Below the pieces are notes generated by a model that was given only the letters and a program-made list of their open reading frames with translations, was not told the origin of the DNA and did no database searches. This document shows positions 1-64,000 of a stretch of 64,000 bases of DNA, piece after piece. The stretch covers positions 62,001 to 126,000 of the forward strand of contig JADGKB010000024.1 in assembly GCA_027604185.1 (NCBI GenBank), read 5' to 3'. The position numbers and the translations under genes are program-made. Each line of letters opens with the position of its first letter. Positions within the stretch are counted from its first letter, which is position 1. The DNA comes from Boothiomyces macroporosus (lineage: Eukaryota; Chytridiomycota; Chytridiomycetes; Rhizophydiales; Terramycetaceae).

Positions 1-1
1 A

Positions 2-96
2 CCACAAAATATCCTGCAAAAGAACATAGAAACTCTGCTTCAATTAAAGAAAACTGAAAAAGAAAAACAAGTTGCCAAATTAGCTGTAAAGGAATA
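2..96 (+). CDS. 3' end of an unidentified gene, cut by the left edge
   Basis: One frame is open from base 2 to a TAA at 94-96 and encodes about 31 residues. They are charged and Lys/Glu/Gln-rich (for example LLQLKKTEKEKQVAKLAVKE), consistent with the end of a coiled coil. The stop lies only 5 bp from the stop codon of the converging MET22 gene. Too little is visible to identify the protein. Confidence 0.5.
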
Positions 97-101
97 AACC
101 A

Positions 102-1132
102 TTATTTATGCAATACTTGCTTGACAGCATTCAATACTTGGTCATGAATCTTTCCATTGGTCGCAATAATCCCTCTATTGCTCTTTAATGTTCTTCCTTG
201 AGAGAAATCCAACTCTTTTCCATCAATATCAGTTACTTTGCCACCAGCTTCACTCACCATCAATGATCCACCAGCATCTACATTAGTAATAATTACGATC
301 CCAGATCTTTTCTTGGTAATCAGCCCTAGTTGGTATTCTAAGATATATTCCAGCATCGCCTCTGGCAATAACGGCGTATTTGCATTGAGAATCCATTCTG
401 ATTGGTTTGTTTTTGATATTTAGTAGCTCTGCAATTTTAAACGTATCTGATTGATTGGAGTGAGCAGCTTCTACTGATTCGCAAAAGCTGGTATCACTTG
501 GAGATTCAGCATCAGCAACTTTAACTCTAGTTTCTTTGCTGTCTTCAAATGATCGCTATGTTAGAATCATTTACTTCAAACACACCTTGGTGCTTTACGG
601 CAACCATTAATGACCCTCGTTGTGAATTTGGGTCATTGATATTTCTTGGCAAGTTAGGGCATCCTTGAATAGCTACTTTAACTTCTCCGTTAACAATCAG
701 CGATAAACAAACAGCAAACTGTTCTCCTCGCAAGAATCCTTTTGTTCCATCAATAGGATCTAATGTCCAGAATCTTCCTTGTGGACCTCCTTTGTAATTT
801 CCTAGATCGATCGCATCCAGAATTTGCTTGGTTGATAATGGGGTTTCCACTACTGAATTCGTCAATTCAACCACTTTATCACATAGCGATTGATTTTCCC
901 TCAAATCCTTGGAATCCTCTTCGCCGACTATCGGATCATTTGGAAATGCTTGATGAATAATGTGGTTAACCACAGCTTGAGCTCCGAAATCCGCAACAGT
1001 TACTGGTGAGGCATCTTCTTTAACCAGCGTCTGGGATTTGACCAATTTATTAAATACCGCCTGGCACAATTTACTGGCTTTGATTACGGCTTCAATTCCT
1101 TTTGCTCTTTCACCAGCGTATAATTTCAACAT
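102..1132 (-). CDS. MET22: 3'(2'),5'-bisphosphate nucleotidase (HAL2/MET22)
   Basis: Removes a phosphate from 3'-phosphoadenosine 5'-phosphate, a by-product of sulfate assimilation, giving AMP. Family features seen: VGEEDSKDLR, the metal-binding LDPIDGTKGF motif, and KIWDHAGGSLMVSEAGG, which is completed only after splicing. Exons are 1132-575, 555-297 and 277-102. The two 19-nt introns (556-574 and 278-296) are GT-AG, and removing them restores the family sequence exactly. The product is 330 aa, close to yeast Hal2. ATG at 1132 is 43 bp downstream of the OXR1 stop codon, in a head-to-tail arrangement. CYS3 at 22-23 kb is another sulfur-pathway gene but is not adjacent. Confidence 0.93.
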
Positions 1133-1175
1133 GGAAAAATTTAGAGAGATGAAAATCAATTTAAAAAAAATAATA

Positions 1176-2216
1176 TTAAATAACAAAACCCCAAACTTCA
1201 AGAGTAGCAATATTGTATTCGGTTGAGCTTGATAGCATTTCATTGTTGAATGTCTCGCATTTTTCAGAGTGTCCGTTATTTAGTTCATCGTCGATCCACA
1301 ATCCAAACTTTCCATGGCTATATCAGCAAAACTTACCCGCCTCCAAAGGCAATACAATGTGCTTCAGATAATACGTAGTAATCATTCTTTCCAGTCGCGT
1401 GGTACACTTGAATGTCTTCTCCCTGCATCTTCCAAAGGAAACTGGATTAGTAAATGGTACCTGCTACCATTCCCATAGTATCCTGGCTGTATATGTAATT
1501 CTTCAGAGGAAAAAGCACCGAATAACTGTCCATTTGTGTCTTTAATTACTACCAAACAAGGGCCCTTTTCTGCGGTATTGTGATATAAAGTATGAATGCT
1601 GATTCCATGATTTTCCAGTGAATATAATAATGTGACATTGGAAGCTTCTTGCAGTATAGGAGGCAAGTGGTGGTGTAACTAGCATAAACTATTAATTGCC
1701 TTTTTGAGAATATCCAAACTAAAGCTAGGCTTCTCATACTCTATTACTTCTTGATGGGTAGGTATATATACATTCTGCTGAGTATAATCTTCGTGTAAAA
1801 CTTCTGGAAAGTCAAATTCTTCCAATTCGGAAGCATCGAATAAAACCAGTTTTTTTGATTCTGGCTCTTCAATATTTGGGACTCGTTAATATCTATTTAC
1901 CTGCTTCAGGAGGCGTCTGTACAACTGGTGATGTTTCTGGCGAACCAACAGGACTTGTTGAAAGACCAGCCAAGTCATATATAAATGAAAGAAAGTTTTC
2001 CGGTTCCTTTTTGTGTGTAATATCCACTGGTTGCGCTTTGTCTGGACTCTGTTGTTTCTCTTCGTCTTTTTCCGGTTCAAGTTCCACTACATGGGACAGC
2101 AAATTTGAAGCAGTGTTGTATAATAGGGACAAGAATGGAGCAGAGTGGGGAGCGTCTTTTTTTGCATCTTGGTCTGTATTAATCGCGAGGTCATCTCTGG
2201 ACCTTTCCGTTGACAT
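1176..2216 (-). CDS. OXR1: TLDc-domain protein, OXR1 family
   Basis: OXR1/TLDc proteins protect against oxidative stress and, in several eukaryotes, regulate V-ATPase assembly. The N-terminal ~110 residues are acidic and low complexity. The TLDc domain follows: LLYSLENHGISIHTLY, GPCLVVIKD, FGAFSSEE, YYGNGSSFLW, FGGGGHGKFGLWIDDELNNG, CETFNNE, and ends with LEVWGF. Exons: 2216-1901, 1881-1700, 1678-1461, 1441-1337, 1317-1176, giving 320 aa. Three introns are 19-nt GT-AG. The one at 1679-1699 only works as a 21-nt GC-AG intron (GCAATT...CTAG); otherwise an in-frame TAG interrupts the domain. Confidence 0.9.
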
Positions 2217-2284
2217 TTTGATAAAGATTTTTCATGGTACCAGAGATTTTAAAATCAGACACAAATTAACGGGGTTTATTCAAA

Positions 2285-2684
2285 TTAATCCAAGTGCTTT
2301 GGTAATCTGCCTCTGCCTCCTCTTCCTCTCATACCTCTTTGGTTGCCTCTTGGAGGAGCTCTGACATTCTTGCTTTCTGTTGGACCAGTTTGTTTGGCTT
2401 TTCTCTTTGGAGCATCGTCAATTAATAGTGTATCCAATGGTAATGTATCTGGCAGTATAAAGTAACGAATGTTGTTTCCTCTGATTGATAGCGAATCAAG
2501 CACTACAGGATCTCTGTGTTTCACGGTCATTTTTACAGTTTTCAAATGTGTATTCATTTGCATATCCACACCCGTAATGGTTCCGCTGATTACTGTCCCA
2601 TTCTTTAGCTCAATGGTAACCGTTTCTGTAGAGCATTTCATCAAGAATCTACCGTTAGCACAGCTATTACCTGACCAACTTCAT
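2285..2684 (-). CDS. SMD1: Small nuclear ribonucleoprotein Sm D1
   Basis: Core Sm-ring subunit of spliceosomal snRNPs. The Sm1 motif ([19 protein letters not shown]), the D1 signature [10 protein letters not shown] and Sm2 ([15 protein letters not shown]) are all present, followed by the usual Arg/Gly tail. A 14-nt first coding exon (2684-2671) encodes MKLV and part of R; a 22-nt intron (2649-2670) separates it from the rest. The product is 125 aa, the usual length. The start gives the family N-terminus MKLVRFLMK. Confidence 0.96.
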
Positions 2685-2762
2685 CCTTCTGTTTTAGTAG
2701 ATCAGAAAAAAAGTTGGAATTTTTTTATTCGAAATTAGCGGAATTAGAATTCTCTTTTGAGC

Positions 2763-4098
2763 TTAGCGAATTAGAATGGGAGTGATTCTCTTTTTGCCGT
2801 CTGCAGCTGCTTTTGGGGTTTCTGGCTTTGCTGGCTTGGCAACCACTTGCACTTGTTCAACAATCTTTTCTTCTACGATTATTTCACCAAGCTCATTATC
2901 AGGGAACTCTATCATTGAACAGAAGCCATCGATAGAGGAAATCATTAAATACTGCCCATCATATGACCATGATATGTCAGTTAGGGAAGCGTAATGGAAT
3001 TTGCCAAAGAAAGCGATTGGAGCCATGTCTTCCGTGTCATATATTGCCACTGAATCGTGAGTAGCTAAAGCATATATATATCTATAGTCTGTGCTTGCAA
3101 AGGATTTTTCTTTTGATCTAAGCTTGTATTTCAGTGGATTGAACTTTACCGCAATGACAGCCTTCTGATGGTTAGAGAGGTGAGCACATGGACTAGAATA
3201 AAGTCAAAATTACTTGTTGAACGGTCTAGTGAATACATATGCAGTCATTGCTTGGTTATGGGTTCCCCCAGTTGAAATCAATAATTGGCCATCTGGTGAG
3301 AACGCCAGTCTTCGAAAGAAAGAGTTCAAATCTTCATCCATGTACATTCTAGTCTTTTCCTCCTACATTAAATAATGGTACATTGTTGAGCTTGGTGTGC
3401 TTTACAAGCAGCTTTGGGCTGTTCTTTTGTTTTTCCTCATACTTGTAGACATGCAATGCCCTAGCATTACCCAATCATTACCTATCACTGCTCTGGGAAG
3501 CAATATACTGGAAAAGCGGATCCCAAGCAACACCTTGAACGAAATGCTGATGCTCAGTCAACACATGAACGCATTTTTCTATATTAATCATAATTACGTT
3601 CTTTGATGTCAAATACTCTGATAGAGGAATCAATTCCAGCTGAAGCAATCATTGTTCCATTTGGAGACCAAGCAAGATCATATCTATGTCAACAAATAAT
3701 ATACAAATCAGATGTGGTTCCTCGCAAGATAATCGCTGTCCTCCAGTGCTCCAAGTTTTCAAATTCGTCATCATCCAATGACTGCTGTTTCTTGTCTGTT
3801 TGTTCCCACAGCAGGATGGATCCGTCTATAATAAAAGCCTAATTACCATCTCCACCAGTCGCAATGTATTGGCCATTAGGAGACCATCGGACGCAATTCA
3901 CAGCAGCCGAGTGTCTTGACAAGGTGGATAAATATTCAACATTTCCATCTTTTAAGCTCCAAATCCTTGCATTGTGATCACCCCCGCAAGTAGCGAATCT
4001 GTTTCGGATCGGATCGAAATCAACTGAAAATATCGGTAATTTGTCGTGCCATCTGTTTTAAGTTGGAATTACATTATCTGCAAAGTTTTTGCTCTCAT
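2763..4098 (-). CDS. CAC2: Chromatin assembly factor 1 subunit B (CAC2/CHAF1B)
   Basis: WD40 subunit of CAF-1, which deposits H3-H4 on newly replicated DNA. Family hallmarks: [18 protein letters not shown] at the N-terminus, [35 protein letters not shown], then [10 protein letters not shown] and [12 protein letters not shown] near the end. Seven introns of 19-21 nt (4053-4072, 3826-3846, 3684-3704, 3579-3597, 3461-3481, 3363-3381, 3193-3213) were placed by frame; every junction restores WD-repeat sequence. The product is 397 aa, shorter than the human protein because the C-terminal tail is short. The start codon is 33 bp from that of the divergent primase gene. Confidence 0.93.
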
Positions 4099-4131
4099 TT
4101 CCGATTGAACAAACTTCTGGACATTTTCCAA

Positions 4132-5559
4132 ATGACTGTTGATCTGGAATCGAGAAAGAAACAAAAAATTGAAGATCAAGATGAATACATGGATAACATG
4201 GATGTGGACCTTGTGAAACTGGAAGAAATTGAAAGCAGCGAAAGCCACGATTTTCAAACGCTGTTGAAGCTGTATTACCAAAAGTACTTTCCATTCAAGG
4301 ATTTCTACAACTGGCTTTCGTACGGAAATAGTATAATTGACTAATGCAGTTGTTAAATATTCGTTTTTAAACCGGGAATTTTCCTTTACTTTACAGTCAG
4401 ATAGTTACCTTCGATTCCTGTCATTCAAAGACTCTGAGGAGTTGAAAGCGGAAATATTACGACTTTGTCCTATTAAAATAGATATTGGTGCAATTTACAA
4501 TATTAAAGTAATTGATATTAACGAAAGCCCAAAGACAAAAAGACTGTTCAAGCGTCCGCTTTCGTTCCTCTGGAAAGAGAATTGGTTTTTGATATAGATA
4601 TGACTGACTACGACGATATCAGGACCTGTTGCGAAGGCGCAAATATCTGTTTGAAATGCTGGAATTTTATGACTGTTTCAATCCAAATAATTCATCGCGC
4701 TTTGGAAGATGATTTTGGATTCAAGCACATTCTGTGGGTGTTCAGTGGAAGAAGAGGTATCCACTGTTGGGTATGTGATGACAAAGCAAGATTATTGACT
4801 GTTGAGTCTAGAAAGGCTATAGTAAACTACTTGGAGCTACTAAAGGGCGGGGAATCTCAAGCACGAAAAGTGAATACTAGGGGCTCCGTTCTACATCCAT
4901 TGTTAGAGTAAGTATTGTTAAGATTAGAAAGTCTCTTGGACCATGTGCGACTCACTTTGATAGAATTATGTTGGACAAAATGGGAATTCTCAATTCAAAG
5001 GAACATTGGTCTAAACTGTTGGCTATTATCCCAGATGAATGTAATCAATTTTAACGTTAGCAATCCGCAATGAGCTGGATAATGAATGGAGCAAGTCACC
5101 AGACACTCCTGCATCTACCAAATGGGACATGTTGCAATCTAGGCTGAAAGGATCAAAAGTATTCATTACTTAATTATAGAAATCGAATTTGGAATACTTG
5201 GCAAGGGATATATTGTTTCAATATTCATACCCTAGATTGGATAGCAATGTATCTATTGGGCTCAATCACTTGCTCAAAAGTCCGTTTTGTGTCCACCCTA
5301 AAACAGGTATTCATTTATAACTCTAGGAAAGGTGTGTATACCAATAAATCCCAAGCTGTGCCATGAATTCAACCCAACGACTGTACCAACATTGAATGGA
5401 TTGTTTTCAGACGATAACACAAGTGATTTTTTGCTAACAATAGAGGAACTGGAAGAGTTCAAGGCACATGTTGAATATTTCAAGAATTTCACGTTGAGAT
5501 TACAAGAAGCGAGAGTTGCTAAACTTCGCGAACAGCAGAAAAACAGTCTAGATTTCTAA
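4132..5559 (+). CDS. PRI1: DNA primase small (catalytic) subunit
   Basis: Makes the RNA primer in the polymerase alpha-primase complex. Seen: WLSYGN...NREFSFTL, the catalytic [11 protein letters not shown], a zinc-binding CC/C..CW cluster, [36 protein letters not shown] and CVHPKTGKVCVPI. Exons: 4132-4330, 4350-4507, 4528-4907, 4928-5040, 5061-5158, 5180-5306, 5327-5559. The six introns are 19-21 nt. The product is 435 aa, close to human PRIM1 (420). It shares a 33-bp divergent spacer with CAC2, another replication gene. Confidence 0.96.
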
Positions 5560-5622
5560 GGTTTGGAATAAAATTGAGTTTTGAATTATAAAACAGTGAG
5601 TGACGCGCTTTGAAATTTTAAG

Positions 5623-6275
5623 ATGGACAGCAAACTTGTAGTGTTCATGGCGGGACCCCAAAAGACTGGAAAGACAGCAATCACAAACTATTTGGCAGAA
5701 ATGTCGGAAAGCTTGGAATCAAATGAATATCGCCCTACACAAGGAGTAAGGTACCCAACAACTCACAGCAGAATATTGGAAATCGAAAAGAAATTGATAG
5801 CGGATCCAAAGAAAGGACAGAAATGGAGGGAGGCAAATGTGACTGGTAAGTGCATCTTGATTTTAGTTGAACTATGGGATTGCTCTGGAGATTTAAAGTA
5901 AACCAAGTTTTACAGTAGCCTAGTAGATTGTTGGAGAGCATTTTCAAACAAGATTCATGGTGCTATATTTGTAGTGTCTGCAGACGGAAAGAATGACAAA
6001 GATTTAGACCCTTGGTAAGTAGAACTGACCCAAGGCAGGAGGCAATCGGATTGGCCAAGCCAAATCAATATACAATATTTGCTCACAAGCAGGTACAATC
6101 AGGAGGAAAGACCAAAGTGAAACCAACAAACAAAGTATTGAGCAAGTCTCCAATTGTGTACACCAACTTGGACCAGGATCCAGAATCAATCAAAACTGAA
6201 TTTGATTCCTTCTTGTCTAATATTTACTCGGTTTACTTGGAAAACAGAGAACGAGAGGAGAACGCTATTGTCTAA
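5623..6275 (+). CDS. IFT22: Intraflagellar transport protein 22 (RABL5)
   Basis: Small Rab-like GTPase of the IFT-B complex, needed for flagellum assembly. Seen: P-loop GPQKTGKTAITN, PTQGVRILEIE (after splicing), VELWDCSGD, CW, and the C-terminal NLDQDPESIKTEFDSFL. Introns: 5751-5771 (21 nt, in frame and without a stop), 5846-5866 (21 nt), 5898-5918 (21 nt; a 3' AG at 5915 would make it 18 nt) and 6015-6034 (20 nt). The 5751-5771 intron would be missed by ORF finding; its removal deletes a six-residue insertion not found in relatives. The product is about 189 aa. Its presence implies a flagellated stage. Confidence 0.88.
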
Positions 6276-6300
6276 TATATTTTTTTGCCTTTTTCCATTC

Positions 6301-7644
6301 ATGTATTCGATTGCTTATCTTGCTGGCAACTCCTCTCATGAATGCGGGTATTGCCATTCGGAAGCAGAGACTTCAAAGTCGTACGGCGTGCTTGGGTTCA
6401 ATATCTCTGTGGAGCACTACCAATTCATGATTGACAAAGGATGGTGTTTGAGTTTTAATGTAGGCGACGATCTGGGAACTATATCTACAAACCAAATATC
6501 AGTGAAACATGCTGTCCGCAGTATTCAATCAAGCTGGACTGTTTAGAATTCGAACCTACCAAGAGTCAATCCAAGGTTCTCAAAAAAGTACAAAAATACC
6601 TCCTGTCCAGCGATTTAAAGCCAAGCGACCGGGCTATACCAACTCCAGATTCAACTGCCACCACCAAGAATATTTCGGCAGATTTCATAAAACCAAAGTT
6701 GGATGTGCCAATTTCAACACCTCAATTCCCTGAAATGAAAAAAGTTCAAACCCCAATTAAACCATCAAAACCGGTGCTTTCAAGGAAATCTGGAATCGAA
6801 AATTTAGTTGAAACGATTGAAAATAATCCTGCAAACAAGATTAAGCTTGAGGTAAGAGATTTTTGATGAGATTAAACTGGAAGCAGCTACATTTACCAAA
6901 GAATCCCATGATTTATACATCAAATATCAAATGGCTATCCACGGAGACAAGCTGGAAGACTTGACGGTTGAAAAATTCAAGAATTTCCTCGTTGATTCTC
7001 CGTTTCAGGAAGATACAACTTTTAATTTCAAAGGCAAGCCCATGTACAGTGGATTATATCACCAAAAATATTATGTAGATGGAAAGCTAATTGCGATTGG
7101 GGTGCTGGACATACTGCCAAGTTGCGTGTCATCTGTTTATTTCTTGTACGATCCTCACTACTCAAGCTTATCTTTAGGCACATTTTCTGCTTTCAAAGAG
7201 ATTGCGACAACTTTAGAATTATACAAAGAAAACCCTTCAATTCATCACTATTATCTAGGCAAGCAGAATCTAACTATAGGTTATTACATACATAGCTGTC
7301 CAAAAATGAGATACAAAGCGCAATACAAACCTTCGCAATTACTTTGCCCTTTGAAATTTGAATGGGTAAAAGCCGATATTGCAATTCCATTGCTTGAAAA
7401 CGACAAAAGAAGTGTTCTTACATACAAAGAAAACAATGTGCTGGTTTCAAAGTCCATTACTGAATTTCCAAAACCACAAATCACACCTCAAGTAATGAAA
7501 TCTGTGAAACTATTGTCAAACCGAAAGATTGTTCCGCTGGATGGCTTTGTTTCCAAGAAAGAATTTATAATGAATCTCAAGCAATTCATTGAGCTATTGG
7601 GACCAGATTTTCTGGAGACAATGTTAATAGTCGCACCAGAATAA
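6301..7644 (+). CDS. ATE1: Arginyl-tRNA--protein transferase
   Basis: Adds arginine to protein N-termini in the Arg/N-degron pathway. N-terminal domain: CGYC, KGWRRSGNYIYKP, CCPQYSIKL, QSKVLKKVQKYL. C-terminal GNAT-like domain: KYQMAIHGD, SGLYHQKYYVDGKLIAIGVLDILP, SSVYFLYDP, HYYLGYYIHSCPKMRYK. Introns: 6444-6463 (20 nt), 6852-6870 (19 nt) and 7259-7279, a 21-nt GC-AG intron (GCAAGC...CTAACTATAG) that is in frame. Removing it restores YYLGYYIHSC. The product is about 427 aa. The gene begins 25 bp after the IFT22 stop. Confidence 0.93.
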
Positions 7645-7669
7645 AGTCATTGATGATAGATGACATTTA

Positions 7670-9376
7670 TTAAAACAATATTTCTTGTTTCTGAGTTAGA
7701 GAAATAAATACCTTTAAACACTCCATTGAGCAATATCTATAAATATTCTTATCAAAGGACTGCAGACCGGCCAAACTTTTTCCACAAGAACCACATTGAT
7801 TTTGGTTTACTCTCATTCTAGCTTCGGCAGCTAGTGCACTATATTACAATTTAATTACCGCTTTTCTCTGTCCAAACGCTGTCTCTGTTCTGGAGACATT
7901 CCAATAGACTGCTTTTCAGTCGCTGATAGCTTTACCAAAGTAACTTTCTTTGCTTGCTTTGTTTCGATAACTGGCGTAGGTTCAGGTTCGGGCTGCTCTT
8001 TCTTTTTCTTTTTCATTTCCCTCTCTTTTTTCCTTCTCTCTCTTTCCTTTTCCTTTTGTTTTTCTTCCATTTCTTCTGTCAACGGACCAGGAACATTTGC
8101 CAGTTTGTAATCCCATTGATCAGGGTAACGGTGCATATGTCTTCTGTACACATCTCTAGCCTCTTTTGTGGAGCACACGTCGTATGGGCGTTTTCCTAGC
8201 TTTGCGATTGTTGGGTCTGCCCCATTTTCCAAAAGATATTTTATAATTAATGGCTGGCCCTGTTCAGAGGCATAGTGAAGCAAGGTAAAACCGTACTGTA
8301 CAGGAAATGTACTGGTAATTGAATCTTTATCAAGTATAGAGATTAAATACTCCAGCCTCCCCTTCTTGATTGCTTCCAACTGATATTGTAGCAATTCCGG
8401 TATTTTCTCCCTTTCCAGTTCCTGAATTTGCAAATGTGTTTGTACCTTTTCCACAATTTCCTTTTCTTTCTTTGATTTGATTTCGTGTTCTTTAATCTCA
8501 ACATAATTAGCCGTGAAGAGCAGATCGAAAGCTCTTGTTAATTCTTGCAAAGTTGGACGATTAGTAATGAATGGGAATGACCTTACTTTTGACGGATCAA
8601 TGACCTTTTCATCAAATAAAATCACGCTTCTGCTTTGCACTGGACATTTGATAAAGACATATTTGGATTCGTTAATCAATGGCTTCCAGTCTTTCAAAAG
8701 CTGCTGGATTTCTTCGCGAAGGACTTGCTCATTGTATCTTCTAATTTGAGCACCAGCCGAATTCGCTTTTCCTTTTGAATTATCATTTCCAGATTGGGCA
8801 CCACCTTGTTTCCTTCTAGTCGTGTATCTATGAAATGTTTTATGGGCCAATTGCTTCTTTTCTGAATCTATAATCATGGCACTAAAGTGGCCAGAAGCCA
8901 TCATCAGTAAAGTGAATGTGGATTTCTGTTGTAATTCCAGTAAATTGTCTTTCCATTCTTTAGGGTCTTTTGAAAGAACCTGCTTGTAGACTTGGAGAAC
9001 TTTATCCTTGATTTTGAATTCAGCATAAGGACTCCCTTGTTTTACCGGCTCGGTTTCATCTAGTGTTAACTCTATTCGTTCCTAAGTTCAACGAAATCCG
9101 AGTACCTTCAGAAGATTCTTCATCAATTGAACTGATATCGGATTTATCATCAAATTCATCCTCGGTCAATGGCTTCAATTGCTTTACTTTTCTCTTTAAA
9201 TTATACAAGTGCAAGTCGCTCTTGAAGTGGGATTTGGTGGTGGAAATCAAACAAGTTGTGCATGGAATTCCTCCCTCTTCTATTTTGATTTCCTCTTCCT
9301 CTTCGATTACGTCCTGCTCGTATTCAATGCTATCCAGCAATCTGCTTGGAATTTTGAACACTGGAAATCTTTCCAT
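7670..9376 (-). CDS. VMS1: VMS1/ANKZF1, peptidyl-tRNA hydrolase of ribosome quality control
   Basis: Releases nascent chains from stalled 60S subunits and acts with Cdc48. In order: a zinc finger (CTTC...H...DLHLYNLKRK), the VLRF1 catalytic domain (SGHFSAMII, KTFHRYTTRRKQGGAQS with the family Gln, RRYNEQ), ankyrin repeats (FTLLHYASEQG, LLENGADPTI), a charged Lys/Glu coiled coil, and a terminal CGSCGKSL...YCSMECLK zinc motif. Introns: 9060-9105 (46 nt, atypically long), 7839-7858 (20 nt), 7691-7711 (21 nt). The product is 539 aa. A 34-nt alternative for the first intron (9072-9105) also keeps frame. The ATG at 9376 is 9 bp from the RPAP3 ATG. Confidence 0.9.
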
Positions 9377-9385
9377 TTTGAAAAA

Positions 9386-10825
9386 ATGGAAACTGCGCTG
9401 CAAATAAAACGCAATGCTGAGGAGCAGCAATCAGCGATTAAAGATTTATTAAAGTGGGAAGACGAAATCAAAGTAAAAGATAAAAAAGCAGTTGGAGAGA
9501 AAGTCTATCATGTTCCTATTCGCAACAGTGTCTCCAACACCACAGAAAAGAAAGATCGAATTTCGTCTTTGGATTACAGGAAATGGGATACCTTCAACGT
9601 AGACAAGGAACTGGAAAATGTTGATTACGAAACCAATAAAGTAAGTTGGAAGATCTGTTGCCCTGATGGACAGACTAACAATAGGAAGAAGTAAAGATGG
9701 AAGAAATGATTATCAAGAATAACGAAGACGCACTTGTAGAAAAGGAAAAAGGAAATTTGTATTTCAAGAAGCAGAAATTCCAAAAAGCCATTCTATGCTA
9801 CACCAAATCGTTAGAGTTGAACTTTGATACTATCCCGCTTGTAAACAGAGCGCTGTGCTACTTGAAAATCCAAGATTACAAGAGCGCAGAAGCTGACTGC
9901 GACAAAGTGTTGCAAGTAGATGCCAAAAATATCAAAGCGTTGCATCGAAGGGGTCTAGCAAGAAAGAGTCTAAAGAAATATGGAGATGCAAAAAAAGATT
10001 TCCAGGATTGTCTAGTGTTGGAACCAGCAAACTCTACTGTGAAAAAAGATTTGCAAGAGCTGGAACAAATAATCGGAATCTACAATGGAAAAACTGTGCG
10101 CAAAAGAATCCCAATTGAAGAAATCAACAAGCCGATCGCGAGAGCAGCGGAAAAGCATAAGGCTGAAATATTATCGAAACCAACTGTCGAACCAAAGATC
10201 AAAGTTGTGGAAGAACAAAAGGAGGCCGATTTTACTGCTGAAATCAAGAAAGTAGAAAATCCCCAAACTATTAAAGAAGGCGTCGAAAACTTTGAAGCTG
10301 GAATCAATAATGGAGAAAAACAAACAAATGTAGAAATCACAAAACAAGAATCCAGCCAGAGTAGCCCACATCTTGAAGCAAAAGTGGAAGAGAAACAGGC
10401 AGAATCGCTTCCAAATAGTGAAGTTAAACCTTTCACCACATTTGACGTATCCAAATTGGAAAAACCAAAAACGTTGTTTGAATTTGAACAAAACTGGAAG
10501 AATCTGGATCGCGCTTCCCAATATCAGTATTTAAAAGTAATTAGAGATTAATATAGATCCTTGAGAATGATCTATCCCTATTCAAGACGTCATTTGATCA
10601 ACCACTTCTCTTGAATATTTTGGAAATAATCAATTCGTATTGCAATCAAGAAGAAAGTCTCTTGCTACTAACCAGTCTGTCTAATCTTCCTCGATTCTCA
10701 ATGGTATACATGTTCCTCAAAGACAAGACCAGTAATTTGATTTAACTCTAGTTGTACAATCTATTTTTTCAAAATTGGAAGGTGATCTTGCGGATTTGAA
10801 AAAGAAATATAAAATAAAGAATTAA
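9386..10825 (+). CDS. RPAP3: RNA polymerase II-associated protein 3 (R2TP/HSP90 co-chaperone)
   Basis: TPR scaffold linking HSP90 to the R2TP complex, which assembles RNA polymerases, snoRNPs and PIKKs. N-terminal LQIKRNAEEQQSAIKDLLKW and DYRKWDTFNVDKEL match RPAP3. A three-repeat TPR domain follows (EKEKGNLYFKKQKFQKAILC...). The C-terminal RPAP3_C domain (LFEFEQNWKNL, YQYLKILENDL, LSNLPRFSMVYMFLKDK) appears only after splicing. Introns: 9641-9684 (44 nt, long class), 10537-10556 and 10732-10751 (20 nt each). The product is 451 aa. Its TAA stop overlaps the A of an ATG at 10825. Confidence 0.92.
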
Positions 10826-13186
10826 TGTTGATTTTGTTTGGAAACCCTATGTCGTTGCGGCTACCTCAGGGAAAAAACCTCTTTTTGTAAGGCTGTCAAA
10901 CGAGCCAAGTATTGCAAAAGAAAAAGTGGAGCAGAATGGAATACCCAAGTCTCTTCTGGAACGAGAATCTTTAGATTCTTAATAAACAATGAAATCTCTT
11001 TTTTTATTCATGATAATCTAGTATTTTTGATTGTCAACAATCAAGAAAAATCATATCGTGGCTTGTTGACGGTAGAGAGTTTCCAAAACATGGGACAAAC
11101 TGATGGATATTTTTCGTCCATATTCAATGCAACAGACTTTGTAACCGCAATTAACGTAGGCGAATAATCCAAATACAGTGCTGTGGAAAAATAATTCAAT
11201 AATTGCTGGAATTCAGTTGTTGCTTGTGGTTTGCGGATTAATTGACTTTGGAGTATATACAATCAATTTATATCATGGATTGATACTGTCATGGGATAGA
11301 AAAGTAATTGGCCCAGCAGTGATTGCACTGGTTTTTACTGTGATCAGATTAGCATATATCCCGTTGTTTTTAATGTTCATTCCAGCTAATGGGATACCAA
11401 TATTACCGGATTACATTTACTCAGTAATTCAATTTAACAAAGGCGTCATTCTCCATCCTGTTTATCTTGTACGTAATATTGCTGATATTTCCATTGCTGT
11501 TTGCCATTGGTTGGTCAATCAAGTATCGAATGTGGAGAAATTCAGGACGACTAAGCAGCAAAGTGATTAATAAGGCCAAAAAGAGAGTGAAAAAACGAAT
11601 GAAGACAAAGAAAATCGCAAACATGGTACATGGAATTAACGCAGATCATCGTTATGCCAATTTACAACGAGGACAAGGATGCACTGATAAATGCGGTGGA
11701 ATCAATAGTTCAGTCAGTCTATCCGGCAAACAAGATGGTTGTATATCTGTCATTTGATTCAGATGAAATTAGTGAACTTTACCTACACTTGATGAAATAC
11801 TTGGCTGGCGGGGAAGAGTTACCCAAAAGTGCGTATAGGGAGCGAGTACTAATTATTTATCAGAGAATTCACTTTATAGTTAATCGATTCCCCCATGGAG
11901 GAAAGAGAAATACTCAAGCAGCTACTTTCGAGCAGATTATTGATGCGTATGAAGGCAGAGAAAAAGGAACATTTGTATTATTTATAGATTCGGATATTAT
12001 ACTTCACAGAGATTGCATGCTAGAGTTTTTAAGAGCGATGGAAGACAACAAGGAAATGGTTGGTATGACTGGCTTTATATCGGCGATTTCATCTCGTGGA
12101 TTTAATCCATATTGGTATTTTCAGGATACAGAATACGTTATAGGGCAGATATTTTCTAGGGCGTTGGAAGCTGGATTGGGCGGAGTAACTTGTTTACCTG
12201 GAGCTTTGACAATAGTCAGACTTAATGAGTTTGCACAAGCTTCGAAACTATATTTTTCAGATCTTGATACCGAAAAGATTTTTGACTTTCATAGATATCA
12301 TTTAGGGGAAGATAGATATCTAACTCACATTCTTATGGAGCAATCCAAGAGCTACTCTATAGGGTTTTGTTTATCAGCAAGGGCAAAAACTGAAGCACCT
12401 GGAAACTGGAGTTCATTCCTTAAACAGCGTAGAAGGTGGCTTCTTGGAGCGCTTTCCAATGAAGTGTACTTTTTATGTGATGTGCGACTGTGGGTCAGAG
12501 TTCCATTTTTAATTCTCTACAAGCTATTACTGTTTTCCTCCCAATCGACAGGATTCTTGATGTATCTAGTGCTATTTGCATACATAGTCGGAGTTTCTTT
12601 CACTACAATCCAAACGCTAGTACTTTGGACTCCATACTTGGCGAGCTGGATATTGACCTTCTTTTTTGCGATTGTTACTCGAAGATTCAAAATATTCTGG
12701 ATGTATCCTGTTTTAGTTTTGGTAATTCCATGGATATTCTTGCTAATTAACCTGTACTCTACCTTTACTTGGAATGTTCGTACATGGGGTGGACCTCGCA
12801 CCGACCAAGAGGAGCACATACAGCATATTGACCTTAGCAGACCTATTACACTATTAGAGTTACAATTGGAGGGCACCAGCGACTTTTTACTGGATATGAT
12901 TGATTACGACTCTTCTGGCACCTTAGGATTCACTGATTCAATGTACTCTAGAGATTCAAGAGACTCTGACGAGAGTGGATATGAAAGTAGTTTGGGAGAC
13001 AGACGTTCGAGATCTAGAACAAGTCTTGCGAATAGGAGTCAATCTTCCTTCAATTCGTACAAGCCATCTAGACCTTCGTCTCTTGGAAGAAATCAATCTA
13101 GTTCTGACGAGGACAAAGAAAATCCGTATGATTTACCCCAGATCGCGACAGTGTCAGAGAGGCTGTTTACAGAATGGAATAGATAA
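10825..13186 (+). CDS. Chitin synthase (family 2 glycosyltransferase), N-terminus unresolved
   Basis: Polymerises UDP-GlcNAc into chitin at the plasma membrane. Three or more hydrophobic segments come first. The catalytic core follows: IIVMPIYNEDKDAL, HGGKRNTQ, FIDSDIIL, LGGVTCLPGALTIVR, GEDRYLT, QRRRW; further membrane segments and TWGGPR come next. The tail is Ser/Arg-rich. Secure introns: 11141-11159, 11425-11443 and 11626-11644, all 19 nt. The layout resembles division II (class IV-like) enzymes, but the sequence is divergent. The first exon is uncertain: an ATG at 10825 could lead in through a GT-AG intron at 10851-10869, and another open frame at about 10818-10980 competes with it. Confidence 0.85.
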
Positions 13187-13201
13187 TTTATATGCATTAC
13201 T

Positions 13202-14421
13202 TTATTGTACCCCCATTTCAATCCTTAATATTTTGAATCTTTCTTTAAACCATTTCTCCAATTTATTTGCACTTTGTTAATTATATTTTACCATTTGACA
13301 TATGTAGACCCATCTTGGTTGTATGTCCTGCAATTGTTCCAAATGAGATTCACGTCGGCAGAAAATTCGTCTAGTGTATTATACTTGTTGGCCTCGATGT
13401 TTTCGTTTAGTGTTCTTAAATCCATAGGATTTTTAATGATATCATAGTAGTCAGGCACTCCAGCAACCGGTTCAACGAAAGGCCATGAATGAGTGTTCTC
13501 ATGAAGCTCATTTAGCAGCTTCTTCATGAATATATATAATGGACTTCTCTGTCTTGGTGTTGGGCGATGCGACAAATGAGTGGCATTTGGCATCCAACCG
13601 GCTTCCTTCAAGCCAGGAATTGTATTTGGGTCAATGCTTTCTTCTCCGTTATCAAATAAGTTATTCTTGTGTATTATATGAGCTTGAGTATGATCCCTAA
13701 TCTTTTTGAAAACAGCCTACAATCAATGGTAATTACCCATCTTTGAGCAGCCATTATATTCACCGCATCCAGATATTTCACCTTGTCCAACATGGTACAC
13801 TATGTGAGTAGCAATTACCTGCATGATAGTTCCACCTTCATAATCCTTAATGTACCCCATCCAGAGAGACTTTTCCAGCGTAATATCCGTAGTGAATCCT
13901 TGTTTTTTAAAATATCCGATCGCATAGTTATCAGCATAAGTCAGGAAATGCTTTGTGCCATGAGCTACCCGCACATGGTCCTTTACATGACTCATCAACC
14001 TTGATCCGTATCCTTGAACTTGGCAAGTGGTATCTATGGCGCAAAAAACAATTTCAGCAAACCCACCGTTAATAAATGGCTTGTAAGTGATCCCTCCCAG
14101 CACTGTATAAGGTCTCTTTACCACAGCCATCGCACAGTGGGATTTGTCGAAAACCAAACGAGCGATATACTCTTTAGGCATATTAGGTAACTGCTTTTGA
14201 AATATTGAGCGCAATCCGGACAGCAGAATCATTGATTGATCAGTTGAATCATTCAACACCACACAAAATTCCACTTTCCCATCGTTTTCTTCGATAATGG
14301 CCTTGGTTATCTTTGGAGGAAACGCTTCAGTGATTTCTTGCTTTATTTCTACATCCTGCACTTCCTCTGTCTGGCTTTCGTCGCCATTCTCCATTTGCTC
14401 GTGATTTCTTTTCTCACCCAT
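13202..14421 (-). CDS. GCN5: Histone acetyltransferase GCN5 with bromodomain
   Basis: Catalytic subunit of SAGA/ADA; acetylates histone H3. An acidic N-terminus precedes the GNAT domain: [47 protein letters not shown] (acetyl-CoA loop), [45 protein letters not shown] links to a bromodomain ([27 protein letters not shown]). Introns: 13800-13818 (19 nt), 13717-13736 and 13272-13291 (20 nt each). The product is 386 aa. The start codon lies 5 bp from the SDHAF3 ATG; an internal ATG (MENGDE) would shorten the N-terminus. The 3' end is 15 bp from that of the chitin synthase. Confidence 0.96.
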
Positions 14422-14426
14422 TTTCA

Positions 14427-14758
14427 ATGTCGCAGAAACAGATCCTCGAGCTCTATAAAAATATCCGCAGGTTACATAGACAACTACCACCCGATTTACG
14501 CTTTATTGGGAACAGATATGTGAAGGAGGAATTCAAGTTGCATAAAACGGCAAAGGAGCAGTATGTGCCAGGATTTATCCAAGGCTGGACAGCGTACAAG
14601 GAAGCACTGGAAGAGCAGGTTAAATTACACAGCCAAGTTAAAGGGATTAAACTAAGTAAAGAGGAACTCGACGCCCTGTCTCCGGAACAGCTGGGTAATA
14701 AATTTTAATCATAGGCCAGTTATATGAGTTGAAAAAAGTCTCCAAACCATCAGAATAA
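14427..14758 (+). CDS. SDHAF3: Succinate dehydrogenase assembly factor 3 (ACN9, LYR protein)
   Basis: Mitochondrial LYR-type chaperone for maturation of the SDH iron-sulfur subunit. Seen: [19 protein letters not shown] (LYR motif as LYK), [40 protein letters not shown] 20-nt intron at 14695-14714 separates the last 16 codons. The product is 103 aa. The LYR motif lies at residues 7-13, so the start is fixed and the 5-bp spacing to GCN5 is real unless GCN5 starts later. Confidence 0.93.
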
Positions 14759-14819
14759 TGTAATAATAAAGTTGAATTTTGAATTTATTATATTAGAAAA
14801 CGTATTTATAAATTAAATT

Positions 14820-16035
14820 TCAACAGTTCAAAAGCTCATCTTCATCGCTTTCTTTTGAATGTGAAACTTTGGGTTCGTATCTTGGTTGCTCAACAGCAAG
14901 TTTTACTGGTATTTGGTATCTGATGGGATATCGCGGCACGCTGTAGGTTGGATACGAATGCATTCTTGGAGAGGCATACCTGATTGCTGAAAAAGTTGGT
15001 ACTGGCATTACTCTAATTCTTTTCGGAGTGTGGTAAATTGAAGTGGGATACCTTGAGCGAGCAAGCCAATCGCTCTCTTCATGATCTCGTTTACTTTTAG
15101 TTTCCATTAATTGGTTAGGATCCCAATTTTCCTTGTCATTCTCACTGTAGCTGGTGAACTTTCTATTCTGCTTGGATTTACGCGGTGTATCTATTTCTTG
15201 GAGTACTTCTGATTTGTCTTTATCTGAAGGGTATTCAATCAAGTCATCTTTCTCGTCAATATGCTCTGGTGAATATTCACGTTTTTGATCATGCTCTGAG
15301 TTCCCATCTTCCTCTTCATCGTGGCTATCTTCAGTGGATTCATCATTTGAATCACTACGAGAATCTTGCTCCTTTTGTTTACGATATGCATCACTTTGAG
15401 AGTCTTCCGAAGCAGAACCGCTAGTATGCTCTTCATCAGACTCGTGATTGCTATATTCAGCATTTTGCATCCTGGCAATCCGTCTCTTGTACATCATTTG
15501 ACCATACAGTGGCCGATGAATATTTACAACGGAGGGATATCTAACAATTCTTGGACGGTGTAAATAACGCGGGAATATATATCTCGGTTGTCTAGTAGGA
15601 GATTGCAAGTCTTCTATGTCTGAACCACTGCTATATCCGTCATGTTCAATTTCGTTTTGTTTTCTGGCGATATCTTGATCCAAATCGAATGATCCATCGT
15701 CATAGTATTCAATCAGCCCTTTCTCTTCAAACAGACCCCTAACAGAGGAGGAACTCCAGGCTTCTTTGGCTTTAGATGGACTGATTGGGTTGCTATCCAC
15801 CGTCCCAAACACTTTAGGATCAGACTTGCGTAAAGCCCCTCGATCGATTACAATCTATATTAAAACGAAATACTTTTTCAGTCTCTAAATCGATTTCATC
15901 CGTTTCTTTTTCAAAATCTTTGCTGTACTTTTCAATGATATTATCCCAGGCCAGCTTCAGTCGGAACTGGGACTTGAACCGGAGGAAATCCAACTCCTTT
16001 TCCTTCTTTTCCAGCTTTGGCTCTTGCACAGTCAT
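14820..16035 (-). CDS. SCM3: CENP-A chaperone Scm3/HJURP-like protein
   Basis: Scm3/HJURP loads the centromeric H3 variant. The conserved N-terminal segment is visible after splicing: KLAWDNIIEKYSKDF, then DEIDLETEKIVIDRGALRK, which matches the Scm3 pattern W..II.KY...DEIDL.T..IV.D.G..R. The remaining ~330 residues are disordered and acidic, rich in Ser/Asp/Glu, with clusters of R/P/Y (RYPIRYQIP). The single intron is 19 nt (15855-15873). The product is 398 aa. Identity rests on the short motif. The ATG is 22 bp from the divergent p24 gene. Confidence 0.75.
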
Positions 16036-16057
16036 TATTTTTAATTTTTTAAAAAAT

Positions 16058-16707
16058 ATGATCTGGGTCTTGTTCGGATTGGTAAACAGCCTGCATTTTT
16101 ATCTTTCGTCTTCAGAAACCAAATGCTTCTACGAGGAGCTTGCGATTCACACGACGGTCATTGGCGCTTATAAAGTACTCAATCACGAAGCAAATTTGAA
16201 TGCGTATATGGAGAATAAACTCACTACGTTAAAGATTGTAGTGCATAGTGAACATACGGGACATAACCTGGTAGACACGAATGGAGCAAGTAGAGGAAAG
16301 TTTCATTTTACCACTGGTAAGAAAGCGCTAAAGAAGCGGAATCAGGAGTACACAAGATTTGCATAACACCGCATACCCAGGACTGGTTTGGAACACAAAC
16401 AAAGATTTACTTTGATTTACAATTAGGGCAAGAAACCAAGGTAGACAAAACACCTGGTTATTATAATGGTAAGATTCACTAACAAGAATTCCGTTATAGA
16501 ACTAAAGACTTGATTCAAAGGGCAGAAACAGTGCGCAATGATTTGAAACAACAAAAAGAAAGAGAAGAAGAGCTCAGAAGCGCTAGTGAATCGTTAAATA
16601 CTCGATCCTACGTGTACACATTAGTACAGATTGTAATATTAGTGCTTACTTGTGCTTGGCAATTGGCCAGACTGAAAACTTTCTTTTACGAAAAGAAATT
16701 GATTTAA
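16058..16707 (+). CDS. p24/TMED family cargo receptor (delta-like)
   Basis: Type I membrane protein cycling between ER and Golgi in COPI/COPII vesicles. Signal peptide (VLFGLVNSLHFYLSS), GOLD domain with CFYEEL, VIGAYKVL, GKFHFTTAESGVHKICI, a coiled-coil region, one C-terminal membrane span (VQIVILVLTCAWQLARL) and a cytosolic FFYEKKLI tail carrying the KKxx retrieval signal. Introns: 16317-16336 (20 nt) and 16469-16486 (18 nt). The product is 203 aa, the usual length. SEC24 at 23.5 kb belongs to the same vesicle pathway. Confidence 0.93.
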
Positions 16708-16711
16708 TAAA

Positions 16712-17789
16712 CTAGTAGTATATTGATCTGATTCGATGGTACGGTAAATGCTTCATTTCTGCTTCCATCTCTTTGGAAATATCCCAGAGATAAAAGTCAA
16801 CAATTATCGCGTTTACTGGTTCGATCTTGTATTTGCCCTCCTTGATTTTTTTGTTCAACTTTTCGACTAGTAGTTCAACACAGTGAATGGAAGCACCTCT
16901 GATTTCAACCTCATACTCTTCTCCTCTCTTTAGCATATTTTCATTGTTCAACGTAATATCTGAATCTAGAGATTCATGGTGCAATTGATGTTTCTGCAAT
17001 ACCGACAATAGCTCTGGCGAGTATTCCATTAGTTTGAAATACAACAATCCCTGTATAAGAAATAGTTACCTGTGGCACACGATAGTCTGCAAACATGGTA
17101 ATGGTAGAGATATCGCGGAAATATCCAAACGATCGACCTTCAAAACATCCCCAGATGTCCGCCACAAGAATTTGAACTCTTTTTTGCAGAGATACCTTTT
17201 TGCCTTTGTATACCACTGTATCATCAAATAATTCCCCAAACAAGTCAATCATTTTCTTGATTAATTCTTGGCAGGAATGATTGCATTCTTCAACTATTTT
17301 CTTGAATCCCCCGTATTCACTCAATATCTTGCCAGCTGTTTGAAGCATATCAATCCTTGTTTCCAACAAGGGCATTTCGTCACATCCTTCTTCAGTCCTA
17401 AAACAGTATCGGAGTTCATCTCGGCCACAGTTAGCATAGAATGAAGGTGTAGTAATCGGGATTCCTTCGTTTAGACTCCTTCTCATGGCCGCACAAAGGG
17501 ACCAGTATCCAGTATAAACCTCACCATCCAAAGTGACTTGGAACCTCTTTCTTTCACTCCTTTCATTCCAAAAAGAGAAATTCAGCAAGTCCATCACAAA
17601 TATCCAGTCCAGAGAGTGTTCATCAAGTGACTTTGGATGAAGTTTATGCTTCTTCCATTGCGTGATATCGTACTGCAATTCAGTCATTTTTTGTAATATC
17701 TGGTCCGCAGCGATTCCAATCTGATCCGTGTTTATCTTTACATGCTGCATATTTTCAGCAATAAACGCTGCACTTTGTTTTACATTCAT
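16712..17789 (-). CDS. QNG1: Queuosine 5'-phosphate N-glycosylase (DUF2419)
   Basis: Salvages the base queuine from queuosine nucleotides. Family sequence: [54 protein letters not shown]-type helices, [35 protein letters not shown], and the C-terminal [15 protein letters not shown]...[11 protein letters not shown]. One 19-nt intron at 17051-17069. The product is 352 aa, close to human C9orf64 (341). The start is 11 bp from the ATG of the divergent tRNA-guanine transglycosylase, which uses the queuine this enzyme releases. Confidence 0.94.
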
Positions 17790-17800
17790 TTCAAAAAAAA

Positions 17801-19133
17801 ATGTGCGACAAATCAGCTTTAAAATTCAGTATAAAAGCTTCATGCTCGACTACAAAAGCCAGATCGTCATTCATGAAACTGCCTCATTATACAGTGCATA
17901 CACCGCAGTTCATGCCAGTGGGCACATCAGGCTGTATGAAGGGAGTTACAACTGAACAATTGGAGGAATTGGACTGCCATATCATTCTAGGCAATACCTA
18001 CCATCTTGCCCTACAACCAGGAAAGGATTTATTGAATCAAGTCGGCGGGCTGCACAAGTTCATGAATTGGAAAAGAGGAATGCTGACAGACTCTGGAGGT
18101 AAGATAAAAATTAAAGCAAGGATTCCAAATGGTTTCATTATTGAAATTCTCTGAAATTACAGAGGATGGAGTCAAGTTCATTTCACCATTTGATGGCGTA
18201 ACAGAAACTCTGCTTACCCCAGAGCACTCTATGGAAATCCAGAATGCTATTGGAGCAGGTATTAATTACTAACCAGATATTATGATGCAGTTGGATGATG
18301 TGGTGTCATCACTTGTTACTGGGCCAAGAGTAGAAGAAGCAATGTGGAGGTCAATCAGATGGTTGGATAGATGCTTCAAAGCACATGCCAAACCTAAAGA
18401 ACAGAACCTTTTTCCCATCATTCAAGGTGGTTTAGATTTGAGATTGAGAAAGATTTGTGTTGAAGAAATGGTAAAGCGCGATGCGAATGGCTATGCTGTA
18501 ATATTTGTTAATGCTAGATTGGAGGATTATCTGGGGGCGAATCTAAAGATACTTTTTGGAGAATAGTGTCCGCATGTACTGACTTGCTGCCTAAAGATAA
18601 GCCAAGATATTGCATGGGAGTTGGATATTCAGAGGATGTAATCATAGCTAATTTAGTTGGTTGTGTGCTCTGCTTTGGGTGTGGACATGTACGATTGTGT
18701 TTTCCCAACTAGAACTGCTAGATTTGGAAGTGCATTGACCAGAAGAGGAGCAATGAAGCTTAAAAATCAAATATATGAAATGGATCATCTGCCGATAGAA
18801 GAAGATTGCACATGCTATACATGCAAAACCCACACAAGAAGTTACTTGTCGAGACTGCTTAGACAGAAAGAGACTGTTGGATGCCACTTGATATCTATAC
18901 ACAACATTGCTTATCAAATGAGGCTGATGAAGGATATTCGCGATTCTATTGAGCAGGACCGCTTCCCAGCGTTTGTACAACAATTCATGAAAAAGTACTA
19001 CCATGAAAGAATTGCAAGTATCAGTGAAGACGAAGAAAATCAAAACGATCCAGGTAAAGCAATTGGTGCTGATGGATATCCCGTGTGGATCACCAACGCT
19101 TTAAGCAGTGTGGGCATTACATTACTCAAATAA
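17801..19133 (+). CDS. QTRT1: Queuine tRNA-ribosyltransferase catalytic subunit
   Basis: Exchanges guanine-34 for queuine in GUN-anticodon tRNAs. Motifs: [39 protein letters not shown] (catalytic Asp region), [45 protein letters not shown], zinc site CTCYTC...H..IHN. Introns: 18099-18120 (22 nt), 18259-18276 (18 nt), 18498-18517 (20 nt), 18638-18656 (19 nt). The product is 417 aa. No queuine-synthesis genes are seen here, in keeping with eukaryotic salvage. Confidence 0.97.
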
Positions 19134-19168
19134 ATTAATGTGATAAAATTCAACAATCCCAGGATATA

Positions 19169-20211
19169 TTATAATTTTTCCTGAGTAAACGTACTTAACC
19201 CAGCTACAGTTGCACCACCCGCAATAGCTTTCAATCTATGTTAGCTAATCAAATACTCTTCCGAATCATCTAAAATTAATAAATATTACCTTGCACTCTG
19301 TATATAGTAATCTCCTGTTGCTTGAAATATCTCCTGTTTTCCTCATCCACAAGCACAAGATTCAAATAATACCTGGTAGAGAATTTCTTGTTTACATCGC
19401 GGTAAGTAGGAGTAAGCTCGAATCCAGACAAGAATAGTCTAATTGGTATTGTCTCACCCTTCACTGGTGCACCATCCATGATTTCGAATCTTGTAATAGT
19501 CTCACTTTCGTTATATTGAGTATTTCCTGAACCAGTAGTTTCTCTCCTGATAATTGACAGCTCCATGTTCTTGATTTTAATCCTAACTAGTAAAAAGTAG
19601 ATTTTCCCAACTATGACATCCCTCAGGTGGTATCTTTGTTAGCTAAATTTACTTGGCTTTGTTGTACTCGAATTCGATATGAAGACACTCTTCGATCCCG
19701 ACTTCCATTTTAATAGCTTCTTGAATTTCTGCTGGCATGCGATAAGAGTGGACCCAGATTTCCTTTTCAGCAGAGATATCCGCAAGTCTCCTCCCAACGG
19801 AAACACGAATAATATACCGAAGTTTAACATTGATTCCATGGTAGGATTCGTATTGTTTCTCTACGTTCTTGAAATCAAATTCAAAAGTGCTTGATTGCCT
19901 CAAATCCCCTGGAGCGCACAACTCTTGTGTTTGTGACAAAAATTCGTAATGGTTTCCCCTGTCATAAAATAACTGGATTTGGCCAATAAACTCTACTTTT
20001 ATCCCTTGATGCTCCAGCTTGCGTCCGTCTTTTAACCGCACTTGTACTTTACCAGTTACGGATTCTCCGTCAAAATACAGCGGGCAGTTGATTTTATCCT
20101 TGGTTTCGATCTGTTTCCTTTGATCCTCTTCATTTAGCACGACTTCGATCTCTGCGTTCGGCCCTACGAATCCAAACAAGCTCTATTGTAAAATTTGTGA
20201 TTTACTTGCAT
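19169..20211 (-). CDS. VPS26: Vacuolar protein sorting 26 (retromer)
   Basis: Arrestin-like retromer subunit for endosome-to-Golgi retrieval. Seen: FGFVGPNAEIEVVLN, YFDGESVTGKVQV, HQGIKVEFIGQI, YHLRDVIVGKIYFLLVR, MELSIIRRETTG, IPIRLFLSGFELTPT, VNKKFSTRYYLNLVLVDEE, RRYFKQQEI. Exons are 6, 530, 344, 13 and 67 nt: the first exon is only ATGCAA (20211-20206), and a 13-nt exon lies at 19269-19257. Introns: 20183-20205 (23 nt), 19634-19652 (19), 19270-19289 (20), 19236-19256 (21). The product is 319 aa. Confidence 0.94.
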
Positions 20212-20417
20212 CGAGAAACTAAACTTTTTTTCAAAACAGAATAGAATAAATCACATGCTTACCAAATAAGCTTAACCTTATAAGTTTAATAAATTTCTCT
20301 CTGCGGGATTTCTAGGCCTTTCTTTCGTGGGACAATGACCGCTGAATAATGAGGTTACATGGATGGCCATTGGCAAAAAGGACGTAATTATATTAATTTC
20401 AGTTTTTTTTTCACTGC

Positions 20418-21852
20418 ATGGCAACTTTTCAAACCAGTTGATTTTTCTTAACGATAGATATTTGGGTCAAGGGTCTTGATTCAAAGGTTTGCAAGAATAA
20501 CACTTCGTTTACCTTCAAAACCTTGGATATCGAAGAGTATGAATCCATACAATCCCGCGATTTGAATATCAACCCGCTAAAGTATCTCAAGAAGGAAGAA
20601 AAGTCTAAATCAGTCTCAAACAGCCCAAAAATACCCAAGAAGAAGGAAAGGAATCTGCTCCACCTGATAATGAACGAGTTGCAGCTGTCTCCGCGAAGTG
20701 ACCCTGCGATATCTCCACAGATCAGAGAAAGCTTCCATTTAGAACCGCCAGTATTCCCTGCACGAAAGAACAAGGAAAAAGCCGATCTGTTTAAAGATTT
20801 ATTAACTGCGAAACCTAGAGTATCACGAAATGAACCGTGCGAACGGTTAGTTGAAAAGTACGGGTACTGTCAATCACAGGTGATAGGAAAAGGCGCTACG
20901 AGTAAAGTACGGCTGGTAGTGTCGCACAAGGAAGGAAACAAAGTATATGCTGTAAAAGTACTATGGATTAATTGTAGGAATTCAGGAAAAGGCGAAAGAA
21001 CGAGTCGCAAAAGGAATACATGAAGAGAATGACTGCTGAATTTTGTATCTCTTCATCCTTGCATCATGCTAACGTCGTTGAAACCTTGGATCTGGTCGTC
21101 GATGATAAACACACGTGGTGTGAAGTGATGGAGTACTGCTCTGGCGGTACCTTGTATGATATCCTACAAGAAAAACCTCTTTTACAATCTGAAATCGATT
21201 GCTGTTTCAAACAGCTTATAGGCGGTGTAAATTATATCCATTCAATGGGTGTTGCTCACAGAGATTTAAAACCAGGTAGTCTTCAATTAATTCAGAAAAT
21301 ATCCTGTTTGACGCAGACGGACAGCTGAAAATCTCTGATTTTGGCACTTCGGATGTGTTTCGTACATGTTTTGAAAATTCTTGCCATCTATCAAAGGGTG
21401 TATGTGGTTCACGTAAGATGTTACTAACCAGTGCCTTACATTGCTCCCGAAGAATTCTCAAACTCAGAGTACGATGGAAGAGAAGTAGATATATGGGCAA
21501 CTGGTGTAATTTATTATGCCATGAAGTATGCGGGACTTCCATGGATGCATGCTGTACCTAACGATGAACGATACAATGTATTTTTGAAAACTCGAAAAGG
21601 GAATTTTAAGCCAATTGATAGTTTGCTACCGGGATGTAGAAACTTGCTCAACAGTGTTCTTGAACCTGATCCTAAAGAGCGATTTACCTCGCAAAATATT
21701 GTTGATGATCCTTGGTTTAAAAGCATCTCTGGTAATTGATTACTGATGTAGTATGTTGTCATTTAGAGGCAGATAATGGCAGGCACCACCATTTGTGTAA
21801 AAGTCAACTGAACCAGTTTGAAAAGAAATGTCCTCCTACTGTTAAGTGCTAA
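20418..21852 (+). CDS. HAL5/NPR1-family serine/threonine kinase
   Basis: Fungal-type kinase group controlling plasma-membrane transporters and ion homeostasis. The N-terminal ~140 residues are basic and low complexity. The kinase domain has VIGKGATSKVRLV (P-loop), YAVKEFRKR (Lys in VAVK position), KEYMKRMTAEFCISSSLHH, WCEVMEYCSGG, HSMGVAHRDLKPENILF, KISDFGTSDVF and LPYIAPEEF, a strong HAL4/HAL5 signature. Introns: 20437-20457 (21 nt), 20959-20978 (20), 21276-21295 (20), 21413-21431 (19), 21732-21751 (20). The product is 444 aa. The start is an ATG in a 19-nt first exon; the upstream frame is closed. Confidence 0.9.
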
Positions 21853-21907
21853 CAGTAGTCCAACTAATAGATATAATAATTCGTGTTAAATAAATGAAGG
21901 TGTTTAT

Positions 21908-23172
21908 TTAAAGCTTTGCGCGAACTTTGGAGGCTTTTTCCAACGCTTGTTTCAAATCAGCAATCAAGTCGTGAATATCTTCGACACCAACTGAAATACG
22001 GATCAAGCTTTCTGTAATTCCAAGTTCTTTGCGGAGAGCTGGCGCAACTGATGCGTGGGTCATCACCACTGGTAATTCAGCCAAAGATTCAATTCCTCCT
22101 AATGATTCAGCCAATACAAATATTTTTAAATTAGACAAAAAGGCATTTGAAACGTCCAGGTTCGCATTTTTGATTCTGAATGATACCATACCGCCAAATC
22201 TATGTTAAATCAGAGTTTACCCATGTTGTTGGCGCTTTGCAAGTTCATGTTGTGGATGGGAAGGTAATCCAGGATAAATGACAGATTCAACTAGTGGGGA
22301 AGCTTCCAGATACTTTGCAACTGCGAGAGCGTTTTCTCCGTGACGTTGCATTCTCAAGTGAAGGGTTTTTAAACCTCTGTTTGCCATGAAGCAGTCAAAT
22401 GGAGAAGGAACACCTCCAATTGAATTTTGCAAGAATGCCAATCTCTCGTGCAATTCGTCGCTGTTTGTAACGGCTACACCCATAACTACATCAGAGTGTC
22501 CGTTGAGGTACTTTGTGACAGAGTGCACTACGATATCCGCACCTAGTGACAATGGTCTTTGGTTATATGAAGACATGAAAGTGTTGTCGACAGCCAAAAT
22601 AACTCCTGGATACGAATGGACAATATCTGCTACTGCCTTGATATCAACCAATTTCAAAGTTGGGTTTGTAGGAGTTTCAATCCATACCATCTCCAGTTAA
22701 TTTAATATTACTTTGGTGTTTGGCTTGATTGCCTTTCTGAGGTTATTTGGATCAAATAAATCAACAAAATCAACAGATACACCGTGGGTGGACAAAACTT
22801 TGGTAAAGTATCTAAAAGTGCCTCCATATACATCATTGACACTGACTAAATGTGATCCACTGGTCAATAATGAAGAAACGGTGGCAGTGGTAACCGAACC
22901 AGAAGCGAATGCCAATCCGTGCTTTCCACCTTCCAATGCGGCAACAGCTTCTTCAAAAGCTTTTCTGGTGGGATTTCCGGAACGTGAATAATCGAATCCC
23001 TACCATTAATATGGACTTGCCTTATGTTCACCGGCTTTAGCTTGTTGGAAAGTGGTTGAGAGGGAAATTGGTGGGATAACAGCCCCAGTGGTAGGATCTA
23101 CAATTAAATATACTTACCTGCATTTTGACCGGCATGGATTGCGAGAGTGTTGAATTTGTAATTGTTGCCCAT
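21908..23172 (-). CDS. CYS3: Cystathionine gamma-lyase (PLP enzyme)
   Basis: Cleaves cystathionine to cysteine in reverse transsulfuration. Motifs: FNTLAIHAGQNA, TGAVIPPISLSTTF, GFDYSRSGNPTR, GLAFASGSVTTA, DVYGGTFRY, MVWIETPTNPTLKLVD, the PLP-lysine region VHSVTKYLNGHSDVVMG, and SLGGIESLAELP. Exons: 23172-23118, 23097-23021, 22999-22712, 22690-22221, 22199-21908, giving 393 aa. Introns are 20-21 nt. The one at 23000-23020 begins GCAAGT (GC-AG), required by the HKGFDYSRSGNPT reading. Confidence 0.97.
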
Positions 23173-23535
23173 TTCGCTCTTAAATTTTTTTGGAAAGTGC
23201 AATTTACGAAATTGCACCAGGTGACGTGCTCACCAGTCTGACGCCAAAGATTACTAAATAGAGTTGATTTTTCCGGAATCAACTTGATGGCAGACTATCG
23301 CGTGTAAACATCGATTCTAAAGGAGCCGAAATAGAGTGCTTAGATTCCACGTAGCAAATACAGAATGCTCTCAGACTTTTGACGCCAAACCTTGACTGCC
23401 AGGCATCTTCCATCGCCCTTGGCACAAGTAGAGAATCTACACTGAAATATCCAGTTAACAGCCCTGTTGGTCTACCATAATCAATTTGCCGTGCTCTATA
23501 ACTTGCAGAATGAGAAAAAATTGCTTTTTGAAATT
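23173..23535. other. Intergenic region between divergent CYS3 and SEC24
   Basis: A 363-bp stretch without a supportable gene between two divergent start codons. It presumably holds both promoters. I see no repeat, tRNA or clear TATA element in it. Confidence 0.5.
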
Positions 23536-26500
23536 ATGGATCCTAATCAACCAATTTCAAATCAAGGTTTTTGAAAAATAATTATAGCAGGATTTAGGCC
23601 TTTCATAAGACCGCCTCAGAGTGATGCACAGGGAAATCCAGGAGTCAGAATGATGAGACCACAATTTCAACCTCGACCACCTGGAACCCCAACTGCACAG
23701 TTTCGCCCAATAATAAGACCAGGAGTCCCTTCTGCAGCACAAAATTCTCCTCAGATGAGTTCCCCAGGGAATATTTCAGTACCTAACCAGAATCCCTCAC
23801 CAGTTAGTTCAGCTCCATCTCCTGGTTCTGCAACACGCCGTGTATATCCTGGTCAAGTATTCCTCATTTAATATTAGCCAAATGCCGGTGGTAACATGCC
23901 ATCTCTCCCATATCAAGGATTTAGACCTCAAGTCACTCCAGATCAAAATACACTTGCTAACGTTCCAGTTAATTCAGGACTCCAAAATCAAAATTTTGCA
24001 GCCAAACCACCTACCCAACCTCAGCCAAGACCATTTATTCCACAGCCTTCTTTACCAAACCAACCAGCACCAAATTATCCTCAAGCAAATACAAATTATG
24101 GCCAGATCCCACAACCATTTACAGGAATCAATCAAAATCAGCCTACAAGAGAAGCTAATCAAGTAAATGGTGCAAGTGCGAATTTTGGTGCTCAACCTGC
24201 CCCAGCATTCAAAGTTCCACAACCATCTTTTGGAGTTCCACAGCCAAATTATCCAGCAAATCAACCTTCACAGCCAGTTCAGCCTGTACAATATGGAGTT
24301 CCACAACCAAACGCTTACCCAAATGCACCACAACCTGGTGGATATAACGGTATGCAACCAGGTCAGCCTCAACCAGGAATGCAACCAGGTATCCAAGGAA
24401 TACAGCCAGGTATGCAACCAGGAGTGCAGCCACAAATGGGTTTTGCACCACCAGTGAATGGATTCCAGAATATGTCCATTGGAGGGACACAAGTAATAAG
24501 TAATTAATTTAGCCTACGGGAATTAATTTAATGGCTGGTCCCCCTGCGATAGATAGCTTTGCTGCTCCCCCACCTCCATTGAACATCAAGCAACCATCTG
24601 TCACCCAATCAGCAACTGCGAATTCTGATCCTTTGTACAAGCGATGTACTTTAAATGCTTTTCCAAATTCGTCACAACTTCTTGGCAAATCCAAATTACC
24701 ATTGGGTATAATGCTTACACCGTTTAGACAATTACTGCCTGGTGATGTATTTCGTATTTAATTGTAGCCGGAAGTACCTGTAATTCAATCTCCTCAAATT
24801 GTAAGATGTCGTAGATGCAGAAGCTATATCAATCCATGGGTACAGTTTGTAGAACAAGGAACTAGATGGAAATGCAATATGTGTTCTTTAAGCAATGATG
24901 TTCCATCATTTTTCGATTGGGATCAAGATAACCGCAATAGAGTCGATCGTATGGCGAGACCTGAACTGAATTTGGGTGTGGTTGAATATATTGCTCCTCA
25001 GGAATATATGATACGTCCCCCTCAACCAGTGGTATTTCTCTTTGTAATTGATGTTTCCCAAGGTGCAGTTCAATCTGGCATGGTAGCCACCGCTGCAAAT
25101 GCAATTCTGGAGACGATTGATAAAATCCCAAATACTGATGATCGCACCAAAATCGGATTTATCACTTTCGATACTTCTATACACTTTTATAATCTAAACG
25201 TAAACCACTTCTAACTTAGTCCCACCTATCTGAACCACAAGTATTGATTGTTCCAGATCTAGAGCAACCATTCTTACCACTACCTTATGATTTACTAGTA
25301 CCTCTCAGTGAATCTAGAAATGTGGTTAAAGCTTTGTTGCGCAAGTTGCCATCGTTATACGGAACAACATTCCAGTCCTTATCAGCGACAGGAAAAGCAC
25401 TCCGATCAGCAGAAAAGTTGATTGGAGCAATAGGTGGGAAAATCATACTTTTACAACATGCATTACCCACACATGATGAAGGATGGTTGAAAGTGAGAGA
25501 AGATCCAAAATTGCTTGGCACACCAAAAGAAGTAGCACTACTCCAACCAGCAATTACATTCTACAAAACGTTTGCTGTGGACTGTTCAGGCGCTCAAATA
25601 TCACTTGACATTTTCCTCTTTAACGAGAAATATGCCGATGTTGCAACATTAAGTAATAACTGTTTAATATTAGGTGGTTTGGCTAAATTTACTGGCGGTG
25701 GTGTTTACTATTACCAAGGATTTAATGCATCTAAAGGAGAGGATGCAATGAAGTTTTCTTATGAGCTATCTCACCTCTTAACAAGACCATTAGGCTTGGA
25801 AGCAGTAATCCGAATTAGATCCACCAAGGCAATAAAAATGTCTGCCTTCCATGGTAACTTTTTCCTCCGATCTGCTGATCTGCTGGCGCTTCCAAACGTT
25901 AATCCAGACAATGCATACACTGTTGAATTACAAATATTGGAAGATATCAAAACACCCTCTATTTGCTTCCAAACTGCGGTTTTATATACTTCCAGTTCTG
26001 GCGAAAGACGAATTAGGGTATTGACTTTGAATGTTCCTGTCACTACAAGTTTATCAGAAGTATATATAGGGGCAGATCAAGCAGCAATAGCTGCATTACT
26101 CGTCAAGAAAGGTATACAGTGTTTAATTTTAGCTGTTGACCGAAGCTTGACATCTAAAATTGAGGATGCCAGAGATGCTCTTACATACAAGCTAACTGAA
26201 ATCCTCACATTCTATAAACAACAATTCAATCAAGCCACTCATCCTCAGCAGCTAATGATTGCAGAAAACTTGCGCCTATTGCCAATTTACATTCTCGGAA
26301 TGCTCAAAAATGTAAGTTTTATTAACATAGTTGTGTTTTAGAGACTCGAGCGTTATACCAAGTGACTTGCGCTCATACATGCTTGCATTACACTATGCAG
26401 CCTGTCCTGAATTCCAATTGGATAACTTGTATCCAAGATTCTGGAATTTATCGTCTTTACTAGCAGATCCTGCTATAGGTAAAAAAGATGAGAACGGAAA

Positions 26501-26938
26501 GCTTGTATATCCACAAAGATTGAACTTGAGTAGCGAAAAGTTGGACAGGACTGGTATATTCTTGTTGGAAAACGGATTACAAACCTTTATATGGATTGGT
26601 CGAAATGCAGATCTTTCCTTGTTAGCCAATGTATTTGGCCAACAAAGTTTGGATCAAGTAGTATGCGGAAAGGTATTTGCTGACTGACATAGACCACTTT
26701 ACCACGATTAGAAAACGATATTAATGCAAGAGTTTATGCATTAATCGATGATATCAGATTAACTAGATTATTGCAAGCAACTATCCACAGTCAATTATAT
26801 GTTGTTAGAGAAGACGGAGATCCTAGCTTGAGGATGTGGTTCCTCAGTCACTTGATAGAGGATCGCATTGAGAAACTACTGTCGTACCCACAGTTCTTGG
26901 CAACAATCAGAGAAAATGTTCAAAAAGCTAAAAGTTGA
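23536..26938 (+). CDS. SEC24: COPII coat subunit SEC24
   Basis: Cargo-binding subunit of the COPII inner coat at ER exit sites. The first ~340 residues are Pro/Gln/Asn-rich with degenerate QPGMQPG-type repeats. Then the zinc finger ([12 protein letters not shown]...CNMC), the trunk ([33 protein letters not shown]), the beta-sandwich, the helical domain ([14 protein letters not shown]) and the gelsolin-like domain. Exons: 23536-23566, 23588-23856, 23878-24492, 24513-24746, 24768-25199, 25220-26311, 26331-26672, 26693-26938. The seven introns are 19-21 nt. The product is 1086 aa. Confidence 0.96.
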
Positions 26939-26967
26939 ATTCAATAAACTTCAATGAATAATATCTA

Positions 26968-28335
26968 TTAAGAAAATAAATAATGATCAAGGATCCTTTC
27001 GCATTCCTCATGGTCAAGTAATTCACCTTCCATCACCTTCAGAACATCCAGATACTCTGGCTTTCGCATACCAACTAAAACCGACCCAGATGATGCCGAT
27101 ATTAAAGTCTTGATTATGTTGTGAGTCAAGGGCAAGCCATTCCCAAACACTTTGTTGATCTCATCAAGCTTTGAGTTACCAGCCAGTGCACACAACTGGA
27201 CAACATGATCAAATAGTAAATCAGTTTCCTAAATTAAAGACAGTTACTTTTTTGTACTTTTTGATAAATGATTCTACAAACTCTGTTTCTAAATCGGAAT
27301 CTTTCAGGTATTCAAAATCTTTTTCCAGTTCTGGTTTCAAGTCCCTATCAAAGTACAGTTTACATGCCATTTCATTTGTAACTAGACGGGATAGATTGTC
27401 ACCGATGATTTGAGCGATACAAAATTTACTCAGGAGAATGGAATCAGTGATATCGCCTTCTAGTTTGCTTTCCAGTTCTTGTTCCAACTGTACAACCTTT
27501 TCAAACTGCAGTGTGACTTTTTCATTGATTTCATGATCATTCAGAGGTCGTTTAACTAATTTCAAAACTCCGTTTGGTGTAATTGCGTTGAAGGGCCTGT
27601 TTGTAATTTGGTAGATTCCTTGATCAATCATTTTCTCTGCCAAACTATCTCCAAATTGTGAATTGATGGCATTCTGTTCAAACAGATTCAAAGGGTATTG
27701 AACAACTTCAAATCCATCCATACCAACAAATTTAGTTACATCGAAATGATCTGGCGCAGATTGAATTCCAATTGAATTCGAACAGATCCCAAAACGCTTA
27801 ATTCTGCCATCCTTTACTTCCTGCTGTAAATAACTTGAAGATGTGTCAATCATTTCCATTAACCTTTGCTTTCCAATCAATCCTCCTTGAACTTGAAGTA
27901 ACCTTTCAGGATTGTTCAACATGAAAATATCCAGATAATCAACTTGAAGCCTTTTCAATGACTCCGTGATAGAGTATTGGAGGTAATCTGGATGAATAGA
28001 GTAAAAGGAATCTTTAATTTGAAAGCATTCCTTGAAGTTGGTTTTTCCATTGTAAATATATCCCGCCTTTGTCGAGAGAGTCAAATGCTAAATTATATTG
28101 ATATTACCGACCGCAAGTTGGGATATTGCGATACTATGGATCCTATAGCCGCCTCCCTTGCTCCGTTTCCAAAATGTGAGCTGGTATCAATCAAATTTAT
28201 TCCATTTTCGATCGCTTCTTTCAATGCAAATGGGTTGAATGATCGAAAAGTCCCAAAACCTATTTTTGACAGTAATTTGCCGGATTTGGGGATCTTTTCG
28301 TACAGTATTTTTGGATATTCTTGCAGCCTTGGCAT
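26968..28335 (-). CDS. Aldo-keto reductase-like protein with altered catalytic residue
   Basis: An AKR TIM barrel of the group that carries LNNPE/LHNPE motifs. Seen: IGFGTFRSF, INLIDTSSHFGNG, LSTKAGYIYNG (conserved Lys), LKRLQVDYLDIFMLNNPE, RFGICSNS, YPLNLFEQNA, NRPFNA, and a C-terminal GSVLVGMRKPEYL. The usual catalytic Tyr of DT..xYGNG is Phe here, so classical reductase chemistry is doubtful. A Glu-rich helical insertion lies before the last motif. Introns: 28088-28107 (20 nt) and 27239-27257 (19 nt). The product is 442 aa, longer than typical AKRs (about 320). The substrate cannot be assigned. Confidence 0.82.
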
Positions 28336-28447
28336 TTTTTTGAAGTAAAAATTTCAAGATTGTGATTTAGGTGGCATTGAATAGATGATCCTACTACTTT
28401 GAAAACTACTGCGAGCATCGAACTGCGGAACGGCCCTATAACTTGAA

Positions 28448-28668
28448 TTAGTGGAAGCGCATTGATGCAACCCGATACCTGATGATGGATTCAATGATTG
28501 CGTAAATCTCACCCAACAGCAAGATCAAAATCAATTAGCGATTCGTAATCCTTTGTTCGAATTCCTTTTTCATATATTTGGCAGCCGCCTCTGGGTCGCG
28601 TCTGTGCGCAACAGAGGTAAAATCTCCTTTGTTGATCACTAAAACTTATGCCTTCTTGTCAACTCATG
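28448..28668 (-). other. Possible small membrane-protein gene with an in-frame TAA
   Basis: One minus-strand frame reads GDFTSVAHRRDPEAAAKYMK and continues hydrophilic to a TAA at 28535-28537. It then goes on in the same frame through a hydrophobic stretch (LILILLLGEIYAIIESII) to a stop at 28448-28450. An ATG at 28668 could join through a 25-nt intron (28640-28664). I found no standard intron that removes the TAA. It may be two unrelated frames, a decayed gene or a small protein with unusual expression. It overlaps the 5' end of the RRM gene. The rest of 28336-28647 shows nothing else. Confidence 0.25.
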
Positions 28669-29459
28669 TTTCCTCCCAACTCAGATCAATCGCTTATTCA
28701 TTTGATTGGCTTAAATCTTGTTGTAGTAAAGAATATCCCACCAACCCTATCAGCTGACACCCTGTGCAAATACTTTGAATCTTTCGGTACAATACTAAAG
28801 TTCCACCTGCAGAAATCTAACCGAGGTTTTTCAATATTTACGTAGATCATAATGAAGCATTATTACTATACCACAATCCCAAGTCCGCCGAAAAGCTGCT
28901 GAACCAAAACCTGGTTGGAATCGGAGGTAACCTGATATTCATACCAGGATTTTATGTTGAAAAGTGTGAGCTAAAGAGGCATGCATACTTTATCAACCGC
29001 AAAGACATTGTTTATTCCCCTGTATCTGATGCTACCTTTTTTGACGAAGACTTGACTGCGAATTCATCAGTCAGCGAGCAAGAAACCAAGTCCCAGGTTT
29101 CAATGAATAACGACTGCAATCCACTCGTTGACAGCTATGCTTCATTATTCGCAAACTCTTATCTGTTTTTGGAAAAGTTTAGCGGTACTTGAACGATAAC
29201 TATAGATGATTGGGGAATAACCGAGTTGATTCAATTGGTGAACAGAAAGTTTATCGTCCTAGACAGAGTGTTGGGTATATTAGACTTTCTGCATGTCTGG
29301 GACTATATCAAAAAGATTAGGACCACTGCAAGAAATGTCCGTCTTTCTTTGGAGTCTAAACCTGCCGGAAAGCCGTTGGTTGATAATTATCTGGCTTTGG
29401 AACAAACTGCTAAAGAAATTATTAAAGAGGCTCATCACATTATTGTATCAATGAATTAA
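28648..29459 (+). CDS. RRM-containing protein of unknown function
   Basis: A putative RNA-recognition motif lies near the N-terminus: LVVVKNIPPTLSADTL (RNP2-like), FGTILKFHL, ALLLYHNPKSAEKLL and GIGGNLIFI. The rest is predicted helical with no recognised domain. Introns: 28826-28845 (20 nt) and 29185-29205 (21 nt). The unspliced frame reads RGFSIF, resembling RNP1 but ending at a stop, so the splice is preferred. The product is 256 aa. The start could instead be the ATG at 28666. No orthologue recognised. Confidence 0.65.
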
Positions 29460-29601
29460 CACTAGAAAAAGGAACACCAAAAGCTTGAATAAGCTTGCTA
29501 TCACTTGATTCAATAAATTTCTTGTAGCAATACGCTTTATTTCCTAATTGCAGTGAAACTCCTGTCAAACTTCGCGTTAAATTCTTTGACACGTCATTTC
29601 A

Positions 29602-30258
29602 ATGAGGGGAATAGACAGAAATGTGATTAAATGGCTGGACAGTCTTGATTTAGGAATATCATACAGCCACCCCAAAAGAGACTTTGCAAATGGATACATA
29701 ATCGCAGTCATTTTTGCACATTACTATCCAGGCCAGTTACAGCCATGGACACTATACACAGGAAACTCTGAACAGCAAAAACAAAACAATTGGGTAATTA
29801 ATTCTGATTCTAGATGGTTATTTCCAAGTGTACTCGGTATTAATCTAGTCTTTGCCAAAAACAATATCAATATTCCAAAACTGGCTATTGAAGCAGTGAT
29901 GAAATGTCAGAATGGAGCTGCGGTTCATTTTATAGAAAATATTTATACACTACTTACAAAAAAACCGTATTTAATTGTTGATGTAGTGTCAAGCATCTGT
30001 CTGAACCAGAGACACCAGAAATTGTACCGCATTTTGCATTGCCTACTACTTCGAATGCGATAAAAATAATGTCTGAATCACCTGCTAAAGTATTTTTGGT
30101 TAATGTAGGCTAAAGTGGTGTTGGAAGCGCACCAAGAGTTTCTGAAAGAATTGAGAAAGCAAAGGAGGCAAGAAATCAAGGATATTATTAAACAGCAACA
30201 AAAGGTTTCAAAGGTTGTAGAGAACAGAGTTCAACAAATTAAAGTGAAGCAGTGTTAG
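29602..30258 (+). CDS. SPATA4: SPATA4-like calponin-homology protein (flagellar)
   Basis: CH_2-type domain found in axoneme-associated proteins such as SPATA4 and SPEF1: VIKWLDSLDLGISYSHPKRD, FANGYIIAVIFAHYYPGQ, SEQQKQNNW, then MVISKFFAKNNINIPKLAIE and CQNGAAVHFIENIYTLLTKK. A Lys/Glu coiled coil ends the protein. Introns: 29794-29813 (20 nt), 29830-29848 (19), 29967-29986 (20), 30090-30108 (19). Between the first two lies a 16-nt microexon (29814-29829) encoding MVISK plus one base. The product is 192 aa. It supports a flagellated life stage. Confidence 0.84.
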
Positions 30259-30302
30259 AATAAAGTATTTATTTAAAAGGCGTATATGTAAAAGTGAGCT
30301 GT

Positions 30303-32409
30303 CTAGTCAACTTCTTCCATTTGAGATTCAACAGCAGCATCTTCAAGTGGTGGGAGGTCTTCAACTTCCATTGGTTGTTCGTCTTCATCGATGCTCAAAC
30401 CTAATTTGATCATACGGTGGATACGGTTTGCAAAGGTAGATGGGTCATCGAGAGCAAATCCAGAAGACAATAGAGCAGTTTCGTAGAGCAAGAAGGTAAG
30501 GTCCTTGACGGTCTTGTCGTTCTTGTCTGCATCAGCTTTGGCTTTGAGGGAAGCAACAATAGCGTTTTCTGGGTTCAATTCCAAAGTCTTCTTGGAAGCC
30601 ATGTAAGCAGACATTGAAGAGTCGCGGAGGGCTTGTGCCTTCATGATTCTTTCCATGTTTGCGGACCAGCCGTACTGTCCAGTGACCAGCACGCAAGGGG
30701 AGTTGACGATTCTGTTGGACAAGACAACCTTTTCGACTTTGTCGCCCAAGATCTCCTTGATTTGGGTGCAGAGCGGTTCGTACTGGGTCTTGAGCTCTTC
30801 AAACTTTTTCTTTTCTTCTTCGTCTTCTTCCAATTCGAGGCCCTCCTTGGTGACAGAGACGAGCTTCTTTCCGTCAAACTCCTTCAATTGCTGGATAGAG
30901 TACTCGTCGATTGGGTCGACCAAGTACAAGACTTCAAAGCCCTTCTTCTTGAGTCTTTCCAAGAACGGAGCGGTTTCAACAGAGAGCTTGGACTCACCGG
31001 TGATGTAGTAGATGTCCTTTTGCTTTTCTGGCATGCGGGTGACATAGTCCTTGAGGGAGGTCATTTCTTCGCCAGACTTGGTAGAGTGGTAGCGGAGCAA
31101 CTCTGCAAGCTTGGCTCTGTTGGACGAGTCTTCGTGGATGCCAAGTTTGATGTTCTTGGAGAAGGCTTCGTAGAACTTTTTGAATTGCTCCTTGTCCTCA
31201 GCGATTTCAAAGAACATTTCGATGCACTTCTTGACCAAGTTCTTTCTGATGACCTTCAAGATCTTGTTTTGCTGCAAGACTTCACGAGAAATGTTCAGTG
31301 GCAGGTCTTCAGAGTCGACAATACCCTTGACAAACGAAAGCCACTCTGGGATGAGGTCTTCACAGTCGTCCATGATGAACACACGGCGGACGTAAAGTTT
31401 GATGTTGTTGCGCTTCTTCTTTTGTTCGAATTGGTCGAATGGAGCTCTGCTTGGGATAAAGAGAAGAGCCCTGAACTCTAATTGGCCTTCAACAGAAAAG
31501 TGCTTGACAGCCAAGTGGTCTTCCCAGTCGTTAGACAGAGCCTTGTAGAATGAAGCGTATTCCTCCTTGGTGATATCTTCTGGGTTTCTGGTCCAGAGCG
31601 GCTTAGTCTTGTTCAGCTCTTCGGTTTCCTTGGTGATCTCCTTGACCTTCTTGGTCTTTGGCTTTTCTTCTTCGTCGGTGATTTCCTCAATCTTTGGCTT
31701 GTCGGCATCTTCGCCTTCTTTGGCTTCTTCTTCGACCTCGACGTCCTTTTCGACTTCCTTTTCGACTACGAGCTGGATAGGATAGCCAATGAACTCAGAG
31801 TGCTTCTTGACGATTTCCTTGATCTTCTTTTCTTCAAGGTATTCAAGTTGGTCTTCCTTCATGTGCAAGCGCATCAACGTACCACGGCCAAGCGGTGGAT
31901 ATTTGGTGTCTCTGGTGATGGTGAAGGAGCCTCCAGCAGCAGATTCCCAAACGTATTGCTCGTCGTCGTTGTGCTTGGTAATGACTTCCACCTTGTCGGC
32001 AACCAGGTAGGCAGAGTAGAAACCAACACCGAATTGACCAATCATGGAGATATCGGCACCGCTGGATAGGGCCTCCATGAAGGATCTGGTTCCAGACTTG
32101 GCAATAGTACCCAGGTTGTTTACAAGGTCCGCCTTGGTCATACCGATACCAGAATCGCGGATTTCCAATACTTTGTTTTCCTTATCTGGAACAATTCTGA
32201 TGAACAGCTCCTTTTCGGCATCCAGCTTTGATGGATCAGTCAAGGACTCGTAACGGATCTTGTCGCAAGCATCAGAAGCATTGGAGATCAGTTCTCTCAA
32301 AAAGATTTCCTTGTTGCTGTAGAAAGTATTAATAATGAGGGACATGAGCTGCGTTAAAGAATATGCTTACCTGAGAGATCTCAGCTTGGAATGCAAAGGT
32401 TTCAGACAT
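30303..32409 (-). CDS. HSP90: Cytosolic HSP90
   Basis: ATP-dependent chaperone. N-terminal GHKL ATPase ([54 protein letters not shown]), charged linker rich in Lys/Glu, middle domain ([20 protein letters not shown]), and C-terminal domain ending MEEVD, the TPR-docking tail of cytosolic HSP90. The first exon is 39 nt (32409-32371), followed by a 22-nt intron (32349-32370). The product is 694 aa. Codon use (AAG, TTG, GTC, CTC) is visibly more biased than in the neighbours, as expected for high expression. RPAP3 in this window is one of its co-chaperones. Confidence 0.99.
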
Positions 32410-32491
32410 TGTTGATACTGAGGAAAAATTTTTGCATCATTCAAGTTTTAACAGATCCCAAGTCATGTGACTTTTGCAGCAGATTTGAATC

Positions 32492-32504
32492 GAAGGTTTT
32501 AGAA
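32492..32504. promoter_or_regulatory. Heat-shock-element-like site upstream of HSP90
   Basis: The + strand reads CGAAGGTTTTAGAAC, that is GAA-nn-TTT-nn-GAA. This is one mismatch from the alternating nGAAn/nTTCn heat-shock element. It lies about 85 bp upstream of the HSP90 ATG, in the ~225-bp gap behind RING1. The match is short and imperfect. Confidence 0.35.
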
Positions 32505-32635
32505 CAAAACGCCACTTTTAGATCACAGTAATGAGTGGTATTTGACGGGTAGAATTGATAGATCTATTGTGCTATTGCATGCGGTTAGTCGTACTTGCTT
32601 CTGTGTGTTGAAAATTATTTTAAAAGTGCTTTATT

Positions 32636-33237
32636 TCATTCGTGAAGTATTGTGGCACATGTTTCAATGGTGAATTGGGTGGTTGCTGTAAACCAGATTG
32701 GACTCCTAAGGTAAAAGATCATTACGCCAACCGTTTCATCATCTTTGAACCATATCAGCTTGCCCCTTGATTCATGCCCAATATTGACTTTGCTTAAATT
32801 GAATATTTTCTTTATTTGATCCTTTAGATTTTTGACAGTTGATCCTTTTCTAATCGTGAGTTTCAGTTCATGCTCTCCTTGGAACTCGATCAAAGACAAC
32901 TCTAGTTCATGCGGATCCAGTGTTTTTTGTTCCGGCTGTTTGCCTTTTGAATGGAATAATTTCTTGATCAAATCGTCAAATCTGGTATCTGGTCGTAAAC
33001 TTCGCTTTGTGGAACATGGAGCTCTGCATGTTGGACATTCTTTTTTGCTTTTTAGAAATTGCTTACCCTAAACGAAGACAATCCAATATACAATCATAGC
33101 AAAATCTATGCATACAGTTAGATGTCGCAGTTGCTTCTGAAATGATATTTAAGCATATTGCACAAGTAAAGTCTTTTTGAATATCAGAAATATTTCTTGT
33201 TAGTTTCTTTTTACAGAATTAAAACTGAATCTTTCAT
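32636..33237 (-). CDS. RING1: RING1-type E3 ubiquitin ligase (PRC1-like, RING plus RAWUL)
   Basis: RING finger CAICLNIISEATATSNCMHR-FCYDCI, then KKECPTCRAPC, followed by CSTKRSLRPDTRFDDLIKKL. The latter is diagnostic of the RING1/RING2 family that ubiquitylates H2A in Polycomb complex 1. The C-terminal ~80 residues (ELELSLIEF, KLTIRKGSTVKNLKDQIKKI) look like the ubiquitin-like RAWUL domain. Introns: 33196-33214 and 33048-33066 (19 nt each). The product is 187 aa. A further intron-like stretch near 32700-32720 would change the last residues and move the stop to about 32664; I cannot decide between the two ends. Confidence 0.82.
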
Positions 33238-33820
33238 GACGCGTCTAATTTAGGACAAATATTTTGAAGTTGAACGAAATTTAGTTGAAGCAGTGAATAT
33301 CGCCAATATTTTGAAGCTGAACAAAGTTTAATTAAAGTACTGAAATTTGCCAATATTTTGATGTTGAACGAAATTTAATTGAAGCAGTGAAATTAGCCAA
33401 TGGATATTGAATTCGAATATTATATCCAACACAAGAGTGAATTAGTGTTAATTTGATTCCTAGAGCACTTTTCCATCCATTACTTTCTCAAGTATTCCCT
33501 TCCAACTTCTTGATGAAAGACCGACCTTGATCGCTAATTAATAAGACAAATTGAATGGGCAGATTTCAAATAAAGCAATGACACGTTTGATTCTGGCGGA
33601 AGATGATAAATTCAGCATTATAAACGTATCTCTGGCAAAATGATTTACATCTTACCAGGCTACTCACATCATTACCAGAACAAAATTAAAATGTCGCTCT
33701 TATGAGTCATCTGACGATCCAACAATCCGCTAAAAATGACACCACTGATTCATGCAATTGTCAACCTTGATTTTCCCTGCAACTAATTTATATTTCAGCT
33801 GTTGAAAAAAATCTTTCAAA
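33238..33820. other. Intergenic region holding a three-copy tandem repeat
   Basis: A 583-bp gap between divergent RING1 and the glutamyl-tRNA synthetase. Apart from the tandem repeat at 33256-33397 I see only AT-rich unique sequence, no convincing ORF and no RNA gene. Confidence 0.55.
33256..33397. repeat. Tandem repeat, three units of 47-48 bp
   Basis: Units at 33256-33303, 33304-33350 and 33351-33397 share CAATATTTTGA-GTTGAACGAA and a GAAGCAGTGAA core with scattered substitutions. No unit is part of an open frame. The first bases of a fourth unit (CAATGGATATTGAA) follow at 33398. Confidence 0.85.
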
Positions 33821-36800
33821 ATGTCAGTGACGAAAATCTTGTTTTCCTTCAAGACTACACCAGCATATGGTAAAATGAGCTAATCGCAGGTCCGCTAGTC
33901 GCTTCTTACTATGCTTCGAAAGCTTCGGATCCAAATTTCAAAATTGAATTCAATTCCTCAGAAAAACCTGTTGTACTTCATCACCAAGTTGAAGTAACTG
34001 GAATCAATCATGTGCTACGAACTATTGGGACAATTTACCAAAAGGAATTCCACCTTGACAATCCAATTACTGCCAGTCAAGTCGATTTTTGGTTGGATTA
34101 CTGTCAAGATAATCTATATACTGCTGATTTCAAGACAGTTTCTGGATGTTTCGACTATTTAGACAACTACCTCACTCTTAGATCGTTTATGGTTGGATAT
34201 CATCTCACACTTGCAGATTTTGCAGTTTGGGGTGCTCTCAAAAGCAACGCAATCTTCAACAAGCAATTGAAGGGCGGAAAGATGGACACAAAGAACTTGA
34301 CCAGATGGTATCAATACATGAACTCTTTGGAAGCGGTCGAAAAAGCCTTGAGTCTTTTAGATAAAGCTAAAGACACTGGAAAAGACAGAGGTGACAAGGG
34401 AAATATGGATATTCCACTCCCTGATGCACATGAAGGTCAAGTCGTCACTAGATTCCCTCCTGAACCTAGTGGTTACTTGCACATTGGTCATGCCAAAGCA
34501 GCTTTGTTGAATGATTACTTTGCACGCTCATATAAAGGCAAGTTGATCATTCGTTTCGACGACACTAACCCTTCAAAGGAAAAGGTAGAAAATACTAACA
34601 ATAGGATGAATTCGAAAACAGTATCAAGGAGGATTTGCAATTACTTGGTATCAAGGGAGATGTAGTTGTCCACACTTCTGATCACTTTGATAAAATTTAC
34701 CAAAAAGCATTGGAATTTATAAAGAATGGAGACGCCTATGTTGATAACACTGATGTTGATACTATGCGAAATGAACGTTTTGATGGTATCGAATCAAAGA
34801 ACCGCAACAACTCTGTCAAAGAAAACTTGAGATTATTTGAAGAAATGCATAAAGGCACTGAACTTGTAAGCATTTGCTAATTCTAGGGACAAACCTGCTG
34901 CTTGCGTGCTAAAATTGATATGCAGGACAAGAACAAGTGTATGAGAGATCCAGTCATGTACCGTTGCAACTTGACACCTCATCACATTACTGGAACTAAA
35001 TGGAAAATGTATCCAACATATGATTTCGCTTGCCCTTTGGTTGACTCTTACGACGGAGTTACCCACGCACTTCGTACTATTGAATATCGTGACAGAAACC
35101 CTCAATATGCTTGGTTCTTGGAAAAAGCAAAAGTCAGAAAAGTTCATATTTGGGACTTTAGTAGATTGAGCTTCATTTACACATTACTTTCGAAGCGTAA
35201 ACTAACTTGGTTCGTTGAAGAAAACCTTGTCACTGGCTGGGATGATCCTCGTTTCCCAACTGTTAGAGGTATTCGCCGTAGAGGTATGACTATCGATGCT
35301 CTTCGTCAGTACATTATTTCTCAAGGTGCTTCTCAAAGAGAGCTTTCTTTGGAATGGGACAAAATCTGGGCTTTGAACAAAAAAGTAATCGATCCAATTT
35401 CTCCTCGTCATACTGCTTTGGTAAATGATAAGATTGTCAAAGTAAATGTTGTGGGAGAAACTGTCAAGACCGAAATTAAAGCAGTGCCAAAACACAAAAA
35501 GAACCCAGATTTAGGCAACAAATTGACCACCTACGCACAAAACCTTTATTTGGAACAAGTTGATGCTGCTACTGTTGAGCTAGGAGAAGAAATTACTTTG
35601 ATGGACTGGGGAAATGTTATCGTCAAGGATATCAAGAAATCTGGAGATGTTGTTACTTCAATTGATGTAACTTTGAATTTGGATGGAGACTTCAAAAAGA
35701 CCAAAAAAAAGTTTACCTGGCTTGCACAAGGAGCAACTGCTGATTCAAAGTTGATCAAAACCACTTTGCTCGACTATGACTACCTTATCACCAAAAAGAA
35801 GCTCGAAGAAGATGATGATGTGAAGGATTTCCTCACTCCGCAAACTGAATTTAGAACTGAAGCTCTTGGTGACTCTAACTTGCGCTTGCTGAAAAAGGGT
35901 GATATTATCCAATTGGAAAGAAAAGGGTACTATATTTGCGATAAGGAATATACTGCAAATGACTCTGTTCATTTGATTTCTATTCCAGATGGCAGAGCTG
36001 ATTCTGTAGCTTCGAAAGCAGCCAGTGCAACTACCCCTGCTGCACCAAAAGCAAAAACTCAAAAGAAGGAAGCAAATCCATGGAAAATCAGCATGTATGA
36101 AGTTGACTCTATCTATGATGGAAGCTACAACCCATCATCTAAGGTTGGAAGCATGTACGAAATCGACTCCATTTATCCAAAAGATGCTCCAAAAACCACC
36201 AAAGCAAAGGAACAAAAAGCAAAAGAAGAAAAGCCAAAGAAGGAAGGTAAAAAAGAACAAGCCGCTGAACCTGCTGGCGAAGGTATTTAGTAGATAACAT
36301 TAGCCTCTCTAATTACCAAGCTTGATATTGTTGTTGGTAAAGTTTTAAAAGTTGAACGTCATCCAGATGCTGATTCTCTTTATGTTGAAACCATTGATGT
36401 GGGAGAACCTCAGCCAAGAACCGTAGTTTCTGGATTGGTAAACTTTTTGAAACCAGAAGAAATTGACCAAAAGCTTGTCGTGATTTTAAAGAATTTGAAG
36501 CCAGTATCAATGAGAGGAATCAAGTCTTTTGCAATGGTACTATGTGCATCCAATGAAGACCACACAAAGGTAGAACTCCTTGTTCCGCCAAAAGGAAGCA
36601 AGCCTGGAGACAAGATCTTCTTTAAAGGACATGCTGGTGAACCAGAACCAGAATTGAAGCCTAAAAAAAAAGTATGGGAGACCGTTCAACCAGACTTCTT
36701 GACCACTGATGATTTGGTAGCTACTTGGCAAGGAATTCCATTTGAAACTTCTAAAGGTGTTGTCAAGACTGGTTCATTAAAGAAGGCTCACATTAAATAA
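33821..36800 (+). CDS. GUS1: Glutamyl-tRNA synthetase fused to an EMAP-II/Arc1 tRNA-binding domain
   Basis: N-terminal GST-like domain ([33 protein letters not shown]). Class I catalytic core: [20 protein letters not shown] (HIGH motif), [44 protein letters not shown] (KMSKS variant), [13 protein letters not shown]. Then the GlnRS-type anticodon-binding barrels, a Lys/Glu/Ala linker with two [12 protein letters not shown] copies, and a complete t[51 protein letters not shown]. Introns: 33870-33889, 34585-34604 (20 nt each), 34866-34886 and 36283-36303 (21 nt each). The last intron joins the linker to the tRBD in frame. The product is 965 aa. Confidence 0.94.
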
Positions 36801-37881
36801 ACTGCAAGTTCATTAGTGGTTATAATGATTTAAAATTTGAATCCAGAGTTTGATCCTTTGAACATAACCACAACTTGGGAATTTACAGTTCTGCAGGGTG
36901 TGAATAGCGTAGAGATCTTGGAAGTTTAATTCCATCAGGCTTACTGTACTTTCGAGTGTCAAGCTACATTCAAATTTCGCATTGTGTTGACGGTATATTT
37001 TTGATTTCCTTATTTGTGTAACAGTCTGTACCTTTGTGGACTTGCGGAATGATTGGATCACACGTTCATCAAGGAGGAACTAAATCATATGACCACTCCA
37101 ATCCATTGGATAGTGTTGATAACCATATCACTACTCGCAGATTATAATTTAAGGTAAAGGTGCTGTTCCACCTCTAATTTGATCTCTGTCTTTCGTTATA
37201 GGCATGCCATGGTGTTTGTGAAACTAATCTTGTACCTTTGTGGTCTTGTTGGGTTCCGGAAAATATTTGTGTAATTTTCCTGCAACAGTAAAATTATCCT
37301 ATATGCGAGCGATGATTAAAAGATATAATAGTGGGAAACAGATTTGCATAATGAAACAGCCCGGCCCGGTTGAATTTGGCGACTTTAGCTTTAATTGATA
37401 TTCTTCCATTCCGGTGTAAATGTGCCGCACGGAATATCATTGGCATCCATTTTTGAAAAAGACTTAATGTACTTTGAGACAAATTACTGGTAGCTTGAGC
37501 CATTTGGATCACCGTAAAGTACTAGCGAGGTAGCTTTGGATAACCGTTGCGGAAAACTGGGGTTAGGAATCTATTGAAATACTAAGAGTCACAATCTTTG
37601 TCACAGTTGTTCGGAAAGCCCATGCACAGCTGTTATTGTACTACCAGAGAGACCAAATCTTTTGCATTTAGAATGGCAATCATGATTTCCCGCTAGGTAC
37701 AGCACTAGAGATTACTCGAATGTTTCAGAAAAAATACTTGAACGGTTTCATTCCACAGTATTTGGACAGCTCTTTGTGATTGTCGCACAGTATCACAAAA
37801 GTCAAACGCACACACAACATGATTAAAACCACGCGGTATTTCCCTATATAAACACGCCAGAGAAAAGGACAGCTTCACCAT
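36801..37881. other. Long non-coding region upstream of the OPT transporter
   Basis: The largest gap (1081 bp). Short frames exist (for example 36813-37061 and 37294-37512 on the minus strand) but none resembles a known protein or has supporting introns. A 12-bp word GTACCTTTGTGG occurs at about 37029 and again near 37231, each followed by CTTG. A TATA element lies at its right end. Confidence 0.5.
37845..37852 (+). promoter_or_regulatory. TATA element of the OPT transporter gene
   Basis: TATATAAA lies 30 bp before the ATG at 37882, in a G/C-flanked context (TCCCTATATAAACACGCC). Confidence 0.6.
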
Positions 37882-40372
37882 ATGGAAGAAATCAAGCCTT
37901 CTGTGGATTTAGAAAAGAATGACACTCAAGTAAACCTAGAGCCAGATGTAGAACTCCAATTGGTGGAGGGGATTGACGCAAATGATACAGAATTTCAAGA
38001 CGCTGTGTTTGCAAAAGAGTTTAGAAAAGGTCTGATCCTTGAAGAAGATGACAGAAACATTCCAACACTGACAATCAGATCCGTTCTAATTGGTACTGTA
38101 TTTGCAATTCTACTTGGATTCGTCAATATCGTTGCGTCTTTTAGGAACAATAGTTTTGTTGTTCCTGTCAGTTTGGTGAATATTTTGGCCTATCCGATCG
38201 GTATCTTTCTCGCTTCTGTGCTGCCAAACGTCAAATTATTTGGAGTTTCACTCAATCCAGGTAGCTTCTCAGTAAAAGAACACGTTATCATCAACATCGT
38301 TGCAGGTGCTGCTGGTGGCAAACCATATGGGTTGAACAATGTAATTGCTCAACGATTGATCTTCAATGATCACGGGGTCAACTTTTGGAACTCTTTGGCT
38401 TGGGTTTTGATGACTCAAATGGTTGGTTATGGAATTGCTGGTTTATGTAGACCTTTCCTTGTGAAACCTACTGCTATGTTATGGCCTGGTGCATTATCCA
38501 GTGTTTCATTCTTTAACGCTTTCCATGACACTGGGAAACTGGAAACTGACAAGTACAGACACTCGTTGTCTAGATATAGTGCTTTCTGGCTTGCATTCTT
38601 GCTGATGTTTGTATACTCTTTCCTTCCATCCTACTTTGCTCAAGCATTGGGTGCAGTGTCGATCTTGTGCTTTATGACTACTAGCAAAAACGCTCGATGG
38701 TTGGGTAGTGCATCTTATGGGCCGGGAGTATTGTCATTGACATTCGATTGGTCGCTAATCTCGCAACAAGGATGGTACTACTTTCCATTCTACACCACCG
38801 TCAACGCTGTTTTTGGAGCAATTATTTGGGGATGGATTTTAGGTCCAATCATCCAGTTCAACAAAACTTTTAATCCTGTTCAGTTAAAGCCTTCGTTCAA
38901 TTATGGCGGTGGTAGCTTTAGCAGTTTCGCAAGCTATCAAAATGGAACAATCAATATTGGCGGTAAAGAAGTCCCAGACGGATTCGTTTATAGCGGTGTA
39001 AGTCCAAATGGCGATAAATTTAACACTACTGTTCACTTTGATCCATGGCCAACATACAACAACCCTTCTCTCTACGACGGAAGCAATGGCAATACAATCT
39101 CGTTGATCAGAGGTAAACGTGAATTTTAGTTTAGGCAGTAATTATCCTAGTTTGATCACTTTGGACAACCAACTCAATCAAGTTACTTGGGACAAAACGG
39201 GTCACAATGTTGTGCTCACTCCTGATTTCGCAATTACCTACTTTTTCGGATTCGTTTCTCTTGGAGCTGTAATTTCCCAAGTTCTGTTGTGGTACTCCAA
39301 GGATGTCTACCGTCAATTCCGCGAAGCTTTAGCCCAAAAAGATAGTGAATTGGATGCCCAAGATCCTCACTATAAAATCATGAAGTCTTATGGGGATATC
39401 AAGGAACTGCATTATTTGATCTTCTTCCTTGCTTCAACAGTTATCACTATACTCGTTTGTGAATTCACTCCATTTGCCATGCCGTGGTGGGCAACTATTC
39501 TTTGTATCTTGTGTGGTTTCATTTTCTCTATTCCAATTGGTATCATCCAAGCTATTACTGGGTACCAAGCCGGGCTAAATATTCTCACCCAAATTGTTGG
39601 TGGTTTCACTTTGACTGGTGACTCCATTGGAGTAATGGCATTCAAGACTCTTGGATATGACATTGTTATTCAATCGCTTGCTCTTGTTGGGGATTTGAAG
39701 TTGGGACACTACATGCATATTGCCCCAAAAGCTATGGTTGCCGCACAATTCATTGGAACATTAATCGGTGCCCTTACAAACAATGGTGGTGCCTTTTGGG
39801 CTTTAGGCGCTATCTTCTTGAACTCTACCACTGGTGATGCATTACCAATGAAAGATTTACCGGCAGGATGGAAATACTCCAACTATCTTACCTTTGCATC
39901 GGCAGGTGGTATTTGGGTAACTAATGATTGACAATAGGGAGCTATTGGACCAGTTAGATTCTGGGGCGGTGTGTATTCAGCTTTGAACTGGGGCTACTTT
40001 ATCGGTTTCGCTCTCCCATTCATTCCTTGGTTGCTCAACAAAGCATTCCCAAGTAAATACTGGCATATGATAAACATTGTAGTTATTTCAAATGCAAAGC
40101 TTCCTGTAGGTAACGCGCAAGCAGGCGTTGTTACTCCATTCATTATTGCTTGGTTCTGCCAGTACTACTTGTACCGATACAAGAGAGAGTTTTGGGAGAA
40201 GTATGTGTGGATTATCTGCATCGCATTTGACTCTGCAGCTGCATTAGTAGCAGTTTTGCCTCCAATAATGAGAACAATCTACGTTGAAGATTCAGTTGGA
40301 CCATTTAATCCAAATGTCGAGCCGGATTACTATTGCAGAAATGTAGATTACAACGGAAATCCAATTGCATAA
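37882..40372 (+). CDS. Oligopeptide transporter (OPT family)
   Basis: Polytopic plasma-membrane transporter for small peptides or glutathione-type substrates. Acidic cytosolic N-terminus (about 70 residues), then about 14 hydrophobic segments. Family sequences: SFSVKEHVIINIVAGAAGG, MLWPGALSSVSFFNAFHD, FLPSYFAQALGAVS, ATILCILCGFIFSIPIGIIQ, NILTQIVGGF, HYMHIAPKAM, FWGGVYSALNWGYFIG. Introns: 39113-39134 (22 nt) and 39917-39937 (21 nt). The product is 815 aa, the usual length. The 3' end may overlap an antisense ORF. Confidence 0.95.
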
Positions 40373-40589
40373 TGATTTCAAAATAAAATTGTTCAAGCTC
40401 AGTATTAATTTGACGTGTAAAGATCTCTTGCACTTTGTAGAAGGCCAGTTTCTCCTTAATCTGAATCTTCAGGCAAATCAATCCATAGATACTGAAGTGT
40501 TGAATCTTTCTGTTAGCATCACGCTTCCACTGAATTGATGTGCTATTCGTTCTCAAATTCATTCCTTGTAGCCAACTGCTATCCATCAC
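40305..40589 (-). CDS. Hypothetical small protein overlapping the OPT 3' end
   Basis: An ATG-initiated minus frame (near 40586) encodes about 93 aa with NLRTNSTSIQWKRDANRKIQ and HFSIYGLICLKIQIKEKLAF, which look protein-like. As an unspliced frame it runs 68 bp into the coding end of the converging OPT gene. It lies 61 bp from the divergent DUF1275 gene. I do not recognise a family. It could be non-coding. Confidence 0.4.
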   Translation of the reverse strand: MMDSSWLQGMNLRTNSTSIQWKRDANRKIQHFSIYGLICLKIQIKEKLAFYKVQEIFTRQINTELEQFYFEIIMQLDFRCNLHFCNSNPARHLD

Positions 40590-40647
40590 ACAGAGGATAT
40601 TAATAAAGGTGTCAACTAGACGATAACGTCATTCGAATTTTTCCAAA

Positions 40648-41582
40648 ATGAATAACCTTCCTGCCAAAGAATTCTATACGATAGTAGCTGGCGGAGCTTT
40701 ATTGGCTGCGAATGCAGGGTTTATCAATGTAGTTTCAATGGCGGGTATTTTTCCTGGTATAAAGACTCTAATTTAGGGGTAACTGTATCACACGTTACAG
40801 GCTTGGTATCTCGTGTAGCTATTTCTACATTTGCTGAGGATTTTGAATCTTTTGTTCTTGTGACATCAGTCTTAATATCATTCATGTTTGGTTGCTTTAT
40901 AGCAGGATTTATCGTCGGCGACCACAAATTCACTTTAGGGGCACCTTATGGAGTTTGCTTAGCAATAGAGTCTGGAGCGCTGTTTGCATCATATCTCTTT
41001 CTCAGCCAAGAGTATATTCTAGGTGAATGGTGTGCTGCATTTGCTTGCGGGTTACAAAACGCGATGGTAACCAGCTTTTCAGGGATGGCAGTCAGAACTA
41101 CACATATGACTGGATTAGTTACAGACATTGGAAACATTTTAGGCCAATCGTGTCGTTCAGACTCTAAAGCGGAATTATGGAGGTTGAAAATTCATGTCCC
41201 AATATTTGTTGGGTTCTTAGTAGGCGGCTTCTTTGGAAATCTTGGATGGCTTTGGTTTAGAGAATGTGCATTATTTATACCAGTAATTTTCACTGGAGGT
41301 GCTTCATTTGTATACTTTTCCCTTCCTTTCGTAAAGGAAGCCGCCAAGAAGCTTCAAGATGATGTGCTCCCAGAAATTATCCCTGGCCTTGAGAAGCCAT
41401 TTGACAAGACTGGAGATGTTAACCGTGCGCTGAACACGTATCATTCAAAGCTAAATTCGGATATGAAAAACTTTTTGGCAGATATCGACACTGATAAAGC
41501 AGACGTAATTGAATTACAGACAGTGCCAGCAGCCAAGAAGAGCAATGAGGCCGAATACGATGAGAGCAGCAGATTGATTTGA
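40648..41582 (+). CDS. DUF1275 (YoaK-like) integral membrane protein
   Basis: Six-helix membrane protein family of unknown transport role, found in bacteria and many fungi. Signature stretches: GGALLAANAGFINVVSM, GVTVSHVTGLVSRVA, CGLQNAMVTSFSGMAVRTTH, MTGLVTDIGNILGQ, then FVGFLVGGFFGNL. The cytosolic C-terminus of about 75 residues is acidic. One 20-nt intron (40757-40776). The product is 304 aa. A bacterial origin of the family is possible, but the intron and codon use match the neighbours, so any transfer would be old. Confidence 0.88.
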
Positions 41583-41941
41583 ATCAATCTTACTATCAAT
41601 AAAACTGGTTTTAAATAATTGCATAATGACAGAGGTGATGAATTATTCGCAAGCAGGATTACAGACTGATGTGCATTTTACGTCATTGCCAAGTCCCCAG
41701 AAATAGAGCCGTCAAAACTCAACTCCAGACCATGAGGGTTCTTGACCACCAACTAGTTTGTCTCATACGAATCCAAACATCAGCCTGGAGGATAGCTATC
41801 CACTAGTTCAGCAATTCGTTCTAATTCAATCTTTTTTACATGTGGCAAGTTGATTAATGTACGTCAACTTGGCTCCACCGTTGGCTCAAACAAATTTGAA
41901 ACCCCATATAAGCGAGACTCCTTGAATTTCACTTTAGACAA
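41583..41941 (+). promoter_or_regulatory. Upstream region of the secreted Pro/Thr-rich gene, with TATA and TTGGCTC pairs
   Basis: This 359-bp stretch holds no gene. TTGGCTC occurs at 41869-41875 and 41881-41887, and a TATA-like CATATAAG at about 41906-41913 lies 35 bp before the ATG. The same heptamer occurs twice upstream of the paralogous gene at 54007. Confidence 0.45.
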
Positions 41942-42409
41942 ATGCAAATAAATCTTGTAATAATAACTGTAATTACATACACATTTGGACAGATTGCACT
42001 CCCAGGACTTGGAGTGCCGGCCAGTTACAACAATATCAAATTAGCAGTAAATTTACCTCCTCCTCCTGCAGGAGCAACTAGCAGCGGAGGGGCAAATCTG
42101 CCTCCAGTACAAGTCACCACAGTTCCAGTTGTTACAACTACAGATGTTCAACCTACAGCAGCACCTACTCAGGCACCACAAGCAACCCAGCCTCCACAAC
42201 AGCCAGTTCCACAACCTACAATGATGCCAATGCCTCCACCTCCTGCCCAACCTCAAACTCCTCCAACACAGCAAGTTCCATCAGCACCACAAAAAGGTCC
42301 AGACGGAGTCTTCCTTCCAACCAAACATGTATGTAGACCTTCAGGAAGGAACTTTAAACTCAAGTCAAACTTTCACATTAAAGCTCCACAGAAAATTGAC
42401 CATTTCTAG
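41942..42409 (+). CDS. Secreted Pro/Thr/Gln-rich surface protein, family A
   Basis: Signal peptide (MQINLVIITVITYTFGQ), then LPGLGVPASYNNIKLAVN, a Pro/Thr/Gln mucin-like stretch (about residues 45-125), and a basic C-terminus with KHVCRPSGRNFKLKSNFHIK. 155 aa, no intron. The N-terminal LPGL.VP motif and the H.C...r...F..I segment are shared with the 419-aa protein at 54007, so the two are paralogues with different spacers. Likely an extracellular matrix, wall or zoospore-coat component; function unknown. Confidence 0.75.
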   Translation: MQINLVIITVITYTFGQIALPGLGVPASYNNIKLAVNLPPPPAGATSSGGANLPPVQVTTVPVVTTTDVQPTAAPTQAPQATQPPQQPVPQPTMMPMPPPPAQPQTPPTQQVPSAPQKGPDGVFLPTKHVCRPSGRNFKLKSNFHIKAPQKIDHF

Positions 42410-42464
42410 CTTGTACAATAAATACTATTTAATGAGCTCGCCTTGAAGCTTGTTTGATCAATAA

Positions 42465-42728
42465 ATGTTACTGCGTTCATTTAGAATCAATCCACCACGA
42501 GACCAACTCAACCAAAAGCGATCGCCTCGCACATGCAACGGATTATCAATAGACTTTCTCTGTTATAACGAGGACCTGAGACAAGATCAGTTGTCTGATC
42601 TTAAATTTCTGTGGGCTGAGGGGCTAGATGTTGTGGCTAATCAAAAATTCAGCCAATCATTTTTCGAGCTAGGGTTATCAAAACCAATGTCTGAAAAATT
42701 CTTCCTTTTTCTTTTCAATCAAAAGTAA
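42465..42728 (+). CDS. Hypothetical 87-aa protein upstream of TBP
   Basis: ATG-initiated frame with protein-like composition (TCNGLSIDFLCYNEDLRQDQ, KFLWAEGLDVVANQKFSQSF). It ends 19 bp before the TBP ATG. Its last codons could also be read as a 21-nt intron start (GTAAGCTGATTTTCTAAAAAG), but splicing there gives no sensible extension. No family recognised. If it is transcribed, the TBP promoter lies inside it. Confidence 0.4.
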   Translation: MLLRSFRINPPRDQLNQKRSPRTCNGLSIDFLCYNEDLRQDQLSDLKFLWAEGLDVVANQKFSQSFFELGLSKPMSEKFFLFLFNQK

Positions 42729-42747
42729 GCTGATTTTCTAAAAAGAC

Positions 42748-43435
42748 ATGTCCAAAGCACCTGCTTTATTTGCTGGATCTGCACAGGTAGAAAATCAACA
42801 TGCTTCTGGAATTGTACCTACTTTGCAGTAAGTTTTAATTTGAATTTCAGAAATATTGTCGCAACTGTGAATCTTGATTGCAAATTAGATCTAAAGACTA
42901 TCGCATTGCACGCCAGAAATGCGGAATATAATCCAAAGGTAGGTTCCGGCTTATGATAGCGTTTTGCCGCTGTTATTATGCGTATTAGAGAACCCAAGAC
43001 AACGGCACTTATTTTTGCATCCGGAAAGATGGTTGTTACTGGGGCAAAGAGCGAAGAGCAATCCAAGTTGGCTGCTAGAAAGTATGCCAGAATTGTACAA
43101 AAGTTGGGTTTCCAAGCCAAATTCACTGATTTTAAGATTCAGAATATCGTCGGTTCTTGTGATGTAAAGTTTCCGGTGCGCTTGGAGGGACTGGCATTCG
43201 CTCACGGTCATTTCTCAAGTGTAGGAAAACACTTTAACCTTAGTATGAACCGGAACTATTCCCTGGTTTGATTTATAGAATGGTGAAGCCAAAGATTGTT
43301 TTGCTAATTTTCGTCTCCGGAAAGATTGTTTTGACAGGTGCGAAAGTGCGAGAGGAAATATATCAAGCATTTGAAAACATTTTCCCTGTGTTGAATGGTA
43401 ATGTTGCTCTAACTGTAGAATTCCGTAAACCTTAA
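42748..43435 (+). CDS. TBP: TATA-binding protein
   Basis: General transcription factor for all three RNA polymerases. Both direct repeats are seen: [60 protein letters not shown], then [59 protein letters not shown] and EFRKP at the end. Introns: 42828-42850 (23 nt), 42939-42959 (21), 43221-43243 (23), 43398-43418 (21). The last exon is 17 nt. The product is 199 aa with a short N-terminus. Confidence 0.98.
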
Positions 43436-43532
43436 TGCAATTTATACAATTAACATTTTTAAAATATATATACCTAGTAATATCTCTTTGAATTTTGAAA
43501 ACGCGAAAGCCTTACGCGGTTGTTTTTCATCA

Positions 43533-44821
<1,289 letters not shown>

Positions 44822-44837
44822 ATAATTCTAATCCAAT

Positions 44838-45747
44838 TTATTGTTCTGCCCATTTACGATATTTAATTGCGCGGTTGGTGTGTATAAACACAGGTTTTGG
44901 TCTTTCAGCTGGGATTGATGGAATGAATCTATTTGTGTTTTGATAGTCAAATTTGTAAGCGGTGCCGTTCTTTAGTTTGCCTCCAGCGTGGAATAAATCC
45001 CGAGCTGTCAAATTTGGAGCGGTAACTTGATACAATAATTTAGTCATTGCATGTTCCCTACCAGGATTGTTTATTTTTGACATGTCTGCGTGGGGCTGGC
45101 TGTCAAAAGAAGCTTGGTAAAGCGATTGTGGTGAACTGTTTGATTGGCGTTTTGTAGGGAGCTCGTCAAAGTAGTGGATTTTGGAAGTGTTCACTGAGTA
45201 AGTTTAGATTACCTATCTTGCTCGACTTTTTATCGTATCCTACTTGATAGGTTGACAAGTAAAGCAACTCGTCCGCATTTTTGATTTTTGGCGGAGTGAC
45301 TGATATATTGAATTTCTTTACTCTTTGGTCAAGAACCTACGTGAGACGTAGTTACTTCCAAATCCTTCAATGGCGGGGCATGCGAGTCGTAGACTTTCCT
45401 TGTCCTTCGAGCCTCTTTGCCGACCTTAATATGTTGTTTGTCAATAGGAACGAAATCCTCGCCATAAGTAGATTTTGACGTTTTTGCTTGGAAATCTGAA
45501 GTGATGATTTTCACTTCCAAATCACTACCAGTAAGCAATATCGTACCGTGCAAACTTGTCAAAATAATGTCGCCGTTGCGGTCTAGGAGTCGCAGTCTCT
45601 GTATACGGTTTGGGGATAGCTTGGGCGACCATTTAGAATAGAATTTTCAAAGAGAATGTTTATAATATCGCGCATTGTCATGGAGACGCATTGTTCTCTT
45701 TCAACCTGGACTGGCATGCTCTTTGGGATGTAACCCCTAACCCCCAT
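44838..45747 (-). CDS. Unidentified gene, N-terminus uncertain
   Basis: Reads IPKSMPVQVEREQCVSM, DIINILFENSILN, DRNGDIILTSLHGTILLTGS, DFVPIDKQHIKVGKEARRTR, ISVTPPKIKNADELLYLSTY, RDLFHAGGKLKNGTAYKFDY and RAIKYRKWAEQ at the end. Introns: 45583-45629 (47 nt, GTCGCC start, inferred only from frame), 45316-45340 (25 nt), 45194-45212 (19 nt). About 272 aa if translation starts at 45747, but the frame remains protein-like further upstream. The short Tyr/Pro/Arg-rich segments recall microtubule-inner proteins of flagella, which is only a guess. An alternative frame (RIQRLRLLDRNGDIIL) competes with the 47-nt intron. Confidence 0.55.
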
Positions 45748-45913
45748 CCCAATTCGAAATATCTGGAAGGGTCCCCTCAACCGAACCCAGCTGAAATGGT
45801 CCCAAAATTACCGCGGTTTAATTGCACATCGGTGTAGCTACAAACAACCATTCAACAGCCGATCTTTTTGATACATGTGAAAAAGCTGTCCGAATTCCAA
45901 AACAAAATCGCAG

Positions 45914-47901
45914 ATGTTGGGAAAAGAACCTAGACACAAGACATTTGGAACTCCGTTAAAAAAAGCCAGGCCGTCATTTGGAGGATTCTTGTCTCCGTCT
46001 CCCTTTGGCACTCCAGCTCAAACCCCAAAGGGAACCCCCAGAAGTAGAACCTCAAGCGAGGATCGAAAGAGATCCTTTGACGAATGGCTAAAGATCGCAG
46101 CGGATAACGTAATCCTCAAATTCTAATGTAGAAAATCAACGTCCAAAACACTTGGAACCTTGCGCTGATTGATTACTTTGCGGATATGACTTTGCTCAGA
46201 GAGGGAGACTCAATCAACTTTCAAAAGGCATCTTTCACACTGGATGGGTGCGTCAAAGTATACACCTCCAGAATTGACTCTGTTGATTCAGAAGCGAGAA
46301 AACTGTTGATTGGATTGGCTGGAAGCGAAGAAGAAAAGGAAGTCGTGGAAGGAGAAGAGAAGGTTGTAAAGAGGAGAAAAGTATTTTTTAATTGATTCAG
46401 CAAACGGCAAAGACTTTGGATGACAATAGCGCGCTTTCAATGAAGGAATTTGAGCTTGATTTTATCGTCGATCCTCTCTTTCAAAAAACAGCGTCAGATT
46501 TTGACGAAGGAGGTGCAAAAGGACTGTTGTTGTCCCATTTGGATATCTCACCCAACGGCAATCTTATCTTTGACGCCTCTGACTCAACAGACCTGTTTGT
46601 TGGCGAAGACGTTGATTTGGACCTGTCAGATCTTAAAGGTACTCTTGAATTGATAGCAGCTGAATTCTCTCCAAAGTTGGCGAATGTTTCTTTGGAAATA
46701 TGCCCAACTTTTTCAAATTTCCAATTTAACACAACTTCAGAAGATTTCACTGTCCCTCTTAATAGAGAAGATTTCTACGCCGATAACTTGGAAACCATTT
46801 CCAATTTTGGCGAAGAAGATCACGAAATCAAAGCTAATATCACCCACGATGATCAAGACTACGGAGGTTTTGATGGGAATGACATGTCCTTTAATGACAA
46901 TGATGCTTCAAATGTGTTTGATGCTGCAAACACTACTATAACTCCACAGGAAACTGAAAAAATCATCCAGATGGTCGAAAATTCCATCCCAATTGATGAA
47001 AGTGGATTCGCTTACTTTGAACAAAAAGGCAGAAATTGGGCTGGACCAGAATTTTGGAAATCAAGATCAACTAAAAAGTTTTCTGAAAACACTACCAAAA
47101 CAGTTTCAAAGAGAAAGCCAAAAACTACTCTTGAATTCAATGAGGATGAAAAAGTTGATCCTGAAGTGCTCTTTGCCAAAGGCAAGACGTCTACCCTATT
47201 AGCAAAGTCTTCAAAATCGTCAGATGATCATCTTTTGCCGGAAGATTTAAAGTATAGCTGGGATAAAATGACCACTTTGTTCTTGAAGCCTTTCAAAGTA
47301 AATGCCCTTTAATCTAGCTGCAAGAAATTAAACAACTCAATAGGCAAGTTGTTGCAAGAGATTCGCAAATGGAAGTCGGAAGGGAAGCGAGTGGCAACTT
47401 TCAATTACCAGACGATATGGGTGTTGATTTCGCGCCTCAACAGAATGATGTCATGGATGGTAAGATATTATTAATCAAGATGATATCGGTGGAGATTTCT
47501 TTGGCGGGTTCGATGATGAGGATGACAATGATGATCCACTAAATGAACTGCCTTCTCAAATGACAATTCCTGCTCACATTGCAAATGGTGCGGAACTCGA
47601 ATATGGAGACCAGTTAGTTTCTGAACCAGTTCGAACCAAATCCAAGCCAATCTTTTTCGCAAGGCAAGCAAAGCGAGTAGATGTTCAAAAACTAAAGGAA
47701 AATCTTTGGGAAAAGATTAATGAAGAAACCGAAACCAAAACGTTTACTCATATCGTTTCAGAGCTGGATCAAGTGTACCAGCCTAAACAGCGCAAAGATA
47801 TTTCGGTTGCATTTTGTTTCATTTGTGTACTTCATTTAGCAAATGAAAACAATCTAACCATTCAAGGGGATGCAAACATGAAGGAATTGATAATTTCATG
47901 A
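45914..47901 (+). CDS. BRN1: Condensin complex subunit 2 (BRN1/NCAPH, kleisin)
   Basis: Kleisin of condensin, needed for mitotic chromosome compaction. Seen: EWLKIAADNKINVQNTWN, LIDYFADMTLLREGD, FQKASFTLDGCVKVYTSRID, LSMKEFELDFIVDPLFQKTA, SDFDEGGAKGLLLSHLDI, RNWAGPEFWK, and a C-terminal winged-helix part (KLKENLWEKINEE, DISVAFCFICVLHLANENNL). Introns: 46109-46131 (23 nt), 46381-46400, 47298-47317 and 47460-47479 (20 nt each). The product is 634 aa. Confidence 0.95.
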
Positions 47902-47916
47902 ATAAATTTATGATTT

Positions 47917-49702
47917 TTATATATCTTCAAATTTGCGCTTATTAGTGTTTAATGTAGCATTAATCTCAGATTCAAGCCAGTCATCATCATCAATATCATT
48001 ATCGTCCTCTTTTTCAGCTTCATCGTTCTCTGATTCGTCGTCGTCATCAAAATCTTCTCCTAGTGCATCTCTTACTTCCTGCTTCATTGCATCCCACTCT
48101 TCATCCAGCAAGATTGGTTCCGTCACCTTCATGAATGAAGGATCAAGTATGTAATCTTCTTCATTCAGTTTCTGCCACTGCATGATGGAATCAATTAGCC
48201 TGAATTAGTTGTATGTACCAGTCAGGTGTTACTATCCATATATCCATATTTTTAGCTTGGTTCACTTTGTTTGTCCCCGTCTATATTAATATGCAGTACT
48301 TTTTTGGCTAAAACGTGGGTTACGGTTGCGTTTAGTTCGTGGTGGCACGTTGCTCCAAATTGTTGTGCTTGGATCCATAGTTCGTGTGTTCGAACATCCT
48401 GCGCTAGTGGAATAACCCCACTAAACACTATATGCACCCCTTCCAACACAGATTTGCGGAGAGCCGGTAAAATTACTCCTACATTTGGCAGTGGCTCGGA
48501 GTCTACGAATTGTTCATAATACTCTTTATGTAATTGATTTAATATTGTTGATATGTATGCAAGGTCGTTATCATCTTCTATAATTTGGGGTCTTTGCTTT
48601 TTAGGTGATCGAGGAGCAGGTGTCTTGAACTCAGCACTTTTGCTTTCCTCTGGCTCGTCAGTGGTGGGTATTGGGGCGGTTGGGGTTTCCTTCATTGGTT
48701 CATTTATATCACCCGTCCCAATGAAAAAGTTGTCTAAAATTAATATCAAGTACAAGGCCGTATTTTTATCAGATGGGGAGACCAATGCCACACATCTGCC
48801 CGATCATCAATTGCTACTACCATCGATTGATCTACAGGGAACAGTCTTTGGATACTTTTGTGAATAAAACCTAAATCAGAGAGTCTTTACTTCCACTGTC
48901 GTCTCTGGATAATATACGATCAGAAAAGTATTTTTTATCGGGATCAATGGCATTTGCGATAGCATATGCATAGTTTCGCGTCCCCATAGTATAAATATGC
49001 ATTTCAAATTTATCTGAAACTGCCTCCAAGAATTCCTTTGTTCCTGGCCTTTATAAGAGCTACAATACCTTAATTTCACATAGTAAATTGTATCTGACCC
49101 TCCTAATGTGAAAGAATAGATTTGCTCCTGTATTGCAGGCTGATCAACCAACCACTCTGTAATTGTATGGTCTGTAGTAGCATGCACAACTGTTTGATCC
49201 AAATCTAGTAACAAAGAAAGCTTTTTATGCTTGATTAGTCTATCGGTATTGCTTTTTTCAATCCTCGCTGCTTCCTAACTTGAAATACTGCTTACATTCC
49301 GTGATAATTTCACCCCTCTATCATCGTGAGTCAGATTTATCGTTGCTCGTCTAACCTCTGTTCCAGTGTAATGTCCAATGGTCAAGTCTTTTCCACATTG
49401 AGCGCATAATCCTTGATATTGGACGTCGTGTGAGCAACACTCTCTAATAGCACATATAGGGTCACTTTTATTAGTCAAGCCTACTCATCGGTGAAAACAG
49501 CGTCTATTTCCCCAAGCTCCTCTATCGTGCCAGCGTATGAAGCTCTAATTTCGCATCTGGTTGAAACATCGTTGTCTGTTAAATACTCGTATATTCCAAG
49601 CACCTGATCTTTCTCTACGACATCGCCGACCGATATTTTCCATGATTTGATTTGAATTGGGTAGTGTTCAGTGTCAACAGTTATTTGCTGAAGGTCAGGC
49701 AT
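47917..49702 (-). CDS. FCP1: RNA polymerase II CTD phosphatase FCP1
   Basis: Dephosphorylates the CTD so that polymerase can be recycled. An N-terminal biotinyl-like domain, then CSHDVQYQGLCAQCGKDLT, the DxDxT catalytic motif in LSLLLDLDQTVVHATTD, FEMHIYTMGTRNYA, DRILSRDDSGSFIHKSIQRL, VVAIDDRADVWHWSPHLIKI, a BRCT domain (GVHIVFSGVIPL, TPDWLIDSIMQW) and an acidic tail (DDDDESENDEAEKEDD). Eight exons; introns 49465-49484, 49275-49295, 49049-49068, 48871-48890, 48734-48753, 48281-48299, 48200-48218, all 19-21 nt. The product is 548 aa. Confidence 0.96.
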
Positions 49703-49770
49703 ACAGATTGTCCAGAAAAATTATTCTGGGACCAAAATTTCAAATTCTTGATCGAATATATTGGTATTTA

Positions 49771-51717
49771 TTAGAGCTCCATTGATATCATTACTTGCGC
49801 ACCGAGATTCAATGGCCAATAAGCAAGCGCGATCCAAGGCAGCAATAGACCGCCAAATAAATCCCAGTAGAAATAGCTGTTGGTCAAGAGTTGCGCAGCG
49901 ACCAAGTGATCCTGTTGGACGAATGCGTATAAAAATAAGAGCACTGGTGGAGAAAGCGCTACCAAAACCATCATTTGAACATAGTACAGGATGTTGGCTG
50001 TTGGCCTTATCAATAGGAATACTGGGACTATTGGGATGGACATCAGCAGGGACAAACTTGGATTCATTGTGGCGATTGAAAATAAGAACAATCCCATCAA
50101 ACCTAGGATGAATGATTTAAGAATCAACCAAACCGGAGCAGTAGTCGATCTAGAAGCACCCGCATCTGCGCATATCAATCGTTGAAGCAATGGAATCATG
50201 AACCAAGTCATGGTTTGTTGACCGACAAAAATAGCTGCAAACATAAATAACGCCTATGTCAATATCAAATTACAGAGTCTAACTGATTCTTTACTGTATA
50301 TTGTACAATATCTACTATTGAAAATATGGTCATGGGAAACACAAAACTAAATACTAGTGTAAGGACAGGCATATAGATTGGCCTGATCTTGTTTGAAAAA
50401 GAGCTAGATCCATACTCTCGTTGAATGTACTTCCATGGCTTTCTTACGTAATCTTTTGGCGCAGTAACTTGTTGCTCGCCAGAAGCAATCCAAATTTGTG
50501 CACTTTGAGCCACAAGAGTAGCAATCAAGATTGCCAATGGTGCTACATACTTTGATATAGGAATGAACTGGAATGCAGAGGGCATAAAATAGAACCAATA
50601 CGCATGATGGAACTTTTCCAACAAGTTGTTCAACGATCTACAAGCAGTTTCAATTCCACTAATTTAAATATTATTTACAGTCCAATTTTAGTAACATCTA
50701 CATTGTTTTCTCTTCCTTTGATTCCAGATAAAGTGATTGCTTCAATATTGTATCTCGGAAACAAGACATGGTTTCTGGTTGGAAATCCAAATGCTTGAAC
50801 TTTGATGAATGACCAAAGGTTTTTCAATGCACTATTATAATATCCATAATCGCCCAGTTGATGATCTGGATGTGTTCCTTTTTCATGTAGAACAACAGGA
50901 ATGCCAGCATAATCAAAGCTATAGGCAGCAGTTGTAATCAAATCTGCATTTGAAAGCCTACCATTGACACCAATAGGATGCAGTGCAACAGAAGAATAAC
51001 CGCCAGTACCTTCAAATTCCAAATTTAAGACAGATACGATTGCACCAGCGTGATTAGTCAATCCATCAAACTCTAGATTATTTGAAGAAGTGAATCCATG
51101 ATACGCCTCCAACCAACTAAGAGTGCCAATGTACTCTTGGTCAGTAATCAGAAACAGAATATCTTTGGACCAAAATGAAAATTCTACATTAGACTCTGAT
51201 TACTTTTACAAAACAGTGCAAAACTGAACAGCAATTGGATTCCATTCCTGTTTATCTCTCCATTATATGTGTATTGGGGAGCAGAAAGTACGATCGCTTC
51301 AGTTCCTTCTCCTCTTGGTGCTCTAAGTATCCCATGCACGTTCTTTCCTTTAATAATTTCACCTTCCCTATTCAACCGAAAAGACTGCAGGGTAGTATCC
51401 AGCCCCAACAGTTCAAATTGTTCCTGCAAACCAAGTGCCCTCTGTTCATTATCAACAGTCCAAATCTCTTCCGGTAATACAAGCTTAAACGAATCTCCAT
51501 AATTGTAATACCTAGTTACTTGTCCAATCAGCAGCGCTTTTTCATCCGGTACTGCTCTATCGTGCAGTAACTTTGTCGGGAATAATCCAAGTGAACCTAA
51601 TCCGATAAAATACACTATTATTGCGAATTTGGAGAATATTAGTTTGAAAATTCGGAGAGCGATCCGTCTGGATTTTAATCGGAAAACCTCTCGGTTGAAT
51701 CCTTTTAGTAATCCCAT
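49771..51717 (-). CDS. GAA1: GPI transamidase component GAA1
   Basis: ER membrane subunit of the complex that attaches GPI anchors. An N-terminal membrane span (IIVYFIGLGSLGLFP), a lumenal M28-like domain (GKNVHGILRAPRGEGTEAIV, DILFLITDQEYIGTLSWLEA, HPIGVNGRLSNADLI, HQLGDYGYYNSALKNLWSFI, NVLFPRYNIEAITL-type) and five to six C-terminal spans. Introns: 51184-51203, 50659-50678 and 50254-50273 (20 nt each). The product is 628 aa. Two surface proteins with GPI-type tails are encoded 10 kb away. Confidence 0.95.
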
Positions 51718-51754
51718 TTTTGAAAAAGATTGAAAAATTATCAAGCATTTTTTA

Positions 51755-53433
51755 TTACATACCTTGTTCATTTAGACTGTCAGACCACTCTCTATCTGGC
51801 TCCCACCTCACCCAGTCAGCACCGCCAACAATGTTGTCCAAGGGAGATGGCGGCCCTGTCGTAGCCAGCTTGTTTGCCTTCTTTTCCAGTGAATAAGGCA
51901 GGTAGCCCATCACGACTGGCATCGAAGTAGATTTCTTGCCATCAGACTGCATTGGCGGCGACAAGCTCTTTGAAAAGTTTGATGCCAAGTTCTGGAAGGA
52001 ATGGGAGATTTTTCTAATTCCAAATTTAATTTTATCCTTTTCGTTAGTTTTGAATACTTGAATTGTTAGGGCTTTGCTGACATCATCATCGCTCACTTGA
52101 ACTCTGGTGGCATATTCATGTGAAGGATCAGTCTCATCCAGCCAAGTCATTCTTTCCTCTTGCGTCATGTCAAGTGTCGTCCATTCATGAAATCTTAATT
52201 GTTCCATAGTGATTCTCTTTTCTGGGTCTTTTTCCAGTGTTCTGGAGAGCAGATCCTGTACTTTTGCAGATACAGTGATATTTCTAGGGTATACAAGTCT
52301 ATAATTAAACTCTTGTTACGGTTGTTTGTTGATAACATGAAATAATTCAATTTCACTTTGGGCTGCAAATGGCACTCTTCCAAATAATAAGCAATACAAA
52401 GTCACGCCCATTGCCCAGATATCGATAGGCGCTCCGAGGGGTGGAGTAGACTTGTTTAGAGGGAGCATCATGCGTAACTGTTTAGGTAGTTTGTCTTTTG
52501 CTTCTGAAGATTCATTTATAGAGCTGTCCAACGAAGAGTTGCTTGGGCTTTTCATACCATCAACTATATCGATATTGCATAATTCTGGAGCAAAAAATGC
52601 TGGACTGCCCGCAGTCTTTCCCAACTCAAATTCGTTGGCAATCGGAATATCATTTTTACCTTTTTTAATCTTTCCTACGAAAACCGACACACCAAAATCA
52701 GATATTTTAACCCGATGGTCTGCCGTCCATAGCAAATTGGCGGGTTTGATGTCTCTATGAACTATTCCTTGGTAGTGCACTATGTTAAATTCATATTACG
52801 ATATTGAACCCCGGCAACCAAGTCTCTAAAGATTCTCCTTGCTGATTCTTCACTCTGTGCAGGTCCTGGGGGATCATGGTCATCTTGCCATTGAACCTCC
52901 CCTCCTGGCAAGTACTCCAGCACCAAGTATATTTTGTCATATCCAGGATCATCTATCACTTCCTTCAATCTCACAATATGAGGATGAGAGCAGTTTTTGA
53001 GGATGGCAATCTCTCTTTTGATTTTCTCCAACTGTGTGTTTTTCGCCCCTTCGCTCTGCTTTGCTGCTTGGGACAGCTTGGACTGAAATCGTCGCCTGGG
53101 GTTCTTGTCCAGCATCTTTACTGCCCAGTACTTTTCGTCATTGATATCTTTACACAGCTTCACTTTCCCATGCACTCCTCGCCCAAGCTCTTTGAGAAAA
53201 ACGTATTGGTTGATCATTTTGTTTCCCAGTTCGTCAACATCTCTCTTCATCTTGTGAGTTTCTTTTACTGGAATCCATACCTCCGAAGACTTTCTTGAAT
53301 CTGACTCTGAGGATCTCCTTTTGGACAGTCCCTTGGGTTCTCTGTGCTGCATTTTTTTGAGAAAATTGCGTCTTGAAACGGGGCAAAAGGGCAAGTCGAC
53401 TTGTAGGCAGAGTTTAAATTCCTCAGGCTCCAT
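51755..53433 (-). CDS. CaMKK/SAK1-type kinase (SNF1/AMPK-activating group)
   Basis: Kinase domain: VFLKELGRGVHGKVKLCKD, WAVKMLDKNPRRRF, HPHIVRLKEVIDDP, VLEYLPGGEVQW, LHYQGIVHRDIKPANLLW, RVKISDFGVSVFVG, KTAGSPAFFAPELC, GAPIDIWAMGVTLYCLLFGR. The VHRDIKPANLLW and AGSPAFFAPELC signatures are those of CaMKK/Ssp1/Sak1 kinases, which activate AMPK. An insertion rich in Ser/Lys lies between the APE motif and helix F. The C-terminal ~150 residues are unlike known domains. Introns: 52780-52799 (20 nt) and 52299-52319 (21 nt). The product is 545 aa. Confidence 0.93.
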
Positions 53434-54006
53434 ACCCGAAAATACGCTCTCAAATCATTTGATTCATACTTATTGAGGCATGTGTAGTGCGATCATAAAA
53501 GTGACACTCGCTTACTAACCCTTAGGAAACACTCTCCAATAAGTTTAGAAATTAAGACAACAGCATTTGCACGACCTCATTTATTAGCTGCCTGTGAGCT
53601 ATTCACGAGAGCGCTTTCTTGGTGGCACTACAAAATATGCACACATAGTGCATGCAAAATGAGCTTATCAGCTTGACTGGAAATGATGTAATAGCCCAGA
53701 TGTTGTAGAATTCAAAAGCGGAATTCACAGTCGGTTTCATCTTCATTGTTGTCCGGGAACCAAACCGCAAACTGTAACAGCAAGTTTTAGGATACAGATA
53801 AATTTTGAATAAAAACAATCAATCCGAATTGGCTAATCTTCCGCATACTTTTCTCATGTACAAATACTCGTATTATATGTTGGAGTTAATTTCAACTCAA
53901 AGCCAAAAAGCGAGGTTTGGCTCATACCCAATGGCGCTTGGGGGTAGCTTTGGCTCGTTGTAAATAAAACACTTAAAACTGCAGAAAAATTCAAAGCATT
54001 TTCAAT
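53434..54006 (+). promoter_or_regulatory. Intergenic and promoter region of the large secreted repeat protein
   Basis: A 573-bp stretch without a credible gene (a minus frame at 53603-53818 is not supported). TTGGCTC occurs at 53917-53923 and 53950-53956, and an AT-rich TAAATAAA at 53961-53968 lies about 45 bp before the ATG. The region right of about 53870 presumably drives the 54007 gene; the left part serves the kinase. Confidence 0.45.
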
Positions 54007-55266
54007 ATGAGATTGTCAACCGTACTTGCAGTAATTGCAGGAGTTAGAGGACAACTACCAGGGTTAAACGTACCAACAGTATTTCAACATGTACAGTTAG
54101 GTTACAATGGTACAACGCCATCCACTTCAGCTGTAGTCAACGCTGCCGCTGTTACAACTACCGACGCAGCAACTGCCCAGACAACATCAGCTCCACCTCC
54201 TGTACAAACTACCGTTGTCCAAACCACTGTTGCTGTTCAAACCACTTTGGCAGCAACAACAGATGCTGCTCAAACTACCAGCGCACCTGCTCCAACTAAT
54301 AACTCTACTCCTCCTCCATCAACCTCCAATCAAACATCCAACCAAGGAAGCACTTCCCAAACAAACCAAGGCACTTCATCTGGCACATCAAATGGATCAA
54401 GCTCCAACCAAGGCTCAGCTAGCTCACAAGGAACTTCTTCCAATGGTATTTATACTTCAAACACTCACAAGTGTTTTGTAAAAGGGCCAAGAAAACAGTA
54501 TGTATTTAATGGAAATATCAAGCCAATGCATCAAATAACTGCACTACCAAGTTATCAACAACCAGCCCCACCTGTTGTAGCACAAGGGCCAATTGCTACT
54601 CCTCCAGCTACTCCTCAAGGTTATCCTGGGGCTCCACAAGCAAACCCAGTTGGTTATCCAGTTGCTACTCCTCCAGCATCTGTACCACAGCCTACATCAC
54701 AAGCAGAAAACATTCCTCAACAAGGAATACCAGTTGCTCAAGTGACTACAGCACCATGTAACAAAGAAACTCAAGCACCAGTACCAGTTGTGACTACCAC
54801 TCAGTGCAACCAGCCTCCACCACCACCTGTCACTACTCCATGCAACCAAAATCAAGCAGTTGCTACTCCAACCATCAATCAGTTGCCACCGGTGCAAACT
54901 AGCCAAGTTTATCAACAAAATGGCAGCAAAAATAACGGTTACAACCAAGTAAATAACGGCTACAACCAAGGAAATAACGGCTACAACCAAGGAAATAACG
55001 GTTACAACCAAGTAAATAACGGTTACAACCAAGGAAATAACGGTTACAACCAAGGAAATAGTGGTTACAACCAAGTAAATAACGGCTACAACCAAGGAAA
55101 TAACGGCTACAACCGCAACAAAAACCAAGGTAGTCAACACAAGGGCAAGTATCACAAAAAGGGCAAGCACCACAATAAGCAGGAGGGACAGAAAGGCTAC
55201 CAACACAAAAAGAAGGGCAAAGGTGAAAAGAAACACCATGGCTACAAGAGGGACATGGCAGAGTAA
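54007..55266 (+). CDS. Secreted repeat-rich surface protein, family A
   Basis: Signal peptide (MRLSTVLAVIAGVRG), LPGLNVPTVFQHVQLGYN as in the 41942 protein, a Thr/Ala mucin-like block, an Asn/Ser/Gly/Gln block, HKCFVKGPRKQYVFNGNIK, a Pro/Thr/Gln block with TTAPCN/TTPCN cysteine motifs, nine tandem NNGYNQ(V/G) heptads, and a strongly basic Lys/His/Gly tail of about 55 residues. 419 aa, no intron. There is no membrane or GPI segment, so it is probably released or held in the wall by charge or cross-linking. Not recognised in any known family. Confidence 0.75.
   Translation: MRLSTVLAVIAGVRGQLPGLNVPTVFQHVQLGYNGTTPSTSAVVNAAAVTTTDAATAQTTSAPPPVQTTVVQTTVAVQTTLAATTDAAQTTSAPAPTNNSTPPPSTSNQTSNQGSTSQTNQGTSSGTSNGSSSNQGSASSQGTSSNGIYTSNTHKCFVKGPRKQYVFNGNIKPMHQITALPSYQQPAPPVVAQGPIATPPATPQGYPGAPQANPVGYPVATPPASVPQPTSQAENIPQQGIPVAQVTTAPCNKETQAPVPVVTTTQCNQPPPPPVTTPCNQNQAVATPTINQLPPVQTSQVYQQNGSKNNGYNQVNNGYNQGNNGYNQGNNGYNQVNNGYNQGNNGYNQGNSGYNQVNNGYNQGNNGYNRNKNQGSQHKGKYHKKGKHHNKQEGQKGYQHKKKGKGEKKHHGYKRDMAE
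54931..55119 (+). repeat. Nine tandem 21-bp units inside the secreted gene
   Basis: Units AATAACGG(T/C)TACAACCAAG(T/G)(A) are repeated nine times without interruption, encoding NNGYNQV or NNGYNQG. Units differ mainly at T/C in the Gly codon and at the last codon. The last unit is degenerate (NNGYNRN). The near-identity suggests recent expansion. Confidence 0.93.
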
Positions 55267-55380
55267 CTCAATGAAATTCTTTCATTAGATAATATAAAAT
55301 AATATATCTTTGCATTTTATTTTCTTTGATAGTTAGCGGTCCTCAATCTCACACCTACTCTTGTTAACAATAACTACTTG

Positions 55381-55584
55381 TTAGATATCTTCAATGACAC
55401 TAGGGTACCATGTGCGCATTGCCTGCCCTCTTGTTAATTCCGCTAACAGAGAGCTGTAATCCGTCGATTTCACTGATATCGTGCTAGTCACTGTAGTCTG
55501 TATGGTAGCTGGTCTAGGCGCTGCGAATTTGCTGGTACTGAATTTCCTGAAACTGTTTATTCTCTTGATCCTTATTCTGAACAT
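55381..55584 (-). CDS. Small putative mitochondrial protein
   Basis: 67-aa frame starting with a strongly basic amphipathic segment (MFRIRIKRINSFRKFSTSKF) typical of a mitochondrial presequence, followed by STDYSSLLAELTRGQAMRTW and YPSVIEDI. No intron. It converges on the secreted gene, which ends at 55266. Family unknown; the leader suggests an imported matrix or inner-membrane protein. Confidence 0.5.
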   Translation of the reverse strand: MFRIRIKRINSFRKFSTSKFAAPRPATIQTTVTSTISVKSTDYSSLLAELTRGQAMRTWYPSVIEDI

Positions 55585-55753
55585 GAAACTTTTGATTACA
55601 AAAAAAATTTCAATTCCTACAACCTGGAATATAGAGATAATTGCGAGTAGAGAGGTTTAATTATGCGCGAATATGAATCGCCTCGCAGCAAGAAAACATT
55701 TAGGCAAGTTTGAATTAAATTATATTACACATATCTAGGTTTGTTTATACTCA

Positions 55754-58138
55754 TTAGTATGGTGTTACCATTGTCATATTAGTAGCTACTTGTAATGCCG
55801 CGATCCACATATCCATCTCGTTCTTGCTTTCGCATGATATCAGAAACGACCGCTCTTGGAACAGCATTGCTCTAAACACAAACTTTTTCGCATTTTCCAC
55901 TTGGTTAATCCTGCACAGATTGTTCAGCGTATATTGCTCTATCGGTTTATCAATCTAGGTTAGCTAGTAGTACTAGTAATGAAGTAGAAAACTTTTTCTC
56001 CATTGGAAACTCTTCTGGAGATTGTAGTAGATCTACGGTTGATGAAAACTTTGATTTTGGCTGTGTGTCTATTCGTAGATCGACTGTGCTTTCGGATTTT
56101 AGTGAGTTTAGTAGGTTGGGTTTTGACAGGTCTTTTTCTTTTAAGTGGTCGAACGACTGATACTTTTTCTTTGCATCTTTGCGAACAATTTTCTCCGTTA
56201 GGGCGTCTGTAGACTTGATTTTTGATAGCATGTTGATTGACTTTGATTTCTTTGGCTCTGTTTGGTATATCGACAGTTGACAACCTTCCAGTACAAACCA
56301 GTAAGGTTCCCAGTCATTCGAACGGATTTGGTTTCCTTTTGTTAGTTTGATGTACCATCGCAGTCGAATTCTTCCTTTTTTAGCAGATATCCTTGTAGAG
56401 ATAAAGAACCCGCCACTTCCCAAGGAGTTTGCTGTATCTTGTCTGTAAATGACATGTTGTGTTTCAATGATACTGGTATTGTATTCTTTGTCGGCTCAGA
56501 AAGATCTTTTGTAGATACACTTGGGGAGGTCAGCAACGGAAGATCTACAGTCTTTGGTTCAATCGGCGAATTTTCGACTTCAGAATTTACAGAATTGAGT
56601 GAGCTAGCACTACTCCTCTTTTTCTTTCTTGCAAAAGCTTTCATTAGCCCAGAAAGTTTCAGCTTATGCCTTGGTCTCTCTTTGTCATCATCTGAAGACT
56701 CGAAAGCAGGATTAGCACTATGGATTTCGGGTTTCGGTATATCTGGAGCTTGGTAAATATTAATATCAATTTTTGGTCTGGATTTCTTCTTTTTTCCTAA
56801 AAATAATGAATCTAAATCTGCGTTTCGTCCTGGTAATGTTTTACTAGCAAAATTATTCATTATTGCTGTGTTTATAACCTCTATGGAGGGTCTTCTACCT
56901 TTAATTTTCAAACTTGCAAACAGTTTCCAATCCGGGTCATCTTTTATCGATGGCACCGTGTCACTCTTTGATTCTAATTGGTAACTGAGTGCATATTGCT
57001 GATCTTGTTTTGTTTTAATTTCCTGAGGGAAATTATAATAGTCTTTTTCAATGAATGAGATAATCAATGGATTTAAAGCAATCCTGTAGTAACAACTGTT
57101 TTGGATATAGCCAATTTGATCAATCAAATGATTAAATTGTATCAGTCTTTCGTTATACTGAGCCACCCTCTCTGGCTTGTTTTTATCTTTTTTTATACAC
57201 TCCCAAACATAAGTCAGATCGCTCAGAGTGATTCCCAAATAAGGAATAAATGGGACTCTTGCTGCTGCCAAAGCCTGGCGATATCTACTTTAATCAAATG
57301 CTACTTTTGGCTGTTATTCTCTATTGACACTAGCTCTGACAATGTATCAAAAATTTCCTTTTCTTGCCTAGCAACCATCTACATCAAAAAGTATCGACCT
57401 CCCACGTTCTACCTAGTCGATGGATAGGAGTAGCCTGCAATCCAGATATGATGCTCTTTACACCATCATAATTATCATAACTCCGGCAGTGCTTGATTAA
57501 AAATAAACCATACGTGTGCCACCCATATAAAGTAGCCTATAATCTGAATTCTAGTTTGTATTTTCGATGCTTCCAAGACTTTTTGAGATACCCACAGGGC
57601 AAGCTGATATTAAGAAATATTACGTTATTGAAATGAACGGTTGATTTGACGATATTTGGAGTTACTTGCTCTTTATTGTGTCCAGTCCAGCCCATCGTCT
57701 CTAGTTCTTTTCTGGGAATGGCTTTAAATAAATTGGCACTCATTATCGTCAATTGTCCCTAAATTAAACAACACGTACGGCCAATTCTTTAGCGGGTATT
57801 TCAAGTTTTTCTACGGTTGATGTGGTTTGGATTATTGGTAATGCGAATGGTGTTTCAATGAATGGCGCGATGTTATTAGATCCCTGGCTGTTATATATCC
57901 TCTAGAATTATGCGGATTTACGTACTTCTAACTTTGAAATGTCTCCACTCCTCGATTGTACATACTCTGGTTTTATCTTGGCAGTATCGCGTAAGTCTGA
58001 AGTGGACCGCTGTCTGTAGCTTGGAGTATTTACATCGCTTATAGAGCGCGGTTCGAACTGTGGAATTTGCTTCGAAGAATACGAATTAGTCCTGGTTCTT
58101 CGTTCTTTATTTTTCTCCTTTCTCACCTGTATATTCAT
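55754..58138 (-). CDS. RasGEF-PH protein (RALGPS-like)
   Basis: Activates Ras-family GTPases. Basic, Ser-rich N-terminus, then the CDC25 RasGEF domain (SANLFKAIPRKELETMGWTG, TPNIVKSTVHFNN, IQIIGYFIWVAHHCRSYDNY, GLQATPIHRLGRTWE, RVPFIPYLGITLSDLTYV). A long Ser/Lys linker follows, then a C-terminal PH domain (SLQGYLLKKEEF, WEPYWFVLEG, AMLFQERSFLISCES, NEMDMWIAALQ). GEF followed by PH is the RALGPS arrangement. Eight introns: 57902-57925 (24 nt), 57759-57778, 57604-57623, 57492-57513 (22), 57379-57398, 57285-57304, 56336-56355, 55955-55973. The product is 739 aa. Confidence 0.9.
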
Positions 58139-58299
58139 TCGTAAAGAACATACGTCATTTTTTCTTAGAATGGCATTGTGATTGGCCAGGAAAAATTAAA
58201 TAATTTTTTATCATGATATTGCTCAATTCTGATTGTATTTATCTGCGGTAGTTTATTTTCAATCGAAATCACCAGAAAAAAAATTTTAACTTTTTTGGA

Positions 58300-60556
58300 A
58301 TGCTGTCGCTGATTTCAAAAACACTGCTCAGGCTACCGGGCTCTCTGGTGAATATTTCATTCATTCATACGGTAAAGAAGCCTTGGAGACCTAGTAAAAT
58401 GGTGGGCAAGTTCAAGCCAATCAAACCCAGCATTAAACCAAAACCCATAAAAAAAATTCAAAAGCCTAGGATTCCACAGTTGTCCAAAAAGAAGCAAATT
58501 GAAATTGGGCTTCGAAAGATCAGGAGCGGAGATGAAAACAAGTTGGAAATTTTCAAGAGTATTCTTCCGTTATTCAACCGCATTCCAGATTCCCTGGTGA
58601 ACTTGGTCAATGAACATCCAGATTTAGGAATTGAACTTGTTAAATATCAATTAGAAAGCAAGAAACTAAAGAATTTGGATTATATCAACGTGGTTATATC
58701 TGCACAGGACACACTTGTTTTTTCGGAATATGTGAATTACATGGTTGCAAACAACTTGTCAGTTGCGCCATCTAAATACTCTAAAATATTGCTCCATATA
58801 TTGGGAAGCGCAAAGGATGAAGAGACTTCCAGACTTTTTCTGTCTGAGCTAAAACGCTTAGCACCAGTAGTTGAAGCCGCAAACGACAAGCTCAAAGATT
58901 ACTTTGTCAAGTGGGCTACTTTACTTGCATTAGATTCCCTAGAATCAGTTTTATCGGAAAGGCACTCCTATATTGGACATGGGAGTTTAGCACAGAATCA
59001 CAAATTGTATACAATGAAGATTTCCGGAGATGTTAGGAACAATGATATTCTAAAGTTGAAAAGCGATACTCAAGATATTATAGCAATGGTAGAAAAGAAA
59101 GTCTTTGACACGGTTCATTTGAAACTGTTTGGAAATCCATCACAGCTTGAAAATTGGAAAGTGTTTAACGTTCAGTCGTTAACTGCATATCAAGGTTGTA
59201 TGGAGGCTTTGGAAATTTTTGCAAAAAAAGGTCCAGAATGCACGAAAGCTTATGATATCCTGATGTCTGATCATTATGTTCCCAAGAAAGAAGTAATGAT
59301 TACCATACCACCAAGAGTATTGAACGAGTCTCAAGTATTCCTAATTTAACACAATAGGTTAAAGCAATTATGGGTGTAATAGATCGGCCGGTATCTCTCA
59401 TTCAAGGACCACCTGGAACTGGAAAAACATTTACTTTGGTTAGATTAATCAAAAATCTGGTGAAAAAGTACGGTCCTGGCTCGGTAATGGTGGTTGCGCC
59501 TACTAATGCGGCAACTGATAATATCGTTCAATACTGTTTAGATGAAGGATTGTCTGTAGCAAGATGTGGTGACAATTCATCGATCAGACCAGATTTTATA
59601 AAGTATTCGCTAGATTATAACGTTGAAGACCCATATACAAATTTCGGTCAAGCATTAGGATTTCTTCGTAGAAAACAAGTCATCTGTTCAACGGTAAATA
59701 GCGCTTCCAGTCGCATGCTGTCTGCTCTGAACTTTAAATACGTTATCATTGACGAAGCATCACAGGTAACCGAGCCTATGGCATTGATTCCTATTGTCAA
59801 GAATACTCAATCGATTGTCCTAGTTGGTGATCATCAACAATTACCTCCAACAGTTAATTATTGGGCCAGTCTAGAAGGATTTTCCGAATCACTATTCAGC
59901 AGACTAGCAAAGCATGTCGAGCCTTACCTGCTGGATACTCAGTATAGGTCTCATCCTCTAATAATGCAAATCTCTTCTGAATTGTTCTACAATGGAGAAT
60001 TGAAATCTGGTGTAAAGGCTGCTGACAGGCAACCACCTGTAGGCTTTCCATGGCCAGAGGACAAGAAGCATGGAAAACTGCCTGTTGCATTTGTAAACTC
60101 TCACCATAAAGAAGATTCGAATGGTGAAGGGGTTTCCAAGACCAACAAAGAAGAAGCAAATACGACTATCAAGATATTAAAGAATTTGCTTAAAAAAGAA
60201 TTAACCCAAGCAGATATTGGGGTTATCTCTCCTTATGCAGGCCAAAATAGAATACTAAAGCAAATGCTCCAAAGAGAAAAGTTGGACAAAATTGAGCTAA
60301 ATTCTGTAGACGGCTTCCAAGTAATTCTTACTCACATTAGGGACGAGAGAAACAAGTTATACTATTTTCAGCTACGAGGTCTAATGACAACAATAACCTG
60401 GGCTTTCTAACGGACCATCGACGATTTAACGTGATGCACACTAGAGCTAGAAGAGGATTGATTGTAGTCGGCAATCGAAAAACACTGAGAGGTAATTTTA
60501 CATGGCGAAAGTGGTTGGAATGGATAGACAAGCATAAACTTGAAGTGCGCATATAA
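58300..60556 (+). CDS. UPF1-like SF1B helicase with mitochondrial leader
   Basis: The N-terminus (MLSLISKTLLRLPGSLVNIS...RPSK) is basic and amphipathic, suggesting import into mitochondria. An N-terminal ~330-residue region is unlike known domains. The helicase core has LIQGPPGTGKTFTLVRLIKN (Walker A), VVAPTNAATDNI, VIIDEASQVTEP (DEAS, motif II), VGDHQQLPPTV (III), DTQYRSHPLI (IV), GVISPYAGQ, NSVDGFQGREKQVILFSATR (V) and RRFNVMHTRARRGLIVVGN (VI), as in UPF1/SMUBP2. Introns: 59335-59357 (23 nt) and 60321-60340 (20 nt). The product is 737 aa. Confidence 0.92.
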
Positions 60557-60950
60557 TATAATTTATTCATTGTCTTTGAGGTCTCTACTTCTGCACCCCA
60601 ACACAATTGAGCCAAATTAGTCCTTGAAGTACCTTTGTTTGGCTTTGAAGGTTATCTTCTATCGCCACCAGAACACGTTGGGCTAATTCTCTCAGGGACA
60701 TTTAGTTTGACAGTTGCTTTCCAACAAGGTGATTAGGTGACAATGATGAAAAGAACAATAATATTAATCTCTATTTCGGAATCGTCTCCTCGACTAGCCA
60801 TTATGTAAGAGTGAGGTGCTTGAATTACCAGAGAAACACAATTCCCAACACCTGTTTCATGGCAGGTTCCTGGCTAATGACGACACGGAACTAGATGGAC
60901 TATAAAAGTTGAGTAAAGGAGAAGAGGTCAGCTACAAAAACAGATTAGAA
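60557..60950 (+). promoter_or_regulatory. Intergenic region with TATA element before the His/Thr-rich surface gene
   Basis: 394 bp without a gene. TATAAAAG at 60901-60908 lies about 43-50 bp before the ATG at 60951. Nothing else is recognised. Confidence 0.45.
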
Positions 60951-61598
60951 ATGTTCAAATCAATTGTATATTTAACCGCTGCCTGCTTATCTGCCCCAAC
61001 TTCATACGATTATCATTCTGGTGGAACTTCTGTTGAAGTTGATGTCCAAGTGTCTCAAGGAAAAGACTATGGGTATGAACACGAATCTCACCATCACAAG
61101 CACCATCACTCTACAGAGAATAAGGGATACAACTCTAATGACTATGGGCATAACAGCTATGGTTCAAGCTATGGTAGCGAGGGTTACAATAATGAAAATG
61201 TCAATGTCAACGTTGAAGTAGATATCAATGCTGGTTCCAACTATCACGGATACTATGAAAGCACCGTCTCTGCAACTACTGTTGCATGTATGGCTACCGC
61301 AACTACTACCACTGATACTACAACTGTTGATACTACCACACTCGCATATGTTGCAATCCAAACTACAGTAGTCGATACTACAACCACTGTAGAAACAACT
61401 ACCACAGACGCTGCAGTTATCGAAACCACTCAAGGATACTTTACTCCAACGATGAATAGCTACTTTACGCCAACTGTTGATGCTGCTATTGCAATTACCA
61501 CAACTGCATCTTACGGATCCAACATCATTTCTGCTGCAACTACCAGCACTTTCTCAATGGCCGGTATTCTATTTTTACTTGTTACTACCAGTATTTAA
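60951..61598 (+). CDS. Surface protein, family B (His-rich, Thr-rich, GPI-type tail)
   Basis: Starts MFKSIVYLTAACLSAPTS (signal peptide). A His-rich segment follows (ESHHHKHHHSTE), then Ser/Tyr/Gly/Asn repeats, a Val/Asn segment (VNVNVEVDIN), a Thr-rich mucin-like block, YFTPTVDAAIAITTTASYGS, NIIS, and a hydrophobic end (MAGILFLLVTTSI) suited to a GPI signal. 215 aa from the ATG at 60951, no intron. Shares start, His-rich region and C-terminal module with the next gene. Function unknown. Confidence 0.75.
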   Translation: MFKSIVYLTAACLSAPTSYDYHSGGTSVEVDVQVSQGKDYGYEHESHHHKHHHSTENKGYNSNDYGHNSYGSSYGSEGYNNENVNVNVEVDINAGSNYHGYYESTVSATTVACMATATTTTDTTTVDTTTLAYVAIQTTVVDTTTTVETTTTDAAVIETTQGYFTPTMNSYFTPTVDAAIAITTTASYGSNIISAATTSTFSMAGILFLLVTTSI

Positions 61599-62062
61599 CT
61601 GTTAAATAAAATTGTGTGCTATTCTCAAAAACTCATTATTTTTAAAAAGGAAATGGGACTCGATTACTGTGGTGGAAATCTATGGAGTAATTGCCCACCA
61701 ACTAAATCAAACCAAGGGCTCTTTTGTATCATTTGTACCTCGAATTATCCCATCATCTTGGGCTAGTTTCCAAGGACGCCGCATCCCAACTTTACCTCCC
61801 TCAAAGTGGTGAAACAACTGAAAAAAAGTGAAAATTGAGTACACACATAGAAAGGTTGAAACCTCTGGAATTTCTAAGGGAAATCTTCAACCATACAGAA
61901 AAGATTAAACCAGAGATTCCTAATTTGAATTTTTGGACGAAACCCCAGCCAGTGAACTCTTGAAGATTCACAACGAGCCTAAAGAGTCAAGCCAATGTCT
62001 GAGCCTGCGCTGTGCTGGTGGACAATATATAAACGTCCAAGATCTTGGTTAGGCAGTAAAAA
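61599..62062 (+). promoter_or_regulatory. Intergenic region with TATA element before the second family B gene
   Basis: 464 bp without a supported gene. TATATAAA at 62026-62033 lies about 30-37 bp before the ATG at 62063. Confidence 0.5.
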
Positions 62063-62833
62063 ATGTTCAAAGCTGCAATTTTGTGCTCGCTTGTTATTGC
62101 CCTTCCACATATGAAGAAACATGATATGAACAAGCATATGCAACACGGGGAAAACATGGATCACGGAAATAGACATAAACATCATAAACAAGAAAGATTG
62201 CCATGCACTACAGAAGTTCCTACTACTACTGTTCCATGCGAACAAGCCAAAACTACCACAACTGTTCCTTGTGAACAGCCAACAACCACAACTGTTCCTT
62301 GTGAACAGCCAACAACCACAACTGTTCCTTGTGAACAGCCAACAACTACCACAACTGTTCCATGCATGACCACCACCACAACTACTCAACCATGTCAACA
62401 GGCAACTACCACAACTGATATACCTGTGGTGGTGCAAACCACTGTCCCATGTATGACCACCACTGTTGATATTCCTGTAATTACCACCACCCCATGTATG
62501 GAAACCACCCAACCGCCAGTGTACCAACCTCCAGTTTACCAAACCCCACCAGTTGTTCAAACTACTGATATCCCAGTAATTGCAACTACTCCATGTATGG
62601 AAACGACCCAACCACCAGTGTACCAACCTCCAGTTTACCAAACCCCACCGGTAATCATGACCACCGACGCACCAATAATTCAAACTCCACAAGCTACCCC
62701 TTATGCTGCATTCACCCCAACTGCTGATGCTGCAGTTGTAGCAACTACCACTCCACCCTACGGTGGAAATATTATTTCAAGCTCAATTGATGCCAAAGCA
62801 AGTTTAGCATTCCTCGTAATGTTAATGCTATAA
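62063..62833 (+). CDS. Surface protein, family B (Thr/Pro/Cys repeats, GPI-type tail)
   Basis: Signal peptide (MFKAAILCSLVIALP), a His/Met/Lys-rich segment (HMKKHDMNKHMQHGENMDHG), then TTTVPCEQP-type decapeptide repeats with regularly spaced cysteines, and two long copies of PCMETTQPPVYQPPVYQTPP. It ends with AAFTPTADAAVVATTTPPYG, GNIIS and a hydrophobic tail (LAFLVMLML). 256 aa, no intron. The C-terminal TP..DAA...TT...YG.NIIS module is shared with the 60951 protein. Likely wall- or membrane-anchored; His and Cys could bind metal, which is inference. Confidence 0.77.
   Translation: MFKAAILCSLVIALPHMKKHDMNKHMQHGENMDHGNRHKHHKQERLPCTTEVPTTTVPCEQAKTTTTVPCEQPTTTTVPCEQPTTTTVPCEQPTTTTTVPCMTTTTTTQPCQQATTTTDIPVVVQTTVPCMTTTVDIPVITTTPCMETTQPPVYQPPVYQTPPVVQTTDIPVIATTPCMETTQPPVYQPPVYQTPPVIMTTDAPIIQTPQATPYAAFTPTADAAVVATTTPPYGGNIISSSIDAKASLAFLVMLML
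62251..62340 (+). repeat. Three 30-bp tandem units inside the family B gene
   Basis: 62281-62310 and 62311-62340 are identical (AACAACCACAACTGTTCCTT plus GTGAACAGCC). 62251-62280 differs by a few bases. They encode TTTVPCEQP-type decapeptides. Confidence 0.92.
62490..62660 (+). repeat. Long direct duplication inside the family B gene
   Basis: About 62490-62555 and 62591-62656 are nearly identical and encode PCMETTQPPVYQPPVYQTPP twice. They differ at a few third positions, so this is an older duplication than the 30-bp units. Confidence 0.85.
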
Positions 62834-62858
62834 GTTAATAAATCTGTAAATGTTTTAT

Positions 62859-64000
62859 TTAATCTCTATCATTATAATTCCTAATTTTCCTCTTAATTTT
62901 AACATTACGATCTTCAGTCTTTTTTTCTGCCAGTTTGGATTCTAGGAATTTCAATCGATTGTTTTCTTCCAACAGAACACTCTTTTCTTTTACTACTTTT
63001 TTGTATTCATTCAAGAGTAGATTGAATTTATCACGAACGTGGTCTCTCGGATAATTCAACTGCTCGATATCCACTCGCATTTGGTGTATTATTGATTTCA
63101 ATTCACTGTTTTCGTTGACTAGAACGTATTCAGACTCTTTAGATTCATTTTTCATTTGATCAATCTATATTAAATGCAATTACCACTTGTTTCTGCATAT
63201 TTATTTCCAAGAGTAATTGATCTATTCTTGACTCTAATGATTTCACTCTACTTGTTGAATTGTCAACTTTGCTGTTTTTGAATTCTAATTCTGTCTCTAA
63301 TTGCTTTGTATAATGGCTCAATTCAGTAAATGAGCTTTCTAATTTCGACTTTTCATTCAATGCAGCATCTAGTCTGCTTTTTAATTCAACAATTTCTTGT
63401 TTTTGGGAATCCACCGTAATTGAAAATTCTTTTTTGCAACTGGATAGCTCTTTTGAATGAGTTAACTTTAACTGATTCAAATACAAGTCTTTGGCACTAC
63501 GCTCATTCACAATAGTTGCCATTTTCGATTGCAAATCATCAATTTCAGTTTCATATTTTGCTACCAGTTTTTGTTTTTCTATTTCAAACGTATCCCCTAG
63601 TTCTAAAATATTCTTTTCAAAATCTTTTTTTAATTCTTGTATCTCTATTTGATGATTACTAATTTGCAATAACTGACTTTGAATCTCTCTTTGATACTCT
63701 AAATTTTGGGCACTGAGAGCTTTCTTTTCTCGAACTGTTCTATTCAAATCTTGCAAAAGATTATTTCTCTCTTTCACATACTCTTTTCTTTGCAAGTCAT
63801 TGTAATCCCTTTCTTGCTCAATAGTATTTTGTAATTCCAGAATTTTTTCATTTATAATCTGACGTTCATCTGCATATTGCCATTTGGTATCCCTCAAACA
63901 AGATTCAAGATTTCTAGAGTTAACAACTGTCTTTTTAAAAACAAGCGATAAAACTTACTTTATGGTATTTGAAGCATCCAGTAACCTTGATTCAATATTT
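62859..64000 (-). CDS. Coiled-coil protein, 5' end beyond the right edge
   Basis: Almost entirely heptad-like sequence rich in Glu/Lys/Gln/Leu: ESRLLDASNTIKNLESCLRD, KWQYADERQIINEKILELQN, RTVREKKALSAQNLEYQREI, VDIEQLNYPRDHVRDKFNLL, ending KIKRKIRNYNDRD. Introns: 63165-63183 (19 nt) and 63914-63958 (45 nt, long class). At least 358 residues are visible. No globular domain is seen. Candidates include centrosomal, basal-body or flagellar coiled-coil proteins, but the family cannot be assigned. Confidence 0.8.

Follow-up and report, generated by a model that had tools for sequence, protein, structure and literature searches.

The 64-kb stretch of DNA from the chytrid Boothiomyces macroporosus (Chytridiomycota, Rhizophydiales) analysed here, referred to below as the window, raises the question of whether the segments of about 20 nt that interrupt its genes are spliceosomal introns and how introns of this size might be recognized. 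A sequence-only reading had counted about 125 introns, nearly all of 18–25 nt and about two per kb, in DNA of fungus-like content, as is borne out by its chytrid source. The species assignment draws on proteins; a conserved 17-base 18S pattern gave 0 sites. The gene model predicts 133 introns in 38 genes on both strands (102..63883), of which 126 are 17–23 nt and two more 24 nt long, in good agreement with that count. Each kb of coding sequence holds 2.5 tiny introns in the window and 2.0 over a total of 264 kb from 21 contigs. Most of the genes sampled carry such introns. All 21 stretches contain tiny introns, 126 in the window and 3–35 per locus in the 20 further loci of 10 kb. With introns of up to 90 nt considered, 414 of the 456 predicted in the 264 kb measure 17–23 nt (mode 20 nt), 40 measure 24–90 nt and two measure 10 nt, which places the set among ultrashort introns, nearly all below about 26 nt. 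One exact 19-nt geometry has 3,271 occurrences across the genome, whereas its control has 279, and extrapolation gives about 24,000 tiny introns for the whole genome.

These counts depend on how the gene models were set. The second model permits introns of up to 90 nt and dropped genes scoring below 8 as well as lower-scoring overlapping genes, and both models are blind to introns above 400 nt. Jumps of 100–400 nt made up 78 of 505 in the first pass and were mostly treated as gene fusions; when the cost of gene ends was lowered, at least one such case in the window split into distinct adjoining genes. A primase gene with seven further tiny introns was lost to an opposite-strand gene start, so that the intron list has misses as well as false members.

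Removal of the tiny introns restores conserved protein sequence. Alignments to solved structures continue across the junctions in the genes for queuine tRNA-ribosyltransferase (plus strand; 18099..18120, 22 nt; 18259..18276, 18 nt; 18498..18517, 20 nt; 18638..18656, 19 nt), cystathionine gamma-lyase (minus strand; 22200..22220, 22691..22711 and 23000..23020, each 21 nt; 23098..23117, 20 nt) and Sec24 (plus strand). In Sec24, the introns at 25200..25219 (20 nt), 26112..26132 (21 nt), 26312..26330 (19 nt) and 26673..26692 (20 nt) are supported both by the structure alignment and by five out of five foreign proteins, and that at 25653..25673 (21 nt) by four of five. The introns at 23857..23877 and 24747..24767 (both 21 nt) are exact with one of five, the other four giving an 18-nt gap at the latter. 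The primase small-subunit gene (4189-5559, plus strand) was recovered with its seven tiny introns by a local rerun of the model, and those at 4331..4349 (19 nt), 4508..4527 (20 nt) and 5307..5326 (20 nt) are found with five of five foreign proteins; a further one at 5423..5443 (21 nt), in the poorly conserved C-terminus, is found with none of five. The last residues of the Terramyces primase protein are PILE. They align with LLE at the point where the unspliced Boothiomyces reading hits a stop, which is at most a hint. At the right edge of the range noted earlier, the gene model places a 19-nt intron at 63165..63183 (minus strand). The four examples cited by the sequence-only reading did not fare equally well. 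Those at 278..296 (19 nt, minus-strand sequence GTAATTATTACTAATGTAG) and 18259..18276 were called by the gene model, and that at 4331..4349 was missed by it and regained by the rerun and the foreign proteins. The 18-nt segment at 16469..16486 (plus strand), in a gene that we take to be p24-like, was not called; hand translation shows that it joins two open frames, but the local model favoured a 39-nt intron beginning at that donor, which leaves this example with the least support of the four.

Public protein models for B. macroporosus contain a translated tiny intron in all three cases checked. The Sec24 intron at 25653..25673 appears there as NNCLILG and the primase intron at 5423..5443 as SDFLLTI, and the public Sec24 model begins a few residues past the intron at 23857..23877. 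In a search for signs of tiny introns in other chytrids, unique insertions of 5–9 residues in conserved parts of 120 Sec24 proteins numbered two, of which the one in B. macroporosus itself was alone compatible with an intron.

Several controls bear on whether the calls reflect the model or the motif search. On reversed sequence, the trained model called two genes with six introns, one of them tiny. In a frame-joining test that fixed the end dinucleotides and otherwise had no preference for length or motif, joins of 18–22 nt made up 14 of 27 cases for GT-AG, compared with 1/24, 1/21, 2/26, 0/18 and 4/26 for five other dinucleotide pairs. When ten foreign fungal proteins were aligned without a splice model, the same GT-AG gaps were recovered, and 36 of the 85 gaps, many in poorly conserved ends, lacked GT-AG. 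A raw count of YTAAY showed a length peak at 19–21 nt, whereas the YATAY control was flat; two of the three control motifs, YAATY and RTTAR, gave weaker peaks at 19–21 nt and overlap the branch motif in a shifted register. The motif does occur inside a real exon, where the U2AF35 coding stretch VTDFNEA is an exact match, and individual calls are wrong in places, such as a 34-nt call and that at 25854-25907, one of the 40 of 24–90 nt, which is false because the stretch is conserved Sec24 coding sequence. That all calls are artefacts is nonetheless next to impossible, being refuted as a general explanation by the single tiny call on reversed sequence against 414, by the gaps found from homology alone, by the flat YATAY control and by the background level of spacings outside 13–15 nt.

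The intron ends are GT-AG in 407 and GC-AG in 10 of 417 introns; the model permits only these, and the dinucleotide test and homology agree with it. In model-free counts, the distance from the 5' splice site to the branch A is 13–15 nt and has a sharp lower limit of 13, and that from the branch A to the 3' end is 5–6 nt. Nearly all introns are 19–21 nt long because these two narrow distances separate the GTA donor, the YTAAY branch motif and the AG. In the main two-by-two table (13 or 14 by 5 or 6) the spacings are independent (Fisher p = 0.65). Full independence was rejected: a branch-to-end distance of 4 pairs with 14 (15 counts) and scarcely with 13 (4 counts; p = 0.0009). Total length is therefore subject to a lower limit near 19 nt too. 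At donor position +5, just 83 of 417 introns have G although U1 keeps its canonical AUACUUACCUG, so that U1 pairing there is weak. In Paramecium, stop codons are under selection in introns of length 3n. No clear difference of this kind was seen here, with in-frame stops in 75 of 125 introns of length 3n and 163 of 292 of other lengths.

The genes for U1, U2, U6 and U2AF, for which a search had been proposed with the sequence-only reading, were all found, and the three RNAs have canonical pairing regions. U2 (twice) and U6 score above the Rfam cut-off; U1 reaches 68.8 bits against a cut-off of 69.5 and has a canonical 5' end. Genes for U2AF35, U2AF65 and SF1 are present; with exons read separately, the best match to the U2AF65 family model scored 230.7 bits, below the cut-off of 310.3. 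A search for RED_N gave no match in this genome and likewise none in the control genomes. The stretch between the branch A and the AG is 3–4 nt, and the earlier statement that no polypyrimidine tract can fit thus holds for the part downstream of the branch. The genes for U2AF35, U2AF65 and SF1 are nevertheless all retained. Ciliate-like DNA elimination, translational bypassing or assembly indels would be formally compatible with the data; such routes are made highly improbable by hundreds of sites that each carry the full set of spliceosomal signals with constant spacing, and by the matching U1, U2 and U6 genes together with those for U2AF and SF1. The intron ends, the YTAAY motif at a set distance from the AG, the intact GUAGUA of U2 and the canonical pairing regions of the RNAs are all as expected for the spliceosomal nature claimed earlier, and we conclude that the segments are almost certainly ordinary U2-type spliceosomal introns of near-minimal size. 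We hypothesize that the major spliceosome recognizes the whole tiny intron as one unit, with U2 pairing with the branch motif and U2AF35 reading the AG. Because just 3–4 nt lie between the branch A and the AG, U2AF65 would be kept in place through contacts with other proteins (SF1, SF3B1) or by the T-rich stretch upstream of the branch.

How the introns became so small bears on the term miniaturization, which implies the shrinking of older, longer introns, a plausible history. It has also to be asked whether they were gained as ready-made tiny units, by introner-like copying or reverse splicing into junctions. Very uniform geometry would fit such gain, as would the genes for a tRNA methyltransferase and a dynein light chain, in which two or three complete 19-nt introns lie head to tail inside conserved codons, an arrangement that would arise if insertion or duplication recurred at a single site. 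The units of these arrays are, however, not near-identical when compared by eye, and the phases of 404 introns (169, 138 and 97 in phases 0, 1 and 2) show the excess of phase 0 that is usual for old introns. Gain as ready-made units is judged unlikely.

Every 19-nt unit of the arrays possesses a separate GTA, YTAAY and AG, the units meet at juxtaposed AG|GT, and removal of all of them restores the protein. Two of 34 jumps of at least 32 nt, both outside the window, decompose into such units, where 2.4% would be expected to do so by chance. An adjacent-unit pair in the U2AF35 gene was discarded, as its first unit is conserved coding sequence, and a 34-nt intron called in the methyltransferase gene is a model error, the sequence read by eye supporting a 19-nt intron there. 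Splicing of the arrays as single introns of 38 or 57 nt has a chance only slightly below even: the public model P0242 leaves out all 57 nt, and one-step removal yields the same mRNA, whereas each unit carries a separate donor, branch motif and acceptor, and other introns of 24–90 nt are rare (40/456) and at least partly false calls. In our favoured reading, the units would be excised one after another. We tentatively propose a fixed-gauge spliceosome with two rulers, of about 13–14 and then 5–6 nt, and a minimum total of about 19 nt. Head-to-tail introns excised singly across zero-length exons might then represent recursive splicing in miniature and a relic of introns gained where junctions already existed. 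Recursive splicing has been described as the stepwise removal of long introns (PMC6110456); the two tandem genes share its juxtaposed AG|GT and differ in their 19-nt units, for which stepwise removal is our suggestion. In ascomycete stwintrons, an internal intron interrupts the signal of an outer one (PMC9024468, PMC6616335). The Boothiomyces arrays resemble them in having more than one intron at one site and differ in that each unit is complete and the units follow head to tail.

Ultrashort introns are known in ciliates, nucleomorphs and mikrocytids, and the literature searched yielded no report for fungi. In the heterotrich ciliate Stentor, introns of 15–16 nt, mostly GU-AG, form a narrow size band, and 15-nt introns have their branch A at position 10, thus 5 nt from the end, a distance shared by many Boothiomyces introns; U2AF1, U2AF2 and SF1 are also listed as found, whereas Slu7 and Prp18 are reported as missing from the Stentor set and regions of Cwc25 and Isy1 as lacking conservation (PMC9505925). 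Boothiomyces differs from it in its fungal host, its intron length of 19–21 nt, a branch A at nucleotide 14–16 and a clear YTAAY motif, where the Stentor account gives no strong consensus. Chlorarachniophyte nucleomorphs share the size class (18–21 nt) and GT-AG ends (PMC4494063, PMC10245619); they are relict endosymbiont nuclei, in contrast to the 15.2-Mb nuclear genome of a fungus. Mikrocytids have similarly uniform, tiny introns of 16–17 nt; these parasites have strongly reduced spliceosomes, and 224 introns are annotated in M. mackini (PMC10245619), against an extrapolated total of about 24,000 in Boothiomyces, with U2AF35, U2AF65 and SF1 present.

The finding has a practical bearing on annotation and on intron-length filters, given that public models contain translated introns; a pan-eukaryotic survey of minor introns left out every intron below 30 bp (PMC10639083). 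According to two further reports, about 50 nt between the 5' splice site and the branch are required for efficient assembly in human extracts (PMC6692369), and efficient U2AF-dependent splicing is said to require at least eight pyrimidines (PMC8363638). Boothiomyces has 13–15 nt from donor to branch and no space for a tract downstream of it, yet keeps its U2AF and SF1 genes. With introns of about 20 nt, among the smallest known, it is well suited to studies of the minimum intron size that still permits excision, and a fungus with so many of them, if the extrapolation holds, would allow tests of the lower limit of splicing and of the role of U2AF where there is no tract.

Most introns predicted in the sampled sequence of Boothiomyces macroporosus, a chytrid in the family Terramycetaceae (order Rhizophydiales), are tiny, at 17-23 nt. 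A gene model that was trained on the B. macroporosus sequence itself, with introns of at most 90 nt, predicted 38 genes and 133 introns in the window (bases 62001-126000 of contig 24 in an assembly of 15.2 Mb and 216 contigs). As many as 126 of these introns are tiny, in line with the sequence-only reading, which counted approximately 125 introns, nearly all of them 18-25 nt. That reading had also proposed a length histogram; across 264 kb from 21 contigs, namely the window and 20 loci of 10 kb, 414 of the 456 introns in 137 predicted genes measured 17-23 nt, the commonest lengths being 19 nt (96 introns), 20 nt (151) and 21 nt (112). On reversed sequence, the same gene model yielded two genes and six introns, just one of them tiny. 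Tiny introns were present in all 20 sampled 10-kb stretches (contigs 1-20; 3 to 35 each), and a single exact geometry, GTAN7YTAAYNNAG, occurs at 3,271 sites genome-wide versus 279 for the backwards-read pattern. Extrapolated roughly, the genome would hold about 24,000 tiny introns.

Three tests, based on motif counts, frame joining and homology, agree that these introns are real. In a raw count over the 264 kb, GTA...YTAAY...AG segments numbered 92 at 19 nt, 95 at 20 nt and 53 at 21 nt, against a same-motif background of 5-23 per length across 22 to 79 nt. The control motif YATAY gave a flat length profile; YAATY and RTTAR also peaked at 19-21 nt, but more weakly, as expected from their register-shifted overlap with the branch motif. 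When only the end dinucleotides were fixed, leaving length and other motifs free, 14 of 27 frame-restoring GT-AG joins were 18-22 nt long; the pooled figure for five alternative dinucleotide pairs was 8 of 115. The homology test aligned ten proteins from other fungi, five each of Sec24 and primase, with the DNA and imposed no splice rule on gaps. GT...AG, with a shift of up to 8 nt, was found in 49 of 85 gaps, the chance for a random 19-21-nt segment being 5.0%; all 49 were 19-21 nt long and 48 coincided with predicted introns. GT-AG is missing from the other 36 gaps, many of which are located in poorly conserved protein ends. In the conserved domain of Sec24 (+ strand), four of six introns were recovered exactly by all five fungal proteins, the intron at 25653-25673 by four and that at 24747-24767 by one, with an 18-nt gap in the other four. 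Among the seven introns of the primase gene (+ strand), those starting at 4331, 4508 and 5307 were each exact with five of five proteins, those at 4908 and 5041 with three, that at 5159 with one and that at 5423 with none.

The earlier statement that removing such segments restores conserved protein is borne out by alignments to solved structures, which run through the junctions in cystathionine gamma-lyase (- strand; four introns removed, lying within 22200-23117), queuine tRNA-ribosyltransferase (+ strand; four, lying within 18099-18656) and the searched part of Sec24 (+ strand; six). The lyase alignment has a one-residue gap about two residues off the first junction, and that of Sec24 a four-residue gap at the 24747-24767 junction, where, of the five fungal proteins, the closest one yields the exact intron.

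The spliced Sec24 prediction is 99% identical to a public B. macroporosus protein, 95% to one of Terramyces sp. JEL0728 and 69% to one of Kappamyces, and the primase prediction is 94% identical to its public B. macroporosus counterpart; a third gene, on contig 6, also matches a public protein of this species. The 'fungus-like' gene content noted before is right, the organism being a chytrid. The Sec24 and primase identities to B. macroporosus itself fall short of 100% because the public models carry intron errors. In each of the three models compared, a tiny intron is left in and translated, giving NNCLILG in Sec24 (21 nt), SDFLLTI in primase (21 nt) and VLFYNQ in a tRNA methyltransferase (18 nt). 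No other Sec24 homologue among the 120 listed has an insertion of 5-9 residues at the NNCLILG place. From its start onward, the public Sec24 model is identical to the spliced prediction except for NNCLILG, and hence the public pipeline splices six of the seven tiny introns of that span likewise. Likely further errors are the start of the Sec24 model at residue 107 of the spliced prediction, the loss of a conserved stretch from primase and the truncated C-terminus of the methyltransferase. The window also contains a glutamyl-type tRNA synthetase gene (33821-36800; only the synthetase part was Pfam-searched), which by eye we take to carry a C-terminal EMAPII/Arc1-like domain, and a gene combining a bVLRF1 release-factor domain with ankyrin repeats (7858-9081, - strand), presumably Vms1/ANKZF1-like. 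A conserved 17-base pattern of 18S rRNA had no exact match anywhere in the assembly, and ribosomal DNA may be absent from it.

The anatomy of the introns was captured in a model-free two-way count of the distance from the first G to the branch A (offset) and from the branch A to the terminal G (spacing). Offsets of 13, 14 and 15 nt gave 64, 36 and 12 counts at spacing 5 and 50, 33 and 10 at spacing 6, respectively, and spacing 4 gave 4 counts at offset 13 and 15 at offset 14. Cells held 0-3 counts at offset 12 and 0-6 at the remaining offsets up to 29, with background means of 1.3-3.0. In the main 2 x 2 table both spacings combine freely (Fisher p = 0.65). Offset 13 with spacing 4, totalling 18 nt, is under-represented (p = 0.0009), which suggests that, besides the two spacings, total length has a floor near 19 nt. 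At the donor, 91% of 404 introns have A at position +3 and only 83 of 417 have G at +5; the 3' ends (n = 417) are TAG (267), CAG (90), AAG (50) and GAG (10), and phases 0, 1 and 2 number 169, 138 and 97 (n = 404). A T-rich stretch precedes the branch. The branch A and the AG are mostly 3-4 nt apart, so that the earlier claim that no polypyrimidine tract can fit holds for the stretch after the branch A.

A search for U1, U2, U6 and U2AF genes, also suggested from sequence alone, recovered U1, U2, U6, U2AF35 and U2AF65. Family models detected U2 twice (142.2 and 135.4 bits), U6 once (62.2 bits) and U1 once (68.8 bits, below the cut-off of 69.5). U1 starts with AUACUUACCUG at its 5' end, U2 carries GUAGUA and U6 carries ACAGAGA. 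By eye, the U1 gene and one U2 gene have in common an upstream TCACATGAC motif and a TATAAATA box (locus L001, about 1412-1480, and locus L024, about 1420-1475), perhaps an snRNA promoter. The U2AF35 prediction aligns with the S. pombe protein over 183 residues with one single-residue gap. The U2AF65 model scored below its cut-off (230.7 versus 310.3 bits) when the genome was searched with exons read apart; residues 71-267 and 300-395 of the spliced prediction, which we assume to be RRM1-RRM2 and the UHM, align to solved U2AF65 chains. SF1 was also found (114.6 bits versus a cut-off of 29.3). Two RRM matches with identical scores lie 45 kb apart on one contig (G000:C20:74251-74478 and 119318-119545), possibly a recent duplication. 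Tiny introns also split the U2AF35 and U2AF65 genes. The U2AF35 coding stretch VTDFNEA (L025:1847-1865) is conserved, matches the intron motif exactly and lies directly before a predicted intron, which makes it a natural test case for how false introns are avoided by the spliceosome.

Head-to-tail arrays of introns exist and are rare. The tRNA methyltransferase gene of locus L008, outside the window, has three complete 19-nt introns placed end to end, no exon separating them (reverse-complement bases 1313-1369, - strand). This gene is related to the tRNA m3C methyltransferase METTL6 and is presumably METTL2-type. Its 57-nt array lies within the codons for HNAWDNV, and NA[WF][DE] is found in 117 of the 120 homologues listed (the stricter HNA[WF][DE] in 66). 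A second array, spotted as two adjoining sites among 100 listed genome-wide matches of the exact 19-nt pattern, consists of two complete 19-nt introns (L030:1439-1476, also outside the window) within the gene of a Tctex-type dynein light chain. The 38-nt pair separates VNNVIKE from SIEST, and with both units removed 64 residues align gaplessly to a solved light chain. Among 353 motif units in the sampled sequences, a gap of 0 was counted four times and any other gap below 80 nt at most once, and gaps of 81-148 nt reach counts of up to 4. The methyltransferase array accounts for two of the gap-0 counts, and a single U2AF35 site read in two overlapping loci for the other two; the adjacent-unit pair in the U2AF35 gene was rejected, its first unit being conserved coding sequence. 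An array could be spliced in one step, but other introns of such size are nearly absent, and stepwise removal of the units is therefore slightly favoured.

Excerpts of earlier papers describe introns of 15-16 nt in heterotrich ciliates, 18-21 nt in chlorarachniophyte nucleomorphs and 16-17 nt in mikrocytids (PMC10245619, PMC4494063, PMC9505925). At mostly 19-21 nt, versus 15-21 nt in these systems, the introns described here are indeed near the smallest spliceosomal sizes known. The excerpts of open-licence PubMed Central literature yielded no report of ultrashort introns in fungi, chytrids included. Hence, the intron kind itself is not new; what is new, as far as these excerpts go, is the lineage and its variant features, namely U2AF and SF1 kept, a clear branch motif and tandem units. 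A pan-eukaryotic survey of minor introns dropped introns below 30 bp, according to the excerpt of that paper (PMC10639083), a filter that would conceal those of B. macroporosus.
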